Assembly: GCA_003116855.1 (NCBI GenBank)
Contig: BEWT01000011.1
Span: forward strand, 1 to 64,000
Direction of reading: 5' to 3'
DNA: 64,000 nucleotides
DNA from: Desulfurococcaceae archaeon AG1
Lineage (GTDB): Archaea > Thermoproteota > Thermoprotei_A > Sulfolobales > AG1
The position numbers and the translations under genes are program-made. Within the stretch, counting starts at the first letter, position 1. The number at the start of each line of letters is the position of its first letter. Below the pieces are notes generated by a model that did no database searches, was not told the DNA's origin, and was given only the letters and a program-made list of their open reading frames with translations. Positions 1 to 64,000 of the stretch are shown piece by piece.

Positions 1-65
1 AGCCAGGATAGAGCGCCGGCCTTCTAAGCCGGCGGTCCGGGGTTCAAATCCCCGCGGGCCCGCCA
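1..65 (+). tRNA. tRNA-Arg (UCU), 5' part cut off by window edge
   Basis: The window opens inside the D loop. The 3' D-stem strand (11-14), a five-pair anticodon stem (16-20 with 28-32), a seven-base loop 21-27 with anticodon TCT at 23-25, a five-base variable loop, a T arm (38-42 with 50-54, loop TTCAAAT), the 3' acceptor strand 55-61, discriminator G62 and an encoded CCA at 63-65 are all readable. UCU reads AGA, one of the dominant Arg codons of the window. The 5' acceptor strand lies outside, so an intron at the usual 37/38 site can be excluded but nothing further upstream can be judged. Confidence 0.93.
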
Positions 66-154
66 CAATACCCGGAGCTCCTAACCCCCATTACCATTAT
101 TATCGATATATTATCCTCATATCACTATAGATTATCAAAGGTAGATGGTTTGTA

Positions 155-497
155 ATGACTAGAGATGTTATCGAGGCTCATCAGCTCACGAAAAGATATG
201 GAAGCCTATTAGCTGTAGATAATGTGAGCTTCAGCGTTGAACGAGGAGAGATCTTTTCACTCCTAGGCCATAATGGTGCTGGGAAGACAACAACTGTGGA
301 GATAATCGCTTGCCTCAGATCCGCTACCTCGGGCGAGGTGCGCGTGTTTGGCTATGATGTTAGGGATAAGGGTCAAGCTAAGAAAATCAAACGCCTCATT
401 GGTGTAATGCCACAGGAGCTCAACGCCATTGAGAGGCTTACTATTGAGGAGAATGTTAAGTATCCTGTGTAGAGGCTTGTACGAGTTAGGGGGATAG
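155..497 (+). pseudogene. ABC transporter ATPase, truncated and frameshifted N-terminal half
   Basis: The reading frame encodes the first about 105 residues of a drug/multidrug-type ABC-2 ATPase: a beta-strand start (TKRYGSLLAVDNVSF), Walker A GHNGAGKTT near residue 40, and the Q-loop region (GVMPQE). It then stops at 472, before the signature motif, Walker B and H-loop. One frame over, positions 468-494 read CRGLYELGG, which matches what the family has next after ENVKY, followed by a stop at 495-497. So the gene has suffered a frameshift and lost its C-terminal two thirds. It lies 90 bp from a tRNA gene, a common site of integration or excision scars. It cannot encode a working ATPase. Confidence 0.85.
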
Positions 498-655
498 GCC
501 GCTAGGGTGTTTTCTAGCTAAGTTCTCAAGACCTCTTCGAGTTCTATATAGTGTTTATAAGTATATGCATGTGGAATTAATATAGAGGATCTTGAAAGGA
601 TCCATACCATTGGGAGGCTTTATTTACCTTCTAGTTATTAATATATAGATGTTCA

Positions 656-1297
656 ATGGAACATGTTGCATCTATAGGCGCTGATATAGTTGCCAGCGTT
701 CTTGCCGAGTATAGTAAGAGGATTGTTGATAAGGCTATGAAGGGTGAGAAGCTGAGCGACTGGGAGGTAGGGTTCTTATTTATGGATGCTATGAGGAGAT
801 CTCTCGAGGCTAGGATGGAGGCTCTCGAAGCAAAGATGGGCGCTATAGAGAAAAGGATGGATGATATGGAGAGAAGAATGGATAGCATAGATAAGGGTTT
901 AAATATGAGGATAGATAGTGTTGAGAGAAACCTTAGCTCAAGAATAGAGAGCCTGGAGAAGAACTTAAATGCACGGATAGAGAGCGTTGAAAAAAGCCTT
1001 GGTGCGAAAATAGACAGCCTAGATGAACGGATAAGAAATGTTGAGAAAAGCCTGAACACGAGGATAGAGAGTGTTGAAAAAGATCTTAATGCACGGATAG
1101 AGAGTGTCGAGAGGGCTATGAATGCCCTCACGGAGGCTATGAAGATCAGGATGGATGGTTTGGAGAAGAGGATGGAGGCTATAGAGGCTGATATGAGGTA
1201 TGTTAAGACAAGCATGGATAGCATTAGAAACGATATAATAAAACTCCTACTCGAGAGGATAGCCCCGGCAAAAGCACCGGCTGGGGAGAAGGCTTAG
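656..1297 (+). CDS. Coiled-coil protein with 11-residue repeats, paralogue A
   Basis: 213 residues. A conserved N-terminal cap (SVLAEYSKRIV at about 14-24 and LSDWEVG near 37-43) is followed by a long uninterrupted coiled coil (about 55-185) made of 11-residue units of the type RIESVEKDLNA, then a C-terminal cap (DMRYVKTSMDSIRNDII) and a short basic tail. There is no signal peptide or membrane segment, so it is probably cytoplasmic. The same caps occur in the protein encoded at 14938-15759 on the other strand, so this is a small gene family. Hendecad repeats favour right-handed or straight coiled coils that oligomerise into rods. Function unknown; I infer a structural or scaffolding role. An AT-rich TATA-like stretch lies at about 616-625. 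Confidence 0.8.
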   Translation: MEHVASIGADIVASVLAEYSKRIVDKAMKGEKLSDWEVGFLFMDAMRRSLEARMEALEAKMGAIEKRMDDMERRMDSIDKGLNMRIDSVERNLSSRIESLEKNLNARIESVEKSLGAKIDSLDERIRNVEKSLNTRIESVEKDLNARIESVERAMNALTEAMKIRMDGLEKRMEAIEADMRYVKTSMDSIRNDIIKLLLERIAPAKAPAGEKA

Positions 1298-1330
1298 TAG
1301 GTTGTTACAGGTTTCACTATGCATATAGGT

Positions 1331-2632
1331 TTACTGGATCAGGGCTTTGAGGCCTTCTATTGCTCTTTTTGATAGTTTTTTCTCGAATGTTATTTCTCGG
1401 TAGTTTAGTCCTAGTTCTTCTGCGTATGTCCATGCCTTTATTATCTCTTCCCTTGTTGGTCTTCTAGCTATGTCATACGCGTCTGGGTCGAAGTGGGGTG
1501 AGTGCGGATCTGCATATGATTCCGGTCTGTATTGATCCATTACGTTTACAGGGGTTCCTGGTATGTTCTTGGCTATCCATTCTAGCACTGGTTTTGTGCA
1601 GCACTCTATGTGGTTTGGCATTACTAGGTGTCTTATAACCATGTTCTCTCCCCACTCGTAGAGCATTTTATGGTTTCTCGCTGCTGTCTCGAAATACCAT
1701 GGTGTTCTTGATAGTCTTACAGAGCATCTCCCTGGACCGAATTTGAAGTCTGGGAGCCATATGTCTATGAGGGGTCTGAGGAGGATCATTGATTCTTCTG
1801 ATAGGAACATGTTTGTGTTGAAAAGCATTGGTACGTTAAACTCCCCCTTATATAGTGCGAACCTCTTATCCATGGGGTATGGTATATATGCGTCAGCCTT
1901 TGCCATGAGGATCTTATCCAGCTCGGATCCTCTGGGCATTAGCCTGAACCCCTCCTTGGCTAGGTACCATATAGCCTCAACGATCGAGTGGAGATGGATC
2001 GTAGGCTCGCCCCCAACCCAGTTTATATTGTGACACCCCTCTATCCTTAGGAGGAAGGCTATCTGGGCAAGCTCTCTCGGCGTGTAGGGGATCCCGTTAA
2101 ACCTATCCCTCGATATATCCCCGTTCTGGCAGAAGAGGCATCTCATGTTACAGGATGTGAAGAATATAGTGCCAGAGCCATGGGTTCCTCTAAAAACGAG
2201 CTCCTCACCGAAGTGGTGGAAATAAGACCCAACCCTACTCTCTGTTGTAAGCATACAGGCCCCCAGCTTCTTACCCTCAACCCTGTCGACACCGCACTTC
2301 CATCTGCAGAAAATGCATTTTCTAACAATAGCCCTCACAAGATCCCTGGCAAGGTCTAGGAGACTATATCTCGGAACCTCGAGCCTCGAGATATCCTCAC
2401 CGTTCCTCACATCCCTCCAGAGTTTTAGAAAATCCTCCGTGTATCTCTTATAGATCTCAAGCCCCTTATCAACAGACCCGATCTCATCGAAACCCCCCAC
2501 AGGAATCTCAACCCTCTTGGCTATGAGGTATTTAGCAGGATACCTATTCACAGAAACCCCTAGGTACCATTCAAGCCTATCACCAAGAGACTCCCAGATC
2601 CAGAGTCTCTCAAAATCACTATAGACTCCCAT
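1331..2632 (-). CDS. Radical SAM protein, PflX/COG1313-like (PFL-activase-related)
   Basis: 433 residues. The radical SAM cluster motif CNMRCLFC (CX3CX2C) sits in the middle of the protein, followed by the GGEPTIH glycine-rich SAM-binding segment. Upstream, before the core, four extra cysteines (CIFCRWKCG and GKKLGAC) can bind a second FeS cluster, as expected for the PflX/AmmeMemoRadiSam-related family. The C-terminal segment carries NVMDQYRPE, typical of this family. The enzyme should cleave S-adenosylmethionine reductively; its substrate is not known for the archaeal members. No partner glycyl-radical enzyme is adjacent. Start is ATG at 2632. Confidence 0.85.
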   Translation of the reverse strand: MGVYSDFERLWIWESLGDRLEWYLGVSVNRYPAKYLIAKRVEIPVGGFDEIGSVDKGLEIYKRYTEDFLKLWRDVRNGEDISRLEVPRYSLLDLARDLVRAIVRKCIFCRWKCGVDRVEGKKLGACMLTTESRVGSYFHHFGEELVFRGTHGSGTIFFTSCNMRCLFCQNGDISRDRFNGIPYTPRELAQIAFLLRIEGCHNINWVGGEPTIHLHSIVEAIWYLAKEGFRLMPRGSELDKILMAKADAYIPYPMDKRFALYKGEFNVPMLFNTNMFLSEESMILLRPLIDIWLPDFKFGPGRCSVRLSRTPWYFETAARNHKMLYEWGENMVIRHLVMPNHIECCTKPVLEWIAKNIPGTPVNVMDQYRPESYADPHSPHFDPDAYDIARRPTREEIIKAWTYAEELGLNYREITFEKKLSKRAIEGLKALIQ

Positions 2633-2771
2633 AGCCGTCTAATATAAAACCGCTAGCGCGGTTAAAATGCACCCAAGAGAGAGATCTCAAAACAAGCAAG
2701 CCTGTAAGCGGGTTAAATGGCTAATTACATAGAATGAAAAGCTTGTTAAGAGTAAAACAGTTCAGAGAGAC

Positions 2772-3131
2772 CTATTGCCGGATTAGTTTTTCAAGCCTTG
2801 CTGCCAGCCGTTTCACCGCTTCAGCCCCGCTTATAACGAATTCAGGAGGCTGGTTTCCCTCGTAGAAGTTCTGGTGTAGGCTATTAGCTACATGGAATAG
2901 CGTTATAAGCTCTGGATCGTTGAGCTCTTCTCTTAGCCTCGCAACATAACGGAAAAGATCCGCATGGGTTTTCAGCTCAACCCCTCTCAAAGCACCAACA
3001 GCCTTAACGATCTCGGCAGCGGCGCCCCAAAGCTTCTCACTTGCCTGTATATAATCGCCCTTGAGGATGAGGATTTCAGCTTCTCCTAGGTATTTCTTAT
3101 AGAGACTTAGGTAATGTTCAGCAGCACCCAT
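2772..3131 (-). CDS. PaREP1/PaREP8-family small helical protein
   Basis: 119 residues, all-helical, with the family features HADLF near residue 57 and NSLHQNFYEG near 83-93. PaREP1 proteins are HEPN-like four-helix proteins expanded in Thermoproteota; some sit beside nucleotidyltransferases as toxin-antitoxin pairs. None is seen here, so it is a solitary copy. A good ribosome binding site (GGTGATGAT directly before the ATG at 3131) fixes the start. The molecular function of the family is unknown. Confidence 0.8.
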   Translation of the reverse strand: MGAAEHYLSLYKKYLGEAEILILKGDYIQASEKLWGAAAEIVKAVGALRGVELKTHADLFRYVARLREELNDPELITLFHVANSLHQNFYEGNQPPEFVISGAEAVKRLAARLEKLIRQ

Positions 3132-3335
3132 ATCATCACCTATAAAAATATCACTATAATTTTATTAAAGGTATCACTGCGACTCTAAAGGGTTTCTATC
3201 CTGTATATTTGCTGATTCTTCAGAGGCTTGTATGCAATCTAACATAGATATAGATTCATCTGTGGGAGATATTCGCACAGATCTAGATCTATGGGGGATC
3301 CTGTGGGAGTGAATATGATGTTAGCGTTGATCTAT

Positions 3336-3611
3336 CTATGTGGTGTCTAGACCTAGCTTCTCAAGGATCTTTATAGCCTTCTCAAGATCCTCTAGGGCTT
3401 TCAATCCTTTATCTGTTATAGATACTATTCTACCGCTCTCTGTCTTTGTAACCTTAACAAGCCCCCTCTTCTCAAGATCCATCACCAGCTCTTCAGCCCT
3501 ATCATAGGGCATTCTGGCTATATAGCTTACCCCTGTGATGGTTGTTGAGCCTCTGAATGCTAGGTGGTTGAGAATATCGTAAACAATCCTCGCTCTCGAT
3601 CTTTTCTTCAC
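3336..3611 (-). CDS. Winged-helix DNA-binding protein with C-terminal coil (Sso10a-like)
   Basis: 91 residues. A winged helix-turn-helix spans about 5-70 (recognition-helix region RMPYDRAEELVMDLEKRG, wing VKVTKTESGRIVSIT) and is followed by a short leucine-rich helix (LEDLEKAIKILEKLG) that can dimerise as an antiparallel coil, the layout of Sso10a/archaeal MarR-like regulators. Its ATG overlaps the stop of the upstream membrane-protein gene (positions 3608-3611), so the two are translationally coupled. Membrane protein plus wHTH pairs are frequent in crenarchaea; the target is unknown. Confidence 0.72.
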   Translation of the reverse strand: MKKRSRARIVYDILNHLAFRGSTTITGVSYIARMPYDRAEELVMDLEKRGLVKVTKTESGRIVSITDKGLKALEDLEKAIKILEKLGLDTT

Positions 3612-4177
3612 TTAGCACCACCGATTCCGAGGGATAGTGCGAGGAATCCGGCGACTCTGAGTAATTCTGCAGCTGGTAGTAGGAGGATGAGGAGCGGCTG
3701 TGCAAGGCTCATGGAGAGGAGTCTTAGAAGATGTGACAAGGATAGTAGTAGGAAGCCTGTTAATACGAGCCTAGACCTAGAACCCAGGGCTATTACTGTT
3801 GAAAATATCATTGATGCTAGTTCTCCGTAGAGGTAGTACTGTGCTAGCGGGGCTATGGCTAGTAGCACTGGTTCTCCGAGGAATCTTGCTGAGAGGATTG
3901 ATATATATCCAGCGAGGGAAGCGTAGATTGAGAATAATACGAGGGATGAGAATATAAAAAGATCATCTATAAAGATAGAAACAATTGAGAGGAGGAGGGA
4001 TAGTGCGAGGAGTAGGAAGCCTGTGAAGAGCAATAAAGATCTATCATCGAAAGCATATCTAGAAACCCTGTAAAGACTCATACAGATCCTTAGGATCAGT
4101 GCTAGAGAGAAGATCTCGAAAACCAACAATGGAAGATCCAGAGGCCCTGGGAGCGTGAGAGACAAAAACAACTCCAA
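3608..4177 (-). CDS. Multi-spanning membrane protein coupled to the wHTH gene
   Basis: About 189 residues with five or six hydrophobic segments separated by very short loops and no recognisable catalytic motif. It is the first gene of a two-gene operon with the winged-helix protein (ATGA overlap). A TATA-like element (rc CTATAAATTA, about 4183-4192) lies so close to the annotated TTG that the transcript would start inside it; a leaderless start at TTG 4171 or 4165 is more likely. I infer a membrane sensor or anchor for the DNA-binding partner, but there is no direct evidence for that. Confidence 0.6.
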   Translation of the reverse strand: MELFLSLTLPGPLDLPLLVFEIFSLALILRICMSLYRVSRYAFDDRSLLLFTGFLLLALSLLLSIVSIFIDDLFIFSSLVLFSIYASLAGYISILSARFLGEPVLLAIAPLAQYYLYGELASMIFSTVIALGSRSRLVLTGFLLLSLSHLLRLLSMSLAQPLLILLLPAAELLRVAGFLALSLGIGGAK

Positions 4178-4397
4178 GTTAATTTATAGATGAGAACTAA
4201 TATATCTAGATAAAGCCAAAGTATAGATCTATATTATTATCGTGATTTATCATGCTCGGTAAAACGATCCTAATAGGCGTGATTTGAGCTAAGTGTTGGC
4301 CAGGTTACCCATACCATTTTATAAAGTGTAAAAACAATTATCTTTGTTAATAATTATAAAAAACTATTTATATATCTACATTTCGATTATTATTTTT

Positions 4398-5198
4398 TTA
4401 TTCATATGGTGTTGCTGTGTATCCGTTAAACTTTATCTCTGTAACTACTACGTGGGGTAGTGTCATCATGATCATGCATGCCTCCATATGGTCATGATCC
4501 TCTTCATCTTGTTCATCACTATTACCATGCATTCCACCGCCCATCATTCCACCCATTCCTCCCATACCATACATGCCCATTGGCATCATCGGCATCCCAG
4601 TAGATCTTATCCCCATGGTTTGTGTTGAATGGCACATTGGGGCTCCGTAGCCTCCCATCATTCCTCCCATACCGTGCATCATACCCATCATTCTGCTCAT
4701 CATATCCTCCATACTCCCTATATAGATACCCTTGATGGTAACCCTAGTAGCGTTGAGCATCTCTCTCAGTTCTTCAAGATCTATCCTCGTTATAGATCCG
4801 TTAGGACTTCTGAGAACCCACTCCTCTGAGGGCAGGATTAATGCGTATCTATTCCTACCAGAATCTAGGATGGCCATGTGCTCCATATCCTCTATATCTT
4901 TATTTACCAGGAAGATCCCAGAGACGGTGATCTCTGTGTAATTAGTACCCATCATTCCTCCCATACCAACCATTCTACCCATATAGCCGCTCCAAGTCCC
5001 TATACCCATCATTCCTCCCATATTGCCCATGCCTCCCATCATACCGCCGTAGGATGATGCAGCCTTAGAGTAGCCGTTATATGCTGTGTTCATCATAAAG
5101 CCCCAACCGCCCCACATAGCCTGTGCTACAGCCATGCTAGGGATCAGAATAGCTATAGAGACAGCGGCTAGCAACACCACAATAGCTATAGATCTCAT
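4398..5198 (-). CDS. Secreted Met/Gly/His-rich protein, candidate copper-binding
   Basis: 266 residues. A clear signal peptide (hydrophobic 4-24, cleavage likely after AVA or AQA) is followed by low-complexity stretches dominated by Met, Gly and Tyr (about 45-85 and 160-225), then an acidic/His patch (DEQDEEDHDHMEACM) and a short ordered C terminus. Between the Met-rich blocks lies an ordered domain (about 88-155; ITVSGIFLVNKD...ITRIDLEELREML) that looks like a small beta domain. Clustered Met, His and one or two Cys are the pattern of extracytoplasmic Cu(I)/Ag(I)-binding proteins; that assignment is inference. Start ATG 5198 has GGTGAG upstream. A perfect palindrome lies at 5251-5273 in front of its promoter. 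Confidence 0.72.
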   Translation of the reverse strand: MRSIAIVVLLAAVSIAILIPSMAVAQAMWGGWGFMMNTAYNGYSKAASSYGGMMGGMGNMGGMMGIGTWSGYMGRMVGMGGMMGTNYTEITVSGIFLVNKDIEDMEHMAILDSGRNRYALILPSEEWVLRSPNGSITRIDLEELREMLNATRVTIKGIYIGSMEDMMSRMMGMMHGMGGMMGGYGAPMCHSTQTMGIRSTGMPMMPMGMYGMGGMGGMMGGGMHGNSDEQDEEDHDHMEACMIMMTLPHVVVTEIKFNGYTATPYE

Positions 5199-5250
5199 AT
5201 ACTCACCATGATCAACGGCGTTCCATGTCTTAAAAGGCTAGCTCACGATC

Positions 5251-5273
5251 GATACTAACGATCTGTTAGTATC
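5251..5273. promoter_or_regulatory. Perfect 9-bp inverted repeat upstream of the Met-rich gene
   Basis: Arms GATACTAAC and GTTAGTATC are exactly complementary around a five-base spacer (GATCT). The site lies about 15-20 bp upstream of a TATA-like element (rc CTTTTAAG, about 5230-5238) that would serve the Met-rich gene starting at 5198. That position suits binding by a dimeric regulator, either an activator or a repressor. It could alternatively be the terminator hairpin of an upstream transcript, but there is no T run. Confidence 0.6.
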
Positions 5274-5387
5274 AAGCTGAAAAACCAATAACCAAGCTCG
5301 AGTCTCAAGCTGGGAGCGGTTTTCAACGGGCTCTGTCGATAGATCCTGTGACTGAGTGGCTTTATAAATGCTGTAATAGCTTAGAAT

Positions 5388-7196
5388 CTATGTTATGCTG
5401 ATCACAGCGAGTCTCTGTTTTGTTAGGTAGCTCGCAATGCTTATCGCTATCACCTCAACCATCATTAGAATAACCCCGAGCGATGCTACAACGGCTATAG
5501 CTTGCACCCTTCCTAGTATATAGTCGCCCATGATGAATGTGATTGGTGCTGCATGGTTCATACCAACACCCGCTAATCCACCAAGCGTTACCGAGACGCT
5601 TGTCTCGCTGAACGCGTAGACCCAGCTTAGTAGGGAGCCTCCAGCTATGCTTAGCCTTGCTAGGGGTAGCGTGATACTGGCTATGATCCTAGCTCTCCCT
5701 GAGCCGAGGTTTGATGCAGCTTCTTCAAGGCTCACAGGGATCTGCTGGATCCCTGAATAGGCTGCCCTTAATACGAATGGGGCTTTCCTAACACTATAGG
5801 CTATGATTATCGATGCCGCTATAGCCTCGACACTATCGAGGTAGTTGAACCCGAGTATGGATGATAGGTCCATGAAGTAGTATAGATAGCCAAGGGCTAT
5901 CACGAGCCCTGGTATCGATAGAGAGCTCATTGCTATCGAGTCTATAGCTAGCGTGTAGGGGTTTCTAAACCTCTGGGCTGCATATGCTATCGATACTGAG
6001 AGGAGTATCATTAATGCAAGGGCTATTAGAGAGTATAGTAGGGAGTTGCGGAGAGCCCTCATAGCTACGGGGTCTTGGAACATCTCTATAACATGCCCCA
6101 AGCTGATCTCCTGGGGGAGAGGGCTTCTAAGCCATGCAGGGCCGGCTAGTGCGAATATAACTACCCCTGCTTGTGGGAGGGATGTGAAGATCGCGAAGGG
6201 GAATGCTAGCAGATATACTGCTAGAAGCCCTTTCAATCCGAGCTTTTTAAACCTATTATAGCCGCCCCCTCCCCTCGATATGAATACGTATTGCTTTCTA
6301 GACGAGATCTCTCTAACGGTTATAAAGACGGAGAGGGCTATGACTAGGAGGAGGAGTCCTAAGAAGGCTGTTAGAGGGCTTATATAGCCTGCAGCCGCCT
6401 CGCTCCTGAAGGATGAGAAGATCTCGTAGGATATCGTGCTCCTGAACTTGAAGGCTATAGGGCCTCCGAGATCCTCTAGACTTAGTATAAAGATCGTGGA
6501 TGCAGCAGCAACAACGCCCGGGGTTGATAGGGGGAGGGTTACGGTCCTGAAAAGCCTGAAGCCCCTGCTACCAAGATTCTCAGCCTGCTCCTCAGCCGAG
6601 GGGTCTTGGGAGAGCATGGAGGCGCTTATATTGATATAGGCTATGGGGTATAGGGCCATGACCTGGGCTAGAATAACGCCAGCCATCTCTTGGAACCCGA
6701 TCCCCCATGGGAGGCCTAGAGCATCTACCATGAGCCAGGGTATGAGCCCATAGACAGGGTCGAAGAGCTTGAAGGCTACGAATGCGTTTATAAAGGGCGC
6801 GGGGATCATTGGTATGTAGAGGATGAATCTCAACAGACCCTTGAGGGGGAAATCATATCTAGAGATTAGGAGGGCTACTGCCAGCCCGAGGATGAGAGTT
6901 ATAATCGTGGTTATGGTTGCTATTAATAGCGAGTTAGGTATTATCCCATAGTTGAAACCCCTCACTATAAAGATCACCTTACCATCGGGCCTAACATATT
7001 GGGCAACAGGCTCCTGAGGCACTCCGAGCGAGATGTATTTGGGGTTGACGAGCAGGCTATTTATATCAGCCCTAAGGGCCATGAAGAGCACATATGATAT
7101 TGGGATTATCAGAAAAGCTATGTAGAATATATAGGCGAAAACGAGCTGTGAGACCACTAGGGGCTCTCTTCTAAGCAAACGCCCATACCCATGCAT
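5388..7196 (-). CDS. ABC transporter permease, two fused permease domains (Fe3+/thiamine type)
   Basis: 602 residues with about 12 membrane spans in two homologous halves. Each half carries the cytoplasmic EAA loop: EEQAENLGSRGFRLFRTVTL near residue 200 and EEAASNLGSGRARIIASITL near residue 490, ending with the conserved glycine. This is the FbpB/ThiP/PotB-type architecture with both permeases on one chain. The likely partner is the solute-binding protein at about 10-11.6 kb, divergently encoded beyond the phosphoesterase gene. No ATPase gene of the cluster is in view, so it must be supplied from elsewhere. Substrate cannot be fixed from sequence; ferric iron, thiamine or an organophosphate are the family options. 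Confidence 0.85.
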   Translation of the reverse strand: MHGYGRLLRREPLVVSQLVFAYIFYIAFLIIPISYVLFMALRADINSLLVNPKYISLGVPQEPVAQYVRPDGKVIFIVRGFNYGIIPNSLLIATITTIITLILGLAVALLISRYDFPLKGLLRFILYIPMIPAPFINAFVAFKLFDPVYGLIPWLMVDALGLPWGIGFQEMAGVILAQVMALYPIAYINISASMLSQDPSAEEQAENLGSRGFRLFRTVTLPLSTPGVVAAASTIFILSLEDLGGPIAFKFRSTISYEIFSSFRSEAAAGYISPLTAFLGLLLLVIALSVFITVREISSRKQYVFISRGGGGYNRFKKLGLKGLLAVYLLAFPFAIFTSLPQAGVVIFALAGPAWLRSPLPQEISLGHVIEMFQDPVAMRALRNSLLYSLIALALMILLSVSIAYAAQRFRNPYTLAIDSIAMSSLSIPGLVIALGYLYYFMDLSSILGFNYLDSVEAIAASIIIAYSVRKAPFVLRAAYSGIQQIPVSLEEAASNLGSGRARIIASITLPLARLSIAGGSLLSWVYAFSETSVSVTLGGLAGVGMNHAAPITFIMGDYILGRVQAIAVVASLGVILMMVEVIAISIASYLTKQRLAVISIT

Positions 7197-7219
7197 AGTG
7201 GGTCTGAAGCGTTAATATT

Positions 7220-7510
7220 ATGAGGGTCTCTGCACCTTTCCTCAGCGTTCTCCATGTTATCTTGATAGGGGTTCGGGCTTCATTGCGGTTGGTTTTTGCA
7301 TCAACCGCTCTTCCCTTGGCTTCATGGGTCTCAGGCTTCTTTTGCCGGATCTTTATCCCCGGCCTCCACCCTTTCGGTGTGATCTCTACTCACAGCTGTG
7401 GGGAGAACCCCTGCGTCCTGGTTCTTTTTGCCTTTAGCCCGCCAGCTCGGGTCTCTATCTCTACCCTCATTGTTGGGCAGGCATCCCCATAGAAGAATAG
7501 AGCCTATATA
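7220..7510 (-). other. GC-rich structured intergenic segment, possible ncRNA or IS605-type 3'-end relic
   Basis: This 470-bp gap (7197-7667) contains no convincing gene. Its central part is visibly richer in G+C than the neighbours and contains a strong hairpin (7-bp arms GCGGTTG/CAACCGC at about 7296-7319) and the inverted pair GGGGTTCTCCCC on the minus strand. Short ORFs exist on both strands but show no gene-like pattern. The appearance resembles the structured 3' ends of TnpB elements, though it shares no clear sequence with the relics elsewhere in the window. The last 60 bp toward 7667 look like plain spacer. Confidence 0.3.
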
Positions 7511-7667
7511 GTGTTCCACAGAGAAAAATTCAGTATCAACCCCTATAAACCGTCATGAAACTCGAAGCAACTGGCTACGGCTTTCTAGGATCACGATATG
7601 TTGAAGTGTTAAAAACGCTTCTACTGAGGATCTAGGTTGTTTTCCCAGGCTGGTAGCGCTATGCTCC

Positions 7668-9818
7668 TTAGCTCCTAGCCCTACCCCTCAGGCTGATCAC
7701 GAGGGCCACGATCAGAACTACTGCTGCTATAAGCACTATAGCTGCTGTGGTTATCGAGTTCCACCCGCCCTGGGCTTCTGGCTTAGTTGTTGTGGTTATC
7801 TGGGCTTCTGGGGTTCTCGTTGTTATGGGGGTTGTTGTTTGCTCTTGATAGGTTGTTGTGCGTTGTGTTATCTCTCCGTGCTGTGTTGTCGTTACTGTTA
7901 TTGTTGGTGATTGCGTGGTCTCTGTCTTTGTTGTTATTGCTGTGGTTGTTGTTATCGGTGTTGTTACTGGTGTTGTGGTCTGCTCTCTAAACCTAATGGC
8001 TGTTGTCTTCTCGTCTGTGTTTCCGTAGAGATCATATGCTTTTACTATGAGGTTTGCTGCAACCGCGTCTACTTTATCAAATATGACCTGGTATGAGCTG
8101 TAATCCCAGCTTGGGAGGGCTTCGCCATAGATCTCTATAGAGCTTCCGTTTCTCGTGGTGATAACGAGTTTGGTCTCAACCCTATATACATAGGTGGAGC
8201 CGCTGGAGACCTTTATGCTTGCTATGATGGGATCCAGGTTGGGTCTTGGTCTTGGTGGGTTTATAGATATATCTACTATAGAGGGCTTTGCAGATATATC
8301 CATGTTTTTATCCCTCACCACTATGCCCTGGGCTCTATAGATCTCCTGGGCTTGTATTTTAACCACATATAGGGTTCTTATACCTCCATCCCCGCCCAGG
8401 ATCTCTATTCTGGATAGCGGGTCTATGTTTTGCCTCTTTCCATCATCGTATGTGATTCTCTCTATAACCACATCGCCCCTCTTGGGAGTCTCTACATAGA
8501 TATCCATGCTGCTTATCGAGAGGCCGAGGTCTCTCGAGATGTTTATAAATACTCCTGAGTAGAGATCCCCTTGCCAGTATCTTATCACAGCCTTCTCCAC
8601 ATTATAGCTATTCATCATGCTCTCAAGGCTGGTGCCAGGGGCTAGCCTTGGTATGACTGTCCCATTGTTATAGGCGTCTATCAGCCTGAAGGCGTTATAC
8701 TCGGATCTAGGGCCTCCCAGGGTTCCTGTGGTTATGAATATGGTTTTGTTCTTATAGATTACTATGGAGTCTTGATGCACATGCCCAGCGAGGACTGCTG
8801 ATACGTTATAGGTGTCAACGATCCTGAGGAACTCCCTAGCTATATCTTCGGCATTTGCCCATGATGCGTAGAAGAGGTTGCTCGGCACACTCGCGAGGGG
8901 CTGGTCTATATAAATCCCCCTAGCACTTGCTCTGAATACTGGGTGGTGGAACACAACTATCTTTGTTTTAGCATCGATATTGCTTCTCAGGATATTCTCG
9001 AGAAATACTAGCTGCGATTTATCTATAACACCTGTTGATGATGTGTCTAGACCTATTATTAGATAGCCCTCTATCCTTCTATACCAGGTTATCTTACCAA
9101 CACTGGGCTCGTATACCGAGGAGAATAGATCCGGGCTTATCCCCGAGCCATCATGATTCCCTGGAGCTGCTAGGAGGGGTTTGAGCAGCATCCTAACGCC
9201 CGCTCTGTAATACCTATAAAGCTCTGAATCCCCCGGCCTGTCTGAGGTGTCGCCTGTGTTGATAACTATATCGACATCACTCAGCGCGTTGGCTAGGAAA
9301 ACCGCGGAGGTGAGGGTCTGGAATGCCGTCCCCAGGGGTGTTGGTAGCAGCATATGGACATCGGATATATGCATTATCCCAAGCCTTGTGAGGCTCTTGT
9401 TATATAGATAAACACTCCTCTCGCTGATAAGCTGCGAGCCCTTGTTGCTAATGACAAGGCTGCATGGATACATAGACCCCTGCGGAATACTTGTCAGAGG
9501 GATTGTGAGGTTGATAATATGTTTATTACCATCCCTCGTATATCCAGATACTGTTAAGCTTATATTAGAGATCCTCCCCTCTATAGAGCAGGCTAGATAG
9601 GCTGAAAGACTAGTCTCATCAATAGATCCCGGTGGTCCCCTTAGCTCTGCAAGGAACCACGAGCCGGGCTTGAGGATCTGGGCGACAGAGTAGCTGGGAT
9701 CTATGATCTCTGGGCTCACAGAGAGTTGGGACGATGCTAGATAAGCTCCCGAGAGTATGGAGAGCACTGTTAATAAGCCTAGCAGTAAAGAGTACAGACT
9801 AGATCCCGATCTCCCCAT
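7668..9818 (-). CDS. Secreted, membrane-anchored calcineurin-like metallophosphoesterase
   Basis: 716 residues. The signal peptide (about 7-28) is followed by an N-terminal beta domain and a metallophosphoesterase core with all five blocks: DVH (SDVHMLL), GDTSD, GNHD, HHP and GHVH, spanning about 150-350. After a further beta-rich region comes a Thr/Pro-rich linker (about 620-685) and a single C-terminal membrane helix with a basic end (LRGRARS). So the enzyme is displayed outside the cell on a probably glycosylated stalk and releases phosphate from an extracellular ester. ATG 9818 follows GGGAGGT. It sits between an ABC permease and its probable binding protein, which suggests that hydrolysis and uptake are linked. 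Confidence 0.88.
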   Translation of the reverse strand: MGRSGSSLYSLLLGLLTVLSILSGAYLASSQLSVSPEIIDPSYSVAQILKPGSWFLAELRGPPGSIDETSLSAYLACSIEGRISNISLTVSGYTRDGNKHIINLTIPLTSIPQGSMYPCSLVISNKGSQLISERSVYLYNKSLTRLGIMHISDVHMLLPTPLGTAFQTLTSAVFLANALSDVDIVINTGDTSDRPGDSELYRYYRAGVRMLLKPLLAAPGNHDGSGISPDLFSSVYEPSVGKITWYRRIEGYLIIGLDTSSTGVIDKSQLVFLENILRSNIDAKTKIVVFHHPVFRASARGIYIDQPLASVPSNLFYASWANAEDIAREFLRIVDTYNVSAVLAGHVHQDSIVIYKNKTIFITTGTLGGPRSEYNAFRLIDAYNNGTVIPRLAPGTSLESMMNSYNVEKAVIRYWQGDLYSGVFINISRDLGLSISSMDIYVETPKRGDVVIERITYDDGKRQNIDPLSRIEILGGDGGIRTLYVVKIQAQEIYRAQGIVVRDKNMDISAKPSIVDISINPPRPRPNLDPIIASIKVSSGSTYVYRVETKLVITTRNGSSIEIYGEALPSWDYSSYQVIFDKVDAVAANLIVKAYDLYGNTDEKTTAIRFREQTTTPVTTPITTTTAITTKTETTQSPTITVTTTQHGEITQRTTTYQEQTTTPITTRTPEAQITTTTKPEAQGGWNSITTAAIVLIAAVVLIVALVISLRGRARS

Positions 9819-9998
9819 GAAGACCTCCCCGCAATAGTTAGGGCGGTCAGAATAATATATTACATAACCTATGGTGGGCTAGATAGCATCTCCGTGCTAT
9901 GATAGTGCTGGGCCGCTCTATATGGCCGGAAGCCAGTATTACCTTGAATGTGTTTATAAGCGGGAGGCCCCATATGCGTGGCATTTTTACCCTTGTAG

Positions 9999-11594
9999 GT
10001 GAGCAGATATTGGGTACCCTCTGTGAGCTATAGATATGCTCTCTCAAGAACCATGGCTATCTCGATCATAGTGATCGTTGCCATCGCCTTGATCGGAGCC
10101 GTTTCCGTGTTGATGTTAAGAGGACCAGCTGCTCCGGTGCAGACTACCCCAGCACCTACATATACGGTCACAACACCGCTTACTACTGCCACGCAGACGT
10201 ATCAACAAACAATAACCCAAACTACAGATGTTGTGATCGGGATCACCACCACACCTACCCCCCAGACTACTACGCAGGCCCAGCAGGGCATAGTTCTGAG
10301 GATTCTCTCGAGACATCCAACAAATATTCTCGATATGGCTAGGAACGCGTTTCTCAAAAGCGATCTTGCTAAGAGATACGGTATAGTTGATATAAGGACC
10401 GTGGTTGTAGATGCTACTGTCTGGCCTGATTTCATAAGGAGGGGTAATGCCGATGTCCTGTGGGGCGGGGGCCCCACGTTGTTTGATAGCCTCTATATCA
10501 ATAACCTTCTCGCTCCTCTAGACTCTGAGCTTGTTCTCAGCGTTGCTAGGGATATACCTGACAGGATTGGTGGGAGTCCTATGAAGAGGGTGGGGAGCGA
10601 TGGTAAGATCTACTGGATCGCTGCTGCTATATCCTCCTTCGGGATCACTATAAACAACGATGTTATAAAGCAGTTCAACCTCCCCGTACCAAGCACTTGG
10701 GAGGATCTGGGTAAGCCTGAGTATGGGACGACCCTCTATATGTATAAGAAACCCTCGGTAGCTATTGCACAGCTTAGTAGGAGCACATCGACAACCAGGA
10801 TGGCTGAGATAATACTCCAAGCCTATGGCTGGGAGAAGGGGTGGGAGGTGCTGGCATACATAGCGGCTAACTCTGACATAAAGTCTGGGAGTGAGGATGC
10901 TAGGAATGCTGTGATAAACGGCGAGGTCGCTGCAGCCCTCACCATAGATTTCTACGGCTATACAGCTATGAATCAGAACCCTGCTACGAGATATATTGTT
11001 CCAGAGGGGGCTACGGTAATCAATGGAGATCCTATAGCTATGGCCTATAACACGAGATACAAGGAGGCTGCACAGGCATTCATAGCCTGGGTTCTCTCGC
11101 CAGAGGGTCAGAAGATATGGCTCGACCCAAGCATAAACAGGATGCCAGCCAACCCCAAGGTTTTCGACACTCCCGAGGGTGCTAAGAGACCTGATCTGAA
11201 GAATTCCTACCAGCAGACGCTGAGCCTTAGAAGCATTAACTTCAGCGATGACGAGGCGCTGAGCTATGAGACGGCTATACAGGTCTATTTCGACGGAGCC
11301 TTCGTGGATCCGCCTAGCTTCAAGCTAGCCTGGCAAGCCCTTGTGGCAAAGCTCTTGAGGGATAAGACAATAACGAGGGAACATTTCCAAGAGCTTGCTA
11401 CCAAATATATAGGCAGCCCGCTTGAATTCACAGACCCGGTGAGTGGTCAGAAAATAGTGTTCACTAAGGAGAACGCCCAGAAGATCAACTCCTTGCTCAA
11501 GGATCAGAGCCTTATAGATACCTACAGGGCTGCGATAGCCAAGGCTGCTGAGAGCAGGTACCAAGAGCTACTAAAAATCCTATCAAGCATGTGA
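9999..11594 (+). CDS. ABC transporter solute-binding protein (family 1, AfuA/ThiB-like)
   Basis: About 510-530 residues. A hydrophobic N-terminal segment (AISIIVIVAIALIGAVSVLML) and a Thr/Pro/Gln-rich linker (about 45-95) tether an extracellular binding domain of the iron/thiamine/phosphonate class (WGGGPTLFDSL near 155, WEDLGKPEYG near 235, AFIAWVLSPEGQKIW near 365). The start is uncertain: GTG 9999 opens the frame, GTG 10023 gives MSYRYALSRT, which matches the N terminus of the sugar-binding protein of this same window (ALSKR), and ATG 10053 is also possible. A TATA box TTTATAAG at 9953-9960 predicts transcription from about 9985. Probably the partner of the fused permease at 5.4-7.2 kb. 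Confidence 0.82.
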   Translation: MSRYWVPSVSYRYALSRTMAISIIVIVAIALIGAVSVLMLRGPAAPVQTTPAPTYTVTTPLTTATQTYQQTITQTTDVVIGITTTPTPQTTTQAQQGIVLRILSRHPTNILDMARNAFLKSDLAKRYGIVDIRTVVVDATVWPDFIRRGNADVLWGGGPTLFDSLYINNLLAPLDSELVLSVARDIPDRIGGSPMKRVGSDGKIYWIAAAISSFGITINNDVIKQFNLPVPSTWEDLGKPEYGTTLYMYKKPSVAIAQLSRSTSTTRMAEIILQAYGWEKGWEVLAYIAANSDIKSGSEDARNAVINGEVAAALTIDFYGYTAMNQNPATRYIVPEGATVINGDPIAMAYNTRYKEAAQAFIAWVLSPEGQKIWLDPSINRMPANPKVFDTPEGAKRPDLKNSYQQTLSLRSINFSDDEALSYETAIQVYFDGAFVDPPSFKLAWQALVAKLLRDKTITREHFQELATKYIGSPLEFTDPVSGQKIVFTKENAQKINSLLKDQSLIDTYRAAIAKAAESRYQELLKILSSM

Positions 11595-11755
11595 GGATAG
11601 CTAGTAGGCTATGATGAAATCAGTTCCTCGGTGCTGGGTAGTATGGATTAGGAATAAATTGTTTTTTATAGGTATCGGAGGTATTTCACGTTTTTATATA
11701 GAAGACGCCTTGTATTTATATTCTGTTTAACAAATATTTCTCGGGGGTGTTATAG

Positions 11756-13087
11756 GTGGTGAGGAGCAGTTTCAGGTTAGTTGTATCGCTAGCCCTGATC
11801 CTTGCTCTGGCCGCTACCGTGTTATCGATCTACGGGGCCCTGCCAGCTAGATCTGCTGTTGGGTATGTAGTAGTTGTAGACCTAGCCCATGGCGAGTCGC
11901 CGAAGGGCCTCGATATACTTGCTAAAACTCTATATGATGGCGAGGTCTATGTGCTTCTATCATCGGAGAAGGATCTAGCAAAGCTTGACCCTGTGTCCAG
12001 AAGCCTTATATCGGGCTACCTTATAGGGACTTTTGATAAGATGACAACACCTGATGGGAAGACCGTTACTCTCACATCTCTCCTAACAGATCTTCTCATA
12101 ATACCCCAGCCCACTAAGGAGTTCACAGCAGAGGAGATACAGGCTATAAAGAACTATCTAGACACCCGTGGCAAAGCCATATGGCTTGCTGGGGATAGCG
12201 ACTATCCCCCTGGCGAGACCTCTATAGCGATCGTTAACAAGATCCTCGAGGCCTTGGGGAGCAACCTGGCCCTCGACTATGTCTCACTAGAGGATCCTGT
12301 GTCAAACGCTCAGGCACCATACAGGGTTGTTGCCCTGGTCAAACCGCCCCAGAGCCTCTCCTTCCTAGGCTTCGGGGCTGAGAAGATATTAATGCACGGC
12401 CCGGGCGTTGTTGCATATAGAGACCTAGCTACAGGCTCGTGGAGTGCTATAAAGCCAGACAACGTTCCACGAGGTATAAGCGTTATAGCCTGGTCATCGC
12501 CCAACGGCAAGATCGTTGAGAACACAGCCCCGCCCAGGGGTCTTCTAGGACAGGCTTATACCGCTGGCGACACCGGATCCTTCCCCATGGTTGCTGCTCA
12601 GGTCGTGGGGAACGCGACAATAATAGTATCGTCTGAAAGCCCCATTGGCGACTACCAGCCTGGGATAACTGCTCAGTACTATGGTGTTATGCTCGATGGC
12701 CCTAGGTTTGTTAGAAACATGGTTCTCTGGGCTACTGGGTATATGGGTGAGCTCAAATATGTTGTCTCGACAGAGAAGAGGGTGAGGGATCTTGAGGCAA
12801 GCCTATCGAACGCGATGTCTATGATAAAGGATCTTGACTCAAAGATCTCACAGCTATCAGGACAGCTCAGCTCCCAGGCAAACCAACTGGGATCCAGGAT
12901 CAATGATGTCTCCAACAAGGTCTCGAGCCTTGAGAATAGGGTGAACAGTCTTAGCAGTGATCTCAGTAATAGTGTCAACAGCCTCGACTCAAAGATCTCG
13001 GGAAGCCTCAACATGATCTACGCGGCACTAGGCCTCGCAGTCATAGGCCTCATAGCAGGAGCCGTAGCTCTTATCAGGAGCAGGTAG
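11756..13087 (+). CDS. Surface protein with coiled-coil stalk and C-terminal membrane anchor
   Basis: 443 residues. A signal peptide (about 6-33) is followed by an alpha/beta domain of about 300 residues (VVVVDLAHGESPKGLDILAKTL; IIPQPTKEFTAEEIQAIKNYL; GKAIWLAGDSDY) resembling the DUF4350/glutamine-amidotransferase-like fold found next to transport genes. A coiled coil (about 335-415, with repeats such as LSSQANQLGSRINDVSNKV) then leads to a membrane helix (MIYAALGLAVIGLIAGAVALI) and RSR. The layout resembles S-layer stalk proteins such as SlaB. It follows the binding-protein gene in the same direction with 160 bp between and a GGGGGTG element before the GTG start. Role inferred: scaffold or accessory of a surface uptake complex. 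Confidence 0.7.
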   Translation: MVRSSFRLVVSLALILALAATVLSIYGALPARSAVGYVVVVDLAHGESPKGLDILAKTLYDGEVYVLLSSEKDLAKLDPVSRSLISGYLIGTFDKMTTPDGKTVTLTSLLTDLLIIPQPTKEFTAEEIQAIKNYLDTRGKAIWLAGDSDYPPGETSIAIVNKILEALGSNLALDYVSLEDPVSNAQAPYRVVALVKPPQSLSFLGFGAEKILMHGPGVVAYRDLATGSWSAIKPDNVPRGISVIAWSSPNGKIVENTAPPRGLLGQAYTAGDTGSFPMVAAQVVGNATIIVSSESPIGDYQPGITAQYYGVMLDGPRFVRNMVLWATGYMGELKYVVSTEKRVRDLEASLSNAMSMIKDLDSKISQLSGQLSSQANQLGSRINDVSNKVSSLENRVNSLSSDLSNSVNSLDSKISGSLNMIYAALGLAVIGLIAGAVALIRSR

Positions 13088-13173
13088 TTTTCTCCAGCTC
13101 TATATAATAGATTTTTGAAAATAACGAGCCTTACCATACCAAGATCCCCTTAGAATCCGTGTTTACTGTTTAT

Positions 13174-13440
13174 CCGTTTGTCCCTGGATGTTAATCCCAA
13201 TCACTTTATCTTCTCATGGTCAATCCAGGGGCTTCCACCTCAGCCCGCAGGGCCTCTAGCCCTGCAGGGTCATGGGCTGCCGTCGAGTCAAAGGGCACGC
13301 GGCTCCCATCTAGGTTGAGCCCTGGATGGCTTGGAGCGCTGCTCCCATCGCCGCCCGAGACCTGTGTGGGGGGACCCGCATCGAGAACCCCTTTCAAAGC
13401 TTATAGATACATCCTACGAGTATCAAAAAGAAAACAGCCC
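13174..13440 (-). mobile_element. TnpB-element relic A (internally deleted, both ends kept)
   Basis: On the minus strand, 13397-13206 still encodes the C-terminal tail of TnpB (GGDGSSAPSHPG, then DGSRVPFDSTAAHDP). It is followed by the 3' end shared with the complete element at 44520: CCGTTTGTCCCTGGAT at 13174-13189 and a matching inverted CCAGGGG segment near 13233. On the other side, AAAAAGAAAACAGCCC at 13425-13440 is identical to 45975-45990 upstream of the intact tnpB. About 1.2 kb of tnpB has been lost between the ends, so it is a 267-bp MITE-like derivative that needs a transposase in trans. Confidence 0.8.
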
Positions 13441-13616
13441 AGATATTCATTGATATTCTTTATTTTTCTTCTAGATCCTAAGGATTAAATGGATGGGATG
13501 ATAAAGAAAACCTGTGGCTAGATATAATCTATGGTTATAGAAGGGTCGAAAAACGTGGGGATATGTGGGCTGGTTTCTATAGGAAGATTTAATAAGACTG
13601 GGAGTAATATACTTCG

Positions 13617-14915
13617 GTGTCCACTATACGGATAGCTGTATTTATGGTCGCATCCCTCCTCTCGGATATTCAGAGAAGGTATGCTGAGGAGATGTATGAG
13701 GAGGTTAGGAAGAGGCTCTCATCCATAGGAGATTCATTCGAGTTCTCGCCCCTGATAACAAGCGCTGACCATGCTGAGCTAATGGCACGCAGGTATAGGG
13801 ATTGGGTCGATGGAGGAGTAGTTGTTGTATGGAGCGGTGGTACTGATAGAATGATCTATAGGGTTGGTAGGGAGTTTGGAAAACCCCTCCTGGTCTATGC
13901 CCATCCGGGTCATAATTCTCTAGCATCTGTTAGGGAGGCTGTGGCAGCCCTGAGATACGATGGTGTGGAGGTTGGTGTGAGCTATGGCGATGTACCAGAG
14001 GTTAGTGAGAAAGTCTCACCATTCATCAGTGTTCTGAGGGCTTTTGTAACGCTCCCAGGATCGAGGTTTGCCCAGATCGGTGAGCAGGAGCCATGGCTCC
14101 TGATTAGAAGGTCACCAGAGACCCTGAGGAAAAGGCTTGGGCTTGAGATGGTTAAGATCAGGTGGGAGGAGATGTTCGATATAGCTTTGAAAGCAGATGC
14201 TAGGGAGGTTGGTGAGAAGATCGCGTGGCTTAAAAACACGTTTGGGAAGGTGGATAGGAGTGACGATGATCTTGAGAAAGCCGTGAGGCTATATATAGGT
14301 ATGAGGGAGCTTGTTAAGAAATACTCTATATCCTCAGCAGCCGTTGAGGCCAGAGACATGCTTGACCTCTCCCTCAGGGATTGGGGCCCGTATCTAGGAG
14401 TAGCCCTTCTAAGCGATGACGGAATCCCCTCGGACTATGAGGGTGAGCATGATGCTGTGATAACAAAGCTAATAATACACCGCATGGTTGGGAGGGCATC
14501 GTTTATGGCTAACATAACAAGGATCAATGAGAGTGCCAATACAGCCGTGTTCTCCCACTGCACAGTACCAATATCAATGATAGATCCCAAGGCATCCGTG
14601 CTCCTCTCATACTACGAGACAGATAGAACAGTAGCTATAAGGGGTAAGATGAGAGAAGGCGAGACAGTCACGTTCGCAAGGATAGGTGGCAAGGATCTCG
14701 ACAAAATATTCTTCGGAACAGGGGTTATCGTGAACGGAGATCTCGGGAGAAAAGACCTCTGCAGAACACAGATCGAGGTGAAGGTTAATGGCAAGGTAAG
14801 GGATATCATAGACAAAGCCCTAGGCAACCACACAGTAGTGGTTTACGGCGATCTAAGAGAGCACTTCAGACTATTCAGCAAATTCTCATCACTCGAGCCT
14901 ATAGAGATCTCCTAA
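13617..14915 (+). CDS. L-fucose/L-arabinose isomerase-family protein
   Basis: 432 residues with the two-domain layout of FucI/AraA-like isomerases: an N-terminal Rossmann-like part (VVVVWSGGTDRMIYRV, VYAHPGHNSLASVREAVAAL) and a C-terminal part with GVALLSDDGIPSDYEGEHDA and a metal-binding-type histidine in FSHCTVPISM near residue 320. Members of this group lack close similarity to characterised FucI, so aldose-ketose isomerase activity is inference and the substrate is unknown. GTG start at 13617, with no clear Shine-Dalgarno. Monocistronic; the nearest downstream gene is convergent. Confidence 0.68.
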   Translation: MSTIRIAVFMVASLLSDIQRRYAEEMYEEVRKRLSSIGDSFEFSPLITSADHAELMARRYRDWVDGGVVVVWSGGTDRMIYRVGREFGKPLLVYAHPGHNSLASVREAVAALRYDGVEVGVSYGDVPEVSEKVSPFISVLRAFVTLPGSRFAQIGEQEPWLLIRRSPETLRKRLGLEMVKIRWEEMFDIALKADAREVGEKIAWLKNTFGKVDRSDDDLEKAVRLYIGMRELVKKYSISSAAVEARDMLDLSLRDWGPYLGVALLSDDGIPSDYEGEHDAVITKLIIHRMVGRASFMANITRINESANTAVFSHCTVPISMIDPKASVLLSYYETDRTVAIRGKMREGETVTFARIGGKDLDKIFFGTGVIVNGDLGRKDLCRTQIEVKVNGKVRDIIDKALGNHTVVVYGDLREHFRLFSKFSSLEPIEIS

Positions 14916-14937
14916 CCTAGCCTGACCCTTGGAATCC

Positions 14938-15759
14938 TCAGACCTCTTTCTCCATCCTCCTCTTAAGCTCTGCTACAAGAACATTTATCACATTATCCCT
15001 CAGGCTATCAAGGCTCCTCTTAATATAGTCTATATCATCCTCCACCTTTTTAAGCCTTGCATTTATACTCTCTATCTTCTCTGCCACCAGCTTGTCTCTG
15101 TTATCAATCCTCTCACCCAAGCTTTCTTCAACACTATTGATTCTCTCATTAAGACTTTTCTCAACGTTATTAATCCTTTCATTAAGGTTTTTCTCGGTAT
15201 TACTGATTCTATCTGTAAGACTTTTCTCAACGTTATTAATCCTTTCGCCAAGATCTTTCTCAACATTGTCAATCCTTTCGTTGAGGCTTTTTTCAACGTT
15301 GTTGATCCTTTCGTTGAGGCTTTTCTCGATGCTGTCAATTCTATCTGTAAGGCTTTTTTCAATACTGCTGATTCTCTCACTTAAGCTTTTTTCTACATTA
15401 CTGATTCTCTCACTTAAGCTTTTTTCAACACTATTGATCCTTTCATTTAGGTTTTTCTCAACATTGTCAATCCTTTCGTTGAGGCTTTTTTCAACGTTGT
15501 TGATCCTTTCGCTGAGGTTTTTCTCTATGTTGTTAATTCTTTCATTAAGACCTTTCTCAACGTTATTAATTCTTTCGCTTAGGCTTTTCTCAACACTACT
15601 TATCCTCTCATTCATAATGGATCTGGTATAGTCTATCATAAGTATCCCAACCTCCCAGTCGCTCAGCCTCTTACCTTTGGAGGCCTTCTCAACGATACGT
15701 TTAACATATTCTGCCAGGACGCTCTCGATAATCGACTTGGCAACAGATTCAGCCAACAC
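14938..15759 (-). CDS. Coiled-coil protein with 11-residue repeats, paralogue B
   Basis: 273 residues. N-terminal cap SVLAEYVKRIV (13-23) and LSDWEVG (32-38), then 15 near-identical 11-residue units of type RINNVEKSLNE covering residues 52-216, two decayed units, and a C-terminal cap (DDIDYIKRSLDSLRDNVINVL) ending RMEKEV. Both caps match the protein at 656-1297. The gene differs from that paralogue mostly in repeat number and in much higher repeat uniformity, which points to recent expansion by unequal recombination. No signal peptide or membrane helix. Function unknown. The nearly repeat-perfect DNA generates long hydrophobic shadow ORFs on the other strand which are not genes. Confidence 0.8.
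   Translation of the reverse strand: MLAESVAKSIIESVLAEYVKRIVEKASKGKRLSDWEVGILMIDYTRSIMNERISSVEKSLSERINNVEKGLNERINNIEKNLSERINNVEKSLNERIDNVEKNLNERINSVEKSLSERISNVEKSLSERISSIEKSLTDRIDSIEKSLNERINNVEKSLNERIDNVEKDLGERINNVEKSLTDRISNTEKNLNERINNVEKSLNERINSVEESLGERIDNRDKLVAEKIESINARLKKVEDDIDYIKRSLDSLRDNVINVLVAELKRRMEKEV
15112..15606. repeat. 33-bp tandem repeat array (15 units) inside coiled-coil gene
   Basis: Fifteen consecutive 33-bp units encode residues 52-216 of the coiled-coil protein. Each unit contains variants of CTTTTCTCAACGTTATTAAT on the plus strand. The register is exact, with no indels breaking the 33-bp period, so selection keeps the 11-residue reading frame. Substitutions cluster at the third and fourth residue of the unit (NN, DN, SS, SN) and at the Ser/Asn before the last Leu. 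Confidence 0.88.
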
Positions 15760-16005
15760 CTATGCCTCACAATATATGAGCCCAAGGATAAAAATAAGTA
15801 TCGAGATAGCTATTGAGCTGTGAAGATAACCATAGATCCAAGCTAGAATCCCTGTTATGTATCCCATATAAGATCGTAGGTAGAGATCTTCTAACGATTC
15901 TATGGGTAGGTAATTGGTGTTAGGGTTTGTAATAGATACAGGCGGCTCTGAGGATCTTCATGCTTGTTATTATCGATACCCAAGATCTCGTGTGGAGTTG
16001 AGATG

Positions 16006-17823
16006 CTACGGGGCTGGGGCTTCTGTTTCTTCGATCTTCTTCATCTGCCTTATATACATTTCGAGGAGCTCTTTCTCTGTGGTGGCGTCTTCTGGTTTTT
16101 TATCCATTCTCCATCTAATGAATCTCGGGAATCTTATCGAGATCCCTGCCCCCTGTCTTGCTGCGTCTTTGCAGCATGTGTGGAGGGGTGAGAGTGTTAG
16201 CTCTGCTCCTATTACCTCCATTACGAGTTGGGGGACTATCCATACATCTGGCTCTATATCCGATACTACTCTTGGGTGCCTATGCTTTATTATTAGTGGT
16301 TGGAGCATCTTGTTCATCTCAGCTAGATCCTGGTCTGTGAATCCTGTACCAACCTTGCATACCGTTTTGAACACATCCTTCTCCGGATCATAGGCTGCTA
16401 GGAGTACTGTTCCGAACAAGCCAGCCCTCCTCCCTCTCCCATAGAACGCTCCAACGACAACGAGATCCACGCTATCTATCATCTCGCTCTTATAATCCCT
16501 CTTGTACTTGATCCAGAGCCAGCCTCTCGCACCAGCCTGGTAGACTGCTTTTTGGTGGATTGCCTTAACCACTACTCCTTCGCACCCATCCTCTATAGCT
16601 TTTAGGAAGAATCTATCGAGATCTTCTGGATCCTCTACTACCATGTAGCTGGCTATTGAGAAGCTAGGCCCTTGTTCAACTATCTTCTCGAGGATCTCTC
16701 TCCTAACGGTGAAAGGCTTATCTGTAAGATCCTCGCCATCTACGTAGAGAGCGTCGAAGAGCTTTACAACGACTGGGTATTTCTTAGCAATATCGCTCAC
16801 ATCATGCTTCCTCTTCCTATGCATTAGCTCTTGGAAGGGTCTCATCTCCCCCGTCTCGGGGTCTATTGCTACTATCTCTCCCTCAACGATCGCCTCCCTA
16901 GCTTTTATATGCTTCCTAGCCATCTCCACGACGTCGGGGTATTGGTGGGTTATGTTTTCAAGCCTTCTCGAGAAGATCTGGATTGTGTCTCCCTTCTTAT
17001 GGATCTGGGCCCTCTCACCATCATATTTATACTCAGCAACACCTCTCCCACCAACCTTCTCAAGGATCTCTCTCGCGTTGTCAAGCCTCTCGGCAAGCAT
17101 TGGTCTGATAGGTATACCAACCTCCGGGGAGATCTTCTTGAGAGCCTCTATACCCTCTTTAGCAAGGATTTTCGCTATATTCCCAAGATCAGCCCTTAGG
17201 TTATAGGCTCTCTCAACAATAGGTCTAGCAGCATCGCTCCCACCAAAAGCCTGGGCAAGAGCATCCATTATCGTTGCATCCCCCACACCCAGCCTTAGAT
17301 TACCCTCAACAAGTCTCACGATATACTTAGCCTCTTTAGGCGATGCGTCTTGTAATAAGGAGACAAGGATCTTTATCTTAAGATCCCTAGAACCCTCGCC
17401 AACAAGCCTTGCAACCCTCGCCAAAGAGTTATAAACCTCAGATACGCTTAGCTTTCTAGTCTGCCCACCCATGAAAGCTATAAGACCTCCTGTGGGGGTT
17501 TTCTTAGAAGCCTTGAGCTGCTCAGCAGCCCTTCCCAGATCGCCTAGTCTTTTATATAGCTTCTCAACCTCCGATTCCGGTGTTGCTAATGCTAGGGAGA
17601 GGGCCTTGATCAGGAGCTTCTCCCCCACACCTATCTCAGGCTCTCCCTTCCACTGGGGCCATAGCTCTCCTTGGAGTAGATATACAACCTTATCTATATC
17701 CTCAGGATCTGCTTTTTTGAAGAGCTCCGTGAGTATCGCTGTCATCTGGATCCTGCTTGACGTGGTCTCAAGCCTCTCGAAAGTCTCTGAAAGTGTTTCA
17801 AATAGCATTGGTGCTATACCCAT
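16006..17823 (-). CDS. lig: ATP-dependent DNA ligase (archaeal Lig)
   Basis: About 605 residues, the usual size of archaeal LIG1-type enzymes. An N-terminal DNA-binding domain (about 1-220) precedes the adenylation domain with the catalytic lysine in EYKYDGERAQIH, then motif III (IFSRRLENIT), motif IV (EGVVVKA) and motif V/VI (GWLWIKYKRDY) and an OB-fold end. It seals nicks using ATP in replication and repair. The GGGTGA element on the minus strand lies 8 bases before ATG 17823, making that a better start than the GTG at 17835. The C terminus ends in acidic/Pro residues (EETEAPAP). The DHH gene lies just upstream on the same strand (gap about 40 bp). Confidence 0.95.
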   Translation of the reverse strand: MGIAPMLFETLSETFERLETTSSRIQMTAILTELFKKADPEDIDKVVYLLQGELWPQWKGEPEIGVGEKLLIKALSLALATPESEVEKLYKRLGDLGRAAEQLKASKKTPTGGLIAFMGGQTRKLSVSEVYNSLARVARLVGEGSRDLKIKILVSLLQDASPKEAKYIVRLVEGNLRLGVGDATIMDALAQAFGGSDAARPIVERAYNLRADLGNIAKILAKEGIEALKKISPEVGIPIRPMLAERLDNAREILEKVGGRGVAEYKYDGERAQIHKKGDTIQIFSRRLENITHQYPDVVEMARKHIKAREAIVEGEIVAIDPETGEMRPFQELMHRKRKHDVSDIAKKYPVVVKLFDALYVDGEDLTDKPFTVRREILEKIVEQGPSFSIASYMVVEDPEDLDRFFLKAIEDGCEGVVVKAIHQKAVYQAGARGWLWIKYKRDYKSEMIDSVDLVVVGAFYGRGRRAGLFGTVLLAAYDPEKDVFKTVCKVGTGFTDQDLAEMNKMLQPLIIKHRHPRVVSDIEPDVWIVPQLVMEVIGAELTLSPLHTCCKDAARQGAGISIRFPRFIRWRMDKKPEDATTEKELLEMYIRQMKKIEETEAPAP

Positions 17824-17864
17824 AATATGATTCACCCAGCATCCATATATCCTTATTAAAGAGT

Positions 17865-18875
17865 CTAGAGGCTATAAGATATCCTCCTCAACAGCTCGAG
17901 GGCTTCTCCAAGCCTGTTCTCAGGGATCCTTGCTATCCCTAGGGATGAGTGGCCTCCCACGTTAACAGCGATCCCAGATTCCCTCAGGATCCTTATAACC
18001 CTATAAGCCTTCCCAGGAAGCCTGGTTATTAGGAGCACGTGTCCCTCGCCCCCAGCTACACAGAGGATCACTGGGTTCCTCAGCTTTCTATAGAGTGCTG
18101 ATGCAAGGGCACTTGCACCCCTACCCTTCCATCTCTTCCTAGCATCGATGTATTTGAAGATCCCGAGCTTCTGGGCTGATATTGCTAGGAGATTAGCCTC
18201 CTCCTTGATCCTCTTATCAGCCTCTCTAGCGAGTCTAGCGATCTCCGCCATAGATTCCCCTGGTATGTTTGGGAGCGGTATTGGTGATGAGATCCACTCA
18301 ACAGCCCTTCTCCAGAGCGAGGGGTCTTTCTTACTCGCTAGGGCTTTAGAGATCCCTGAGACAACCCTGTAGAGGCTTATCATGTTGCTCGGGATCTTGA
18401 GACCCTGATCCATTAGATGGACCGCTTCGACAAAGGATCTCAACCTCTCGCTGGGCTTGAAGCCTGCTGAGACAGCTCTATCGAGAGCTATTCTTGAGGT
18501 GGGGACATAGCCTATTAGTGGCTCGTCAACCAAGCCGTAGAGATCCTCGAGCTTTTCGTGTGATGTTATATGGTGATCTATATAGATGATCCTGGAGGAG
18601 CCGCATCCAGATCTATAGGTTCTGAGAACGCTGAGAACAGGATCTATGAGGGGTATATCGAGGATAACGAGGGCATCATAACACTTACTCTTGGAGAGAA
18701 CTCTGGAGAGGTAGAGGGGCTCTGCAGGAGTATACTCGATCAAGGCTTCACCGTTAATGGGGTAGACGTTTCCATATCTCTGGGAGCTAACTATAACAGC
18801 GGAGGCTATGATACCATCAGCATCCCAGTCTCCAAAGACAGCCACTAAGGGTAGCCTGCTGCTCAACCCGCTCAC
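17865..18875 (-). CDS. DHH-family phosphoesterase (RecJ/GAN-like)
   Basis: 336 residues. Motif I GDWDADGI at 15-22, a DIP motif (ILDIPL), the DHH signature IDHH near residue 98, and a C-terminal DHHA1-type end (VNVGGHSSLGIARIPE), which carries GGH. Such proteins are Mn-dependent single-strand nucleases or cyclic-dinucleotide/nanoRNA hydrolases; the archaeal ones close to replication genes can be GINS-associated (GAN). Adjacency to the DNA ligase supports a DNA-replication or repair role, but the substrate is not determined. GTG start with GGATTATA just before it. Confidence 0.8.
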   Translation of the reverse strand: MSGLSSRLPLVAVFGDWDADGIIASAVIVSSQRYGNVYPINGEALIEYTPAEPLYLSRVLSKSKCYDALVILDIPLIDPVLSVLRTYRSGCGSSRIIYIDHHITSHEKLEDLYGLVDEPLIGYVPTSRIALDRAVSAGFKPSERLRSFVEAVHLMDQGLKIPSNMISLYRVVSGISKALASKKDPSLWRRAVEWISSPIPLPNIPGESMAEIARLAREADKRIKEEANLLAISAQKLGIFKYIDARKRWKGRGASALASALYRKLRNPVILCVAGGEGHVLLITRLPGKAYRVIRILRESGIAVNVGGHSSLGIARIPENRLGEALELLRRISYSL

Positions 18876-18950
18876 TATAATCCTTTTTAGGAGATATATA
18901 GGAGTTTATTTTGTTGTAGATAAATATGCATAGGTTTTCCAGGTTTTACC

Positions 18951-20423
18951 TCATGGTGTTAGATCGATATGGATCTTTGCATCGCCATCCATCTCCCTAA
19001 GCTCGAAACTCACTACTCCTCTATAGGCCTTGAGATCTAGTGTGTTCTTCCCACCCCTAATCAGGTGTTTCTCAGTACTCAGCATTCTTGGGGGTAGCGA
19101 GGCTTCGTACTCGTAAACCCTCAGCTCGTTATCCTTAGAGGCATAGATCGTTAGTGAAGCCCTACTTAGCGAAGACACCGGTATCCCTCCCCATCTCGTT
19201 GTACCGATGTCAAGTCCTCTCATGCTTATAGCAATGCTGCCTCCGCATCCTCTCATGAGAGTGTCTGTTGAGAGGATCAGTAGGCTTCTATCCCCCGTGT
19301 CAAGGTGGTTTGCGTCTCCCCCGCCCAGGTTTGGCTGTGTGTTTGCTCCCAGAACGATCTTATCTCCGAGGCTCTCTAGCGATGTTATCCTAGCTCCTAG
19401 GGGGCATAGGATCCTTATTGTTGGTGGGGCTATATATGTGAGGAGTGTTGGTGCTGGCGGGCTGTTAAGCCTTCTAGCAATCTCTAGGAGCTTCTCATCA
19501 GAGGCCCTCAGGATCCCGTGGGGATACGTGTTGAAAGGTACCAGGATCCCTCCTCCTAGGTGTGTGTATGATGTCCTCAAGGGCCCGTAGTCTGTTGATG
19601 GGAAGTCGAATAGTCTTAGGAAATATAGATCCTCGCCCTCCTTCTCCCAGGGCTCCCATATAATGAGACCCCCTCTCACGAAGACGAAGATCCTGTTATA
19701 CATGCTCGCCATAACCCCTACACCTGCTCTGGTCACGCTACCACCATCTACAGAGATCCTAGATAGATCTCCGGGGATTCTTTGGAACCATCTCCCCTCA
19801 ACAAGATCTAGGCACTGTATCCCCCTGAATCCTTCGAAGCCCATGGATATGTCGAAGCATGCCAGATCCCATAAAAGTGTTCCTTTAAGGCTTGGTCTAT
19901 CGCTAAGCCTCTCCGACTTACCATCGAGTGTTACTGAATATACTCCCAGGTTTGTGCTACCATCAGCCCTCGATACTAATAACCTCTGGCCTACTGGATC
20001 GTAGAGTATGTTTGAAACCTCCCCGACCCATGTATCTCTATAACCCCCTGTCTCGCTCCATAAGAGCCTTACCTCCTGCTCGTCTGCGTTGAAGACATGT
20101 ATATGTGAATACTTATTGCTGAAATCAACCCTCCTGTCATGGGATATGCTTATAGGTGCGTGAACCCAGCCTCCAAAAAAGATCTTGTTATCAATAGCAT
20201 CGGAGGCGTTATATGTATCACCACCAGATCTCGGGGGTTTTCCTATAAGGTCTAACCCATAGATCTTAACATGATCCTTTGAAACGAAATAAGCCTTGGC
20301 ATCCATGGATAGCATAAAATAGAGATAGCCTCCATGGTATTTTAGGCCAAAGATCCCTCCGGATCCCCATTCAGGCGATCTAGAAGATCCAAACCTATAC
20401 TGGCCCAGCCTCTCCAAAAGCAC
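18951..20423 (-). CDS. DUF2139 family beta-propeller-like protein
   Basis: About 490 residues, no signal peptide. The protein is built of repeated beta-strand blocks with aromatic/Gly turns (GLKYHGGYLYFMLS, NKIFFGGWVHAPIS, SVDGGSVTRAGVGVMASMYN) and a separate C-terminal beta domain (GKNTLDLKAYRGVVSFELREM). The pattern matches DUF2139, a family confined to Thermoproteota and of unknown function. The start is GTG 20423 or TTG 20417; the GGTG sequence that overlaps the first favours the second. Monocistronic, 75 bp from the DHH gene. Confidence 0.72.
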   Translation of the reverse strand: MLLERLGQYRFGSSRSPEWGSGGIFGLKYHGGYLYFMLSMDAKAYFVSKDHVKIYGLDLIGKPPRSGGDTYNASDAIDNKIFFGGWVHAPISISHDRRVDFSNKYSHIHVFNADEQEVRLLWSETGGYRDTWVGEVSNILYDPVGQRLLVSRADGSTNLGVYSVTLDGKSERLSDRPSLKGTLLWDLACFDISMGFEGFRGIQCLDLVEGRWFQRIPGDLSRISVDGGSVTRAGVGVMASMYNRIFVFVRGGLIIWEPWEKEGEDLYFLRLFDFPSTDYGPLRTSYTHLGGGILVPFNTYPHGILRASDEKLLEIARRLNSPPAPTLLTYIAPPTIRILCPLGARITSLESLGDKIVLGANTQPNLGGGDANHLDTGDRSLLILSTDTLMRGCGGSIAISMRGLDIGTTRWGGIPVSSLSRASLTIYASKDNELRVYEYEASLPPRMLSTEKHLIRGGKNTLDLKAYRGVVSFELREMDGDAKIHIDLTP

Positions 20424-20569
20424 CTAGCAGACCCCGTAGAGTTAGGGCTCTGGGGCTAGTAAGCATTGGTTCTCAGCAGGCTTGTCTCAACACTCCCTAC
20501 AAGATCCTTCCACGGTTGGGGAGAGTTGAAGGTTATAATATGTGGAATAATAATATGGTGGGGTTGTAA

Positions 20570-20851
20570 ATGGTTGCTATGAGTTCTGCCAGGGAGGAGG
20601 TTATCGTTATTGGTAGGGAGAGGCCTTATAGATATGCGCTTGACATAATAGTTAGGATGAACCAGGGTAGCGATAATATAACTATAATTGGTAGGAGTAA
20701 GAATATACCGAAGGCTGTTACTGTCTATAATATCCTTAGGGATAGGCTGGGGAACGCTTTAGAGCTTAGGGATGTGAGCATAGGGTCGACATATACTAAG
20801 AGGAATAAGAGGATCTCCTATATAGAGATAAAGGTTTCGAGGAAGATCTAG
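20570..20851 (+). CDS. albA: Alba (Sac10b-family) chromatin protein
   Basis: 93 residues, the normal Alba length. IGRERPYRYALDIIVRMNQG matches the N-terminal strand-helix, GRSKNIPKAVTVYNIL is the loop and helix holding the lysine that is acetylated in Sso10b (here K in GRSKNI), and IEIKVSRKI is the final strand. It binds duplex DNA and RNA as a dimer and compacts archaeal chromatin. TATA-like TTATAATA at about 20534-20541 and GGTGGGG before the ATG. A small membrane-protein gene follows five bases downstream, probably in the same transcript. Confidence 0.94.
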   Translation: MVAMSSAREEVIVIGRERPYRYALDIIVRMNQGSDNITIIGRSKNIPKAVTVYNILRDRLGNALELRDVSIGSTYTKRNKRISYIEIKVSRKI

Positions 20852-20859
20852 GTGGTGTG

Positions 20860-21147
20860 ATGAATACCAATAGAGAGATAGATCTCTCTAGACTAGCCCT
20901 AGCCTTGAGAAACCTCCTCGCAATATATGCATCAGGCTTAGCTATACTTATCATATATATATTGCTCTTGAGCTATGGTGTAAGGATCCTCTTAGATCTA
21001 TCATCGCCCTTTAGAGAGCTATCGATAGGGTTATACGGGGTTATCCTAACGGCTGTGTGGCTCTATAGCTGGTGGAGAGCTATAAAGATTATTAGGAACA
21101 GGCTACTCGGGATAAAGGGATCCCGAGCTAGCCCTCACCAAAAATGA
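20860..21147 (+). CDS. Small two- or three-span membrane protein
   Basis: 95 residues with hydrophobic segments at about 17-47 and 58-76 and a basic C terminus ([18 protein letters not shown]). It starts 8 bases after albA (GTG 20857 or ATG 20860, behind GGTGG), so the two are likely cotranscribed. Its last 20 bp overlap convergently with the end of ilvC. I recognise no family; the pairing with Alba may be chance. Confidence 0.5.
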
Positions 21148-22114
21148 TCCTTCTAACAAGCCTTCCCGTTTCTTCGATCTTGTGTTTCTCGATATCACTC
21201 ATAAGTCTTCTGAGATTCTGGGAACCGTTAGCATACTCCTCAACCCATGTTCTCGCAAACTCACCGTTCCTCACCCTCTCAGCAGCCTTTCTCATGTTCT
21301 CCTTAACCCTCTCATCTATCACCTGGGGTCCCACGGTTAGGCCGCCGAATTTCGCTGTGTCTGAGACGTTCTCAAGCATTCCTGTCAAGCCCTTCTCATA
21401 TATGAGATCCATTATGAGCTTAGCCTCGTTCACAACCTCGAAGTAGGCTACCTCTGGTTTGTAGCCCATCTCTACTAACACCTCGAAGCCCTTCTTTAGA
21501 AGCTCCATCAAGCCTCCAACAAGGACTGTCTGCTCCCCTATAAGGTCTGTCTCTGTCTCTTCAGCGAATGTTGTCTCTATAACCCCAGCCCTTGTTGCCC
21601 CTATACCCTTGGCTATTGCTAATGCGTATTCGAGTGCCTTTCCGCTATAGTTATTCTCAACAGCTATTAGTGCTGGAACCCCTCTCCCTCTTAGGAATTC
21701 CTCCCTAACCTTTCTACCAGGTGATTTTGGGGCCACCATTATGACGTCGACATCTTTTGGTGGTTTTATGAGCCCGAATCTTATGTTGAAGCCGTGGGCG
21801 AAGTCTACAACCATGCCTCTCCTAAGGTTAGGCTCGATCTCTTTCCTCCATACTTCTGGCTGAACCATGTCTGGGAGTAGGACTAGGATTACATCTGATC
21901 TCCTCACGGCTTCTGCCACGCTATATACTTTGAAGCCTTCTTTGGAAGCCTCTTCCCATGATCTACCTTTCCTCAGTCCTATGATCACGTCGAGCCCGCT
22001 GTCTCTTAGGTTTAGTGCCTGGGCCCTTCCCTGGCTTCCGTAGCCTATAACGCCTATAACCTTCCCGACAAGGGGGTCTAGGCTTGCATCCTGATCCCTA
22101 TAGATCTTTGTCAT
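21128..22114 (-). CDS. ilvC: Ketol-acid reductoisomerase
   Basis: 328 residues (class I length). The NADPH-binding motif [17 protein letters not shown] is near residue 22, the catalytic [13 protein letters not shown] motif (Mg-binding Asp/Glu) near 190, and the knotted C-terminal domain ends FGEG. It reduces and isomerises acetolactate to dihydroxyisovalerate in Val/Leu/Ile synthesis. I place the start at ATG 22114 ([12 protein letters not shown]), directly after the ilvN stop at 22116, instead of at the frame's first ATG within ilvN. Confidence 0.96.
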
Positions 22115-22115
22115 T

Positions 22116-22343
22116 CTAGAGCACCTCAACACTGGTTACGTCTACCAGGACTAATATTTTTTTCCTGAGCCATTCTATCTCGCTCTCCTCGCCCCTAACC
22201 CTTATCACTATGTTTATATCGCCATTGGATCCTAGTTTCGACGAGATCTCTAGCACCTGCACCTTCCCCCTCCTGATAGTGTTTATCACCCTTGCGAGCG
22301 AATCCATACCCATGCAAGCCCCTACTTTTATCACCCTTTCCAA
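22116..22343 (-). CDS. ilvN: Acetolactate synthase regulatory (ACT-domain) subunit, short form
   Basis: 75 residues comprising a single ACT domain: a strand-helix-strand ([18 protein letters not shown]) and a second half (INIVIRVRG...IEWLRKKI). This is shorter than classical IlvN (about 160) and lacks the second domain, so it resembles IlvM-type subunits. It overlaps the end of ilvB (22331-22343) and is followed by ilvC, giving the order ilvB-ilvN-ilvC in one operon. It should modulate the catalytic subunit; valine feedback is possible but not shown. Confidence 0.82.
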
Positions 22344-24124
22344 ATGAGATCCACCTCTAACCCCTCAGGCGGTACTGCGTTTGTAAGCCACTCCCCAGGC
22401 TTTACCCATGGGAGGACTATGTCTTTCTCGTTATCAAGCTCTATATCTATGATCACGGGCTCGTCTGTTCTCAAAGCCCTCCTAACAATGCTTTCGATCT
22501 CTTCGTATGATGAGGGTCTATAACCCTCTATCCCGTACGCCTCGGCTATTTTTACGAAGTCGGGGTTTTTGGTGAACTCTGTCGCTATAACTCTTCTGGA
22601 GTACATATAGATCTGCCATTGTTTCACAAGCATCAGAGCCCTGTTGTCAAAGATAACAGCTATTATGGGCAACCCATAGTCTCTCACTAGGGATAGGTTG
22701 TTCATAGTCATCTGGAAAGATCCGTCGCCGTCTATGAGCATCACAGGCCTATTACTAGCAGCGATCTTAGCACCCAGTGCTGCCGGCAACCCGAAACCCA
22801 TTGTCCCGAGCCCGGCGCTCGTTATAAACGTCCCCGGGATATAGACATCCCAGTGGAGCTCACACCACATCTGGTGACTCCCAACCCCGGTGGTTACTAT
22901 CGTGCTTGGAGGGACTGTTCTTCTAAGCACTTTGAGCACCTTCCATGGCGCGAATGGCTTCATATCCCCGGCTCTGGCTTCTATATGTTCCTCGTATTTT
23001 CTCCTGATCTCTTTTAGCCATGCGATGAAGCTTCTCCTACCGCTATGTTGTCTGTTATACTCTTCCTGGATTGCTGAGGGGAGTTCTCTGAGCATCGCTT
23101 TTAGAGCTTTCTTAGCATCTGAAACGATCCCGACCTCTGTTCTAACGTTCTTACCAATCTCGCTAGGATCTATATCTATGTGTATTATAGCCTTCATATT
23201 CATCTCCTTAAACCTACCTACAGTCCTATCGCTAAACCTAGTACCAACTGCTAGCACTACATCAGCGTTGGCCAGGGCCGCGTCGGCCTCAAGCCTTCCA
23301 TGCATTCCTGAGGGGCCTAGGTAGAGTGGGTGATCGTTGGGCACACAGTTCTTCCCGGGAAATGTGGAGACAATCGGTGCCCAGAGGATCTCTGCAAGGG
23401 TTATCACATCATCCCAAGCACCGCTCCAGCACACACCCCCACCAACAAGGATCACTGGTCTCTCAGCGTTGAGGAGGAGCCTGAGGGCTTTTAGAATCTC
23501 CTCCCTGCTCGGCTCTCCCCCGAAAGCCTTGGGATGGATCTTGGGTACAGGCTCTATAGATCCGGTGCTACCGAGAAGAACATCTCTTGGTATGTCTATT
23601 AAGACAGGACCCGGTCTCCCCTCGGTAGAGACTATATAGCCTGTTGTGAAGGCGCTTACAACATCGTCAGGAGATCTCACCTGCATGTTGAGCTTTGTTA
23701 TTGGGAATGTTACCCCGATTATATCTGTCTCCTGGAACCCATCTCTACCGAGGATGGGTGTTGCAACCTGCCCGCTTATAGCTACTAGGGGGGAGCTATC
23801 CATATAGGCGTTGGCTAGCCCTGTAACAAGGTTTGTGGCTCCAGGCCCGCTTGTTACAAGCACTACCCCTGGCTTCTTAGTGATCCTTCCATAGGCGTCT
23901 GCAGCATGTATGGCTCCCTGCTCGTGTTTGAATAGATAGTGCTTTATATCCTCGGCATCGTAGAGGGCATCGTATACAGGCATTATGCTTCCTCCAGGTA
24001 TTCCGAAGACGTGTCTAACTCCTAAGTTCTTCATAGCCCTTACTAGGGCGTCGGCTGCTCTTATCTTTATTGAATTTCCATGTCCGTCACCCCGAGTTCC
24101 GAGGGCATCACCAAAAGGAATCAC
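22331..24124 (-). CDS. ilvB: Acetolactate synthase catalytic subunit
   Basis: About 597 residues from GTG 24124. Thiamine-diphosphate enzyme: the catalytic Glu lies in HEQGAIHAADAYGR, FAD/central domain residues follow (IDIPRDVLLG), and the ThDP-binding motif is GDGSFQMTMNNL. It condenses two pyruvates, or pyruvate and 2-oxobutyrate. The open frame extends to an ATG at 24202, but that stretch has no family similarity and holds the promoter: rc AGCTTTTTAAGC at about 24147-24158 sits 25-27 bp before GTG 24124, exactly the spacing for a leaderless start. A true extension of about 15 residues (IPFGDALGTRGDG) still precedes the family core. Confidence 0.95.
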   Translation of the reverse strand: MIPFGDALGTRGDGHGNSIKIRAADALVRAMKNLGVRHVFGIPGGSIMPVYDALYDAEDIKHYLFKHEQGAIHAADAYGRITKKPGVVLVTSGPGATNLVTGLANAYMDSSPLVAISGQVATPILGRDGFQETDIIGVTFPITKLNMQVRSPDDVVSAFTTGYIVSTEGRPGPVLIDIPRDVLLGSTGSIEPVPKIHPKAFGGEPSREEILKALRLLLNAERPVILVGGGVCWSGAWDDVITLAEILWAPIVSTFPGKNCVPNDHPLYLGPSGMHGRLEADAALANADVVLAVGTRFSDRTVGRFKEMNMKAIIHIDIDPSEIGKNVRTEVGIVSDAKKALKAMLRELPSAIQEEYNRQHSGRRSFIAWLKEIRRKYEEHIEARAGDMKPFAPWKVLKVLRRTVPPSTIVTTGVGSHQMWCELHWDVYIPGTFITSAGLGTMGFGLPAALGAKIAASNRPVMLIDGDGSFQMTMNNLSLVRDYGLPIIAVIFDNRALMLVKQWQIYMYSRRVIATEFTKNPDFVKIAEAYGIEGYRPSSYEEIESIVRRALRTDEPVIIDIELDNEKDIVLPWVKPGEWLTNAVPPEGLEVDLIWKG

Positions 24125-24158
24125 CAAGATGCATTGCTTACCAGGCTTAAAAAGCTTT
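24122..24158 (-). promoter_or_regulatory. ilvB promoter, predicted leaderless transcript
   Basis: The TATA-like box CTTTTTAAG (minus strand, about 24148-24156) lies one archaeal TATA-to-start distance from the GTG codon at 24124. No Shine-Dalgarno precedes the codon except bases in the codon itself. The promoter shares a 116-bp intergenic space with the divergent DHH gene at 24241. Confidence 0.55.
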
Positions 24159-24240
24159 ACAGATAGTTGAAAGATTTTTATCATAGACAAGTTAAAAAAC
24201 ATGTATATATATTGTGTGTTAATATTGCTGGAGAGCCTGT

Positions 24241-25188
24241 GTGGTGGGAGCTGTCTCGGGTCAGGTATATATAGTCTCTCATGAGGAGGATGTAGATGGT
24301 ATTGGATCTGCTGCTATAGCTCTTAGAAACACGGGTTCTAGGAGGCTATACCTAGTTGGCTATGATCTCAGCGCTTGGGCGGATCTTGGTAGGCTGCTTA
24401 GGAAGGGCTGCAGATCCAATGGTTCTATAGAGATCCTTATATCTGATCTCAACCCTGGTAAGAGGCATATAGAGATCCTCGCGGAATCCCTGGTGGGCTG
24501 TCCTTCTAAGAAGATCTCTTGGGTGGATCATCATGTGTGGAGGGATGAGGTATTATCCTTTGCAGAGAGACTCGGCTATATAGATCTCTATATAGATAGG
24601 TCTAGAACAGCTACTGAGAATATGGCTAGGTTCTTTAACGTGGAGAGCGACCCGGCCTTAAAGCCCCTTCTAGAATTATCAAGAGATACCGATTACGGGT
24701 TGTTTAGACACCCGCTCTCCGAACCCCTCACAGATACTATTAGATATAGCCTCTATGCTGAAGGCGATAAGGCTTTCCTCAAGAGACTCGCCCTCAAATT
24801 CTCGAAAGGCGTTTTCTGGGATTATGAGGTTGATAGCAAATGGGCTCTGGCTATTGAGAGGAAGAGAAAAGCTATTGAGGATATTAGGAACAACTCCCGC
24901 GAGGTTGTTATAGGCGGTTATAAGGCCCTAGTGATCATCTCAGACCCTGTGGTTGGTTCTAGAATAGCTGTGAGGGAGAGTGGTAGAAGGGGATACGATC
25001 TAGCATTTGTTGTGTATAAGAACGGGGCTGTGATTATAGCGAGGGGTTCTGAGAATATCAACTGTGCTGAGATCGCTTGGAAGCTTGGGGGCGGGGGGCA
25101 TCCGCATGTGGCGGGAGCCCAGATAGATCCCGGGGTAGTGTCTAGGGGTTTCGAGGCTGTGGTTGAGTATCTTAGAAGCAGGATCTAG
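24241..25188 (+). CDS. DHH/DHHA1 phosphoesterase (NrnA-like)
   Basis: 315 residues. Motif I is HEEDVDGIGSAAIAL, in which an HEED form replaces the usual N/D-x-D-x-D; motif II is SDLNPG; the DHH signature is VDHH near residue 98; and the DHHA1 end GGGGHPHVAGAQ matches the GGGH-x-x-A-A motif of oligoribonucleases/pAp phosphatases. Probably a Mn-dependent hydrolase of short RNAs or dinucleotides. GTG start at 24241, about 30 bp after a TATA-like TATATATA; divergent from ilvB and convergent (4 bp) with the ABC-2 permease gene. Confidence 0.83.
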   Translation: MVGAVSGQVYIVSHEEDVDGIGSAAIALRNTGSRRLYLVGYDLSAWADLGRLLRKGCRSNGSIEILISDLNPGKRHIEILAESLVGCPSKKISWVDHHVWRDEVLSFAERLGYIDLYIDRSRTATENMARFFNVESDPALKPLLELSRDTDYGLFRHPLSEPLTDTIRYSLYAEGDKAFLKRLALKFSKGVFWDYEVDSKWALAIERKRKAIEDIRNNSREVVIGGYKALVIISDPVVGSRIAVRESGRRGYDLAFVVYKNGAVIIARGSENINCAEIAWKLGGGGHPHVAGAQIDPGVVSRGFEAVVEYLRSRI

Positions 25189-26042
25189 GATCTTCTCGGT
25201 ATATCCTCGTAGAGGATTTTTAGGAGGGCTATTGAGAAGAAGAGGATCGAGTAGCCCGCGACAGATATAGCTGCTCCTAGAGGGTCGCCGTAGAGGGCTA
25301 GGACGAGTGGTGATATTATGAAAGCCTTCTGGAGGATCTCTGCTGGTATTATGTATGCCTGTAGGAGAGAACCCCATGTTGGGAGTAGTCTAACAAGGAG
25401 GGAGTAGCTAGCCCCGGTGCTCCTCTCAAGAAAGATCAGGATCCCGCTTATAAATGGGAGGAAGAGGAGCAGGGCTAGGGGTACTGTGCTCGATATAAGA
25501 GTGTTCTTAGTGATGATGCTGAGAGCCATTGCTATTGAGAAGAAAACCATGTTGGAATAGATATTCGCAGCCAGGATCTTTGGCGCCAGGCCAACCTCGC
25601 TCTGCGGACCGAAAGCTATGGATGAAGCTATGAGCGATAATATGAGGAAGAGTACTACGAAGAAAGCCTGCAACCCATACCCCCCGAGAAGCTTTCCCAA
25701 AAAGATCTCCAGCCTTGTAACAGGCTTCGTGAAGAGAAGCTCCGAGTGCCCCTTCTCAAACTCCTCAGAAAAAGATCCAGATGCTATGAGGGCCGCAAGA
25801 CCTGAGAGGAAATAGGATGGGAGGAAGTAGGAGAAGATCCATGCGAGCGAAGGCTCAGGAGCCATAGGCAATCCCGCAGTCCTCACAGTCCTCAGGATCT
25901 CTGAATACGCATATACACCAAGAATCTGTGAAGCCACTATGAGGAGCACACCAGCAAGAACCTTCTTCCTAGCAAGAGCCCTCCTAACCTCATACCTAGC
26001 TATAACCAAAACACTTCTAAAGAAAGCCTCCATGGTCACCAA
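25185..26042 (-). CDS. ABC-2 type permease (NosY-like), without a neighbouring ATPase
   Basis: 285 residues with six membrane helices and the ABC-2 features EEFEKGHSELLFTKPVTRLEIFLGKLLGGY (first cytoplasmic loop, about residues 90-120) and a short amphipathic N terminus. It should pair with a separate ABC ATPase for export or membrane-protein maturation, but none lies upstream; the 640-bp region before it holds only an sRNA candidate and a transposon relic. The only ATPase of that class here is the broken one at 155-497. So it may be an orphan or use an unlinked ATPase. Confidence 0.82.
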   Translation of the reverse strand: MVTMEAFFRSVLVIARYEVRRALARKKVLAGVLLIVASQILGVYAYSEILRTVRTAGLPMAPEPSLAWIFSYFLPSYFLSGLAALIASGSFSEEFEKGHSELLFTKPVTRLEIFLGKLLGGYGLQAFFVVLFLILSLIASSIAFGPQSEVGLAPKILAANIYSNMVFFSIAMALSIITKNTLISSTVPLALLLFLPFISGILIFLERSTGASYSLLVRLLPTWGSLLQAYIIPAEILQKAFIISPLVLALYGDPLGAAISVAGYSILFFSIALLKILYEDIPRRS

Positions 26043-26148
26043 AGAGGTTTAAGCTATTGAGATATTAAGGACTTCCTAGTCAACAGAGGCTCACAAACAA
26101 GCCTATATTCCAACTTATATCCTGCCCAAGGAAATAGAACCTTGGAAC

Positions 26149-26195
26149 GTGATGACTGGTGACGGCTCTGAGCCGTGATGCGAGCAACGGGCTGA
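26149..26195 (+). ncRNA. C/D-box guide RNA candidate
   Basis: All four boxes occur at canonical spacing: C box GTGATGA at 26149-26155, a 12-base guide, D' box CTGA at 26168-26171, a three-base spacer, C' box GTGATGC at 26175-26181, a 10-base guide, and D box CTGA at 26192-26195. Archaeal C/D sRNAs of about 50-60 nt with 12-base guides direct 2'-O-methylation of rRNA or tRNA; the methylated base would pair with the fifth guide base before D' or D. The flanks (CTTGGAAC and TCCTGGAG) allow only a short terminal stem. No ORF covers the segment. Confidence 0.62.
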
Positions 26196-26289
26196 TCCTG
26201 GAGGTGGTTTAGCTATAATAGATCATTAAGGGCTGAGGCTTTGTCTTTATAACAGGAATTAACACCCAGCCTACAAGGATCTCGATCTA

Positions 26290-26406
26290 CTGAGAGATCG
26301 TCGGAGGGCTTGAAGCGTGCTCCCATTATTCGGGCTAATGCTGAGATTAACTTGTAATGGATTCATATCGACCAGGTATAAATATTCGTAAGAGAGTAAC
26401 ATAGCC
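26290..26406 (-). mobile_element. TnpB-element relic D, strongly decayed
   Basis: GGCTTGAAGCGTGCTCCCAT at 26307-26326 matches the segment that encodes DGSSAPSH in the intact element (GGCTTGGAGCGCTGCTCCCAT at about 44651-44671) with one substitution and one deletion. It is followed by TATAAATATT...AAGAG...ATAGCC at 26378-26406, which parallels the left end of relic C (TATAAATCTT...AAGAAAATAGCC). The right terminus is not recognisable. The rest of the 26043-26679 gap contains an sRNA candidate and the hemerythrin promoter; I see no gene. Confidence 0.5.
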
Positions 26407-26624
26407 TCTATCTTAGGCGTTCTTCTCACCACCTGTTTTGTGGAGTTCTGTGTAGACGTGATGCGGATGGTGCATATCGCCAAGATCACGGGTCTCGAGA
26501 GAGGGATACGCTCCAAATAATATTAGGGGTTTGTGGAGGTCCTGTGTTGTTGTAGGTATCTGGATTTCTTTCTGGTGTGTTGGCGTGGAAGAACTTATAA
26601 TATGTTCTTCGCCGGTTCACAGCT

Positions 26625-26650
26625 AGTTTACATCTGTAAACTAATATATA
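26625..26650 (+). promoter_or_regulatory. Palindromic operator directly against a TATA box, hemerythrin-like gene
   Basis: Arms AGTTTACA (26625-26632) and TGTAAACT (26635-26642) form a perfect 8-bp inverted repeat with a two-base spacer. The TATA box AATATATA starts one base later at 26643, which predicts transcription from about 26672 and a TTG start at 26680. Adjacency to TATA is the position of an activator or of a repressor that blocks TBP/TFB. A second weaker pair GAAC/GTTC lies at 26591-26607. Confidence 0.6.
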
Positions 26651-26679
26651 TACCTCCTAGGCAGTACTTTGTTTAAGAG

Positions 26680-27499
26680 TTGTTAGTTTTGCTCCATAAA
26701 GCAGGCTTTAAGTGGCTGGACAGGTTTAGTAAAGAGCATAAGGTTTTCAGGAGACCTTTAAATGCGTTGCTACTCTCTGCATCATCGTCATATATGCTAA
26801 GTGAGAAAGAGCCTTTCAAGCAGGTGTTACCGCTGTATATGGAGTTTAAGGATGCGTTTATATCTCACCATGAGAGGAATGAGGAGGCTTTGGCTATTGC
26901 TTGCTGACCTGCTCGGTTCTTTTCCCAAGAGGCGCATGTTGATTAGGGATTTAGAGGATATACATCTAACTATTGAGTATAGGTTTAAGGATCTCGTAAA
27001 AACACTAACCTATATCACAGAAGGCTGGGGAAGGGATCTTGCGTCAAGAGCGGCTATTCATCACGAAGCCATGGGGGATCATATAGAGTATGAGGAGAAA
27101 ACATTAATACCAGAGATCCTCGATACGTTGTTAAAAGCCGGTGCTAACGAGCGGAAAATATCCCAAGCCTTCAAAAATATCGAGCATGAAAAAATGAAAA
27201 GCCTGGCTGATAGGATAGAAAAGAGTCTCTCGGACACTGTCTTGAAAAGCAGAGCAGCTGTTATGAATATTATCGATCTAGATCCCTATGAGGGGCATAC
27301 GGCTGTAAAGGAGAAGATCCGAGAGATCAAGGATGAAAAGATATATATGCTGATCCTCACAAGCGATCATGACCACTTACCACACCACCACATGCTGCTC
27401 AACACCGAGCCCTGTCTCAATCAAAACCTCTCGCGAGCAGAGCAGGTGTCAAACGGAATATGGGTATTCATGATAGCTCTTAGGGAAGGATGCAAATAG
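26680..27499 (+). pseudogene. Hemerythrin-like HHE-domain protein, interrupted by a +1 frameshift
   Basis: The first frame (26680-26907) encodes a hemerythrin-type start: FSKEHKVFRRPLNALL, then LPLYMEFKDAFISHHERNEEALAI, and stops. A second frame continues the same protein from about 26900: ADLLGSFPKRRMLIRDLEDIH, then a second copy of the fold with AAIHHEAMGDHIEYEEKTLIPEIL and a His-rich C terminus (DHDHLPHHHM). Metal ligands therefore lie on both sides of the break. Shifting +1 near 26895-26907 restores one protein of about 270 residues. The defect is a real mutation, a sequencing error or programmed frameshifting; I see no clear slippery run (GCTATTGCTTGCTGAC). Confidence 0.7.
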
Positions 27500-27694
27500 C
27501 ATCCCAAGTTTTATGAAGAAGTAGATGGTTTTTTAAAGCCCGCTATCTTTCGAAAGACATGTTAGTAGCTATCAGGATAACCCCAACCACACTACTAGAT
27601 GGAAGAGTTTGAAGTATACTAAAGACCGGTAGCTAGAGAAACACATAGGCTCTAGGGGTTATAGGGTATAAAGATCCCTGAGGAGATGCTTAGA

Positions 27695-28003
27695 CTGTTT
27701 TCTTTTTGATATACATATTGATATACATAGGAAGGGTTAATAGGTTTTAGGAATGTTCATGAGCATTGAGGATAGCATGCCCCAAAGCTGCCTCCCCATT
27801 GATACACAGGGGTTTTATAAACCTTGAAAGATATTATCCCCAGTGTGGGTCTCCCCACAAGCCCTAGGTGGGAGCCGCGTGCCGTTTGGCTCGACGGCCG
27901 CCCATGACCCCGCAGGATCTCTCTGATCCTGCGGGTAGAGGTTGAAGTCCCTGGATATGACCATGAATAAAGTGATTGGAATGAACATCCAGGGACAAAC
28001 GGT
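27695..28003 (+). mobile_element. TnpB-element relic B (internally deleted), plus orientation
   Basis: The left end CTGTTTTCTTTTT (27695-27707) is the reverse complement of the left end of relic A and the intact element. The right part encodes the tail GGSRVPFGSTAAHDPAG at about 27870-27920. It is followed by GTTGAAGTCCCTGGATAT and the terminus ATCCAGGGACAAACGG ending at 28003, which are shared with the element at 44520. Its length is 309 bp. Immediately outside the right end begins the coding fragment at 28012. A TATA-like TTTATAAACC lies inside, at about 27813. Confidence 0.78.
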
Positions 28004-28011
28004 GGGTTAGC

Positions 28012-28269
28012 AATATAGCCGAGGATCCTGATCGACTTGCTATGTATGAGAGGCCTGAGGCGCCCTTAGCAGAAATATTTATAAATAGTAACATTGCTAT
28101 CAGTATCGAGGCTGCCCACCACATGATCTCTGATATGCCGGGTAAACCATGGGTGGGAGAGCACTACGCATACCAAGTTCCAGCATACTACTACGCAATA
28201 AGATCTATAGCTAGGAAGAGAGACCTGGTTATAACCCCGGAAGATGTGATCAGAGAGGCAATGATCTAG
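28012..28269 (+). pseudogene. 3' fragment of an unrecognised gene, cut at the transposon end
   Basis: The open frame runs from right after the end of relic B and encodes about 85 residues (QYSEDPDRLAMYERPEAP..., later PGKPWVGEHYAYQVP, ending ITPEDVIREAMI). Composition and codon use are gene-like, and it begins without a start codon at the transposon junction; the first ATG is at 28042. The likeliest reading is the C-terminal remnant of a longer protein whose 5' part was lost with the insertion. I do not recognise the family. Confidence 0.5.
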
Positions 28270-28398
28270 GAAAGCTCGAACTATTCATCACATTGAGAGA
28301 CACATTTACGGTTTATTATTGAGCTTAGAGGCGCTGAGCTTCTAGACCTTTGGAGAGGCTCGCAGCCGGCTCGGGATATGTTTCGCGATATTCCGCGC

Positions 28399-28417
28399 GT
28401 TACCAAATTCTGGTAAC
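28399..28417. promoter_or_regulatory. Perfect 7-bp inverted repeat next to a TATA-like box
   Basis: Arms GTTACCA and TGGTAAC with spacer AATTC, followed on the plus strand by CTTTAAACC at about 28427-28435. There is no gene in the plus direction (the next gene, torD-like, is antisense from 28952 to 28485). It is therefore either a leftover promoter-operator of a lost gene or a hairpin behind the torD-like stop. The rest of 28270-28484 shows nothing recognisable. Confidence 0.4.
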
Positions 28418-28484
28418 ACAGGGATCTTTAAACCTCACAGATCTGTTTGGTTTGCTGAGTAGCGGTTGTTTTTGGTGTTTTTGT

Positions 28485-28952
28485 TTATTTAGATTCTGTT
28501 TCTGTTGTTAGTATTTGTTTTAGATAGCCTGCGTCCTCTACTACGATGTCTAGGAATGGCTTTAGTCCTTGGCATTTCTCTACTGCGTGGGTTAGTGTTG
28601 GGATTAGATGTACTCTTAAAAACCTATGCTGTATTTTGAGGGGTTCTATGCTGTCCTGCCTTGCCAGCTGGGCTATGAAGGTTAGCATTGTCACCAGGCT
28701 ATCGGGCTCTTCTACGGCTTCGAAACCGGTGTTTTCGTAGAACTCTGCTATTGCTCTTGGTAGGGATCGATGCTTTGAGGATCCTCCTATCACATTCCTA
28801 AGATCGGCTCCGAGCTCTCTGGAGAGCTCAACACCCTCTCTAACCCCTAGGAGTGCGAGTGCCATGGCTAGGTAGAGGGAGGCTCTATCCAGGGATCCCA
28901 CCGTGGTTTTTACAGCATATCGCCTCAAATACCCAGTATGCTGGAAGGTCAT
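28485..28952 (-). CDS. TorD/NarJ-like molybdoenzyme chaperone
   Basis: 155 residues, all-helical. The TorD-family motif EEPDSLVTMLTFIAQLA (the E-PDxxxxxLxFxxxLA block) lies near residue 80 and HRFLRVHLIPTL near 108, with RASLYLAMALALLG at the N terminus. Such proteins bind the twin-arginine leader of a molybdopterin enzyme and guard cofactor insertion. The client is surely the catalytic subunit at 31335-33854 on the same strand. The gene is somewhat shorter than classical TorD (about 200). It is separated from the oxidoreductase operon by a transposon relic and has its own TATA-like element, ATATATAG on the minus strand near 28997-29005. Confidence 0.78.
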   Translation of the reverse strand: MTFQHTGYLRRYAVKTTVGSLDRASLYLAMALALLGVREGVELSRELGADLRNVIGGSSKHRSLPRAIAEFYENTGFEAVEEPDSLVTMLTFIAQLARQDSIEPLKIQHRFLRVHLIPTLTHAVEKCQGLKPFLDIVVEDAGYLKQILTTETESK

Positions 28953-29012
28953 GTTCCGAGAAGAATATAAGGATGTAGTTGGGGAGGGAAAAAACTATAT
29001 ATGGTTGTCCTG

Positions 29013-29028
29013 GTCTGGATCACCAGAC
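29013..29028. promoter_or_regulatory. Inverted repeat upstream of the TorD-like gene
   Basis: GTCTGG and CCAGAC with a four-base spacer (ATCA), flanked on both sides by TATATA-like sequence. On the minus strand it lies just upstream of the TATA box that would serve the chaperone gene (start 28952). Candidate operator. The remaining part of 28953-29257 shows no gene. Confidence 0.4.
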
Positions 29029-29257
29029 TATATAGGGAGCTTCGAACCTATGCTTCCTACCAGTATTGGCTATGCGTGCTGGTGTCTCGTAATATGCCTG
29101 AGCCCCGCCTAGCCAGCTTAGTAGTGGCCAGCTTTTTAGCGAGGGGTCTGATGCTTCGACTAGGTTTGGTGTTACTCCATTGAATCTCCATCTATCAGGC
29201 TCCAGATCCTTCTCACAATACTCCGCCTTTCAATTCTATAGTAGATCGACTCTGCGG

Positions 29258-29427
29258 GATCGTAGACCGCTTCGAGTCCAACGGCGTGGAACTCCCATCT
29301 ACCAGGGGATCATCCTCTGGATGGCTTGAAGCAATGGTTCCATCACCACCCAGAGTTAGTATAGAGATCAACTCATCATCAAAACAGTATCGATCAAAGC
29401 CTATAAATCTTTATTAAGAAAATAGCC
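29258..29427 (-). mobile_element. TnpB-element relic C between the reductase operon and its chaperone
   Basis: CCTCTGGATGGCTTGAAGCAATGGTTCCATCACCACCCAGAG (about 29331-29372) is the decayed copy of the segment for GGDGSSAPSHP in tnpB; read on the minus strand it still gives GGDGTIASSHP. The left end AAGAAAATAGCC at 29416-29427 corresponds to AAGAAAACAGCC of the intact element and is preceded by CCTATAAATCTTT. The right terminus is not recognisable below about 29258. Confidence 0.6.
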
Positions 29428-29589
29428 TACAGCTATTGATTAGGGTTAAGGATTACGTAGTTGATGTTGAGGCAATATCGGTTGTTATAAAGTTTGGGCT
29501 CTATGGGTAGAGGTACGGAAAATCTATATAGGATTCTCCGTGTGTGGGGATAGATTGGATAAAAAAGGGTTGTTTGGTTTGGGTTATTT

Positions 29590-30759
29590 TTATTTGAATA
29601 TGAGGAGTTTCTTTGGCTTTTCTCCTGGTAGTAGTGGTAGTATTGCTTTGCCTAGTGCGTATAGTGAGGGCCATATTATGAATGTTCCGAGCAGTATGAG
29701 GATCTCGGCTGTTGATGCGTGGTATTCTGCTACTCTGTAGAGGCCGCTGAGGACCTCGGGTACTCTGGTTTGGTGGACAACGATGGTTAGATATATGTTC
29801 ACAAACCCGGCTATTAGTGCTAGGGTTGATGCAGATACTATTGCTACAGCGCTCCTCCTGAGGGTAGCGTATAGTGCTAGCAGGAATGTTGCTGCAATGC
29901 CTAGAGCTATAACTACTCCCCAGAATAGCGCGGAATACATACCCTCTACTATCATGCTATATGTCGCCCACGCTTGTGGATTATACCATGCTGTCACTAC
30001 GCCCCACATTGTTAGAAGCCCTAGCATTAGCACTGAGGAGGCTATTACCAGGCCGCAGTAGTGGGAGACAAACTCTCTAAGCTCTTTGTGCTTCCAGGCA
30101 TAGGTCATTGTGAAGAGGGCATGCCCCGCTGCTCCTAGCACGACTACGTATGTTAGGAAGTATAATGCTAGGTATGCTCCATACCATCCCGGGACAGAGA
30201 TCATGGTACCGAATACCTGGGCTAGGTTTGTATAGAGTAGCACGCCGGCGACTAGCCCTGCGCTTGCTAGGGCTATCTCGATCTTCTTATGAGTCACACG
30301 CTCCTCATCGGATGTTCTTATCAAGAAGACGAGCTGTGCAACTAACGCTGCTATATATATTGTATATAGCAGTGCCATCCAGGCTATCCTAGAGTCCGGG
30401 TTGAAGCCTGCGAATATTCGCCAGAACTCCAGTGGCCTTGATAGATCTGCTAATATCAAGATCCATGCGCATAGTAGGCTAACTATGGGGAACCATATAG
30501 CCAGCCTGACAAGCTTCTCATGCTCTCCCCTAGGTCCTTTATAGCCGAATATAGTGTGTATAGCCTCAACCAGAATGGAGCCGCCGGCTACTAAAGCGAA
30601 ATATGTGTAGCCAGATACCAGCAGACCCCAGTTTATAGCATGTAACTCGACCTCCTTCTTTGCGAAGCCATAGATCACCATGGCAAGCCCTGCCAGCACC
30701 AGGACTAGCGGGATCCCTACGGATCCAAGCCTCTTGAGATCCATCCTACTCCTAGCCAT
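29590..30759 (-). CDS. NrfD/PsrC-like membrane quinone subunit of the molybdoenzyme complex
   Basis: 389 residues with nine or ten membrane helices (first about 15-30, last near 355-375), typical of NrfD/PsrC. An acidic residue in the first periplasm-proximal helix region (VEAIHTIFGYKGPRGEHEKL) and the arginine/glutamate pair of the quinone pocket are plausible here. It should exchange electrons between the menaquinone pool and the FeS subunit. Third gene of the operon (6 bp after the FeS subunit gene). Ends FLKPKKLLIFK-like with a basic tail (GEKPKKLLIFK). Confidence 0.88.
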   Translation of the reverse strand: MARSRMDLKRLGSVGIPLVLVLAGLAMVIYGFAKKEVELHAINWGLLVSGYTYFALVAGGSILVEAIHTIFGYKGPRGEHEKLVRLAIWFPIVSLLCAWILILADLSRPLEFWRIFAGFNPDSRIAWMALLYTIYIAALVAQLVFLIRTSDEERVTHKKIEIALASAGLVAGVLLYTNLAQVFGTMISVPGWYGAYLALYFLTYVVVLGAAGHALFTMTYAWKHKELREFVSHYCGLVIASSVLMLGLLTMWGVVTAWYNPQAWATYSMIVEGMYSALFWGVVIALGIAATFLLALYATLRRSAVAIVSASTLALIAGFVNIYLTIVVHQTRVPEVLSGLYRVAEYHASTAEILILLGTFIIWPSLYALGKAILPLLPGEKPKKLLIFK

Positions 30760-30765
30760 ACACCA

Positions 30766-31338
30766 TCACCCCGTGATAACAAACCACTTGGGGTTTGTGC
30801 CCAGGTGCTCTAGCATCCTCTCCACCCTATGTTTTCTCAGCTCCTCGTTAACAGGCGACTCAGGATCGTCAAGGTCTCCGAAGTACCTCGCCCCTGCTGG
30901 GCATACCTCGACACACACGGGGTTTAAGCCATTCTCTATCAGCTTAGAGCAGAAGGGGCCTGGGCATTTCTCGGGAAGCATTGTTGCTGGGTTTAGCCAT
31001 CTAGCCCCGTACGGGCATGCTACTAGGCATGCTTTACACCCTATGCATTTACTATGATCGATCCTAACGAGCCCCGTCCTCCTATCAATATAGCTAGCCC
31101 TCGTGGGACAAGCGCTAACACAGGGCGCGTTCTCGCAGTGCTGGCACGATATGAGCCTTAGCTCAGGCTTACCTCCGTTCTCTCCAACAATAACCCTTAT
31201 ATTGCCTGCGAGCCAGTTCCACTGCGGATTTGGTTTCGCCTCCCTCATAAGCTCTGGATAGTTTGCTGAGGCACACGCTACTACGCAGGCCATGCATGCT
31301 ATGCATTTCCTAGAATCCCAAACATATGCGAGCCTCAT
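30766..31338 (-). CDS. Four-cluster ferredoxin subunit (PsrB/DmsB-like)
   Basis: 190 residues with four cysteine groups: CIACMACVVAC near residue 14, CQHCENAPCVSACPT near 65, CIGCKACLVACPYG near 97 and the split group CPGPFCSKLIENG...CVEVCPAGA near 125-145. These bind four [4Fe-4S] clusters and wire the molybdenum centre to the membrane subunit. The ATG overlaps the stop of the catalytic gene (ATGA at 31335-31338), so translation is coupled. Interaction partners are encoded directly before and after. Confidence 0.93.
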   Translation of the reverse strand: MRLAYVWDSRKCIACMACVVACASANYPELMREAKPNPQWNWLAGNIRVIVGENGGKPELRLISCQHCENAPCVSACPTRASYIDRRTGLVRIDHSKCIGCKACLVACPYGARWLNPATMLPEKCPGPFCSKLIENGLNPVCVEVCPAGARYFGDLDDPESPVNEELRKHRVERMLEHLGTNPKWFVITG

Positions 31339-33854
31339 AGCTTTCTCACCCTCACACTGCTGTTAGAAGCACCTCCCCCTACTATGGGTATGACATAGCC
31401 TTTGGCGAACCAGTTGGGGTTAACCCCTTCTCTGGCGAAGTAATCCTTGGGTATGAGTTTCGACATTCTACCACATACTGTTGCGTATGCGAAGAGAACC
31501 CCTTCCCTAACCCTCTCAGTCACCCTGATCCTTACCCTCGCTTTCCACCCAGTGTCGATGCCCTCCAGCTCAACCATATCGCCATCACGTATCCCAAGCC
31601 TCTCGGCATCTTTCGGGTTCATCCAGACACTTCTATCGCCAACAAATCTCAGCGGCTCCATAAGGCTTGCTTGGAAAGATGTTAGGGGGCTTTTACCGTT
31701 GACGAGGTAGAACTCGTCGGGGGCTTTTGGCGGGGTATATGCTGGCGGGGGTTTATAGTCTGGTAGTGGGTCTAGACCTGCTGCTAGGGCTGCTAAGGAG
31801 TATATCTCAGCCTTGCCCGACGGTGTTGCAAGGGCTGTCTTGTATGGTCTAACATAGTATTTCTTCTTAGACAAGACATAGTAGCCTTCTTCTTCGAGGG
31901 CTGTCTTGAGCTTTTCTTTATCTATATTCCATGCCTTGGCTAGGCTGGAGAGTATTGCTTCGTCGAGCTTGTGCAGGAATTCATCTTTATAGACCTCGTA
32001 GTCCGCATACTTGTCATCCCATCCAAGGGCCTTGGCCCTCTCTGGGAATGCTCTTCTAGCTATCTCGAACATAATCCAGAGGGCGTCTCTAGCATCAACA
32101 CCTTTCGGGGGATCGACAACCTTGGATTGCTTCTGCACAGAGGCGTGGAGGGTCCATTTAGTGGAAGTAATCTCTTCCCTCTCAAGGAAGATCGTGTCGG
32201 GTAAAACGTAGTCAGCATAGTCAGCATCGTCGGTGGGCATTATATCTATAACCACTAGGAGGTCGAGCTTTTTATACGCCTCTATGATCTTCCTAGTATT
32301 CATATCCCTGCCTATAGGGTTGGTACCAATTATAAACAGTGCTTTAATTGGGTAAGGCTTTTCCTCTAATATAGCGTCTAGAACTGCGTCGAATGTTGAA
32401 AGGGTTAATGGATACTTAGCCCTATCAACTCTTGTCTTGGTTACGTCTCCGAATAGCTCTTCAGGCATCCTAGCCCCGTAAACGGTTTCGGCGACCTTCT
32501 TACCCTCGATTGTTTTGACCGATATTACTGAGGGGAATTTCGAGGATTCCTGGAAGCATAGTCCTCCTGGTTTGTCTATGTTGCCTAGCAGGACATTAAT
32601 GATTAAGAAGGATCTTACATCATCGTAATCATTCCAATTCCTAGCTATATACCACGTGTCATCTACAACACCATTGCTTAGCGCGAGTTTCCTAGCAACC
32701 CACCTTATCTCGCTAGCCTTAACACCAGTGATGCTTTCTGCTACTTCGGGTTTGTAATTCGAGGCTCTTTCTTTTAGGAGTGTTAGGGCTGTTTTGACTG
32801 TAACCTTGCTTCCGTCTTTGAGGGTTACTTCACCAACATACCAGAGGTCTGGGTCTAGAGCTACCTTGTGATCCTTGAGCTTTCCGTCTTTTGCGTCGAA
32901 GACGAGGTATTTCTTGGGATCTCCGCCCTCAACTACATCTGCTTCTGTTAGGGGTTTGCCATCGGGTTTTATGAGGAATGGTGCGTTTGAGTATTTCTTG
33001 AGAAAGTCTGCGTTATAGAGTTCCTCCTCTAGTAGAACGTATATTATGCTTAGGGCGAAAGCGGCGTCTGTTCCGGGTATTATTGGTATCCATTTGACAT
33101 CGCCAAAGCCTATCTCGGGCATTCTGGGATCGACTACGACTATCTGTAATCCTTTATTGGTTCTAGCTCTATGAAGCGCTCCCATGCTGGCTGTGCTTAG
33201 TGTTCTGCCTATGAGGACTAGGAAGCTGGCATTCTCGTAGTCAGGATCTACTGCGGGGGGTCCGCCCGCACCTAGGATGTGACCCCTGGCTACTGTGCCA
33301 TTCGCGTGGCACATGCTGACGTGTGATATGACGTTGGGGGTTCCGAAGAGGTATGAGAATAGAGGCATATAGTAGGACCAAGCATCGTGGTGTGTTATGG
33401 CTATGGCTTTGTATCCATACTTGCTAACGATCTCTTTAAGCTTAGACGCTATGCCGTTGAGAGCGGTGTCCCAATCAACCTCTTTGAACCTGGCCTCGCC
33501 CCTCATCTCGTTAACCATTGGTTTCTTGAGCCTCAGCGGGTGATCCCAGAGCCACGGGGCAGTGGCACTCCTACCACAGAGACCCCGCTGGGGATGCCCA
33601 TTTAGGGGTAGGACAACCCTGGGTCTTCCACTGCTATCAACACCTACCCGGATACCACAGAGAGCCCCACACATGCCGCAGAATGTTTTAACAAACCTTA
33701 AACCCTCTAGAGGCTTTTTGGAAGTCTCTTCTAATAATAGCTGTTTTGCCAGCATTCTGCCAACAACACTGTGGGGTTGAACGCTGAGCATTGTTAGAGC
33801 TGCTAGGGTGGATGCGGCGGATAGCTTGATAAAGTCCCTTCTACGCGTTTTCAT
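31335..33854 (-). CDS. Molybdopterin oxidoreductase catalytic subunit (polysulfide/thiosulfate reductase type)
   Basis: About 839 residues. A twin-arginine leader TRRRDFIKLSAAST opens the protein, so it is exported folded. The N-terminal [4Fe-4S] motif is CGMCGALCGI...GLCGRS (C-x2-C-x3-C...C), then DWDTAL, the molybdenum ligand region SMCHANGTVARG with a cysteine typical of Psr/Phs/Nap-like enzymes, and the C-terminal cofactor-binding domain (LVNGKSPLTSF to the end). GGTGAGGTT precedes ATG 33854, which I prefer over ATG 33869. The operon continues with the FeS and NrfD-like subunits. Substrate (polysulfide, thiosulfate, arsenate, tetrathionate) cannot be settled by eye. Upstream rc TTTTTAAG is a TATA candidate. 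Confidence 0.88.
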   Translation of the reverse strand: MKTRRRDFIKLSAASTLAALTMLSVQPHSVVGRMLAKQLLLEETSKKPLEGLRFVKTFCGMCGALCGIRVGVDSSGRPRVVLPLNGHPQRGLCGRSATAPWLWDHPLRLKKPMVNEMRGEARFKEVDWDTALNGIASKLKEIVSKYGYKAIAITHHDAWSYYMPLFSYLFGTPNVISHVSMCHANGTVARGHILGAGGPPAVDPDYENASFLVLIGRTLSTASMGALHRARTNKGLQIVVVDPRMPEIGFGDVKWIPIIPGTDAAFALSIIYVLLEEELYNADFLKKYSNAPFLIKPDGKPLTEADVVEGGDPKKYLVFDAKDGKLKDHKVALDPDLWYVGEVTLKDGSKVTVKTALTLLKERASNYKPEVAESITGVKASEIRWVARKLALSNGVVDDTWYIARNWNDYDDVRSFLIINVLLGNIDKPGGLCFQESSKFPSVISVKTIEGKKVAETVYGARMPEELFGDVTKTRVDRAKYPLTLSTFDAVLDAILEEKPYPIKALFIIGTNPIGRDMNTRKIIEAYKKLDLLVVIDIMPTDDADYADYVLPDTIFLEREEITSTKWTLHASVQKQSKVVDPPKGVDARDALWIMFEIARRAFPERAKALGWDDKYADYEVYKDEFLHKLDEAILSSLAKAWNIDKEKLKTALEEEGYYVLSKKKYYVRPYKTALATPSGKAEIYSLAALAAGLDPLPDYKPPPAYTPPKAPDEFYLVNGKSPLTSFQASLMEPLRFVGDRSVWMNPKDAERLGIRDGDMVELEGIDTGWKARVRIRVTERVREGVLFAYATVCGRMSKLIPKDYFAREGVNPNWFAKGYVIPIVGGGASNSSVRVRKL

Positions 33855-34158
33855 AACCTCACCATGCAAGTATAATCCCTTAAAAATATTCTTTCAGCCC
33901 TATTAAGGGTTATTATAGATTCTTACCGATCCTAATAGGCATATAGAGGAATAAGTAGTGCTTCATGGGTTTGTATTATAAAAACTTAATCGTTATGCAG
34001 TTGTCAAGATTTATAGTAAGCTGTATAGCCGAATCTCAAACCATATACTCATGTCTATGAAACGTCTAGGGCATATAGATGGAAATGCTTTATATTCTGA
34101 GAAACTAGAGGGCTTTGATGACACTTTAAATGCGAGGCTTTCAGGCTTTGTGGGGTGG
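33855..34158. other. 304-bp spacer between molybdoenzyme promoter and alcohol dehydrogenase end
   Basis: The segment nearest 33870-33890 carries the TATA-like promoter of the molybdoenzyme operon (minus strand ATTTTTAAGG). The rest is AT-rich with a short plus-strand ORF from ATG 34051 that runs into the antisense of the dehydrogenase gene and shows no gene-like conservation pattern. I see no RNA gene or repeat in it. Confidence 0.5.
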
Positions 34159-35196
34159 CTAGGGTGTGATTATTGCTCTCCCTGTTATGAGTCCTTTTCT
34201 AAACCTTTCGAATACGTCGTTTATCTCTTCGAGTGGGTATGTTGATGTCTCGATACTTATTATCTGTTTCTCGACAAGCCTTGCAACGTCATATAGATCT
34301 CTTAATCCCCCGACGTAGGCGCCTCTTATCTCTATGCTTCTCATTGGTAGTAGGGGTAGTGTGAGTGTTGCGTATTCTCCCATTAATCCTACTATCACGA
34401 GTCTGCCTCCTCTTTTAAGGGATCTTAGGGCGTCGCTGAATGTGGCTGCGGTGCCGACGAAGTCTATGGCTGCATCGACTCCCAGGCCTCCTGTTATTTT
34501 CATTACCTCTTCATCGATCTTAGCTTTGGATGGGTTGATCAGATACTCGGCTCCGAGCTTTTCAGCGAGTCTTAATGCCTCTTCCCTAATATCTACCGCT
34601 ATCACCGAGGCTCCATAGATCTTTCTAGCCATCTGGATTGCTAGGTGTCCTAGCCCGCCTACACCGAGGATCATTACATGATCTCCAGGCTCTAACGAGG
34701 CCTTCCTAACAGCGTTATAGGCTGTTATACCTCCACACGCTGCTGGGGCGATCTTATCTAGATAAGCCTTCCCGATCTTCACGGCATATCTCCAGTGGGG
34801 GACGAGGACGTATTCAGCATAACCCCCGGGTCTCAGGATCCCTAGTGGTGCTGTTCCCCTAACACATAGGTTTTCATCACCTACGAGGCATTTCTTACAC
34901 ACACCATCACCTATCCATGGGTAGATAACAACAGAGTCTCCTTTCTGAAGCCCCCTAACCTGGTCGCCTATCTCAGCAACCTCGCCAGCGATCTCGTGCC
35001 CCATTACCAGGGGGAATCTAACGCCTCTCTCTTCAACCCTTATTGGTCCGAAATGCCCCTCCCATATATGTATATCGCTGTGGCACATGCCAGCGGCTCT
35101 CACCCTCACAAGGATCTCGTGCCCCGTAGGCTTGGGAGTCTCTATGTCCTCGATGTAGAAGCGATCCCGGGGTTTTTTAAGAACAGCCGCCTTCAT
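34159..35196 (-). CDS. Zinc-dependent alcohol dehydrogenase (MDR family)
   Basis: 345 residues. Catalytic zinc site: C in GMCHSD, HE in GHEIAGEV; NAD(P) motif GVGGLGHLAIQMA; an acidic residue after the second strand (AVDIRE) favours NAD+. The structural-zinc lobe reads DGVCKKCLVGDENLC: three cysteines and an acidic residue in place of the first, as in Sulfolobus solfataricus ADH where a glutamate fills that position. GGTGATCCCC precedes ATG 35196. It starts 5 bp after the stop of the aldehyde dehydrogenase gene, giving an alcohol-aldehyde-acid oxidation pair in one operon. Confidence 0.9.
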   Translation of the reverse strand: MKAAVLKKPRDRFYIEDIETPKPTGHEILVRVRAAGMCHSDIHIWEGHFGPIRVEERGVRFPLVMGHEIAGEVAEIGDQVRGLQKGDSVVIYPWIGDGVCKKCLVGDENLCVRGTAPLGILRPGGYAEYVLVPHWRYAVKIGKAYLDKIAPAACGGITAYNAVRKASLEPGDHVMILGVGGLGHLAIQMARKIYGASVIAVDIREEALRLAEKLGAEYLINPSKAKIDEEVMKITGGLGVDAAIDFVGTAATFSDALRSLKRGGRLVIVGLMGEYATLTLPLLPMRSIEIRGAYVGGLRDLYDVARLVEKQIISIETSTYPLEEINDVFERFRKGLITGRAIITP

Positions 35197-35201
35197 GGGG
35201 A

Positions 35202-36653
35202 TCACCAATGCATATATATTGTCTTTACCCTTGTATAGAAGTCCAGGGCTTCTATACCCTGCTCCTTATAGATATCATTTCCAGAGGCCTTTACACCTCC
35301 GAATGGTGCTTGGAACTCCACCCCTACTGTTTGTCTATTAACCCTAACGATACCGGTCTTTGCTCCTTGGGCTATTCTCATGATCTTGCTCAGGTCTCTG
35401 CTAACGATCCCGAGGGTCAGGCCGTATTTAACCGAGTTAGCCAGCTCTATCGCCTCGTCTATGCTTGAGTATGGGGTTACGCAGAGCACGGGGCCGAATA
35501 TCTCTTCCTGGAAGATCCTATGCCTGGGCTCGCAGTCTATGAATAGTGTTGGTTTAACATAATAGCCATAGGCATAGTCACCGCTCTCCAAAGCATATCC
35601 TCCATATACTAGCTTAGCACCCTCGTTCTTGCCGATCTCTATGTATGAGAGAACCTTTTTCTTCTGATCCATGCTGGCTAGAGGCCCCATATCTGTTGAG
35701 GGGTCGAGACCGTTCCCCACCTTCATACTATCGATCCTGGTTTTGAGGGCTTCGACAAGCTTGCCATAGAGATCAATATGTACAAGCACCCTGCTCGTTG
35801 CGGTACATGCCTGCCCAGCTATTGCGAAGGCGCCCTTAACAATGATCTCCACGGCCTCGCTCAGTGGTGCGTCCTCGGTCACTATGGTTGCGTTTTTACC
35901 TCCGAGCTCCATTTGGAGCCTTACATATCTATCGAGACTCCCGGCGATCCTGTTGATCTCTAGCCCGGTGTTTGTTGATCCTGTGAATGATACTGCCTCC
36001 ACATGCTTGTTAGTGATCATCTCCCTCCCGATCTTCTCCCCAGACCCTATAACGAGGTTAACAACGCCTGGCGGGAGCCCGGCTCTGTGGAGGATCTCAA
36101 CGAATCTATAGGCGATCGTTGGGGCGAGTGATGCGGGTTTAAACACCACAGTATTTCCAGTAGCTATTGCTGGTACTATCTTCCACGCTGGTATCGCTAT
36201 GGGGAAGTTCCAGGGCGTTATGACGCTCACAACGCCTAGAGGCTCTCTTATAGTTAGTATGAGGCCTCCCTTAAACTGGGATGGGATTGTATAGCCATTG
36301 ATCCTGAGTATGAGTGATGCGTAGAACCTAAGTATCCAGGAGACCCTTTCAACCTCAGCTTTGCTCTCGCTAATCGTCTTCCCCATCTCTCTGGTTATAA
36401 GCCTAGCCAGGTCTTCGGACCCATCTTCAACGATATTAGCAGCCCTATATAGGATTTTAGCCCTCTCATGAGGGGTTTTCGAGCTCCATGAACCGAATGC
36501 CTCGCTAGCAACGTCAAAAGCATATTTAACATCATCAAGCGTGGCTGGCGAATACTCAGAGACGATCTCCCTGGTATCGGCGGGGTTATGGATTTTATAT
36601 TTTTCATCATGAATAACGGGCTCTCCTTTTATGATAGAGTTGACGATCTTCAT
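35202..36653 (-). CDS. NAD(P)-dependent aldehyde dehydrogenase
   Basis: 483 residues. Catalytic Cys in GQACTA near residue 277, general base Glu in LQMELGGKN near 245, NAD motif FTGSTNTG near 222, substrate-loop Asn in PWNFP near 145. I start it at ATG 36653 (MKIVNSIIKGEPV), since the upstream 20 codons show no family similarity. It follows the enolase-superfamily dehydratase and precedes the alcohol dehydrogenase, so 2-oxoglutarate semialdehyde or another sugar-acid-derived aldehyde is a plausible substrate by analogy to crenarchaeal pentose oxidation; that is inference. Confidence 0.88.
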   Translation of the reverse strand: MKIVNSIIKGEPVIHDEKYKIHNPADTREIVSEYSPATLDDVKYAFDVASEAFGSWSSKTPHERAKILYRAANIVEDGSEDLARLITREMGKTISESKAEVERVSWILRFYASLILRINGYTIPSQFKGGLILTIREPLGVVSVITPWNFPIAIPAWKIVPAIATGNTVVFKPASLAPTIAYRFVEILHRAGLPPGVVNLVIGSGEKIGREMITNKHVEAVSFTGSTNTGLEINRIAGSLDRYVRLQMELGGKNATIVTEDAPLSEAVEIIVKGAFAIAGQACTATSRVLVHIDLYGKLVEALKTRIDSMKVGNGLDPSTDMGPLASMDQKKKVLSYIEIGKNEGAKLVYGGYALESGDYAYGYYVKPTLFIDCEPRHRIFQEEIFGPVLCVTPYSSIDEAIELANSVKYGLTLGIVSRDLSKIMRIAQGAKTGIVRVNRQTVGVEFQAPFGGVKASGNDIYKEQGIEALDFYTRVKTIYMHW

Positions 36654-36933
36654 ATGACTCGCCAACCAGTTAATCGCGCGAAAGATAATAAACGCTCTGT
36701 AAAAGATACACAAACTAGACTATTTTCTAAGTAAAAACTTTCAATAGTTTCTATCCATTATAAACACATATGTGAATGTACTTCTATCTCAATGGCACGT
36801 GATCCTGGAAGGTTGTAGAAAACATGGTGTTATGCTCAAATACGCGGGAGAATGCCTAGGCATAGTTGCTGGGGCTTGAGGGGTTGTTAAGAGGGTATGG
36901 CTGGAGAGTTAATGACTATCTTATGCGGGGCTT

Positions 36934-38088
36934 CTAGATCCCTGTGGTATAGCTTTTTAGCTTTGCCTCATCGATCTCCAGGCCTAGTCCTGGTCTGTTT
37001 GGTATTAGAACGTCGTCGTTGCTGAATACCTCGACAGGATCTTTAGTTATCTGGTAGGCTAGGGGGTTCTTCTCTACGTAGTAATACTCGTAGGCTGGTG
37101 TGAAGATCAGGTGGCTGGGTAGTGAGGCTATGAATTGGAGTGTTGCTGCTCTGCACCCAGCGCCTGATAGGCCTATATGGAATGTCATGGGTATGCCGAA
37201 GGAGTCTGCTAGGGCTGCGATTTTGAGGGCTTCGGTTATGCCTCCAACTCTTGCTATGTCTGGCATCGCTATATCCATGGCTTTTCTCTGCATAAACATT
37301 AGCCACTGGTATTTTGTGAACAGGGTTTCGGCAGCTGCTATTGGTATGTCCAGGGTTCTGGTGATCTCTACATAGGCATCGATATTATCAGGCGGTACCG
37401 GTTCTTCGAACCAGACTGCTTCGTATCTCTCAAGCATTCTACCCACTCTCACTGCTGTGGCCACGTTATATGCTGTGTTGGCGTCAGCCATGATCTCTAC
37501 CTCGCTTCCTAGGGAGTCTCTTATAGCTTTGATAACCTCTCTATCCATATCAAAGCCCCTACCCACCTTAACCTTAATATACCTAAACCCATGCTCTAGG
37601 AGTTTAGCAGCCTCCCTAGCGGCATCTTCGGGCTTCATGAACACTATAGAGGATGCATAGGCCTTAACCCTATCCCTGAACAAGCCGCCTAGTAGCTTGC
37701 TTACCGGCTTGCCGAAATACTTACCCTTAATATCCCATAGAGCTAGATCCACGCCTGAGAGTGCCTCGATATAATAGCCTGTGAAGTGTCCTCTAACCCT
37801 CATCACTGAGAATAGCTCCTCCCACAAGACCTCGTGATCCAGAGGATCTCTACCAAGAAGCAGGGGTCTGAACAGCTCGTTGATCACAGAAGCACTGGCC
37901 GAGGGCGCCTCCCTAGCTATAGCCTCACCCCAGCCTGTGATACCTTCATCAGTGGTTATCTTAACATACACCACAGCAAATCCATGACCGATTCTCGAAG
38001 AGATATCGGCATAATGACTCCTAAAACCTGTTACAGGCTTATCAACATAGTATCTCAACACATACGCTTCAACACCAGTTATCCTCAT
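36934..38088 (-). CDS. Enolase-superfamily sugar-acid dehydratase (mandelate racemase subgroup)
   Basis: 384 residues. Capping domain at the start; KVKVG base motif, metal ligands D in MADAN, E in FEEP and E in AAETLF, and the catalytic His in TFHIG, the hallmarks of MR-subgroup acid-sugar dehydratases such as gluconate/galactonate/arabinonate dehydratase. It would turn an aldonate into a 2-keto-3-deoxy acid, the first committed step of non-phosphorylative sugar oxidation. Start chosen at ATG 38088 (MRITGVEAYVLRYYV). Same strand as the aldehyde and alcohol dehydrogenases but 280 bp away from them. Confidence 0.85.
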   Translation of the reverse strand: MRITGVEAYVLRYYVDKPVTGFRSHYADISSRIGHGFAVVYVKITTDEGITGWGEAIAREAPSASASVINELFRPLLLGRDPLDHEVLWEELFSVMRVRGHFTGYYIEALSGVDLALWDIKGKYFGKPVSKLLGGLFRDRVKAYASSIVFMKPEDAAREAAKLLEHGFRYIKVKVGRGFDMDREVIKAIRDSLGSEVEIMADANTAYNVATAVRVGRMLERYEAVWFEEPVPPDNIDAYVEITRTLDIPIAAAETLFTKYQWLMFMQRKAMDIAMPDIARVGGITEALKIAALADSFGIPMTFHIGLSGAGCRAATLQFIASLPSHLIFTPAYEYYYVEKNPLAYQITKDPVEVFSNDDVLIPNRPGLGLEIDEAKLKSYTTGI

Positions 38089-38523
38089 AAGCCTAACCCA
38101 TGACACAGACTCTATCAATTTTTATATATCATAGATTGCAACACACTTGAGAGATGTTTGTTGATAAACGAGAAGGTCAAACGGGCAACTCAAATGATAT
38201 GCATGGGAATGTCAGGAGGTTAAGGGATAGCAGGAAATCATGGCTCAGACTCGTATGGATCTTTATGTCATTAAAACTATATGGCATAACCCCTTTGTAA
38301 GCTTTAAGATGCGAAATACTTCCTGTCCTCGATCAAGAACGTTTATGCAAGCTAGTATTAATAATGCTGATTGCTATGAAGCTTGGTTCTTCATGCAAGG
38401 GTCTTAGAGTTAAAGTGATCCCTATGGAGTGAGGGTTCTAGATGCGAAATAATGTTAATAAACACTGATTAGTGTTAATGGGCTAGTGATGGGTATTTAA
38501 AGGTCTTTGGTTGTGGCTGGTTT
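38089..38523. other. 435-bp spacer with a small hairpin
   Basis: The space between the dehydratase start and the end of rpl14e carries an AT-rich promoter region (TTTTATATATC near 38120). It also contains a small inverted repeat AACACT-GATT-AGTGTT at 38461-38476 that could end rpl14e transcription or act as an operator. I find no ORF or RNA gene that I can support. Confidence 0.45.
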
Positions 38524-38832
38524 TTATCTCTTAATCACTGTTATGAGCTTTGTGCTCGGGATCTTTATTCTTTCTTTCATGTATTCTTCGAGGCCCTCTC
38601 TCTTTATAGCCTCGATCACTTCGGGGTCCTGTGCTCCTTTGCTTATCGATATCTTTTTCTCTGTGGGTTCTATGTGGTTTATATTGATCCTCCTCCTCTT
38701 AACCCCTGATAGCTCTTTCGGTCCTGTTATTAGGACGTAGTTATCGTCTATGATATCTACTATAACGCATTTTCTCCCAGCTTCTCTTCCTCTCAGTTTG
38801 ACACAGATCCTCCCAACCTCTATTGCCGGCAT
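38524..38832 (-). CDS. rpl14e: Ribosomal protein L14e
   Basis: 102 residues with the L14e/KOW-type start: EVGRICVKLRGREAGRKCVIVDIIDDNYVLITGP spans about residues 5-37 and gives the SH3-like barrel, followed by RRRININHIEPTEKKISI. Part of the large ribosomal subunit in archaea and eukaryotes. Its neighbourhood (panB, DUF106, rpl34e, cmk) is the familiar crenarchaeal block. It is divergent from panB. Confidence 0.96.
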   Translation of the reverse strand: MPAIEVGRICVKLRGREAGRKCVIVDIIDDNYVLITGPKELSGVKRRRININHIEPTEKKISISKGAQDPEVIEAIKREGLEEYMKERIKIPSTKLITVIKR

Positions 38833-38933
38833 ATCTCATTCCAAGAGCATTTATGCTCGAAGCCTATAAGCGTTTTCTCTGTGGGATCTTGTTATTGCTT
38901 ATCAACTCCTTAGCATTATCATTAAGGGGTCTC

Positions 38934-39797
38934 TTGAGCGTTAGGAGAGTTACTCCAAGTGATTTCATTAAAGCTAAGAAGAGGGGTGAGAAGATAGTTA
39001 TGGTCACAGCGTATGATTATTACCAGGCTAGAGCGGCTGACGAGGCTGGTGTTGACGGTATTCTTGTCGGTGACTCTCTGGGAATGGTTGTGATGGGTTT
39101 TCAATCAACCCTCCCAGTTACTATGGGTATGATCCTTCACCACCTAAGGGCTGTTGTGAATGCTAATCCAAGGAGTCTTGTTGTTGCTGACATGCCCTTC
39201 ATGAGCTACGAGCTTGGGAGAAAAGAGGCTCTTAGGAATGCCTCTAAGCTTATAAGGAGAGGCGCTGGGGCTGTGAAGCTCGAGGGGGGTATCGAGATCG
39301 TTGGGATCGTTGAGAGCCTGGTGAAAGCCGGGATCCCTGTTATGGGGCATCTAGGGCTGAACCCGCAGAGGTCTCTTGCAAGGGGTATGGGGCTGAAAGG
39401 TAAGAAGGCTGACGAGGCTCTGGAGCTTATCGAGGCTGCCCATGCTTTGGAAGAGGCGGGTGTTTTCTCAATAGTTATAGAATATACTGCGCGCGAGGTT
39501 GCCGAGATTATTACGAAGAGGCTCAGGATCCCGACTATATGTATAGGCTCGGGTCCAGGTTGTGATGGGCAGATCCTTGTGTTCCACGATCTGGTGGGTC
39601 TTAACCCAAACCCTCCGCCCTTTGCTAAGAAGTATAGCGATGCATATAGGATCTTTGTGGATGCTATTAAGAGCTATGCTGATGAGGCTAGAAGGGGTCT
39701 TTTCCCTGACGTTGCTAGGTATTGGAGCATGGATCCAGAGGAGCTTGTTGCTTTGGATAATGCTTTGAAGAGGCAGAAGGAGTCTGGATCCCGTTAG
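38934..39797 (+). CDS. panB: 3-methyl-2-oxobutanoate hydroxymethyltransferase
   Basis: 287 residues. KetoPantoate synthase motifs: MVTAYDYYQAR, DGILVGDSLGMV (metal ligand Asp), GHLGLNPQR, IGSGPGCDGQILVFHDLVG. It makes ketopantoate for coenzyme A from ketoisovalerate, thus drawing on the Val pathway encoded at 21-24 kb. The frame is open from 38823, but family similarity begins at RRVTPSDFIKAKKRG; TTG 38934 with AAGGGG in front is the best start. ATG 38823 would overlap rpl14e. Confidence 0.95.
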   Translation: MSVRRVTPSDFIKAKKRGEKIVMVTAYDYYQARAADEAGVDGILVGDSLGMVVMGFQSTLPVTMGMILHHLRAVVNANPRSLVVADMPFMSYELGRKEALRNASKLIRRGAGAVKLEGGIEIVGIVESLVKAGIPVMGHLGLNPQRSLARGMGLKGKKADEALELIEAAHALEEAGVFSIVIEYTAREVAEIITKRLRIPTICIGSGPGCDGQILVFHDLVGLNPNPPPFAKKYSDAYRIFVDAIKSYADEARRGLFPDVARYWSMDPEELVALDNALKRQKESGSR

Positions 39798-39807
39798 GTT
39801 TTCAGCT

Positions 39808-40293
39808 CTATCTTCTTTCGCCAATGCTTTTTAGGATGTCTGTGCCTGATATTCTATTATATAGTGGGAGGATCATTAGATATGCTAGGAAGCTGATCCA
39901 GACTATATATACGTAGCAGATACTCCTACCCTCGACAACGATCTCGATCTCTATTGGGGGTGGGAGGGAGCATGTACCTGGTGCTGCAAGACCTCTTTCA
40001 CCGAACACGGCGTAGCTGTAGAGGAGTACGAGTACCATCATTATCAGCGGTATTGTCGCCATTATCATTGTTACTCTGAATATTCTGCCCCTAAGCCTTC
40101 TATACCTCATCCCAATCACGCCCGCCTTTTTCTTAGACTTTACCTTCGATGCCTTCTCTATGTCTCTAGCTATTCTTGGAACCTCGCCTGCTATTCTCTC
40201 GGGCTTCACGCTTCTCCTGATAAGATAGGCTGAGATCAGTACGAGGTAGATCGTCATGATGGTGATGTGTATCGCGTATATATTTGGTATCAT
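39808..40293 (-). CDS. DUF106/EMC3-TMCO1-like membrane protein (YidC superfamily)
   Basis: About 161 residues. One N-terminal membrane helix, a charged cytosolic coiled-coil-like hairpin rich in Lys/Arg (KASKVKSKKKAG...MRYRRLRGRIFRV), then two further helices. This is the layout of archaeal DUF106 proteins, members of the Oxa1/YidC superfamily that insert membrane proteins and sit next to secY-adk or rpl34e-cmk in archaea. Start taken as ATG 40293 (or GTG 40296); the upstream frame to 40341 has no family resemblance. Divergent from rpl34e with 60 bp between. Confidence 0.78.
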   Translation of the reverse strand: MIPNIYAIHITIMTIYLVLISAYLIRRSVKPERIAGEVPRIARDIEKASKVKSKKKAGVIGMRYRRLRGRIFRVTMIMATIPLIMMVLVLLYSYAVFGERGLAAPGTCSLPPPIEIEIVVEGRSICYVYIVWISFLAYLMILPLYNRISGTDILKSIGERR

Positions 40294-40352
40294 CACGATA
40301 CATAGACCTAAAAGTCTTTTAAGCCTTAGTGATATAAACACCCCAGAGAACC

Positions 40353-40625
40353 ATGGTGAGCCCGAGGCTCAGGTCGAGGTCTCTCAAAAGGATTAAGGTT
40401 AGAACACCCGGGGGTAACACGGTAACTCATTATAGACGGGATACCAGGGTTATAGCTAGGTGTGGCAGATGCGGTGCTGTGCTCAACGGTGTTCCGAGGG
40501 ATATGGGGGATCTTAGGACACTGCCAAAGAGCTCTAAGAGGCCTAACAGGCTTTTTGGCGGGATGCTCTGCCATAGATGCCTTGAGGAGATCCTTAAGGA
40601 GAGTATCAGGAGTAGTGGGTTATGA
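40353..40625 (+). CDS. rpl34e: Ribosomal protein L34e
   Basis: 90 residues, start MVSPRLRSRSLKRIKVRTPGG, then two zinc-binding pairs, CGRC near 37-40 and CHRC near 78-81. An archaeal/eukaryotic large-subunit protein. Its stop overlaps the cmk start (ATGA at 40622-40625), so cmk is translated by coupling. Confidence 0.96.
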   Translation: MVSPRLRSRSLKRIKVRTPGGNTVTHYRRDTRVIARCGRCGAVLNGVPRDMGDLRTLPKSSKRPNRLFGGMLCHRCLEEILKESIRSSGL

Positions 40626-41191
40626 GGAGCAGGGGGATGGTTATAGCGATCAGCGGCCCCCCAGGATCTGGGAAGTCAACATTAGCATCTATGGTTGCTA
40701 GGGAGCTTGGGCTGAGGTACCATTCCACAGGCTCTATATTTAGGAGTATCGCTGCTCAGCGGGGTCTCTCGGTGGAGGAGCTGGATTTGGTTGCTGAGCA
40801 AGATCCCTCAATAGATCTTGAGATAGATAATAAGGCTAAGGAGGAGGCTATGAGAGGAGATATAGTTATTGAGGGGCATATAGCGACATGGATGGTTAGG
40901 GAGTATGCTGATCTTCTAGTCTATGTCACAGCACCTTTCGAGACAAGGGCTAGGAGGGTTTCTGAGAGGGATGGGATAGATCTTGGGGAGGCTATGAGGA
41001 GGATAAGGGTTAGGGAGGAGGCTATGAGGAGAAGGTTTAAGAAGCTATATGGAATAAACATAGATGATCTGAGCATCCACGATATAGTGATCAACACCGA
41101 GAGGATTGATCAGGAGACCATGGTGAGGATCATAGTAACAGCTGCACAAGAGATAATGTACAAGAGATCTCAGCACCATGGAGGTCTATAG
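40622..41191 (+). CDS. cmk: Cytidylate kinase (archaeal type)
   Basis: 189 residues. P-loop GPPGSGKST near residue 13, the CMP-binding region GLRYHSTGSIFR, and the lid with RVSERDGIDLGEAMRRIRVREEAMRRRF (about 120-147). It phosphorylates CMP and dCMP. Order rpl34e-cmk-methylase with 4-bp and 14-bp overlaps indicates one transcript. Confidence 0.95.
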   Translation: MRSRGMVIAISGPPGSGKSTLASMVARELGLRYHSTGSIFRSIAAQRGLSVEELDLVAEQDPSIDLEIDNKAKEEAMRGDIVIEGHIATWMVREYADLLVYVTAPFETRARRVSERDGIDLGEAMRRIRVREEAMRRRFKKLYGINIDDLSIHDIVINTERIDQETMVRIIVTAAQEIMYKRSQHHGGL

Positions 41192-41801
41192 ATGCCCAAA
41201 CCCCGAGGAGCAGATCTATAGGCCGTCTGACGACACCTACCTGCTTGCAGAAACCCTCCTAGGATCTCAAGAAGACCTTCATAGATCAAGGATCATACTA
41301 GATCTGGGAGCCGGAAGCGGCTACATAGCCCAGCAGATATGCCTAGAACTCATAAAGAAAGACATTTTTCACGAAATAGTTGCAATCGATATAAGTCCAT
41401 GCTCTATCGAGTATATGAGGAAACATCTATCTAGAGAATGTGCGGATTACATCTTTCTCATGCAGTGCGACGGCGCCTCATGCCTCAGAGAAGAGAGCAT
41501 AGATCTCGTGGCAATAAACCCCCCATACCTCCCAGTGAATGAGAGAAGCACGTGGTTCGAGATCTCGTGGAGCGGTGGAGAGCGGGGCGTTGATAGAGCC
41601 ATAGAGATGGTTAAGAGCGTTCTTAAACCGCTCTCAAGACAAGGATTTATATATATAGTGTTATCCTCACTAGGAGATCTAGGCCTCTTTGAAGATAGTA
41701 TGAGAGCAGAAGGTCTCACCTATAGGATCATAGCTAGGAAGAAGCTCTTCTTCGAAGAGTTGGTGGTCTATAAACTTAAACGTAATTCGGAGCTATTCTG
41801 A
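41178..41801 (+). CDS. HemK/Mtq2-like N-glutamine methyltransferase
   Basis: 207 residues. Begins with the Mtq2-type substrate entry YRPSDDTYLLAETL, then SAM motif I DLGAGSGYIAQQI, an acidic ribose-binding residue in AIDISP, and NPPYLP, the catalytic NPPY of PrmC/HemK enzymes that methylate the GGQ glutamine of release factor. In archaea and eukaryotes the Mtq2-Trm112 pair does this; I see no Trm112 here. Overlaps cmk by 14 bp. Confidence 0.86.
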   Translation: MEVYRCPNPEEQIYRPSDDTYLLAETLLGSQEDLHRSRIILDLGAGSGYIAQQICLELIKKDIFHEIVAIDISPCSIEYMRKHLSRECADYIFLMQCDGASCLREESIDLVAINPPYLPVNERSTWFEISWSGGERGVDRAIEMVKSVLKPLSRQGFIYIVLSSLGDLGLFEDSMRAEGLTYRIIARKKLFFEELVVYKLKRNSELF

Positions 41802-41918
41802 CCTACTGTTGATCTTCATCATGCTGGGTCTTCTCACGATCAAAGATAAAGCATGTTTACTAGAAAGAGCGATTGTTAAATACAAAGATTGGTGGTAAAG
41901 TGGGTTTAAAAAAGGATC

Positions 41919-43452
41919 TTAGAATATCTTTATACCTAGCAGTTGTCCTAGTATGAATACTGATATGAAGAAGAACATGCATATGGCGCTGAAGAGTATT
42001 ATTGGTGGCCAGTAGTACCACTTCAGCCTTATTTCTTTGGGTAGCTTTCTGTTAATGTTCCATAGCAGGAGCCATGCGTAGAAGCCTCCGAAGTTAGCGA
42101 TATTAGCCGAGATCAGTAGAAGGACTAGCGGGGGTGCCTGCCATATAGCCCACATGGCAAACGCTGTATATCCGAGGAAGAATGTGTAGTAAACCCTCCT
42201 GACATCGCCCTTAGCCCATCTCCTAACACGCTCGGAGGTGCTCCAGAGTATGTCGGTAACGTTCCTGGTTAGCATATCCATGATCTGTAGCTGGGTTGTC
42301 CATAATATCAAGAAGCCTATGAGGGCTATGAAGTAGAAGCCTATTGGCCCCCATCTGGCGCCGAACTCGTTTGCTACATGGGCGGCAATGCCCCAGGCAG
42401 GTAGATCTGTGCCTAGGGGTACTACGCTTCTAACCATAATGGATGGTAGAACCATGCCTAGGAAGGCGAAGGTTGCGAATATTAGCCACTGATCGGCCAT
42501 TATTAATCTCTCCCAGAGCCTCCAGGTTGCTAGGTTTTCAGGGGTTATTTTGAATATTTTTCCTGTGGCTGATAGCTCTATCTTTTTACCGCCGATCATT
42601 GCTGGTATGTAGCCGACTAGATAGCTCATGCCATAGCCTTTATCTCTATAGTAGTTGGTTAGTAGGTAGTTGAATGCCGAGGCCCAAGCTATATATGCCC
42701 ACCAGCCTCCGAGGAGGAAGATATCTACTCCTTGTGGTATATAGCCTATACTTGTAAAGCCTACTAGCAGCTCGTTCCACACCTCAGGTGTAACAACCAT
42801 CAGTGCTAAGATAAATACAGATATAGTGATAAAGATGATAAGGTATCTGAAGATCAGCTCCAGGGTTGCAGCTATTTTACCTCCTATCATTACTATTAGG
42901 AGGGCTAGTAGGAATAGAGCCATACCTAGATACCTTACAAAGGCTGCCTCCCCAGCCCCTGGTACTCGGCCTAGAATGAATACCCCCAAGCCTGTAGCAG
43001 CTGCTAAAGCCCAGCCAGGCCATACGTAGCCAATAATTAGTGCAGCTGTTAGGAATGGTATCCAGAAGGCTCTGGGCTTATTCCTGGCCATATAGACTAG
43101 TGCTGGCTCGCCTATGGCTGCGGTGACTCTTGCGAAGGCTATATTATATATTGTCTGTAATACTACGCCGATCCATACTAGCCAGAACAGACCAAGCCCG
43201 TATTTAGCTGCCACCGCAGGGCCTAGCAGCCATTCCCCGCTACCTATAGCCCCGCCCAGGGCTATGAATGCAGGGCCTAGCATTGCTGCATAGATCTTCC
43301 AACAAGAAGGCTTGGAGACGTTGAATACTTCCTGAGGAGTTGGTAGCTTTTCAACAACCTCTAGAGCAGGGCCCTCACCGAGGGGGAATGTCTCCTTATA
43401 CCTTCTCGAGCTTCACAGCAGCTTTACTATCATCGTTGTTGTTGCCGCCCAC
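41919..43452 (-). CDS. Nramp-like metal transporter, with a 5' frameshift
   Basis: The main frame from ATG 43283 encodes 454 residues with about 11 membrane helices; it lacks the first helix of its family start. Reading upstream, the same frame continues without any ATG, GTG or TTG through YKETFPLGEGPALEVVEKLPTPQ. In the +1-shifted frame a well-led start (GAGGTGCTCTTC then GTG 43452) encodes GGNNNDDSKAAVKLEK and hits TAA at 43396. One +1 shift at GAGAAGGTATAAGG fuses both into one protein of about 505 residues. Either a mutation, a sequencing error or a frameshift site. The transporter should import Mn2+/Fe2+ or a related ion. Confidence 0.72.
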
Positions 43453-43490
43453 GAAGAGCACCTCTTCGCACTCTATTATTCAAACTAAGC

Positions 43491-43530
43491 TTATAAATCT
43501 TAATTCAAACTTATAAATCTTAATTCAGAG
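43491..43530 (-). promoter_or_regulatory. Tandem duplicated promoter (2 x 20 bp) of the Nramp-like gene
   Basis: TTATAAATCTTAATTCAAAC (43491-43510) is followed directly by TTATAAATCTTAATTCAGAG (43511-43530), 17 of 20 bases identical. On the minus strand each copy carries AAGATTTATAAG, a TATA box with an upstream purine-rich BRE-like sequence. The nearer copy predicts transcription from about 43465-43470, just before the GTG at 43452. The remaining 43531-43822 shows no gene. Confidence 0.55.
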
Positions 43531-43822
43531 ATTAACGATAATATAATTAAGACTAATAGGTACCATAGGTATTATACATTGATATAATGCTTTTTGAAAG
43601 TCGAGCCTTATAAATGAGGTATAGTTTGGCTGGGGATAAAAAAATTTTTCAATATACATATATGAGGTATGTAGAACCTTATCGCAGGATATATAGGATA
43701 TACGATGAAATATGGGGGCTTGTCTGAATCGATAATTTGGCGGACAAACCAGCTCGAAGATTCGAGTTAGGAGAAAAAGAGCCTCGGGGATCTCGAGGAA
43801 CTTTATCTTCGCGCGCTGCTTT

Positions 43823-44519
43823 TCATATTCTAAATGTTGGTATGAAGACCTGGATTAGCTGTATTATTCCGTATGGTAGGTACACGGCAATACCTATTGT
43901 TGCTAGTATTACCACCACTATGTGGGGTCTATAGGGCTTTGGTAGGTATCTCATGTTTAGGTAGAGCAGTGCTATGCCCCATAGGGCTAGGGCGAAGAGA
44001 TGGGTAGCAGCAGTTGCGAAAGCCGCTAGCATTGGTAGTGAGAAGCCTGTGATGAATAAGATGCTACCAACTATAACTAGGTAGGGCCATAGATATAGCC
44101 TGACCTTGTTGGGGGTGATATCGACAGCCTTTCTAAACGTGCCCCTCAGCATATCGTAGATCGTCCACATATATACCTCGTGGAGCGAGTAGAAAGTTCC
44201 CCAGAGTGCGAAGAATGCACCAAGCCACCATATAACCCCTGCCCAGGGTCCCAAGGTCTGGGTGAGCCATGCCACCTGGGCTGCGACTAGTGCAAGGCCT
44301 GAGGGCGCGGTGTGCATTGGGCGCAGAACCTCTATAGTTAGTATTACAGCAGGCATTGTCACGATGAATACCATGAAGAACGATAGCCCGACATCGAATT
44401 TAACTGGTAATAGCCAGCCTCTCAACCTCCTTCGCGTCTCTTCATCCTCGGGTATAGGTAGTTTTGATAACCCAGTAATGTGAACCCTCTTTAACATCTC
44501 ATCCGAGAATCTCACCAAA
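43823..44519 (-). pseudogene. Second Nramp-like gene, 5' half lost at transposon insertion
   Basis: The fragment encodes about 230 residues that align by pattern with the second half of the intact neighbour: LPVKFDVGLSFFMVFIVTMP parallels LIMADQWLIFATFAFLG, and PHIVVVILATIGIAVYLPYGI the final helix. Its first half is found neither beyond the element (45991-46516) nor elsewhere in the window, so insertion was followed by deletion, or the element sits at a genuine boundary. The two transporter genes lie in tandem, so this could be a duplication whose first copy was destroyed. Confidence 0.7.
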
Positions 44520-45847
44520 CCGTTTGTCCCTGGATATGAAGGAATATCCAGGGACTTCAACCTCGCCCACAGGGATCTCTTTATCCCCATGGGTTCATGG
44601 GCTGCCGTCGAGCCAAACGGCATGTGGCTCCCATCTAGGTTGAACCCTGGGTGGCTTGGAGCGCTGCTCCCATCACCACCCAGGGCTTTTAACAATAAAT
44701 TATAGCATGCAACGACATCCCTATGCCATTTCTCCCTACCTAGCGAGCATATACCTATTCTCGAGCCGTTATATTTTATTTCTGATCTATGTATTGGGCA
44801 TTGCTTAGATGTATTCCTAGGATTAACATAGATTACTGGGACGCTGTGTTCTTTAGCCTTCTCCTCAATGGCTCTCTGGATGCCTTTGAATGCTGCTTGG
44901 AAGATCCTGTGTCTTAATTGCTCATCCCTAATCCTGGAGATCATGTTCTCAGCAGGCTTATCGCCGAGATCCTCGAGAACAACACCATATCCATGTTTTA
45001 ATGCCTCTCTAACGATTATGTTCGCTACCTTCCATCTGGTATTGTCTTTCTTTTCTTCCTCCCTAAGCTTCCTCAAGATCTTCCTCTTAGCACGGCATCT
45101 AGCATCGTAGATCTTATCGTATTTCTCCTGAACCCTCTTCCTCCTATAATAATAGCCAAGTGTTATTTTCTCAATATTTGTTTCAAATAGATATACCTTT
45201 CTGTTTATAAGCACTGCTACATTATTCTCATTAACATCCACAGCTATATAACCACTAGGCTTATATAACCTAACATCCTTTCTAAAAATGAGATATATGA
45301 TCAACCTTCTTTCCTTTCTATCAAGCTTTATCCTTGCCTCAGAAGCTAATCTCCAGCCGGAGTTGATATATTTATAGAATTGCTTGTGAGGAACTAGATC
45401 TACCTTGATCAATCCTCTATGCGTCGATATAGCTATCCTTGTTAAGCCCTCAAGCCTCCATAGGTGGTCGTCTAGCCATATCGAGATCCTCCTCACGCTA
45501 GGATATTCCTTATTCGTTGATCCTTCTTTCTTTAGCTTTAGAAAACTCTTAACCCTTGTGGATGCATCCTGACAAGCCGTGTGAACATAGTGCGATGGTA
45601 GGTGGGGATAGAGGTTACGCATCTCTCGGTATTTTAGGGCTTTAAGTTTTATGAATGATGTTATCCCCTCTTTAGCAGCACATATTACTAGCTGCTCAAC
45701 CACATTCCTATACGTATCCTCAAGTTCTATGAAAATCCTGAACAGTTTCTTAGGTATCCTCTCAGATCTAACAATAACCGTTCTCGTAACAATCGAAGCA
45801 TCTTCTCCATCGGTAAGCGCTAGGGATGCTTGTAAGAAGCAGCCCAC
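43823..45847 (-). CDS. TnpB RNA-guided nuclease fused in frame to the C-terminal half of an Nramp-like transporter
   Basis: 674 codons. Residues about 20-442 are TnpB of the IS605/IS1341 type: N-terminal HYVHTACQDASTRVKSF and SIWLDDHLWRLEG, RuvC-I Asp in IAVDVNENNV, RuvC-II Glu in VVLEDLGDK, a CPIH/GIC zinc-finger-like loop and RuvC-III Asp in WHRDVVACYNLL. The RuvC catalytic triad is intact. At residue 443 (position 44519) the element ends and the frame reads on into GLVRFSDEMLKR and about five membrane helices of a second Nramp-like protein. The usual TnpB stop is missing. GTG start at 45847. The chimera might be made, or the membrane part might be silent passenger. Confidence 0.8.
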   Translation of the reverse strand: MGCFLQASLALTDGEDASIVTRTVIVRSERIPKKLFRIFIELEDTYRNVVEQLVICAAKEGITSFIKLKALKYREMRNLYPHLPSHYVHTACQDASTRVKSFLKLKKEGSTNKEYPSVRRISIWLDDHLWRLEGLTRIAISTHRGLIKVDLVPHKQFYKYINSGWRLASEARIKLDRKERRLIIYLIFRKDVRLYKPSGYIAVDVNENNVAVLINRKVYLFETNIEKITLGYYYRRKRVQEKYDKIYDARCRAKRKILRKLREEEKKDNTRWKVANIIVREALKHGYGVVLEDLGDKPAENMISRIRDEQLRHRIFQAAFKGIQRAIEEKAKEHSVPVIYVNPRNTSKQCPIHRSEIKYNGSRIGICSLGREKWHRDVVACYNLLLKALGGDGSSAPSHPGFNLDGSHMPFGSTAAHEPMGIKRSLWARLKSLDIPSYPGTNGLVRFSDEMLKRVHITGLSKLPIPEDEETRRRLRGWLLPVKFDVGLSFFMVFIVTMPAVILTIEVLRPMHTAPSGLALVAAQVAWLTQTLGPWAGVIWWLGAFFALWGTFYSLHEVYMWTIYDMLRGTFRKAVDITPNKVRLYLWPYLVIVGSILFITGFSLPMLAAFATAATHLFALALWGIALLYLNMRYLPKPYRPHIVVVILATIGIAVYLPYGIIQLIQVFIPTFRI
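44520..44700 (-). ncRNA. Putative omega-RNA (reRNA) scaffold of the TnpB element
   Basis: In IS605/IS1341 elements the guide RNA scaffold overlaps the 3' end of tnpB and runs to the right terminus, with the guide being the first bases outside it. Here the 3' segment is the most conserved part among the intact element and relics A and B, even where the tnpB frame is lost, and contains the 12-bp hairpin next to the terminus. The guide would be the 16-20 bases below 44520 on the minus strand, which lie in the interrupted transporter gene. Inference from family architecture. Confidence 0.5.
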
Positions 45848-45990
45848 CAGAATATGCTTAGTGAGAGCCTTATAAATCTTTCCCTATAGTATTGATTGTG
45901 AATAGCTTCTCAACATTATAAGCTTCAATAGTTAGGGATGCCTCTAAAGCTTACAAACATTTCCTGAGAGCATAAAAAAGAAAACAGCCC
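44520..45990 (-). mobile_element. IS1341-type insertion element (tnpB only), complete
   Basis: The right end begins at CCGTTTG (44520) and carries a perfect 12-bp stem (GTCCCTGGATAT 44526-44537 with ATATCCAGGGAC 44544-44555, six-base loop), the structure bound by TnpA transposases. The left end is defined by AAAAAGAAAACAGCCC at 45975-45990, shared with relic A. There is no tnpA, so it moves only in trans. Between tnpB's zinc-finger/RuvC-III end and the right terminus lies the expected omega-RNA scaffold. Length 1471 bp. Confidence 0.8.
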
Positions 45991-46516
45991 TATATAGGGA
46001 CTTCTGAGGCATAACGTATAGAGATAGGTTGAATGGGGATTTGTAAAAACACTTAAGAGGCTAGAAATTAAGAGATCGCTTCTACAAGCAGATAGAAGCG
46101 ATATATAGAGCACAAGGCAGGTAGCTAGGTCACGTCGATAATCTAGAGGTAAGCGATAATGACGCATCTATAGTGGCTGACATTTCGAATACGGAGTTCA
46201 TAAAAGATCCTTGATAAGTTTGTAGTGATCACAAGCTAGATAAAGCCGTATAATAAGCCAGTTCTATTAATAGTAGGTCGCGAGAGGCACGGCTGATCTG
46301 CTGAATGTAGTACTAAAGATAACGCTGGGCCTGACTTTATAGGTAGACTAGGTTTTTGTGAGATCTTTGAGTAGCAAATAGCTTTCTATGTGAGAGCAAT
46401 GAGCAATACTTCAAGAAGATCTCTGGATTGCTCTGTATAGTTAAATAGCTATATGGCTATTTGTTTACGTGGTTATTAGTTATTAATACCTTAGGATCTA
46501 TAGAAACGAAGGCTGG
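45991..46516. other. Gene-free 526-bp segment with a 10-bp hairpin
   Basis: After the transposon left end there is no ORF I can support; short frames are interrupted. The segment contains a perfect stem-loop at 46075-46102 (arms ATCGCTTCTA and TAGAAGCGAT, loop CAAGCAGA) without a T run behind it, and just before 46516 an AT-rich promoter-like stretch (TTATTAGTTATTAATACC) for the methylase-like gene. The hairpin may be the only remnant of an RNA or of another mobile element. Confidence 0.4.
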
Positions 46517-48562
46517 TTGAGGTTAAGGGTTGCTAGATATATTGGGGTTAGCGAGGGGGTTGCTGAGACCGGATATAGGGTTTTCCTAGATCTTCTTGGG
46601 CACGTGGTTGCTAGGCTTGGTGGGGATAAGAGAGATATTGCCGAGATCCTCGGTAGACTTGGAATCGCGATGCCCAAGGATCTTCTTAAAATTATTGCTA
46701 GGGATGTTGAGGATAAGATCAGGATCCTGGGTTCTGATGAGATCATGCGTTACCAGGAGATCGTTGCAGAGATCCTTGCAGAAACGCGTGGCACTAGGCA
46801 GCTTGGTTCTTCACTAATATATGCCGCTAGGGTTGCTTCGATCCTTGCTAGCAGCCTTGTTAGTAGCAGGGATCTAGTGCTCGGCGATCCATTTGTGGGT
46901 AGTGGGTTGATTATTAGAAGGATTGTTGATTCCTTGGGCTCTGGGAGGGTTTCCAGAGTATGGGGGTTGGGGTCTAACCCCTTAGGATCTCTTGCGGCTT
47001 ACGCCTCGCTTATAGATGTTCTCGATCCTGGCAGGGTTTCTATCCTTGTACGTGATCCTTTTGACGAGATCTATAGATCCTTCTCCTCTAATGATTGGCA
47101 GCAATATAGCTCGGATGTCGTGCTAGTAAACCCGATCTTCCTCGAGGATGATAGGGTTTTGAGGGAGAGGCTTCCAGAGATCTATAGAACGCTTCTCCTC
47201 CTAGGATATGGAGAGTATGTGATTAAGAGGAAGCTAAGGCTCTCAACAGCATCCATTCTCCTCGCGGATAGTGTTTTGAAACCAGGAGGGGTTCTAATAG
47301 CATTCACCCCAGCGTATACCCTCTACAGGATTTCGAGTGCCGGTGTTAGGATTATTCTGAGGGATAGGTATAGTGTTGCCGCGATCCTTGAGGGACCTGT
47401 AACCTCTTTCTCGGGGAAGAGATCTCTGAAGGAGGTTGTGATCGCTGCCCGTAAAGCCAGGCTACCTGGCTGGGAGACGGTATTGATAAGGATCGATTCT
47501 CCAAGCGGTATAGAGGATATCGCGAAAACCCTTAGAGGGCGGAGTGGCGAGGAGGTTTATGTGAACAGGATAGCCCTGAGATCTCTGTGGGGTTCTGCCC
47601 AGAGGAGCTGGATCCATTTCTTCCAGCTAGGCGGATATGATGAGAGGTTTGCAGAGATCTTCAGGGATCTTATGGATAGCGGTAGGCTTGCAGAGCTTAG
47701 GAGTGTTGCGAGAGATATTGTTATAAAGAAGGGTATTCTTATCAGGGCTCCAAGGTTCTTTATACTCCCCAACAGGTATTGGGGTATAAGGTATAGGGAT
47801 AGATCCTCTACTGTGATTTTCAATAAAGAGGATCTCAGCGAGCTTGAGATAAGCAACGAGAACCTCTTACCCATTATCAGGAGGTCTAAGAAAAAGAGAG
47901 GACCTTATGGTCTAAGGCTTGTTGAGTCTCCAGAGCATTATATCTTATCAATACCTCCAAAGAGTCTCGGGAGAATCGATAGGGATATTGTTAAATATAT
48001 AGAATGGGGGCTGAGATCCCGTGTTGTCGAGGGTGTGGTGAGGATCTATGGTGATAAGTGGTATAGCTATGCCTATAAAGAGATCAATACTAGAAGACCC
48101 ATAGCAGATCTCTTTGTCTCGAGAGCCGTGTGGAAGAGTACAAAGATGCATGGTGCTAACGCTTTGATGGTTGATAAACCAGCCCTCGCCGGGGATAGCT
48201 TCTTCGCCGTAATCGGGGGTGAGAAGGGTTTGAGATGCTTCCTCACAGTCTGGTTTAACAGCACCTTCTTCCTCTACATGTTCTCGAGGATCGGAAAGAT
48301 TCTTGATCATAGGTGGGGGATGATCTCAAGCGATGATTTCCTCTCACTACCAGCTCCAAGGATTATTGGTAGGGATATCTATAGATATGCTGAGGAGATC
48401 ATCTCTAAATACGGCTCCCAACAACTCCCCCCACTCTCAACCCAGCTGAGTGAGGGTAGCAGGGTTAGGGATGAGATAGACTCGCTAGTATCATGGCTGC
48501 TAGGGCTGGGGGATGAGGAGATTAGGGGTATGAGGAGAGGTCTCCTAGAGATCCTTCCCTAG
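46517..48562 (+). CDS. N6-adenine DNA methylase-like protein with altered catalytic motif
   Basis: 681 residues. SAM motif I is GDPFVGSGLIIRRIV near residue 120; the expected NPPY/F motif IV reads VLVNPIF near 197, so the second proline is replaced by isoleucine. The C-terminal part (about 430-640) looks like the target-recognition region of type IIG/Eco57I-like enzymes (WFNSTFFLYMFSRIG, SSDDFLSLPAPRI). No restriction, specificity or BREX gene is nearby. Either an orphan methylase with a tolerated motif variant or a catalytically dead DNA-binding derivative. TTG start at 46517. The stop lies two bases from the convergent cysteine desulfurase stop. Confidence 0.7.
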   Translation: MRLRVARYIGVSEGVAETGYRVFLDLLGHVVARLGGDKRDIAEILGRLGIAMPKDLLKIIARDVEDKIRILGSDEIMRYQEIVAEILAETRGTRQLGSSLIYAARVASILASSLVSSRDLVLGDPFVGSGLIIRRIVDSLGSGRVSRVWGLGSNPLGSLAAYASLIDVLDPGRVSILVRDPFDEIYRSFSSNDWQQYSSDVVLVNPIFLEDDRVLRERLPEIYRTLLLLGYGEYVIKRKLRLSTASILLADSVLKPGGVLIAFTPAYTLYRISSAGVRIILRDRYSVAAILEGPVTSFSGKRSLKEVVIAARKARLPGWETVLIRIDSPSGIEDIAKTLRGRSGEEVYVNRIALRSLWGSAQRSWIHFFQLGGYDERFAEIFRDLMDSGRLAELRSVARDIVIKKGILIRAPRFFILPNRYWGIRYRDRSSTVIFNKEDLSELEISNENLLPIIRRSKKKRGPYGLRLVESPEHYILSIPPKSLGRIDRDIVKYIEWGLRSRVVEGVVRIYGDKWYSYAYKEINTRRPIADLFVSRAVWKSTKMHGANALMVDKPALAGDSFFAVIGGEKGLRCFLTVWFNSTFFLYMFSRIGKILDHRWGMISSDDFLSLPAPRIIGRDIYRYAEEIISKYGSQQLPPLSTQLSEGSRVRDEIDSLVSWLLGLGDEEIRGMRRGLLEILP

Positions 48563-48563
48563 C

Positions 48564-49838
48564 TTAGCACGAGGAGAATCTACATGAATCCTCGTTACCT
48601 GTAGCTGGCTTCTTAGCATTCGGAGTTATTCTTGCTAGGGTTTCTCCAAGCCTCTCTATCTCCTCCTCCAGGTTATATATATGGGGGCTTGCCCTCACAC
48701 TCTTCTCTATCCCGAGGCTCTTGTGGAGTGGGTATGCACAGTGATGCCCAGATCTAACGGCTATTCCCTCGAGGTCTAGTTGGAATGCTAGTTGGTGTGG
48801 ATCTATCCCCTTTATGTTGAAGCTCAGAACGCCTGTTCCTTTCTCGGGGGGTGGGCTGTAGATCTCGATCCTATCCTCTAGATATTCCCTCAAGATCTTC
48901 TCCCCATATGCTTGGAGCCTTCTGAGATAGCTTAGCACGTTATCCATACCTATCTCTCTGAGGAACCTGGCTGCCTCGCCAAGCCCCACGATCCCCTCTA
49001 TATTTGGTGTTCCTGGAACGAATCTCCAGGGCATGTTTTCGAATACAACTTCAAGGCTCTCGGGATCTATTTTCACTATCATACCACTCCCAGCCTTTCC
49101 GGGCTCGAGCCTCTCTCCAAGATCTTTTCTCAGGTATAGAACCCCGGTTCCTGAGGGGCCGAACATTTTGTGTCCGCTGAATACGCCAGCATCTATCCCT
49201 AGTTCTTTTACATCGACCTTCATGTGGGATACGCTCTGGGCTAGGTCTCCAATGAATAGGGCTCCTTCTTTTGATGCGATGCCACATATCTCTCTTATGG
49301 GGTTTATAACACCGTTCACGTTGCTCACATGGACTGCGATAACAGCTTTGATCCTTCCGATCTTCTCGAATTTCTCTTTAAGAGATTCTATGCTTACCTC
49401 TCCATATCTATTGACATCGATCCACACGATCCTGCATCCCCTAAGCCTGCACACATATCTCCAAGGCATTATAGTGCTGTGATGCTCAGCCCTGGTAAGG
49501 GCTATATAGTCACCCTCACCAAGGCTTGGGGCTAGGGTTAAGGCTATCATGTTCATAGCATCAGTAGAATTAAACGTCGGTACAACCTCCTCAGGATCCG
49601 AGCCTATGAGCCTCGCTATCGATTCAAGAGACTCCTCAACAACCCTTGTAGCCTCGAGGGAGAGGCTATACACACCCCTTCTAACAGTTGCATAGTTCTT
49701 CTCATAGAAGTTCTTAACAGCCTCTATAACCGATCTAGGCTTAGGCGTTGTAGCATTATTATCTAAATAGATATACCCTTTCTTCTCCAGCTCCAGGATC
49801 TCGGGGAACTCCCCCCTGATCCTGCGGGGATCTAGCAC
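48564..49838 (-). CDS. Cysteine desulfurase (SufS/Csd type)
   Basis: 424 residues, PLP fold type I. The Schiff-base lysine is in FSGHKMFGPSGTGVLYL, the HHST motif contacts PLP, and the catalytic Cys lies in RSGHHCAYPLHK near residue 370, in the SufS-like loop. It delivers sulfur from cysteine for FeS cluster and thio-cofactor assembly, needed by the FeS enzymes encoded here. GTG start 49838 with GGTGGT in front. The C terminus has an unusual Cys-ending tail (GNEDSCRFSSC). No suf scaffold genes are adjacent. Confidence 0.9.
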   Translation of the reverse strand: MLDPRRIRGEFPEILELEKKGYIYLDNNATTPKPRSVIEAVKNFYEKNYATVRRGVYSLSLEATRVVEESLESIARLIGSDPEEVVPTFNSTDAMNMIALTLAPSLGEGDYIALTRAEHHSTIMPWRYVCRLRGCRIVWIDVNRYGEVSIESLKEKFEKIGRIKAVIAVHVSNVNGVINPIREICGIASKEGALFIGDLAQSVSHMKVDVKELGIDAGVFSGHKMFGPSGTGVLYLRKDLGERLEPGKAGSGMIVKIDPESLEVVFENMPWRFVPGTPNIEGIVGLGEAARFLREIGMDNVLSYLRRLQAYGEKILREYLEDRIEIYSPPPEKGTGVLSFNIKGIDPHQLAFQLDLEGIAVRSGHHCAYPLHKSLGIEKSVRASPHIYNLEEEIERLGETLARITPNAKKPATGNEDSCRFSSC

Positions 49839-49928
49839 AAATAGGGACCACCGAGAATAATTCTCCCGAGTGCTTATAAATAGATAGCGTCAAACGCGTA
49901 GCTGCTTCTAATATTACCTTTTATTTCT

Positions 49929-50612
49929 CTAGTCTATCACGCTTCCGTATATAGTATTGATTCCAAGCTCTCTGGCTCTCTCAAGAGCTTCTCTATCTAT
50001 ATTTACAGCTATGATTACTATTCTTTTCACATTACCAATAAGCTGTCTTGTTCTTTCGACCCTGTCATATAGCCAGTCTATATCCCCCCTCTCAGCTTTT
50101 GATTTAACCTCTATTATTGTTACACCTCCGTCCTCTATGATCACGTCGAATTCGTATCTAGCCCCTCTAACGCCTAGTTTTCCATCAAGGTCTGTGTAAA
50201 TGAATCTTCTAGCTTTCTCAGGATCTATTCCCAGTTGGGCTAAATTATCCTTATAGAGGGATAAGATCATCTTCTCAAGATCTCTCCCAACACGCTTTCC
50301 AAGGCTTCCGACTGCTATTTTGAGTTCCATTAGAGTTTTACCATGTTCTTTTAACATCTCACTGTGTTCTTCTAATATCTTTGTATGCCTTTCCAGTATT
50401 TTTGTATGTTCTTCTAATATCTTTGTATGTTTTTCCAATATTTCTGTGTGTTTTTTTAGCTCTTCTAGCATGCTTTTCAGAACATCAGCGATCTTATCTA
50501 TGGCTGTTCCAAGCTTTATTATATCTTCCCTCTTACTCTCCTCAATAGCCTCCTTAACGATCCTCTTGATCTCACCCAGCATCTTTTCAGTACTCTCAAC
50601 ATTACTGTCCAA
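49929..50612 (-). CDS. DUF3782-like PD-(D/E)XK nuclease-fold protein with coiled-coil N terminus
   Basis: 227 residues. The N-terminal half is a heptad coil with a striking seven-residue repeat (KHTKILE, EHTKILE, RHTKILE, EHSEMLK), the C-terminal half a PD-(D/E)XK fold: YEFDVIIEDGGVTIIEVKSKA provides D and the E-x-K motif. Archaeal DUF3782 proteins have this layout and are unassigned; nuclease activity is possible. Single gene between cysteine desulfurase and the divergent epimerase. Confidence 0.78.
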   Translation of the reverse strand: MDSNVESTEKMLGEIKRIVKEAIEESKREDIIKLGTAIDKIADVLKSMLEELKKHTEILEKHTKILEEHTKILERHTKILEEHSEMLKEHGKTLMELKIAVGSLGKRVGRDLEKMILSLYKDNLAQLGIDPEKARRFIYTDLDGKLGVRGARYEFDVIIEDGGVTIIEVKSKAERGDIDWLYDRVERTRQLIGNVKRIVIIAVNIDREALERARELGINTIYGSVID

Positions 50613-50720
50613 GCTGGCTCCGATAGGTATTATACCTCGGTCTCTATTAAATATACGTGATCGGAGCGATCTGAATATTTACCAGGCTATATCTATAATT
50701 TCTTCTTTGGATATTTTGGT

Positions 50721-51695
50721 TTGGTATTTAGCTTGAGGGTGCTTGTGACTGGGGCTGCTGGTTTTATTGGGAGCTTTTTGGTTGAGAGGCTTCTTGGTCT
50801 TGGTTATAGTGTTGTTGGTCTTGATAACCTATCTTCGGGGAGTCTTGATAATCTCTCCAAGGCTATGGGTATGCCTGGGTTTAGGTTTGTTAGGGCTGAT
50901 CTTCTGGATCCCTCCTCACTGGATGAGGATCTCTTTAGGGTTGATGCTATCTTCCACATGGCTGCTAACCCTGAGGTTAGGCATTCCACGAGAGATCCTC
51001 TGGATCATTACCACCAGAACCTCACAGCAACTATGAACGCTCTTGAGAGGGCTAGAAGGTTTGGTGCTAGGCTCTTCGTGTTCGCCTCTAGCAGCACTGT
51101 TTATGGTGATGCCGCGATCATACCCACGCCAGAGGATCATCCTCTAAGGCCTATAAGCGTTTATGGCGCTACCAAGGCTGCTGGAGAGATTCTCTGCCAA
51201 ACCTACTCCAGGCTCTATGGTTTAAAATGCCTGGTTCTTAGGTATGCTAATATCATTGGCCCTAGGCTTAAGCATGGAGTGATCTATGATTTTATAAACA
51301 AGCTGAGGAGTAATAGCGAGGAGTTAGAGATCCTTGGCGATGGTTCTCAGAGGAAGAGCTACCTCTACATAGACGATGCTGTGGATGCAACGATCAAGGC
51401 TTTTGAAAAAATGCTTGATAGCGATGATGCGGAGGAGGTCTATAACATCGGTAACAAGGACTGGGTAACTGTTATAGAGATAGCGGATATAGTGACAAAA
51501 GCTATGGGGCTCAGGGGGGTTAGGTATAGGTTCTCGCCGGCAACACCAGATGGGAGGGGATGGCCTGGGGATGTTAAGCTAATGCTTCTAGACATATCTA
51601 GGCTTGAGAAGAGGATAGGATGGATCCCTAGCCTGAGTAGTAGAGATGCTGTTAGGAGAACAGCGGCCGAGATGATCTCTAACGCGTATGGATAG
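50721..51695 (+). CDS. NAD-dependent sugar epimerase/dehydratase (GalE-like, extended SDR)
   Basis: 324 residues. NAD motif GAAGFIGSFL near residue 10, active-site Tyr-x3-Lys in YGATKAAGE near 150 with the Ser/Thr of SSSTVYG, and DGSQRKSYLYIDDAV near 215. These are features of UDP-glucose 4-epimerase and dTDP-glucose dehydratase relatives, probably feeding glycosylation of surface proteins. The start is TTG (50721 or 50733). Confidence 0.86.
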   Translation: MVFSLRVLVTGAAGFIGSFLVERLLGLGYSVVGLDNLSSGSLDNLSKAMGMPGFRFVRADLLDPSSLDEDLFRVDAIFHMAANPEVRHSTRDPLDHYHQNLTATMNALERARRFGARLFVFASSSTVYGDAAIIPTPEDHPLRPISVYGATKAAGEILCQTYSRLYGLKCLVLRYANIIGPRLKHGVIYDFINKLRSNSEELEILGDGSQRKSYLYIDDAVDATIKAFEKMLDSDDAEEVYNIGNKDWVTVIEIADIVTKAMGLRGVRYRFSPATPDGRGWPGDVKLMLLDISRLEKRIGWIPSLSSRDAVRRTAAEMISNAYG

Positions 51696-51777
51696 GATAT
51701 CTAGATCCCTTGAAAGGTTTTAAGATCCTGCTGAATCGCTATTATCTTTAGCCATCTATATATGTTGGATAGGGTTT

Positions 51778-53409
51778 GTGGATTACACGGGGGTGGCGGG
51801 GTTCTCAAGCTCTAGTGCTATGTATAGGATGAAGGTTTGCAGTGTTGATGAGATGAGGAGGATAGATAGTGAGGCTCCCAAATATGGTCTGGATCATCTC
51901 CTCCTGATGGAGGATGCTGGCTCAGCTGTATACTCGGTTGCTCTCGAGATCCTTGGCAGCGTTATCGATAAGAAGATCCTTGTGATCGCTGGGAGCGGTA
52001 ATAATGGTGGAGACGCCCTGGTAGCTGCCAGGAGACTCCATGCTGCTGGGGCTGTTGTTAGGGTTGCGTTTATAGGCGATCCTGGGAGGGCTTCTGATCT
52101 TACGAGAAGAAATCTCGAGATGGTCTTGAGCATGGGGATCGAGGTTAGCTTTGTCAGGGAGCAGAGCGAGATATCCTCTCTAGAGAAGATGCTTAGCTGG
52201 TGTGACGCCTGTATAGTTGGTTTGATCGGGATTGGGCTTAGGGGGGATGTTAGGGGGATCTATAGGGATGTTATCGAGACTATAAACAGATCTGGGAGGA
52301 CTGTTATAAGCGTTGACATACCCTCGGGGATAGATGGTGATAGTGGTGCTGTGAGGGGCATTGCTGTTAGATCCACAGCAACCGTTACCATGGGTTTGCC
52401 CAAGTTCGGCAATATTCTCTACCCGGGCTACCAGTACTGTGGAAGGCTCTATGTATCCCACCTCTCCTATCCTAGAAAGCTTCTCGAAGGGGTTTCTGCA
52501 GAGCTTAACACACCGATCCCTCTTCCCGAGAGGGTTAGGTGGGGTCATAAGGGGGTTTTTGGAAAGTTCCTAGCTATAGCTGGGTCTAGGTATTACTATG
52601 GTGCTCCCTACTATACATCCTACTCCTTCTTAAAGGCTGGCGGTGGTTATTCGAGGCTTGCAGCACCTAAATCTGTGATCCCGTATATTGCTGCTAGGTG
52701 TAGTGAGGTTGTATACATACCTCTCGAGGAGACTAGCGAGGGTAGTATTGCTATGAATAGCTATGAGGCTATACTGAGGCTTATAGAGGAGGCTGGGATA
52801 GATATAGTTGCCCTCGGCCCTGGTGTGTCTCTTAATAGCGAGACACAGGAGCTTGTTAGAATGCTTGTTGAGGCTATCGATAGGCCTTTGATCATAGATG
52901 GTGATGGGATCACAGCGATCTCAAAGGATCCTGGTAGGGTTAAGGGGAGGAAGGCTCCGACTATAATAACGCCCCATGTTGTTGAGTTCTCAAGGCTTGT
53001 TGGTGTTGATCTTAAGAAGATCCAGGAGGATCCTGTTGGTAGTCTTAGGAGTGCTTGCAGGGATCTTGGATCATATATAGTGCTTAAAGGAGCCCACACA
53101 ATGATCTGTTACCCCGATGGCTATATCTATATAAACATGACTGGAAACCCTGGGATGGCTAAGGCTGGCTCGGGCGATGTTCTCACAGGAGCTATAGCTG
53201 CTATGTATGGTGCTGGGTATAGAGATCCTGGTGCTGCTGCCAGGATGGGTGTCCTGATCCACGGGCTTGCCGGGGATCTGGCTGCAGAGGATCTTGGCGA
53301 GGATGGCGTGACCCCTGATGATATTCTCAACTATCTGCCGAAAGCCGTGAGGATCTTGAGGGAGGATCCTGGGTATATTGTTGAGAAATACATGCCGAGG
53401 GTTGTTTAG
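51778..53409 (+). CDS. nnr: Bifunctional NAD(P)HX epimerase/dehydratase
   Basis: 543 residues in two domains: the N-terminal YjeF_N epimerase (GSGNNGGDALVAARRL, VSVDIPSGIDGDSG) and the C-terminal carbohydrate-kinase-like ADP-dependent dehydratase (ALGPGVSLN, NPGMAKAGSGDVLTGAIAAM). It repairs hydrated NAD(P)H. The fused form is the normal archaeal arrangement. GTG start at 51778 close to a TATA box (CTATATATG), so probably a leaderless transcript. Confidence 0.93.
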   Translation: MDYTGVAGFSSSSAMYRMKVCSVDEMRRIDSEAPKYGLDHLLLMEDAGSAVYSVALEILGSVIDKKILVIAGSGNNGGDALVAARRLHAAGAVVRVAFIGDPGRASDLTRRNLEMVLSMGIEVSFVREQSEISSLEKMLSWCDACIVGLIGIGLRGDVRGIYRDVIETINRSGRTVISVDIPSGIDGDSGAVRGIAVRSTATVTMGLPKFGNILYPGYQYCGRLYVSHLSYPRKLLEGVSAELNTPIPLPERVRWGHKGVFGKFLAIAGSRYYYGAPYYTSYSFLKAGGGYSRLAAPKSVIPYIAARCSEVVYIPLEETSEGSIAMNSYEAILRLIEEAGIDIVALGPGVSLNSETQELVRMLVEAIDRPLIIDGDGITAISKDPGRVKGRKAPTIITPHVVEFSRLVGVDLKKIQEDPVGSLRSACRDLGSYIVLKGAHTMICYPDGYIYINMTGNPGMAKAGSGDVLTGAIAAMYGAGYRDPGAAARMGVLIHGLAGDLAAEDLGEDGVTPDDILNYLPKAVRILREDPGYIVEKYMPRVV

Positions 53410-53484
53410 CATTGCTAGCTATATATATTCTCCCATATCCTCTGACTCTTCGGCTCTGTCTCAAACGGCTTGGTGGCCTGCTAG

Positions 53485-54654
53485 ATGGATAGGAACCTGG
53501 CTATAATGATCATATCGGCTGCTCTTTCAAGCCTCTCAAGCTCTATCTATATATACCAGGCTAGGTTCTACGCAACACAGGAGGGCTTCGACTATGGTGT
53601 TCAATCCATATATGAGGTTTACTCCTACGCGGTTTCTATCTTCCTCGTACTAGGGGCTGGTTTTCTCTCCGACGTGCTTGGGAGGAGGTTCTTCACATTC
53701 CTAGCCTATTTCCTAGGCTTTGTATCCGCATCCTCTCTAGCACTCCTCCCCAGCTGGGTTGGTTTTCCTCTAAGCATTATTCTCTATAACTCGGCCTTCG
53801 CGCTGGTTATTGTTGCTAGGAATGTGCTTGTCATCGACCTAGCGGGTCCTCTTACTGCGAGGTGGCTTGGCTATATAATGACGGCATCATCGATCTTCAT
53901 GGTTGTTGGACCTATAGCTGGTTCCACTTTTAGAGAGTGGCTTGGCTATAGGGGTCTCTTCACCCTCCTCTCGATCCTATGGTTAATGGCATCGATATCC
54001 TTTCTATATATAGATGAACCCCGCGCCAGGATCAATAGATCTAATGCTTCTATCCCCACCCCCGAAGAGATCCTTGGCTTCATCGCTTCTCTGAGAAATC
54101 TATGGCCAATAACCCTTTATAGCTGTATCGATAGGTTTTCTTTCTACCTATGGATGCCCCTCATATCAGCATATTTCTCTGAGAAAGGGTTTAGCGATAG
54201 CGAGGTCGCGATCCTCTATGCTGTTCAGAACCTAACATGGTTCCTAGGATCCTATGCCTTTGGCCTGCTCGCCGAGTCGAGGGCTATCTATGTACTCGCA
54301 CTCTCAGAGGCACTAACAGGGCTGTCGGCTCTAGCTATGTCGATAAACCCTGTACCCGGGGCTCTTGCTCCCTATATATCATTCATACTCATGGGCGCCT
54401 CTATAGCCTCGTGGATACCCTCGTATAACGCGATTCTAGGGAGCCTTGTTACAAGCCATGCTAGGGGTGGTTTGTACTCAACGATATACGTGCTAGCCAC
54501 GGTGGCTGGGCTACCCGCCCCCTATATAGGATCCATGATCAGATCTCTCTTCGGCGGCGAAGCCCATTTTCTAGCATCTTTCGCTATATCGACCTCTAAT
54601 GCCCTTTTCCTCCTACTCTTTATAAAGAAGAGATATGAGATCCAAGCCCGGTAG
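53485..54654 (+). CDS. Major facilitator superfamily transporter
   Basis: 389 residues with 12 hydrophobic segments. The MFS signature between helices 2 and 3 reads GFLSDVLGRRFF. A cytosolic loop lies near residue 190. The substrate cannot be told. It follows nnr by 75 bp on the same strand. Confidence 0.82.
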   Translation: MDRNLAIMIISAALSSLSSSIYIYQARFYATQEGFDYGVQSIYEVYSYAVSIFLVLGAGFLSDVLGRRFFTFLAYFLGFVSASSLALLPSWVGFPLSIILYNSAFALVIVARNVLVIDLAGPLTARWLGYIMTASSIFMVVGPIAGSTFREWLGYRGLFTLLSILWLMASISFLYIDEPRARINRSNASIPTPEEILGFIASLRNLWPITLYSCIDRFSFYLWMPLISAYFSEKGFSDSEVAILYAVQNLTWFLGSYAFGLLAESRAIYVLALSEALTGLSALAMSINPVPGALAPYISFILMGASIASWIPSYNAILGSLVTSHARGGLYSTIYVLATVAGLPAPYIGSMIRSLFGGEAHFLASFAISTSNALFLLLFIKKRYEIQAR

Positions 54655-54786
54655 CAGTTAGTATTGTTCTTTCCTAGCCTCTCTACTTTTAGCCTGTTGC
54701 TTGTTATAAAACAATAAGGATCTAGAGGGTGACGATCGCTATGGATAAGGCTATAGAACTTTGTGAAGGCATCGTGTTGTGTTTAA

Positions 54787-55083
54787 TCATAGCTCCTCTT
54801 CTTCTTCCTCTTCCTCTTCTTCCTCGTATTTTGGTGCATAGCCCCAGCTCTTTATGCCTTTTTCGCATTCTCTAAGATGGTTGAGTACGTCGATCTCTGT
54901 TAACAGGTAGGTTGTTTCTTCTGGGATGATGCTTCTCGTTCTCTGACCCTCGGGGCAGAGTTTATCGGGATCTGTGCATCTGGGGCATACGTACATTCCT
55001 GTAACCTTATCTCTGCATAGTGTTATCTCTCTATCGCCTATCTTTATCCTAACCCTCTCCCACTCGGGGTTCCACTGATACAT
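54787..55083 (-). CDS. Small archaeal protein with Cys pairs and poly-Glu tail
   Basis: 98 residues. Four or more cysteines (LCRDKVTGMYVCPRC, LCPEG, HLREC) suit a zinc site; the C terminus is a run of glutamates ending in Leu. Length and pattern resemble archaeal zinc-ribbon hypothetical proteins. Function unknown; a monocistronic gene convergent with the MFS gene. Confidence 0.62.
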   Translation of the reverse strand: MYQWNPEWERVRIKIGDREITLCRDKVTGMYVCPRCTDPDKLCPEGQRTRSIIPEETTYLLTEIDVLNHLRECEKGIKSWGYAPKYEEEEEEEEEEEL

Positions 55084-55235
55084 GTTCTCCTAGATATCTA
55101 TCTCCTATGCTTCTTATTAGTGGAAGCGATCGGGTTTTCTAGAACCTCTCTTCCAGGGTTCCACGTTATATATTTCTCTGGATCTATATGGTTTTCCTCT
55201 CGGCAGGGATTTATATCTGTTGCATGTTAATAATG

Positions 55236-55763
55236 CTAATCGCGGCATTCTCTAAGCCTTTTCTCTATGGCTTCTATAGCTTCTAGGTGTGTTTTGAAAT
55301 CCTTCCATGCTTGGAGGAATACTATCCTGCCTATATTCCTGTATATTGAGTCTAGATGTATTGTTCTATCATCTATATAGACGATCCTGCAGAGGGAGTA
55401 TTGGATGCCTCTGCTCTTCAGCATGGAGAGGAGTTTGGAGATCATGATATCCTTGTTGGGGTGGTTCTCTATCATGTGTTGGTGGAAGAGATCGCTTATC
55501 CCGAAGGCTTTGAGAACGCCTAGAGCTTTCTCAGGATCGTTCCAGCTGAGGCTTGAGATATAGGCGCCCGAAGATCTTGCCCAGAGCAATATTTTCAGAG
55601 CTTCGGGGTATAGGTTAACCTCAACCCCTCTCGAATCAACAACCTTGGTTTCTGAGACCCTCTTGAAGGGTGGTGTGAGGTCTGTGACGTTCTTATGATC
55701 CCACATAGTACCGTCTAGATCCATTAGGAGGAGGAAGCTTCCCAGCACTCTTGCCCTCCACAC
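55236..55763 (-). CDS. Magnesium-dependent phosphatase-1-like HAD enzyme
   Basis: 175 residues. HAD motif I DLDGTMW with the nucleophile Asp, motif II Ser in SSLSWNDP, and motif IV as VYIDDRTIHL. The NVTDLTPPF loop is typical of MDP-1 phosphatases, tyrosine/sugar-phosphate enzymes found in archaea and eukaryotes. Annotated start is ATG 55763. Confidence 0.85.
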   Translation of the reverse strand: MWRARVLGSFLLLMDLDGTMWDHKNVTDLTPPFKRVSETKVVDSRGVEVNLYPEALKILLWARSSGAYISSLSWNDPEKALGVLKAFGISDLFHQHMIENHPNKDIMISKLLSMLKSRGIQYSLCRIVYIDDRTIHLDSIYRNIGRIVFLQAWKDFKTHLEAIEAIEKRLRECRD

Positions 55764-55918
55764 GCTCTAGAATAGAGGGTAATATAAGCTTTACCTATAA
55801 TTATATCGAGGATCATTAGCGCTCGGCAGTAAAGTCGATCTATTATAAGGCTGGGAGACCGGTAAAATATATTGCTCCTCGTGTTGGAAATAATAGAGCA
55901 GGAGCTGGTGGGTTTTTG

Positions 55919-56638
55919 ATGGATGTGAGGAGGAAGAGGCTGAGGGTTCTTGTAGATGCTTGGGGTGAGATCCTCTCCCGCGGTGGGAAGCTGAGTAGAG
56001 AGGATCTCGTAGCTATTCTTAAAGAGGCATATGCTGATAAGGGTGTCGAGCCTGTGAGGGGCGCTGCGAATCCTGATGATATCTATGAGAGAGATCTCAT
56101 TGCCCTCTATATAGTGGGTGTTGAGGGGCTTGGTCTTGGGAGCGAGATCCCCAAGGAGATCATGGATCTCTTTTCACCTGAGAGAGCCTATCTCGAGGCT
56201 GCTGATATAGCTTTGAACAGCGATCCTGAGAACGCTAGATCCAAGATCATCGAGCTCTTTGGCAAGATCCCTGACTCAGCAATCCTATCAAAGATCTTCA
56301 GGGTAGAGCTTCTCAAATACTACTATGGCTTCAAAAAGAGCGACGACATGCCCAGACTTATAGAGAACCTATCAAAAGCATTCCCAGAAGAAGAGGCGAC
56401 ATTCAAAAGACTCTCCAGATTCTATATAGCAATAAAGGTTGCAGAAGCCATTATAAACGGCGAGGTTAAGAACTGGGTAAGCAAGGAAGCCTATAAACAA
56501 GCAGTAGCCGTAAAACTAGGCAGCCCGAGAGCAATACCAGATGACGAGTATATAGCGAAAATAATAGCCACAGTATTCGGGCTAAAACCCTCAAAATACT
56601 CCAAGATCCTGAGGTCAGAGAACCAGAAGCAAGGCTAG
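55919..56638 (+). CDS. DUF2192 family protein
   Basis: 239 residues, helical, no membrane segment. The N-terminal block RRKRLRVLVDAWGEIL and DDIYERDLIALYIVGVEGLG match DUF2192, a Thermoproteota-specific family of unknown function. I choose ATG 55919; the frame is open from a TTG three bases earlier. GGTGGG lies about 10 bases before. Confidence 0.75.
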   Translation: MDVRRKRLRVLVDAWGEILSRGGKLSREDLVAILKEAYADKGVEPVRGAANPDDIYERDLIALYIVGVEGLGLGSEIPKEIMDLFSPERAYLEAADIALNSDPENARSKIIELFGKIPDSAILSKIFRVELLKYYYGFKKSDDMPRLIENLSKAFPEEEATFKRLSRFYIAIKVAEAIINGEVKNWVSKEAYKQAVAVKLGSPRAIPDDEYIAKIIATVFGLKPSKYSKILRSENQKQG

Positions 56639-56716
56639 ATCGATGAGTAGCACGCTAAGCATGACTCTAGAAGGATTTTGATCCGAGCGGAATAAGGCTT
56701 ACACCTCAGAGAATTG

Positions 56717-57814
56717 TTATAAGGGTATAGTATATTCGTTTGGTTCTATAACCGCGAGTAGTTCGCTGGAATCCTCGCTGAACATGTAGAGTTTATCGAT
56801 GGGTCTTACAGTTAGCTCCTGGCCTGGGATTATTTTCCTCAGTACTCTCCATGGCGCTACTACCTGGATCTCTTCTCTAGAGGTGTCTAGACGCAGTATT
56901 ACTTCCTCGCCGAGGTTCTCGAAACCAGTTACTCTGCATCTGAATCCTGTTCCATCGCTTGTTACTGTTAGATGCTGTGGTCTGATCCCGAGGATAATCC
57001 TACCCGGTCTGATCTCTAACTTCTTTTTCACATTTATTATAAAACCGTTTAGGGATATGGTGTGTTGGTTAATCACTTCAGCTTTTAACAGGTTCATGGA
57101 TGGTGTGCCTACGAAGGTTGCGACGAAGATGTTCCGCGGTCTGTTAAATATCTCGAAAGGAGTATCCACTTGAACCAAGGAGCCCTGGTTCATGATCGCT
57201 ATTCTATCGGCCATCGTCATGGCCTCCACCTGGTCGTGTGTAACATAGAGGGTTGTGATCTTTAGCTCATCGTGTAGGAGTCTTCTTAGCTCGAACCTAA
57301 GCCTTGTCCTTAGTTTAGCGTCTAGGTTGCTTAGGGGCTCGTCTAGAAGGAAGAGTTTCGGGTCTCTAACAAGTGCCCTAGCTAGTGCTACTCGCTGCTG
57401 CTCGCCTCCCGATAATTGCCATGCTTTTTTCTCGAGGAGGTGTGTTATTCCCAATAGCTCGGCTACTTCTCTAACCTTTCTCTTCCTCTCGTTCTCCGGG
57501 ATTTTCCTCATTCTTAGTGGGAATTCTATGTTCCCATAGACTGTCATGTGTGGATATACTGCGTAGGATTGGAAAACCATGGCTATGTTTCTATCCTTTG
57601 GATCTATATCGTTGATCCTGATCCCCTCAAGCACTATATCACCTTCGTCGGGATCTTCTAAGCCAGCGATTAGCCTCAGCAAGGTTGATTTTCCCGACCC
57701 GCTAGGGCCTAGGATGACTAGAAATTCTCCCTTCTCGACGGAAAGGCTAACTTTTTTAACTGCCTCGGTGTTTTTGTATCTCTTCGATATGTTTATTAGT
57801 TCGAGAAACGCTAT
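56717..57814 (-). CDS. Sugar ABC transporter ATPase (MalK/UgpC type), AUA start codon
   Basis: 365 residues from ATA 57814. Walker A GPSGSGKST, Q-loop FQSYAVYPHMTV, signature LSGGEQQRVALARAL, Walker B LFLLDEPLSNLD, H-loop TLYVTHDQ, then the C-terminal OB-type regulatory domain (GIRPQHLTV). Length matches MalK (about 370). No ATG, GTG or TTG precedes Walker A in frame; TTG 57682 would remove it. A perfect GGAGGTGA, overlapping the permease stop at 57819-57821, lies seven bases before ATA 57814, and the frame is open from there (FLELINISKRYKNTEAV). Confidence 0.9.
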   Translation of the reverse strand: MAFLELINISKRYKNTEAVKKVSLSVEKGEFLVILGPSGSGKSTLLRLIAGLEDPDEGDIVLEGIRINDIDPKDRNIAMVFQSYAVYPHMTVYGNIEFPLRMRKIPENERKRKVREVAELLGITHLLEKKAWQLSGGEQQRVALARALVRDPKLFLLDEPLSNLDAKLRTRLRFELRRLLHDELKITTLYVTHDQVEAMTMADRIAIMNQGSLVQVDTPFEIFNRPRNIFVATFVGTPSMNLLKAEVINQHTISLNGFIINVKKKLEIRPGRIILGIRPQHLTVTSDGTGFRCRVTGFENLGEEVILRLDTSREEIQVVAPWRVLRKIIPGQELTVRPIDKLYMFSEDSSELLAVIEPNEYTIPL

Positions 57815-57818
57815 GGTC

Positions 57819-58646
57819 TCACCTCCTATATGTCCTTATAACTATGCTTCCGATGAGGAATCTTCTGAAGATAATGAAAAAGAGGAGTGTAGGGATCGAG
57901 CCTATGAGTGTTCCTGCTATGATGGGTGTGTACTCAACATACCATGCTCTAGAGAATGCATAGTTTAGACCCTGTGTATAGACGAAATTCTCGGGACTCT
58001 TGAGAACGATGATTGGGAGGAAGAACGCGTTCCAGGCGCCTAGGAATTGATATACTGTGATCGTTATGATGAGTGGTTTAGCCATGGGGAGGGCTATTTC
58101 GAAGAATGCTCTGATATAGGAAGCCCCATCCAGTTTAGCTGCTTCGAAGAACTCTCTCGGTAGTGATAAGAAGTACTGCTTAGCCATGAAGACGGTGTTC
58201 ACCCCTACCAATCCTAGAAGGGGTAGTGCGAATATATTGTCGATCAGTCTAAGCTGGGCTAGTATAACATATAGTGGGACCATTGTGACAAACATGGGGA
58301 GCATTATGAGGGCTAGGAGGGCGTTGAAGATCAGATCCCTGCCAAGGTACCTCAGGAGTGCGAAGGAATACCCAGCCATAAGACCTAGAAGCACGTTTGA
58401 TATAGAGACAATGCTACCATATACTAGTGTGTTTATAACCCATTTTGGGAACAGCTCTATTCTGAAAAGCCTCATGTAGTTTTCCAGGATAAAGGGGTTT
58501 GGTATCCATGTTGGGGGTATCTGTGAGGCTTGCTCCCAGGTCATGAAAGAGACGACCAGCGATCTTATGAAGGGCATTGTATATACTATGAAGAAGAACG
58601 CGCCTATGAGGATCGTTATTAGCTCGTAGTAAAAACGCTTCTTCAT
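57819..58646 (-). CDS. Sugar ABC transporter permease (MalG type)
   Basis: 275 residues with six membrane helices; EAA loop EAAKLDGASYIRAFFEIALPMAKPL near residue 190 that contacts the ATPase; ends IVIRTYRR. The ATG overlaps the upstream permease stop by four bases. Works with the other permease, binding protein and ATPase encoded around it. Confidence 0.92.
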   Translation of the reverse strand: MKKRFYYELITILIGAFFFIVYTMPFIRSLVVSFMTWEQASQIPPTWIPNPFILENYMRLFRIELFPKWVINTLVYGSIVSISNVLLGLMAGYSFALLRYLGRDLIFNALLALIMLPMFVTMVPLYVILAQLRLIDNIFALPLLGLVGVNTVFMAKQYFLSLPREFFEAAKLDGASYIRAFFEIALPMAKPLIITITVYQFLGAWNAFFLPIIVLKSPENFVYTQGLNYAFSRAWYVEYTPIIAGTLIGSIPTLLFFIIFRRFLIGSIVIRTYRR

Positions 58647-59593
58647 CTAAACCCACCCCCGTATTTTCGGAGAAAGAGCACTGTAGGGATATACATTAGG
58701 GTGAGAAAAACAATAGCCTTTGCCGAAGCATATCCCGGGTCTAGTAGTAAGAAGGCTGTTCTATATATATCTAACACTACCGTCATGCCAGAATACTCTA
58801 TACCCCCTTGCGGCCCGGCCATGACGAATGATAAGTCGAACATCTGGAGCGCACCTATAGTTCCCACGATGATCGCGTATACCACTGTTGGTTTGATTAG
58901 AGGGAATACAACATGTATGAATCTCCTGACAGGGCCTGCTCCGTCAAGCCTCGCCTGTTCTAGAACGTCGCGTGGTATGGATTGCATAGCCGCTATAAAT
59001 AATATTGCTAGGTTGCTAGATGTCCCCCAGATCGCTACTATAGCCATTGCAGGTATGATCAGTGATTTTAAATATAGCCAGTCTGGATATCCGAAGCCAG
59101 GAATGATGAGATTTAGTATGTAGTTTATGAAGCCCTTCTGGCTGAAGAAGTATATGAAGATCAATGCTATGATGACGCTGCTTGTGAATCCGGGTAAGAG
59201 GTACGAGGTTGTGAAGATAGACGAGCCCCTCACCCTAGATGATGCTATTGCTGCCAAGACTATGGCTAGTACGGTTTGTATTGGGACGACGATGGCTGTG
59301 TAGATGAGCACATTTCTAAGTCCTATGAAGAAGGGTGCTTCATACCATCTGGCGCCCAAGAGACCTCCGATCAGTTCGTTAAAAGCTCTTACATAGTTCT
59401 CCATACCAATAAAAAGGGGCTGTGTGATATAGTTCCATTTAAAAAAGCTTAGGTAGAAGGTATAGATAAATGCGAAATAGCCGAAAACGAAGTTCATGAT
59501 AGTGGCAGGTAGTATGAGGAGCACTCCTTCTAGGAATTCTCTACGGTGTTTCTTGGAGGAGAAAAAAACATGGTATTTATTCTTTAGAGACAT
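58643..59593 (-). CDS. Sugar ABC transporter permease (MalF type)
   Basis: 316 residues, six main membrane helices; EAA-like loop EQARLDGAGPVRRFIHVVFPLIKP near residue 225. Starts 13 bp after the binding-protein gene. The second transmembrane subunit of the disaccharide importer. Confidence 0.92.
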   Translation of the reverse strand: MSLKNKYHVFFSSKKHRREFLEGVLLILPATIMNFVFGYFAFIYTFYLSFFKWNYITQPLFIGMENYVRAFNELIGGLLGARWYEAPFFIGLRNVLIYTAIVVPIQTVLAIVLAAIASSRVRGSSIFTTSYLLPGFTSSVIIALIFIYFFSQKGFINYILNLIIPGFGYPDWLYLKSLIIPAMAIVAIWGTSSNLAILFIAAMQSIPRDVLEQARLDGAGPVRRFIHVVFPLIKPTVVYAIIVGTIGALQMFDLSFVMAGPQGGIEYSGMTVVLDIYRTAFLLLDPGYASAKAIVFLTLMYIPTVLFLRKYGGGFR

Positions 59594-59606
59594 CTTCGTA
59601 AACCTT

Positions 59607-60938
59607 CTAGAGGTTCTTTATAATACTGTTTATCAGATCGTTTATCAGGCTGTTAAGATCATACGTCTTTGTCTGTTTCATGTTGGCAATATGTGACTGG
59701 AGCACAGTATCTATAGTACCAATAATAGCACCTGCTTTATCCGATCTCATTGTTGGCCACACATATACATTGTTATAAACATTCAGCTGATCTAGGGTCT
59801 TGCGATGCTCTGGCCACATATTAGGGCTTGTAGCCAGCTCTTTCACTGTGGGGAGAGTATGGCCAAGCCCGATTACAAGAAACTCCTGCCCCTCCTTTCC
59901 TGCAATATACTTCGCAAACCTATATGCATCCTCAGCATGGCTTGATTTGCTATTAATACCTAGTATTACTGTAAAGGCTAGCGTGAATCTTCCACCAGGT
60001 CCTCCGGGGAGCGGGGCGATATCCCACTGTTCTCCGTATTTGAAGTTCGGGAACTGGTCGCGGATAAAGGGTATCATCCAGCTACCCTCGAGTGTGAGGC
60101 ATGCTGCTTGTTTGCCAAATGCTTCTCCGCCCCAACCAGAATCAACGTCTCTTGGAAGCACTACATAGGGGGTTTTTCCAGCATCCATTCTTTTCACATA
60201 CCCATCCAGATATAGATCCATGTAGTCTTTAAGTGCTTTTTTCACAGCATCGTTGTTAAACCACGCTCTCACGCTATCTGCGCTGGTGAAGTCTGGGTAC
60301 GGGGCTCCATAGGCTAGTGCCATTGCGACAAAGGTTCTCCAGTGATAATGATCTACGAGTGCTGGTTTACCAGTAGCGTCTGTGATCGCTTTGAGGCTGC
60401 TAATAAAGCTGGGCCAGTCATTAGGAGGAGTGGTTAGACCTGCACGTGCTAGGCATTGTTTGTTATAGGCTAGGAAGAGTATTGACCAATCCTTTGGAAG
60501 TCCATAGAGCTTCCCGTCAGGGCCCATGAATGGTTTTAATAGAAAGTCGTAGTATTGTGCCTTAACGGAAGCGATACCAGGATCTATGTCATCTAGTGCT
60601 TTCAACACGCCCTGTTTGATGAATATCGAGGCCCAGGACGAGTCTACGTAGAAGACGTCTGGAGCTGCACCGGCTGGGAAGGAGGCCAGTATATTTTCGT
60701 GGTACATTTGTGATATAGGCTCGTATTTAACCACTACACCTGGGTACTGTTTGCTAAACTGGCCTATGGCTTTCTCATAGTTTTTTACCTCGGTCTCGCC
60801 TGCTCCCCACCCAGAGAATCTAATAACAACTGCTACAGAGGGTTTCTGCTGCCCAACTAGATTGAGTGAAAGCCCCACCGCGATTGCTATGATAGCGATA
60901 ACAACAATACCTAGGATAACACGTTTAGAGAGGGCCAT
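59607..60938 (-). CDS. Sugar-binding protein of the ABC importer
   Basis: 443 residues. A short N terminus (MALSKR) precedes a membrane-anchoring hydrophobic segment (ILGIVVIAIIAIAVGLSL). Then follows a family-1 sugar-binding domain (IRFSGWGAGETEVKNYEKAI, YGLPKDWSILFLAYNK, WDIAPLPGGPGGRFT). The start ATG 60938 has GGTGGGG in front, so the longer frame to 61025 is not used. The transcript should begin at about 60953 from the TATA box at 60975-60983. The binding domain is held outside the cell. Confidence 0.9.
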   Translation of the reverse strand: MALSKRVILGIVVIAIIAIAVGLSLNLVGQQKPSVAVVIRFSGWGAGETEVKNYEKAIGQFSKQYPGVVVKYEPISQMYHENILASFPAGAAPDVFYVDSSWASIFIKQGVLKALDDIDPGIASVKAQYYDFLLKPFMGPDGKLYGLPKDWSILFLAYNKQCLARAGLTTPPNDWPSFISSLKAITDATGKPALVDHYHWRTFVAMALAYGAPYPDFTSADSVRAWFNNDAVKKALKDYMDLYLDGYVKRMDAGKTPYVVLPRDVDSGWGGEAFGKQAACLTLEGSWMIPFIRDQFPNFKYGEQWDIAPLPGGPGGRFTLAFTVILGINSKSSHAEDAYRFAKYIAGKEGQEFLVIGLGHTLPTVKELATSPNMWPEHRKTLDQLNVYNNVYVWPTMRSDKAGAIIGTIDTVLQSHIANMKQTKTYDLNSLINDLINSIIKNL

Positions 60939-60974
60939 CTGCCCCACCTTCATGTACATACTATGTATAGGTGG

Positions 60975-61080
60975 TATATAAATTAATGCAATAGCTAGTA
61001 TACTAATGTAATAGCTAATATACATCTATATAAAGAATTCTATACTCTTTTTGATCCGGCTCTATGGTCAAAATATAAAT
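60975..61080. promoter_or_regulatory. Divergent control region with tandem 20-bp operators
   Basis: Two 20-bp direct repeats follow each other, 60984-61003 and 61004-61023, 18 of 20 bases identical (TAATGCAATAGCTAGTATAC). The junction holds the palindrome TAGTATACTA (60996-61005). They lie right upstream of the TATA box of the ABC operon (rc of TATATAAAT, 60975-60983). On the other side a TATA box AATATAAAT (61072-61080) serves the HAD gene. Two identical sites one or two helical turns apart suit cooperative binding by the TrmB-type regulator encoded at 63.9 kb; the assignment is inference. Confidence 0.7.
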
Positions 61081-61103
61081 AGGAGCGTATTATTATACTA
61101 CTA

Positions 61104-61790
61104 GTGGATGGTATGATCATAGCGATGCTGTGGGATTTCGATGGTGTAGTAGTGCTCACACCCCACGAAGAAGCATGGAGACTGGCAGCCGCTAAATATG
61201 GTATAGATAACTTTACCTCAGAGTTTTACTATAAATTCGTTGCTGGGCGTCCTAGATTTGAGGGGGCTAGAGCGATACTTGAGCATTTCGGATTGCTTGA
61301 TAAGCTTGATGATATATCCAGGGATAGATTGATCGAGAGCTTCGCTGAGGAGAAAAACAGAATTTTCAACGAGCTTATATCAAGAGGCTTATTCAGCGTT
61401 AACCACGAGGCTTTGGAATTCATTGCGAGAACACGGATCCTCACCACTACTAAGTTTGTGCATGTATTAGCATCAGCCTCTAAAAATGCTGCGAGGCTTA
61501 GCAGGAGTATTAAGGTAGGGGGGAGGATGTTGTATGAGTTCTTCGATATAGATGTAAGCGGCTCTTCTACGAGTAAAAAAGGCGTTTTTGCAACAGGAAG
61601 GGATGCTGTTGAGTCTGCTGATTGCTTCATTGCGATCGATGACGCCCCTTCGGGGATAGAGGCAGCAAGAGAGCTTGGGCTTATTCCTATAGGTTTTCAG
61701 AATAAAGATCTTGTGGGCTATGGGGCTAGGCTTGTTATCGAGAGATTCAGGGATCTTGATCCCGGGGTGTTGATAAACCTATGCCGATGA
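61104..61790 (+). CDS. Beta-phosphoglucomutase-like HAD protein
   Basis: 228 residues. Nucleophile motif WDFDGVVV, Thr/Ser motif II VLASASKNA, Lys motif SKKGV and motif IV DDAPSGIEAA, the usual set of the beta-PGM/phosphatase branch. GTG 61104 lies one promoter distance from the TATA at 61072, so it is probably leaderless. The gene overlaps the GH65 gene. With a GH65 phosphorylase, the natural role is beta-glucose 1-phosphate to glucose 6-phosphate conversion. Confidence 0.88.
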   Translation: MDGMIIAMLWDFDGVVVLTPHEEAWRLAAAKYGIDNFTSEFYYKFVAGRPRFEGARAILEHFGLLDKLDDISRDRLIESFAEEKNRIFNELISRGLFSVNHEALEFIARTRILTTTKFVHVLASASKNAARLSRSIKVGGRMLYEFFDIDVSGSSTSKKGVFATGRDAVESADCFIAIDDAPSGIEAARELGLIPIGFQNKDLVGYGARLVIERFRDLDPGVLINLCR

Positions 61791-63844
61791 GTATAGAGCC
61801 TGAGCCTTATAGGTTAAGGATTAGTGGTTTTGATAGAAGCCAGGAACGTTGGATCGGCACATTGTTAACGCTCGCTAATGGTAGGCTGGGCGTGAGAGGG
61901 GAGCTGGAGCTAGCTGGTTCTAGAAGCAATGCCTGTTTTCTCTCAGGATTATATAATAACATCCCGCTATGGAGGAGAGAGCTTGTTATGTTACCCACGG
62001 TGAGTAATGTTTATTTACCATATCACTTTGACATCATAGATCGTGGTTCTGTTGAACGTTTATTAGATATGAGACGGGGCTTGCTGGTTACGAGAGCGGG
62101 TATTGGGAGATCTATTGAGTATTATAGCGAAAATGCTGTGCATAGGAGGCGTAAGAATCTCTTCATGCAGCGTATTCGCCTTACCTCCGATTCAGAGGAT
62201 GTGGTTATCCTACCTATAGAAAACCCTCTCAACCCATTCCTATATGGCTATACCTACACAGAGCACCTATCGAGGGAGAGGCTGGTGTTCAGTGACAACA
62301 TACTGAGGGTTTTCTACAGACTTAGAGATGCTGACACAATGCTGGAGGTAAGGATGATGGTAGATCCTGGTGCATCATCCCAGCTAGATCGTTTGGTTAC
62401 CAGAGACAGTGCTGGCTTTATAATCAGGGGTAGAGGGCTGGATGTGAAAAGATATGTGGAGTTCTATATCCATAGAGAAGGGGCAAAAGGAGATCTGGAA
62501 GAGATAGTGAGAGAGGAAATACCTGACTGGGCATCTCTGCTCTCGGAGCATATGGATTCATGGTCGAGGCTTTGGGACGAGATCGGTTTAGAGATCGATG
62601 GAAGCGATAGGCTAGCGGGTAGCATAACTTTTTACACATACCACCTACTCCAACTAATCGACGATGATGGAGAGGAGCTCATGATACCGGCTAGAGGATT
62701 GCATGGCATTGGTTATCGAGGACACATATTCTGGGATACCGATCTCTATCTACTCCCATTCCTCACATTCCTATACCCCAGAGCTATGCGTGGTGTTCTG
62801 AGCTTCCGATGTAGAACCCTTGAGAAGGCTATACAATATGCTCGTGAGACCGGGTATAGGGGTGCTAGATATCCATGGGAAAGCGTTGATGACGGTTATG
62901 AGTCTACTCCTAGATACTATCCAGTCGACCTGGATAGGTGTAAATGTATTGATATCCTTACTGGGGAGCAAGAGATCCATGTTACAGGCGATATCGCGTT
63001 CTCTGTACTCTTCTACTATAACGTTACGGGTGATGAGGAGTTTATGAAGAGGTGTGGGTTTAGAATCCTTATTGAGACGGCGAGATACTGGGCTAGTAGA
63101 GTGGAATACGATGCTGGTAAAGACGCCTATGTTATAAGGAATGTCATCGGTCCCGATGAATATCATGTTGGTGTGGATAATAATTTCTTCACAAACCTGA
63201 TCGCTAAATATAACTTGAAGGCTGCTTTCAACCTAGTTATCAATGCTTTAAAGAATGATGAAAAGCTGCTAGAGCATCTCGGCGTCAGCCTTGAAGAAGT
63301 AATGGAGTGGGGTAGAATAGCTGAGAAGATATCATTGGGTAGAGAGAGGGATGGGGTTATAGAGGAGTTTGAGGGTTTCTTTGACATCCAAGCCGATGGG
63401 AAAGTCGTGGAGAGAGGGGCAAAGAGAGTTGGTGTTTCGAAGCAGGCTGATGTTGTGCTAGCACTATTATTGAAAGAGATCGTTGAGGGGGTCGAGCCAG
63501 AGATTCTTAGGAAGAACTATGAATACTATCTAGAGAGGACTACCCACGAGTCATCACTCTCTCTACCTATCTTTGCCACCGTGGCTATCATGCTGGGAAT
63601 AGATGAGAGATTGGAGCTCTTCTCCAGGGTTCTGGAGACCGATTTGGGGAATATGTATGGAAATACGCATGATGGCTTCCATGTTGCAGCAGCTGGTGGT
63701 ATATGGTATGCTATACTCTTTGGTCTACTCGGTATCAGGTTGAGGAATGGTGAGCTTGTCTATCACCCGAGAAGATCTGGGGATCTCAGGCTCGCGGTTA
63801 ATATTAACTATAGAGGTAATAGAATCAGGATCTCAACGCTTTAG
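61781..63844 (+). CDS. Glycoside hydrolase family 65 disaccharide phosphorylase
   Basis: 687 residues. N-terminal beta domain, an (alpha/alpha)6 barrel with GYRGHIFWDTDLYLLPF, the catalytic Glu in GPDEYHVGVDNN, ESSLSLP and the C-terminal SGDLRLAVN block: all GH65. It cleaves maltose, trehalose, kojibiose or nigerose with phosphate, releasing beta-glucose 1-phosphate. It is about 60-80 residues shorter than bacterial members, so the ends are minimal. Start ATG 61781 overlaps the HAD gene; ATG 61787 is also possible. No signal peptide, so it acts on imported sugar. Confidence 0.9.
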   Translation: MPMSIEPEPYRLRISGFDRSQERWIGTLLTLANGRLGVRGELELAGSRSNACFLSGLYNNIPLWRRELVMLPTVSNVYLPYHFDIIDRGSVERLLDMRRGLLVTRAGIGRSIEYYSENAVHRRRKNLFMQRIRLTSDSEDVVILPIENPLNPFLYGYTYTEHLSRERLVFSDNILRVFYRLRDADTMLEVRMMVDPGASSQLDRLVTRDSAGFIIRGRGLDVKRYVEFYIHREGAKGDLEEIVREEIPDWASLLSEHMDSWSRLWDEIGLEIDGSDRLAGSITFYTYHLLQLIDDDGEELMIPARGLHGIGYRGHIFWDTDLYLLPFLTFLYPRAMRGVLSFRCRTLEKAIQYARETGYRGARYPWESVDDGYESTPRYYPVDLDRCKCIDILTGEQEIHVTGDIAFSVLFYYNVTGDEEFMKRCGFRILIETARYWASRVEYDAGKDAYVIRNVIGPDEYHVGVDNNFFTNLIAKYNLKAAFNLVINALKNDEKLLEHLGVSLEEVMEWGRIAEKISLGRERDGVIEEFEGFFDIQADGKVVERGAKRVGVSKQADVVLALLLKEIVEGVEPEILRKNYEYYLERTTHESSLSLPIFATVAIMLGIDERLELFSRVLETDLGNMYGNTHDGFHVAAAGGIWYAILFGLLGIRLRNGELVYHPRRSGDLRLAVNINYRGNRIRISTL

Positions 63845-63862
63845 TGATCCTTGGGTTGATCC

Positions 63863-63890
63863 ATTAGGCGCGGTTTTTTATTAGGCGCGG
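63863..63890. promoter_or_regulatory. Direct repeat around the TATA box of the TrmB-type gene
   Basis: ATTAGGCGCGG occurs at 63863-63873 and again at 63880-63890, flanking TTTTTT at 63874-63879, which with the adjacent TATT makes the TATA-like element. The 17-bp spacing of identical GC-rich half-sites astride the promoter suggests autoregulation. Confidence 0.5.
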
Positions 63891-63914
63891 GGTGGTAATT
63901 TAGCTGGGAAGATC

Positions 63915-64000
63915 TTGGTGGATGAGGAGGAGGTTATTCTAAAGCTCTTGATGTTCGGGTTTACTAAGTATGAGGCTAAGGTTTACTATGCTCTATTGAA
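63915..64000 (+). CDS. TrmB-family sugar-responsive transcription regulator (5' end only)
   Basis: The frame reads LVDEEEVILKLLMFGFTKYEAKVYYALL up to the window edge, which is the TrmB N-terminal HTH pattern (L-x-x-x-G-hydrophobic-T-x-Y-E-A-x-V-Y-x-x-L). TTG 63915 or GTG 63918 is the likely start. It would control the ABC importer and phosphorylase genes directly upstream. Confidence 0.8.
   Translation, partial: MVDEEEVILKLLMFGFTKYEAKVYYALL

Follow-up and report, generated by a model that had tools for sequence, protein, structure and literature searches.

Elements of the IS607 family, such as ISC1926 and ISC1904, encode a TnpA of the serine-recombinase type together with TnpB, and serine recombinases act on double-stranded DNA. 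For IS607 TnpBs, reRNAs derived from RAGATH-18 have been described, with the reported TAMs AGGAG or GAGGG (PMC11061315). Among archaeal MITEs, SMN1 (320 bp) and SM3A (164 bp) of Sulfolobus were described with terminal inverted and direct repeats (PMC3718332). CRISPR-like repeats on mobile elements are also on record. On viruses and plasmids, solitary repeats serve as RNA anti-CRISPRs (PMC10651486), and ChIP-seq in Sulfolobales showed that Cbp1 binds 21-bp CRISPR-repeat-like sites in ISC1229 (IS110) transposons (PMC10883916).

The window analyzed here is a 64-kb stretch of DNA on contig C11 of a 2.0-Mb genome in 28 contigs (G000) from a heat-loving archaeon; judged by the neighboring genes, it is Desulfurococcaceae/Pyrodictiaceae-like. 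It holds members of a transposon family that shares its TnpA type, GG cores, TnpB and a 3' omegaRNA region with ISC1926/ISC1904-type elements and differs from them in that a single autonomous copy supports four TnpB-only copies and a large number of MITEs with the RNA scaffold retained. As with the RAGATH-18-derived reRNAs, a structured RNA lies 3' of tnpB, the putative guide is the right flank and a G-rich motif stands beside the left end; however, only the GG of the TAM is common to both, Rfam gave no match, and in the short copies the scaffold is present without tnpB. Like SMN1 and SM3A, these short copies are non-autonomous, multicopy and presumably moved in trans, but they have IS607 ends without repeats and retain a guide-RNA scaffold.

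The assignment to IS607 was based on the recombinase and on the ends. The preliminary description had proposed a search for a tnpA elsewhere, and one with the same ends was found on contig C4: the sole serine recombinase gene of the genome (C4:18863-19261), which adjoins a tnpB. The family ends enclose both genes in an element of 1957 bp (C4:18609-20565), the only copy with a recombinase. The protein carries PF00239 (3.7e-26) and an N-terminal HTH_17/MerR domain, as expected for an IS607 TnpA, and its catalytic part matched ISC1926 TnpA 6dgc at 4.5e-61. Y1_Tnp (PF01797) was absent from the genome (94.8% complete) in a profile search in which the positive controls matched. At the left ends, G was found at position -1 in 25/25 copies and at position -2 in 22/25; at the right ends, the two positions were G in 15/17 and 16/17. 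Insertion at GG was therefore seen across copies, and no flank motif besides GG was found beside the family ends. No precise empty site was recovered for family copies, so we only infer that there is no target duplication. A TnpB with hairpin ends would by itself hint at the IS200/IS605 type, but such membership was refuted by the tests run and is extremely improbable, given a genome without Y1_Tnp, a serine recombinase bracketed by the family ends, and the GG cores. Together with the ISC1926 match and the HTH domain, these results identify the family as IS607 type.

Features of the family in the window, with positions and the evidence for each
Feature	Position	Strand	Evidence
TnpB-only IS607-type element, 1471 bp, without tnpA	44520..45990	-	left and right ends with GG cores
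Left end GGGCTGTTTTCTTTTTTAT	45972..45990	-	pattern match, 0 mismatches
tnpB coding part inside the element	44520..45847	-	PF07282, E 4.8e-11; RuvC residues
omegaRNA-like scaffold and right end (S1-S4, ending ATCCAGGGACAAACGG)	44520..44699	-	profile 151.7 bits; structure model
Relic A: complete 267-bp MITE with both termini and the full scaffold	13174..13440	-	ends and profile searches
Relic B: no more than a short, decayed piece, without termini	26290..26406	-	no left-end or right-end profile match
Relic C: complete MITE of ~310 bp, both termini, scaffold without hairpin S1	27692..28002	+	ends and profile searches
Relic D: degenerate left end and decayed scaffold	29251..29428	-	left end 14.4 bits; scaffold 51.6 bits, profile positions 5-118 only
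Relic D CRISPR repeat GTCGATCTACTATAGAATTGAAAG, replacing the scaffold 3' module	29227..29250	-	24/24 to the C15 array repeat

The 1471-bp element of the window is itself non-autonomous and is one of the four TnpB-only copies, with 86-87% identity to the other three. PF07282, the mark of a TnpB nuclease, was present in all four and in the autonomous copy. Judged by sequence, the RuvC residues of the 1471-bp element are the D of DVNENN, the E of VLEDL and the D of HRDV, and this D/E/D set was kept in all TnpB copies; the zinc knuckle was degenerate in the TnpB-only copies. The tnpB frame of the 1471-bp element lacks a stop up to the right end and continues to 43823, into a host gene. The right end abuts an Nramp-like transporter gene exactly at the GG core (window 43823-44521, minus strand; L178:2487-3953). 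The abutting part encodes the C-terminal 234 residues, at 73% identity, and the N-terminal half was found neither beside the left end of the element nor among the fetched loci, indicating that the gene was broken and the locus rearranged. In another TnpB-only copy (C13:24971-26471), the inner loop of the S1 hairpin is inverted relative to all others with pairing kept, and the copy reads LERCSHHHP where the others read DGSSAPSHP.

According to the preliminary description, four relics in the window keep the DGSSAPSHP tail, and relics A and B have the termini of the 1471-bp element. The tail is indeed present in relic A, but relic C lacks the corresponding hairpin, relic D reads DGTIASSHP and relic B has lost the frame. 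The termini are present in relic A and also in relic C, whereas relic B has neither; its similarity to the family was limited to 47 bp at 77% identity to the copy at C10:54957 (E 1e-5, 210-bp subject), and its place as a member with ends had to be given up. The reading of relic D, which spans 29227-29428 including the repeat, as a plain deletion derivative found no support either: its right end is a host CRISPR repeat rather than that of the family. Its scaffold folded no better than shuffled sequences (z of -0.22), and its repeat is perfect. The clustering of relics at 26-29 kb is real, although the count includes the weak relic B. It is one of four triplets within 6 kb in the genome, against 0.28 expected, a number that 0/5000 simulations reached. 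This clustering can be explained by insertion tolerance rather than by a target site. At the window start (1-62, plus strand), a tRNA gene is cut.

The family was then counted in the whole genome. The left-end pattern GGNCTRTTTTCTTTTTNAT, allowing at most 2 mismatches, occurred at 32 sites, versus 0 for the reversed control, and the right-end/scaffold profile matched about 40 places. DNA searches gave 40 matches with the 1471-bp element and 46 with relic A, and the family occupies about 43 places altogether. When the ends were paired, 18 MITEs with two ends and 5 copies with repeat tails emerged, besides 1 autonomous copy, 4 TnpB-only copies, 1 tnpB piece in a degenerate state and about 13 pieces with a single end; these numbers rest on search matches, and they are firm for the two-ended MITEs and approximate for the one-ended pieces. 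The 18 two-ended copies are 267-359 bp long with GG at both ends. Being short, multicopy, without a transposase gene and with ends common to the autonomous element, they are MITEs. Many copies have no second end or no S1, which means that part of the family is decaying. The further copies with identical ends predicted in the preliminary description were thus borne out, and the two outcomes it had named as fatal, termini that fail to align and a lack of further copies, are both excluded. Its picture of a MITE-like family that preserves both ends together with the guide-RNA scaffold held, but the origin from the one TnpB element of the window did not, because there are four such elements and the left-end subtypes differ.

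To describe the scaffold, 24 MITE right ends were aligned (alignment A1) and modeled with seven named helices, including S1 outer and inner, S2 with a pseudoknot, S3 and the terminal S4. Paired cells made up 86.7% of the model, compared with 36-48.3% when the alignment was slid and 85.2% in column-preserving shuffles, so that the gain over the latter was small. The covariation score was 0.171, compared with 0.076-0.098 when slid, and 0/500 shuffles reached it. Double changes occurred in 7 of the 10 pairs of S1 outer, and compensatory changes were found in both S1 and the pseudoknot. RNAalifold gave a z of -7.4 against column shuffles, and folds of single copies gave -3.8 and -5.4. The right end therefore carries a conserved structured RNA, as in omegaRNAs and reRNAs, although part of the signal may be a legacy of ancestors with TnpB and not the result of selection in the MITEs. 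No Rfam family matched the scaffold, so a known RNA family does not account for it, and the omegaRNA assignment is founded on position, structure and linkage to TnpB. The TnpB reading frame was open in just 3/22 MITEs and lost in 19/22, which rules out a coding role for the TnpB tail. A TATA-like box, GGTATTTATAAG, was present in 16/21 copies, with about 1 expected. Because the substrate of IS607 recombination is duplex DNA, it is simpler to read the hairpins as RNA than as DNA signals. With the TATA box and the covarying scaffold kept and the frame lost, the short copies look like trans-acting omegaRNA units.

A subset of copies ends differently. The repeat of a GTC-type CRISPR array (C15:251883-258113) is identical to the tail of relic D, and four other copies have such tails, at C15:275110 (24/24), C10:55150 (23/24), C3:65386 and C6:63026 (both degenerate). 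All five lack S4 and the 3' arm of S3; the repeat starts in their place, in the sense orientation. Identity among four copies in this genome was 90% for the repeat versus 71% for the scaffold. The tail of relic D is a solitary repeat unit (SRU), a single full-length repeat of the host type outside arrays, and similar ones occur in two relatives, G001 and G004 (see below). On the scaffold tree, repeat-tailed and hairpin-tailed copies were interspersed, with 5 changes among 25 copies, and a single clade of hairpin copies had a p-AU of 0.03, indicating that tails have been exchanged. Assembly chimaeras are an unlikely origin, given at least 30 copies in three genomes with matching junctions and running into unique flank. 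The exact 21-nt repeat core was not found in viruses of IMG/VR, and the right flanks of repeat-bearing copies did not qualify as spacers: their matches among the fetched loci were to themselves or to common ends only.

The genome also encodes CRISPR machinery. A type I-A operon (C5:114-120 kb) encodes Cas7, Cas5, Cas3', Cas3'' and Cas6, and a second, stand-alone cas6 lies on C4 (C4:67196). A family right-end fragment (C4:68267-68328) is located ~0.6 kb from the latter. Spacer 55 of a further array (C15:239-245 kb) is 42 nt long and codes for KLYGMRSHKYEKV, the motif that is conserved in the tail of IS607 TnpA (KLYGMRSH); such transposons or their carriers are thus CRISPR targets. The resident IS607 elements were rejected as targets of host spacers, since none lay within 10 substitutions and the resident TnpA gene was too mismatched for spacer 55.

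In relatives, repeat tails were found on other transposons. The same-genus genome G001 has 21 IS605-type MITE copies, unrelated to the IS607 family described above, with left end AACTGAAAGCCTCGTCCTTTAGGGCGGGG after TTAC and with the repeat GATCTACTATAGAATTGAAAG where full TnpB elements have a closing stem and the terminal hairpin TAGCCCAAACCTCCCCGCCC...GGGC. Its arrays have a GAT-type repeat, the same as that carried by its MITEs. In 14/21 copies, the repeat was followed directly by the transposon end GGGAGGAGGTCAG, and in 7/21 it was followed by unique flank. Those 7 copies stop exactly at the 3' end of the repeat (loci L185-L194 and L228-L245 cover the G001 set). In G004, a genome of the same family, at least 6 MITE copies are repeat-tailed, also of IS605 type and on a different scaffold (L196, L197 and L258-L261); no match to Cas6 was found in G004. 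Identity of repeat versus scaffold was 97 versus 75% in G001 and 97 versus 68% in G004, and at most 2 deviations occurred at any position of the 27 repeat cores (21 nt). The IS605-type junction has a 4-nt microhomology, GATG. Among 229 genomes of the class, the junction of the repeat with a GGGAGG end was detected only in G001; the G004 ends are one base shorter and were missed by this pattern. In L233 and L240 (G001) and L258 (G004), the tail is followed by one to two extra tandem partial units, TAGAATTGAAAG, which correspond to the last 10-12 nt of the repeat. We found no published case of a fusion between a MITE scaffold and a CRISPR repeat in the part of the literature covered.

Taken as a whole, we consider it probable that this is a non-autonomous IS607-type family in which the MITEs serve as omegaRNA units and a repeat-tailed subclass has turned to host factors. 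The single IS607 recombinase on C4 would move any copy with two ends, inserting it at GG. We infer that transcription of a short copy starts from its own TATA box, passes through the scaffold and continues into the neighboring chromosomal DNA. The product would be an omegaRNA with the right flank of that same copy as its guide. Once a MITE has excised, TnpB from the TnpB-only copies, acting in trans, may cleave the empty site that has been rejoined, and the MITE would thereby be copied back. With such reliance on TnpA and TnpB in trans, both the TnpB-only and the short copies would parasitize tnpA, and the short copies would exploit tnpB as well. Should the omegaRNAs of the short copies be functional, non-autonomous elements too would be retained through TnpB, and a single nuclease would protect dozens of loci by means of a separate guide for each. 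This would explain the persistence of the MITEs. It is rather doubtful that the copies are instead ordinary decaying MITEs moved by the IS607 TnpA, with a leftover scaffold and no guide RNA in use. The many copies that are one-ended or without S1, the unstructured scaffold of relic D and the modest excess over the shuffle control on pairing fit that reading, but the compensatory changes in S1 and the pseudoknot, the conserved TATA box and the structure kept though the frame was lost argue against it, and an IS607 TnpA acting on duplex DNA needs no hairpin DNA signals.

In the repeat-tailed copies, including relic D, the guide-adjacent module of the scaffold has been swapped for the host CRISPR repeat, which would leave them hardly able to serve TnpB any more. 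They more likely engage the host CRISPR machinery, through Cas6 processing or as RNA anti-CRISPRs, or Cbp1, and these roles, together with inert capture, are the candidates for the repeat. If Cas6 cut their RNA, ends would fall at ATAG/AATTGAAAG. That the copies act as putative RNA decoys or anti-CRISPRs, with Cas6 binding or cutting the repeat, crRNA maturation disturbed and the transposon protected, is quite possible, though we put it below an even chance. The repeat is exactly that of the host array wherever arrays were seen (GTC type here, GAT type in G001), it follows a promoter in the sense orientation, its core is conserved at all 21 positions, and Cas6 with a type I-A operon is present, as is the host spacer for KLYGMRSH. 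There is also precedent in the Racrs, solitary repeat units of phages and plasmids (PMC10651486), which are alike in being single host-matching repeats on mobile elements behind promoters. In contrast, the elements here are chromosomal MITEs rather than viruses or plasmids, with many copies per genome and the repeat fused to a truncated omegaRNA scaffold; G004 lacks a Cas6 match, and the mismatches of the resident TnpA gene to spacer 55 do not help. A broader version, which we offer tentatively, is that IS607 and IS605 MITEs swapped the TnpB-binding module for the host repeat in parallel, so that omegaRNAs were re-tooled into CRISPR RNAs and the scaffold-repeat-flank transcript would be handled by Cas6/type I-A as a decoy, a regulator or a crRNA against its own flank. 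It is somewhat unlikely that the repeat is a putative DNA site for Cbp1, a crenarchaeal repeat-binding factor, affecting transcription or transposition. The 21-nt core resembles the published motif, and the ChIP-seq sites in ISC1229 are likewise 21 bp, CRISPR-repeat-like and in crenarchaeal transposons. Unlike those sites, however, the repeats here are exact, lie in IS607 and IS605 types and replace the omegaRNA 3' module; moreover, the published sites are unbiased at repeat positions 13-14, whereas the 27 cores are conserved throughout, which leans, though not strongly, toward a repeat read as RNA. An inert capture, in which the repeat came from the arrays through template switching or homologous exchange and was kept identical by gene conversion, seems unlikely: it agrees with the GATG microhomology and the exchanged tails, but the same site was struck in two unrelated transposon families, and the spacers or further repeats often expected from conversion tracts are absent. 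Rarer than the omegaRNA-like MITEs, the repeat tails would be a natural contact point between transposon guide RNAs and CRISPR RNAs. They occupy the same position in two transposon families that are unrelated to each other, and the remainder of the element is less well conserved. This recurrence and conservation make it directly testable how guide-RNA systems exchange parts.

Repeat-like sequences were also seen away from the family. Further solitary repeats without an adjoining scaffold lie at C4:101476-101496 and C5:107372-107395, the latter 1.3 kb from an array and on the opposite strand. At C15:251.7 kb, the leader of the GTC-type array holds the degenerate repeat-like motifs GTCGATCTCCTATAGAACTGAG and ATCGATCTGCTATAGAGATAG.

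What the first reader, a model, noticed from the sequence alone, without database searches (positions are those of the whole stretch)
43823..45847. TnpB reads in frame into the membrane half of an Nramp-like transporter
The nuclease keeps its RuvC residues (AVDVN, VVLEDL, WHRD) but has no stop at the transposon end; the frame continues through about 230 transporter residues. The conserved omega-RNA end lies exactly at the junction, so the guide bases below 44520 derive from the transporter itself, making the nuclease able to recognise and cut an uninterrupted allele. The fusion could also tether the nuclease to the membrane.
Basis: partly seen in the sequence, partly recalled or inferred. Interest (0 to 1): 0.75.

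Follow-up and report, generated by a model that had tools for sequence, protein, structure and literature searches.

The report
Jumping-gene nuclease lacking its stop codon
A small archaeal jumping gene landed inside a metal-transporter gene, and because its nuclease gene has lost its stop codon the reading frame runs on into the broken transporter; this looks like a chance by-product, but the stop codon was lost in all four long copies in this genome by a paired change that kept the guide RNA's shape.

Summary
One 674-codon frame (43823-45847, minus) joins an intact TnpB to the C-terminal 230 residues of an Nramp-like transporter, and the transposon end (44521) lies at the join. The element (44521-45990) is a tnpB-only member of an IS607-type family. 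An autonomous copy with an IS607 transposase and about 11 short copies sit in the same genome. Sister copies interrupt an acyl-CoA ligase and an MFS gene exactly as IS607 (GG exchange, no duplication) predicts. The fusion needs no special explanation. Relatives carry the tnpB stop (TAG) inside the last omega-RNA stem. In this genome that pair changed from A-U to G-C on both strands, removing TAG, and loop lengths shifted, so all four full-length copies of this subfamily read into flanking DNA. Codons 386-431 show RNA-level but no protein-level constraint, so a random tail is tolerated. A tail of at least 230 codons is expected at about 9% of GGG sites. Only the window copy is fused among 214 genomes. 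The transporter's N half is missing from the genome, so the half-transporter is probably dead. The guide derives from the transporter, as in any TnpB. A functional membrane-tethered nuclease is unsupported.

The parts
44521..45990 (-). tnpB-only IS607-type element, 1470 bp, left end GGGCTGTTTTCTTTTT at 45990, right end CAGGGACAAACG at 44521
   Evidence: Ends fixed by alignment with three sister copies; joining flanks at the same points in two sisters restores host genes
45869..45876 (-). TATA-like box (TTTATAAG) about 21 nt upstream of the GTG start, conserved in all four copies
   Evidence: function inferred
44678..45847 (-). TnpB nuclease body (about residues 1-390), RuvC D204/E292/D377
   Evidence: omega 0.10-0.16 between copies for residues 1-385
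44521..44690 (-). omega-RNA (reRNA) scaffold overlapping the tnpB 3' end
   Evidence: fold -95.7 kcal/mol, z = -8.0; dS 0.09-0.19 against 0.45-0.63 upstream; no Rfam match
44526..44555 (-). terminal 12-bp stem; holds the TAG stop in relatives, CAG here, with compensated partner
44500..44519 (-). predicted guide TTTGGTGAGATTCTCGGATG, preceded by the fixed G at 44520
   Evidence: boundary inferred from IS607 TnpB work (PMC10711439)
43823..44520 (-). C-terminal half of an Nramp-like transporter, in frame with TnpB
   Evidence: 79/76/73-74% identity to intact orthologs L003/L002/L004; Nramp_1 positions 232-402
44645..44687 (-). omega-RNA hairpin whose interior is inverted in the sister copy L038

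Best explanation
This is a tnpB-only element of an IS607-type family that inserted at a GGG site inside an Nramp-like transporter gene (insertion inferred from sister copies). The lineage's omega-RNA terminal stem changed from CUAG/CUAG pairing to CUGG/CCAG pairing, which destroyed the TAG stop embedded in it (shown). Loop-length changes put some copies, including this one, in other frames (shown). Every full-length copy of this subfamily therefore reads past its right end, and the window copy happens to be in phase with the interrupted gene. TnpB works with its omega-RNA in the usual way, making a guide from the flanking transporter bases that would cut an empty allele and favour retention of the element (inferred from the family). 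The tail is incidental. The transporter's N half was later lost by deletion or by recombination between element copies (inferred), leaving a dead half-transporter.
For: Three sister copies at 85-87% aa identity all read past the right end. The autonomous copy carries an IS607 transposase (NF033518, 2.1e-69) and tnpB with the same right end. Relatives mostly end exactly 3 codons before the right end, in TAG. The stem pair is G-C in 15 and A-U in 14 sequences with no mismatch. 15 of 17 right ends in the genome have CAG, against 1 of 24 in relatives. Codons 386-431 have dN of the same order as dS (0.03-0.25 against 0.09-0.19) with low dS, so RNA rather than protein is conserved. Joined flanks of L036 and L037 restore 549- and 359-codon frames. 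Orthologs carry TGGG at the exchange point, as IS607 prefers (PMC6188088). 9.5% of GGG sites in the window would give a tail of at least 230 codons, so about one chance in three over four copies. The N half is absent from the genome while the same search finds the C half.
Against: The transporter half shows no stops or frameshifts and an omega of 0.07-0.10 like intact orthologs, so continued use is not excluded. The left flank is not transporter, so the insertion site cannot be rebuilt from both sides here. No expression or cleavage data exist. The genome is a 28-contig assembly, 94.8% complete.
Confidence: 0.87

Rival explanations
1. The fusion is a functional chimera: a TnpB tethered to the membrane by the half-transporter.
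For: The frame is open and hydrophobic segments remain at residues 490-508, 590-608, 610-628 and 643-661. The nuclease residues are intact.
Against: Singleton among 214 genomes. Sisters have unrelated short tails. The pre-junction codons are free at protein level. The tail lacks the N-terminal half of the transporter fold.
Confidence: 0.03
2. The junction between the element's left part and its left flank is an assembly chimera, and the real locus has the transporter N half upstream of the element.
For: Metagenome-type assembly in 28 contigs with several repeated copies; the left flank is not transporter; the N half is missing from the assembly.
Against: Copies differ by about 13% in DNA, so collapse among the known copies is unlikely. 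It would not change the right-end read-through.
Confidence: 0.12
3. Homologous recombination or gene conversion between element copies swapped the flanks and removed the N half (a more specific form of the main account).
For: Informative sites among four copies are strongly clustered: 31 runs against 66.8 expected, 0 of 5000 shuffles as low. The left end resembles L036, inner patches resemble L038.
Against: No reciprocal product was found; a simple deletion explains the flank equally well.
Confidence: 0.4

Closest known systems
IS607-family elements such as ISC1926 of Sulfolobus islandicus and ISXfa1 (PMC6188088, PMC10711439)
   Same: Serine-recombinase TnpA, GG exchange site, no target duplication, tnpB at the right end, guide taken from right flank with a fixed first G
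   Different: The window copy has no tnpA, and tnpB has no stop inside the element
SisTnpB1, archaeal TnpB nuclease shown to be active at 75 C (PMC10640517)
   Same: Archaeal TnpB, RuvC D-E-D, omega-RNA hairpins at the right end, solo-tnpB elements known
   Different: IS200/IS605 type with TTTAA/TTTAT motif; no read-through into host genes reported in the part read
sotRNAs / omega-RNAs overlapping archaeal tnpB genes (PMC12558985)
   Same: Guide RNA overlaps the 3' end of tnpB
   Different: Loss of the stop through a compensated stem change was not described in the passages read

Membership tests
TnpB RNA-guided nucleases | RuvC D-E-D triad and TnpB fold | tested here: met
   D204, E292, D377 aligned with relatives; NF040570 2.7e-23 but below its 100-bit cut-off, TIGR01766 above cut-off
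TnpB RNA-guided nucleases | omega-RNA at right end with guide from flank | tested here: met
   Fold z = -8.0, stem covariation, guide sequence; expression not tested
TnpB RNA-guided nucleases | RNA-guided cleavage of the empty site | not testable with these tools
   Needs biochemistry
IS607 family | GG exchange site without target duplication | tested here: met
   Joined flanks of L036 and L037 restore genes; GG(G) at left ends; TGGG in orthologous empty sites
IS607 family | Serine-recombinase TnpA in the element | tested here: not met
   Window copy lacks it; an IS607 TnpA in the same genome (C4) sits with tnpB and the same right end, so this copy is a non-autonomous derivative
Nramp transporters | Both halves of the fold | tested here: not met
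   Only profile positions 232-402 present; N half absent from genome

The most novel reading that the evidence does not exclude
In this lineage the stop-less tnpB is not neutral: each insertion yields a nuclease with a different tail taken from the interrupted gene, and some tails (here a membrane bundle) change where or how the nuclease acts.
Probability: 0.04. Interest if true: 0.65.

Novelty: new variant of a known kind. Interest (0 to 1): 0.33.

Why it matters
It shows, in one genome, that constraint on the guide RNA outranks constraint on the protein's end: a stop codon embedded in an omega-RNA stem was lost through a paired change that kept the stem. It also shows how TnpB genes can capture host coding sequence by chance, a plausible source of domain fusions. 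As a mechanism it is otherwise ordinary TnpB biology.

Tried and rejected
Searched the genome for the missing transporter N half: none, with the C half found in the same search as control. Tested whether the tail's source was the neighbouring Nramp paralog (41919-43283): no meaningful similarity. Looked for neighbours of the intact orthologs in the window: no shared gene order. Searched for the left flank elsewhere in the genome: only left-end matches. Rfam found nothing. Literature searches for TnpB read-through or Nramp fusion found no precedent in the held library. Structure prediction was not run, since it could not decide whether the fusion is made or used.

Full report
What is there. The frame at 43823-45847 on the minus strand is 674 codons long. 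Its first part is TnpB, its last part the C-terminal half of an Nramp-like transporter. The window lies in an archaeal genome of 28 contigs, 94.8% complete. Intact transporters of 485-488 residues occur in three other genomes, described in their records as Sulfolobales or Desulfurococcaceae. The window tail is 73-79% identical to them, and homology starts exactly at 44521.

The element. Three further tnpB copies at 85-87% protein identity lie in the same genome. Aligning them fixes the ends at 45990 and 44521. A pattern search found 17 such right ends in the genome. Besides the four tnpB copies, one belongs to an autonomous element with an IS607 transposase next to a tnpB, and most of the rest are short copies with at most a remnant of tnpB. 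Joining the flanks of two sister copies restores an acyl-CoA ligase frame and an MFS transporter frame with no duplicated bases. That matches the IS607 rule of exchange at GG with no target duplication (PMC6188088). The intact transporters have TGGG at the matching point. The insertion of the window copy into its transporter is inferred from these, because its left flank is no longer transporter.

Why there is no stop. In most relatives tnpB ends in a TAG that lies in the 3' strand of the last omega-RNA stem, exactly 9 bases before the element's end. In this genome the stem carries CAG, and its partner on the other strand has changed from A to G. Across 29 right ends the pair is G-C in 15 and A-U in 14, never mismatched. 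In a wider, looser tally there is one A-C mismatch, in another genome. CAG is found in 15 of 17 right ends here and in 1 of 24 in relatives, including short copies where a stop codon is irrelevant. The change therefore belongs to the RNA or the element end, and the lost stop is collateral. In two sisters (L037, L038) the old stop is read as CAG; in the window copy and L036 the loop lengths also put the frame in another phase. Read-through also occurs in copies of the one held genome of the same genus and in a few others (L092, L104).

Why the tail is probably neutral. Between the four copies, codons 1-385 evolve under protein constraint (omega 0.10-0.16, dS about 0.45-0.63). Codons 386-431 have low dS (0.09-0.19) and dN of similar size (0.03-0.25), the sign of an RNA rather than a protein under constraint. 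The RNA folds far better than shuffled sequence (z = -8.0). If the copy were placed at every GGG in the window, 9.5% of sites would give a tail of at least 230 codons and 15.7% at least 100. One such tail among four copies is unremarkable. Among 214 genomes of the order no other uninterrupted open frame of this family is comparably long.

The missing half. The transporter's N half is absent from the genome, while the same search finds the C half. The remaining half corresponds to profile positions 232-402 and cannot be a complete Nramp fold. Its omega against intact orthologs is 0.07-0.10, no higher than most comparisons between them (0.07-0.13), so the loss looks recent. The four copies are mosaics of one another (31 runs of informative sites, 66.8 expected), so exchange between copies could have swapped the flanks, but a deletion or an assembly join is not excluded.

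How it most likely works. A conserved TATA-like box lies just upstream of the GTG start. The transcript runs through the omega-RNA into the transporter remnant. TnpB of other elements is known to process its own mRNA into omega-RNA (PMC10278001) and to cut sites matching the guide (PMC8612924; PMC10640517). By analogy the guide TTTGGTGAGATTCTCGGATG would cut an uninterrupted allele of the same strain. Orthologs in other genomes share only 12-13 of 20 bases. None of these activities was tested here.

Verdict. The reading of the sequence is right and careful. The fusion is best seen as a chance consequence of a lineage-wide lost stop. The more interesting fact is how that stop was lost.

Noticed in passing
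window 44645-44687; L038: The interior of the first omega-RNA hairpin is inverted in sister copy L038, changing the in-frame peptide from GGDGSSAPSHPG to GGLERCSHHHPG while keeping the stem.
   Followed up: partly
window 13175-13440 (-) and right end at 28001 (+): Two further copies with the same right end and no full tnpB lie in the window (MITE-like).
   Followed up: partly
right flanks of own-genome copies L044-L060: In about 14 of 16 copies with a long right-flank frame the longest frame is on the element's strand. GGG is commoner on sense strands (1063 against 750 in the window), which explains only part of it.
   Followed up: partly
G000 C4:18657-20564 (L117): Autonomous IS607 element: HTH plus resolvase TnpA overlapping a diverged tnpB (41-43% to the window TnpB) with the same CAG right end but a TGA before it.
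   Followed up: yes
TnpB zinc-ribbon region, residues 346-377: This subfamily and its near relatives have CPIH...CSxG in place of the CxxC...CxxC seen in the autonomous copy, so the zinc ribbon is altered.
   Followed up: no
G196:C9:6206-7336: A more distant tnpB match (46%) lies in a 562-codon open frame but with one TGA inside the match; not examined.
   Followed up: no
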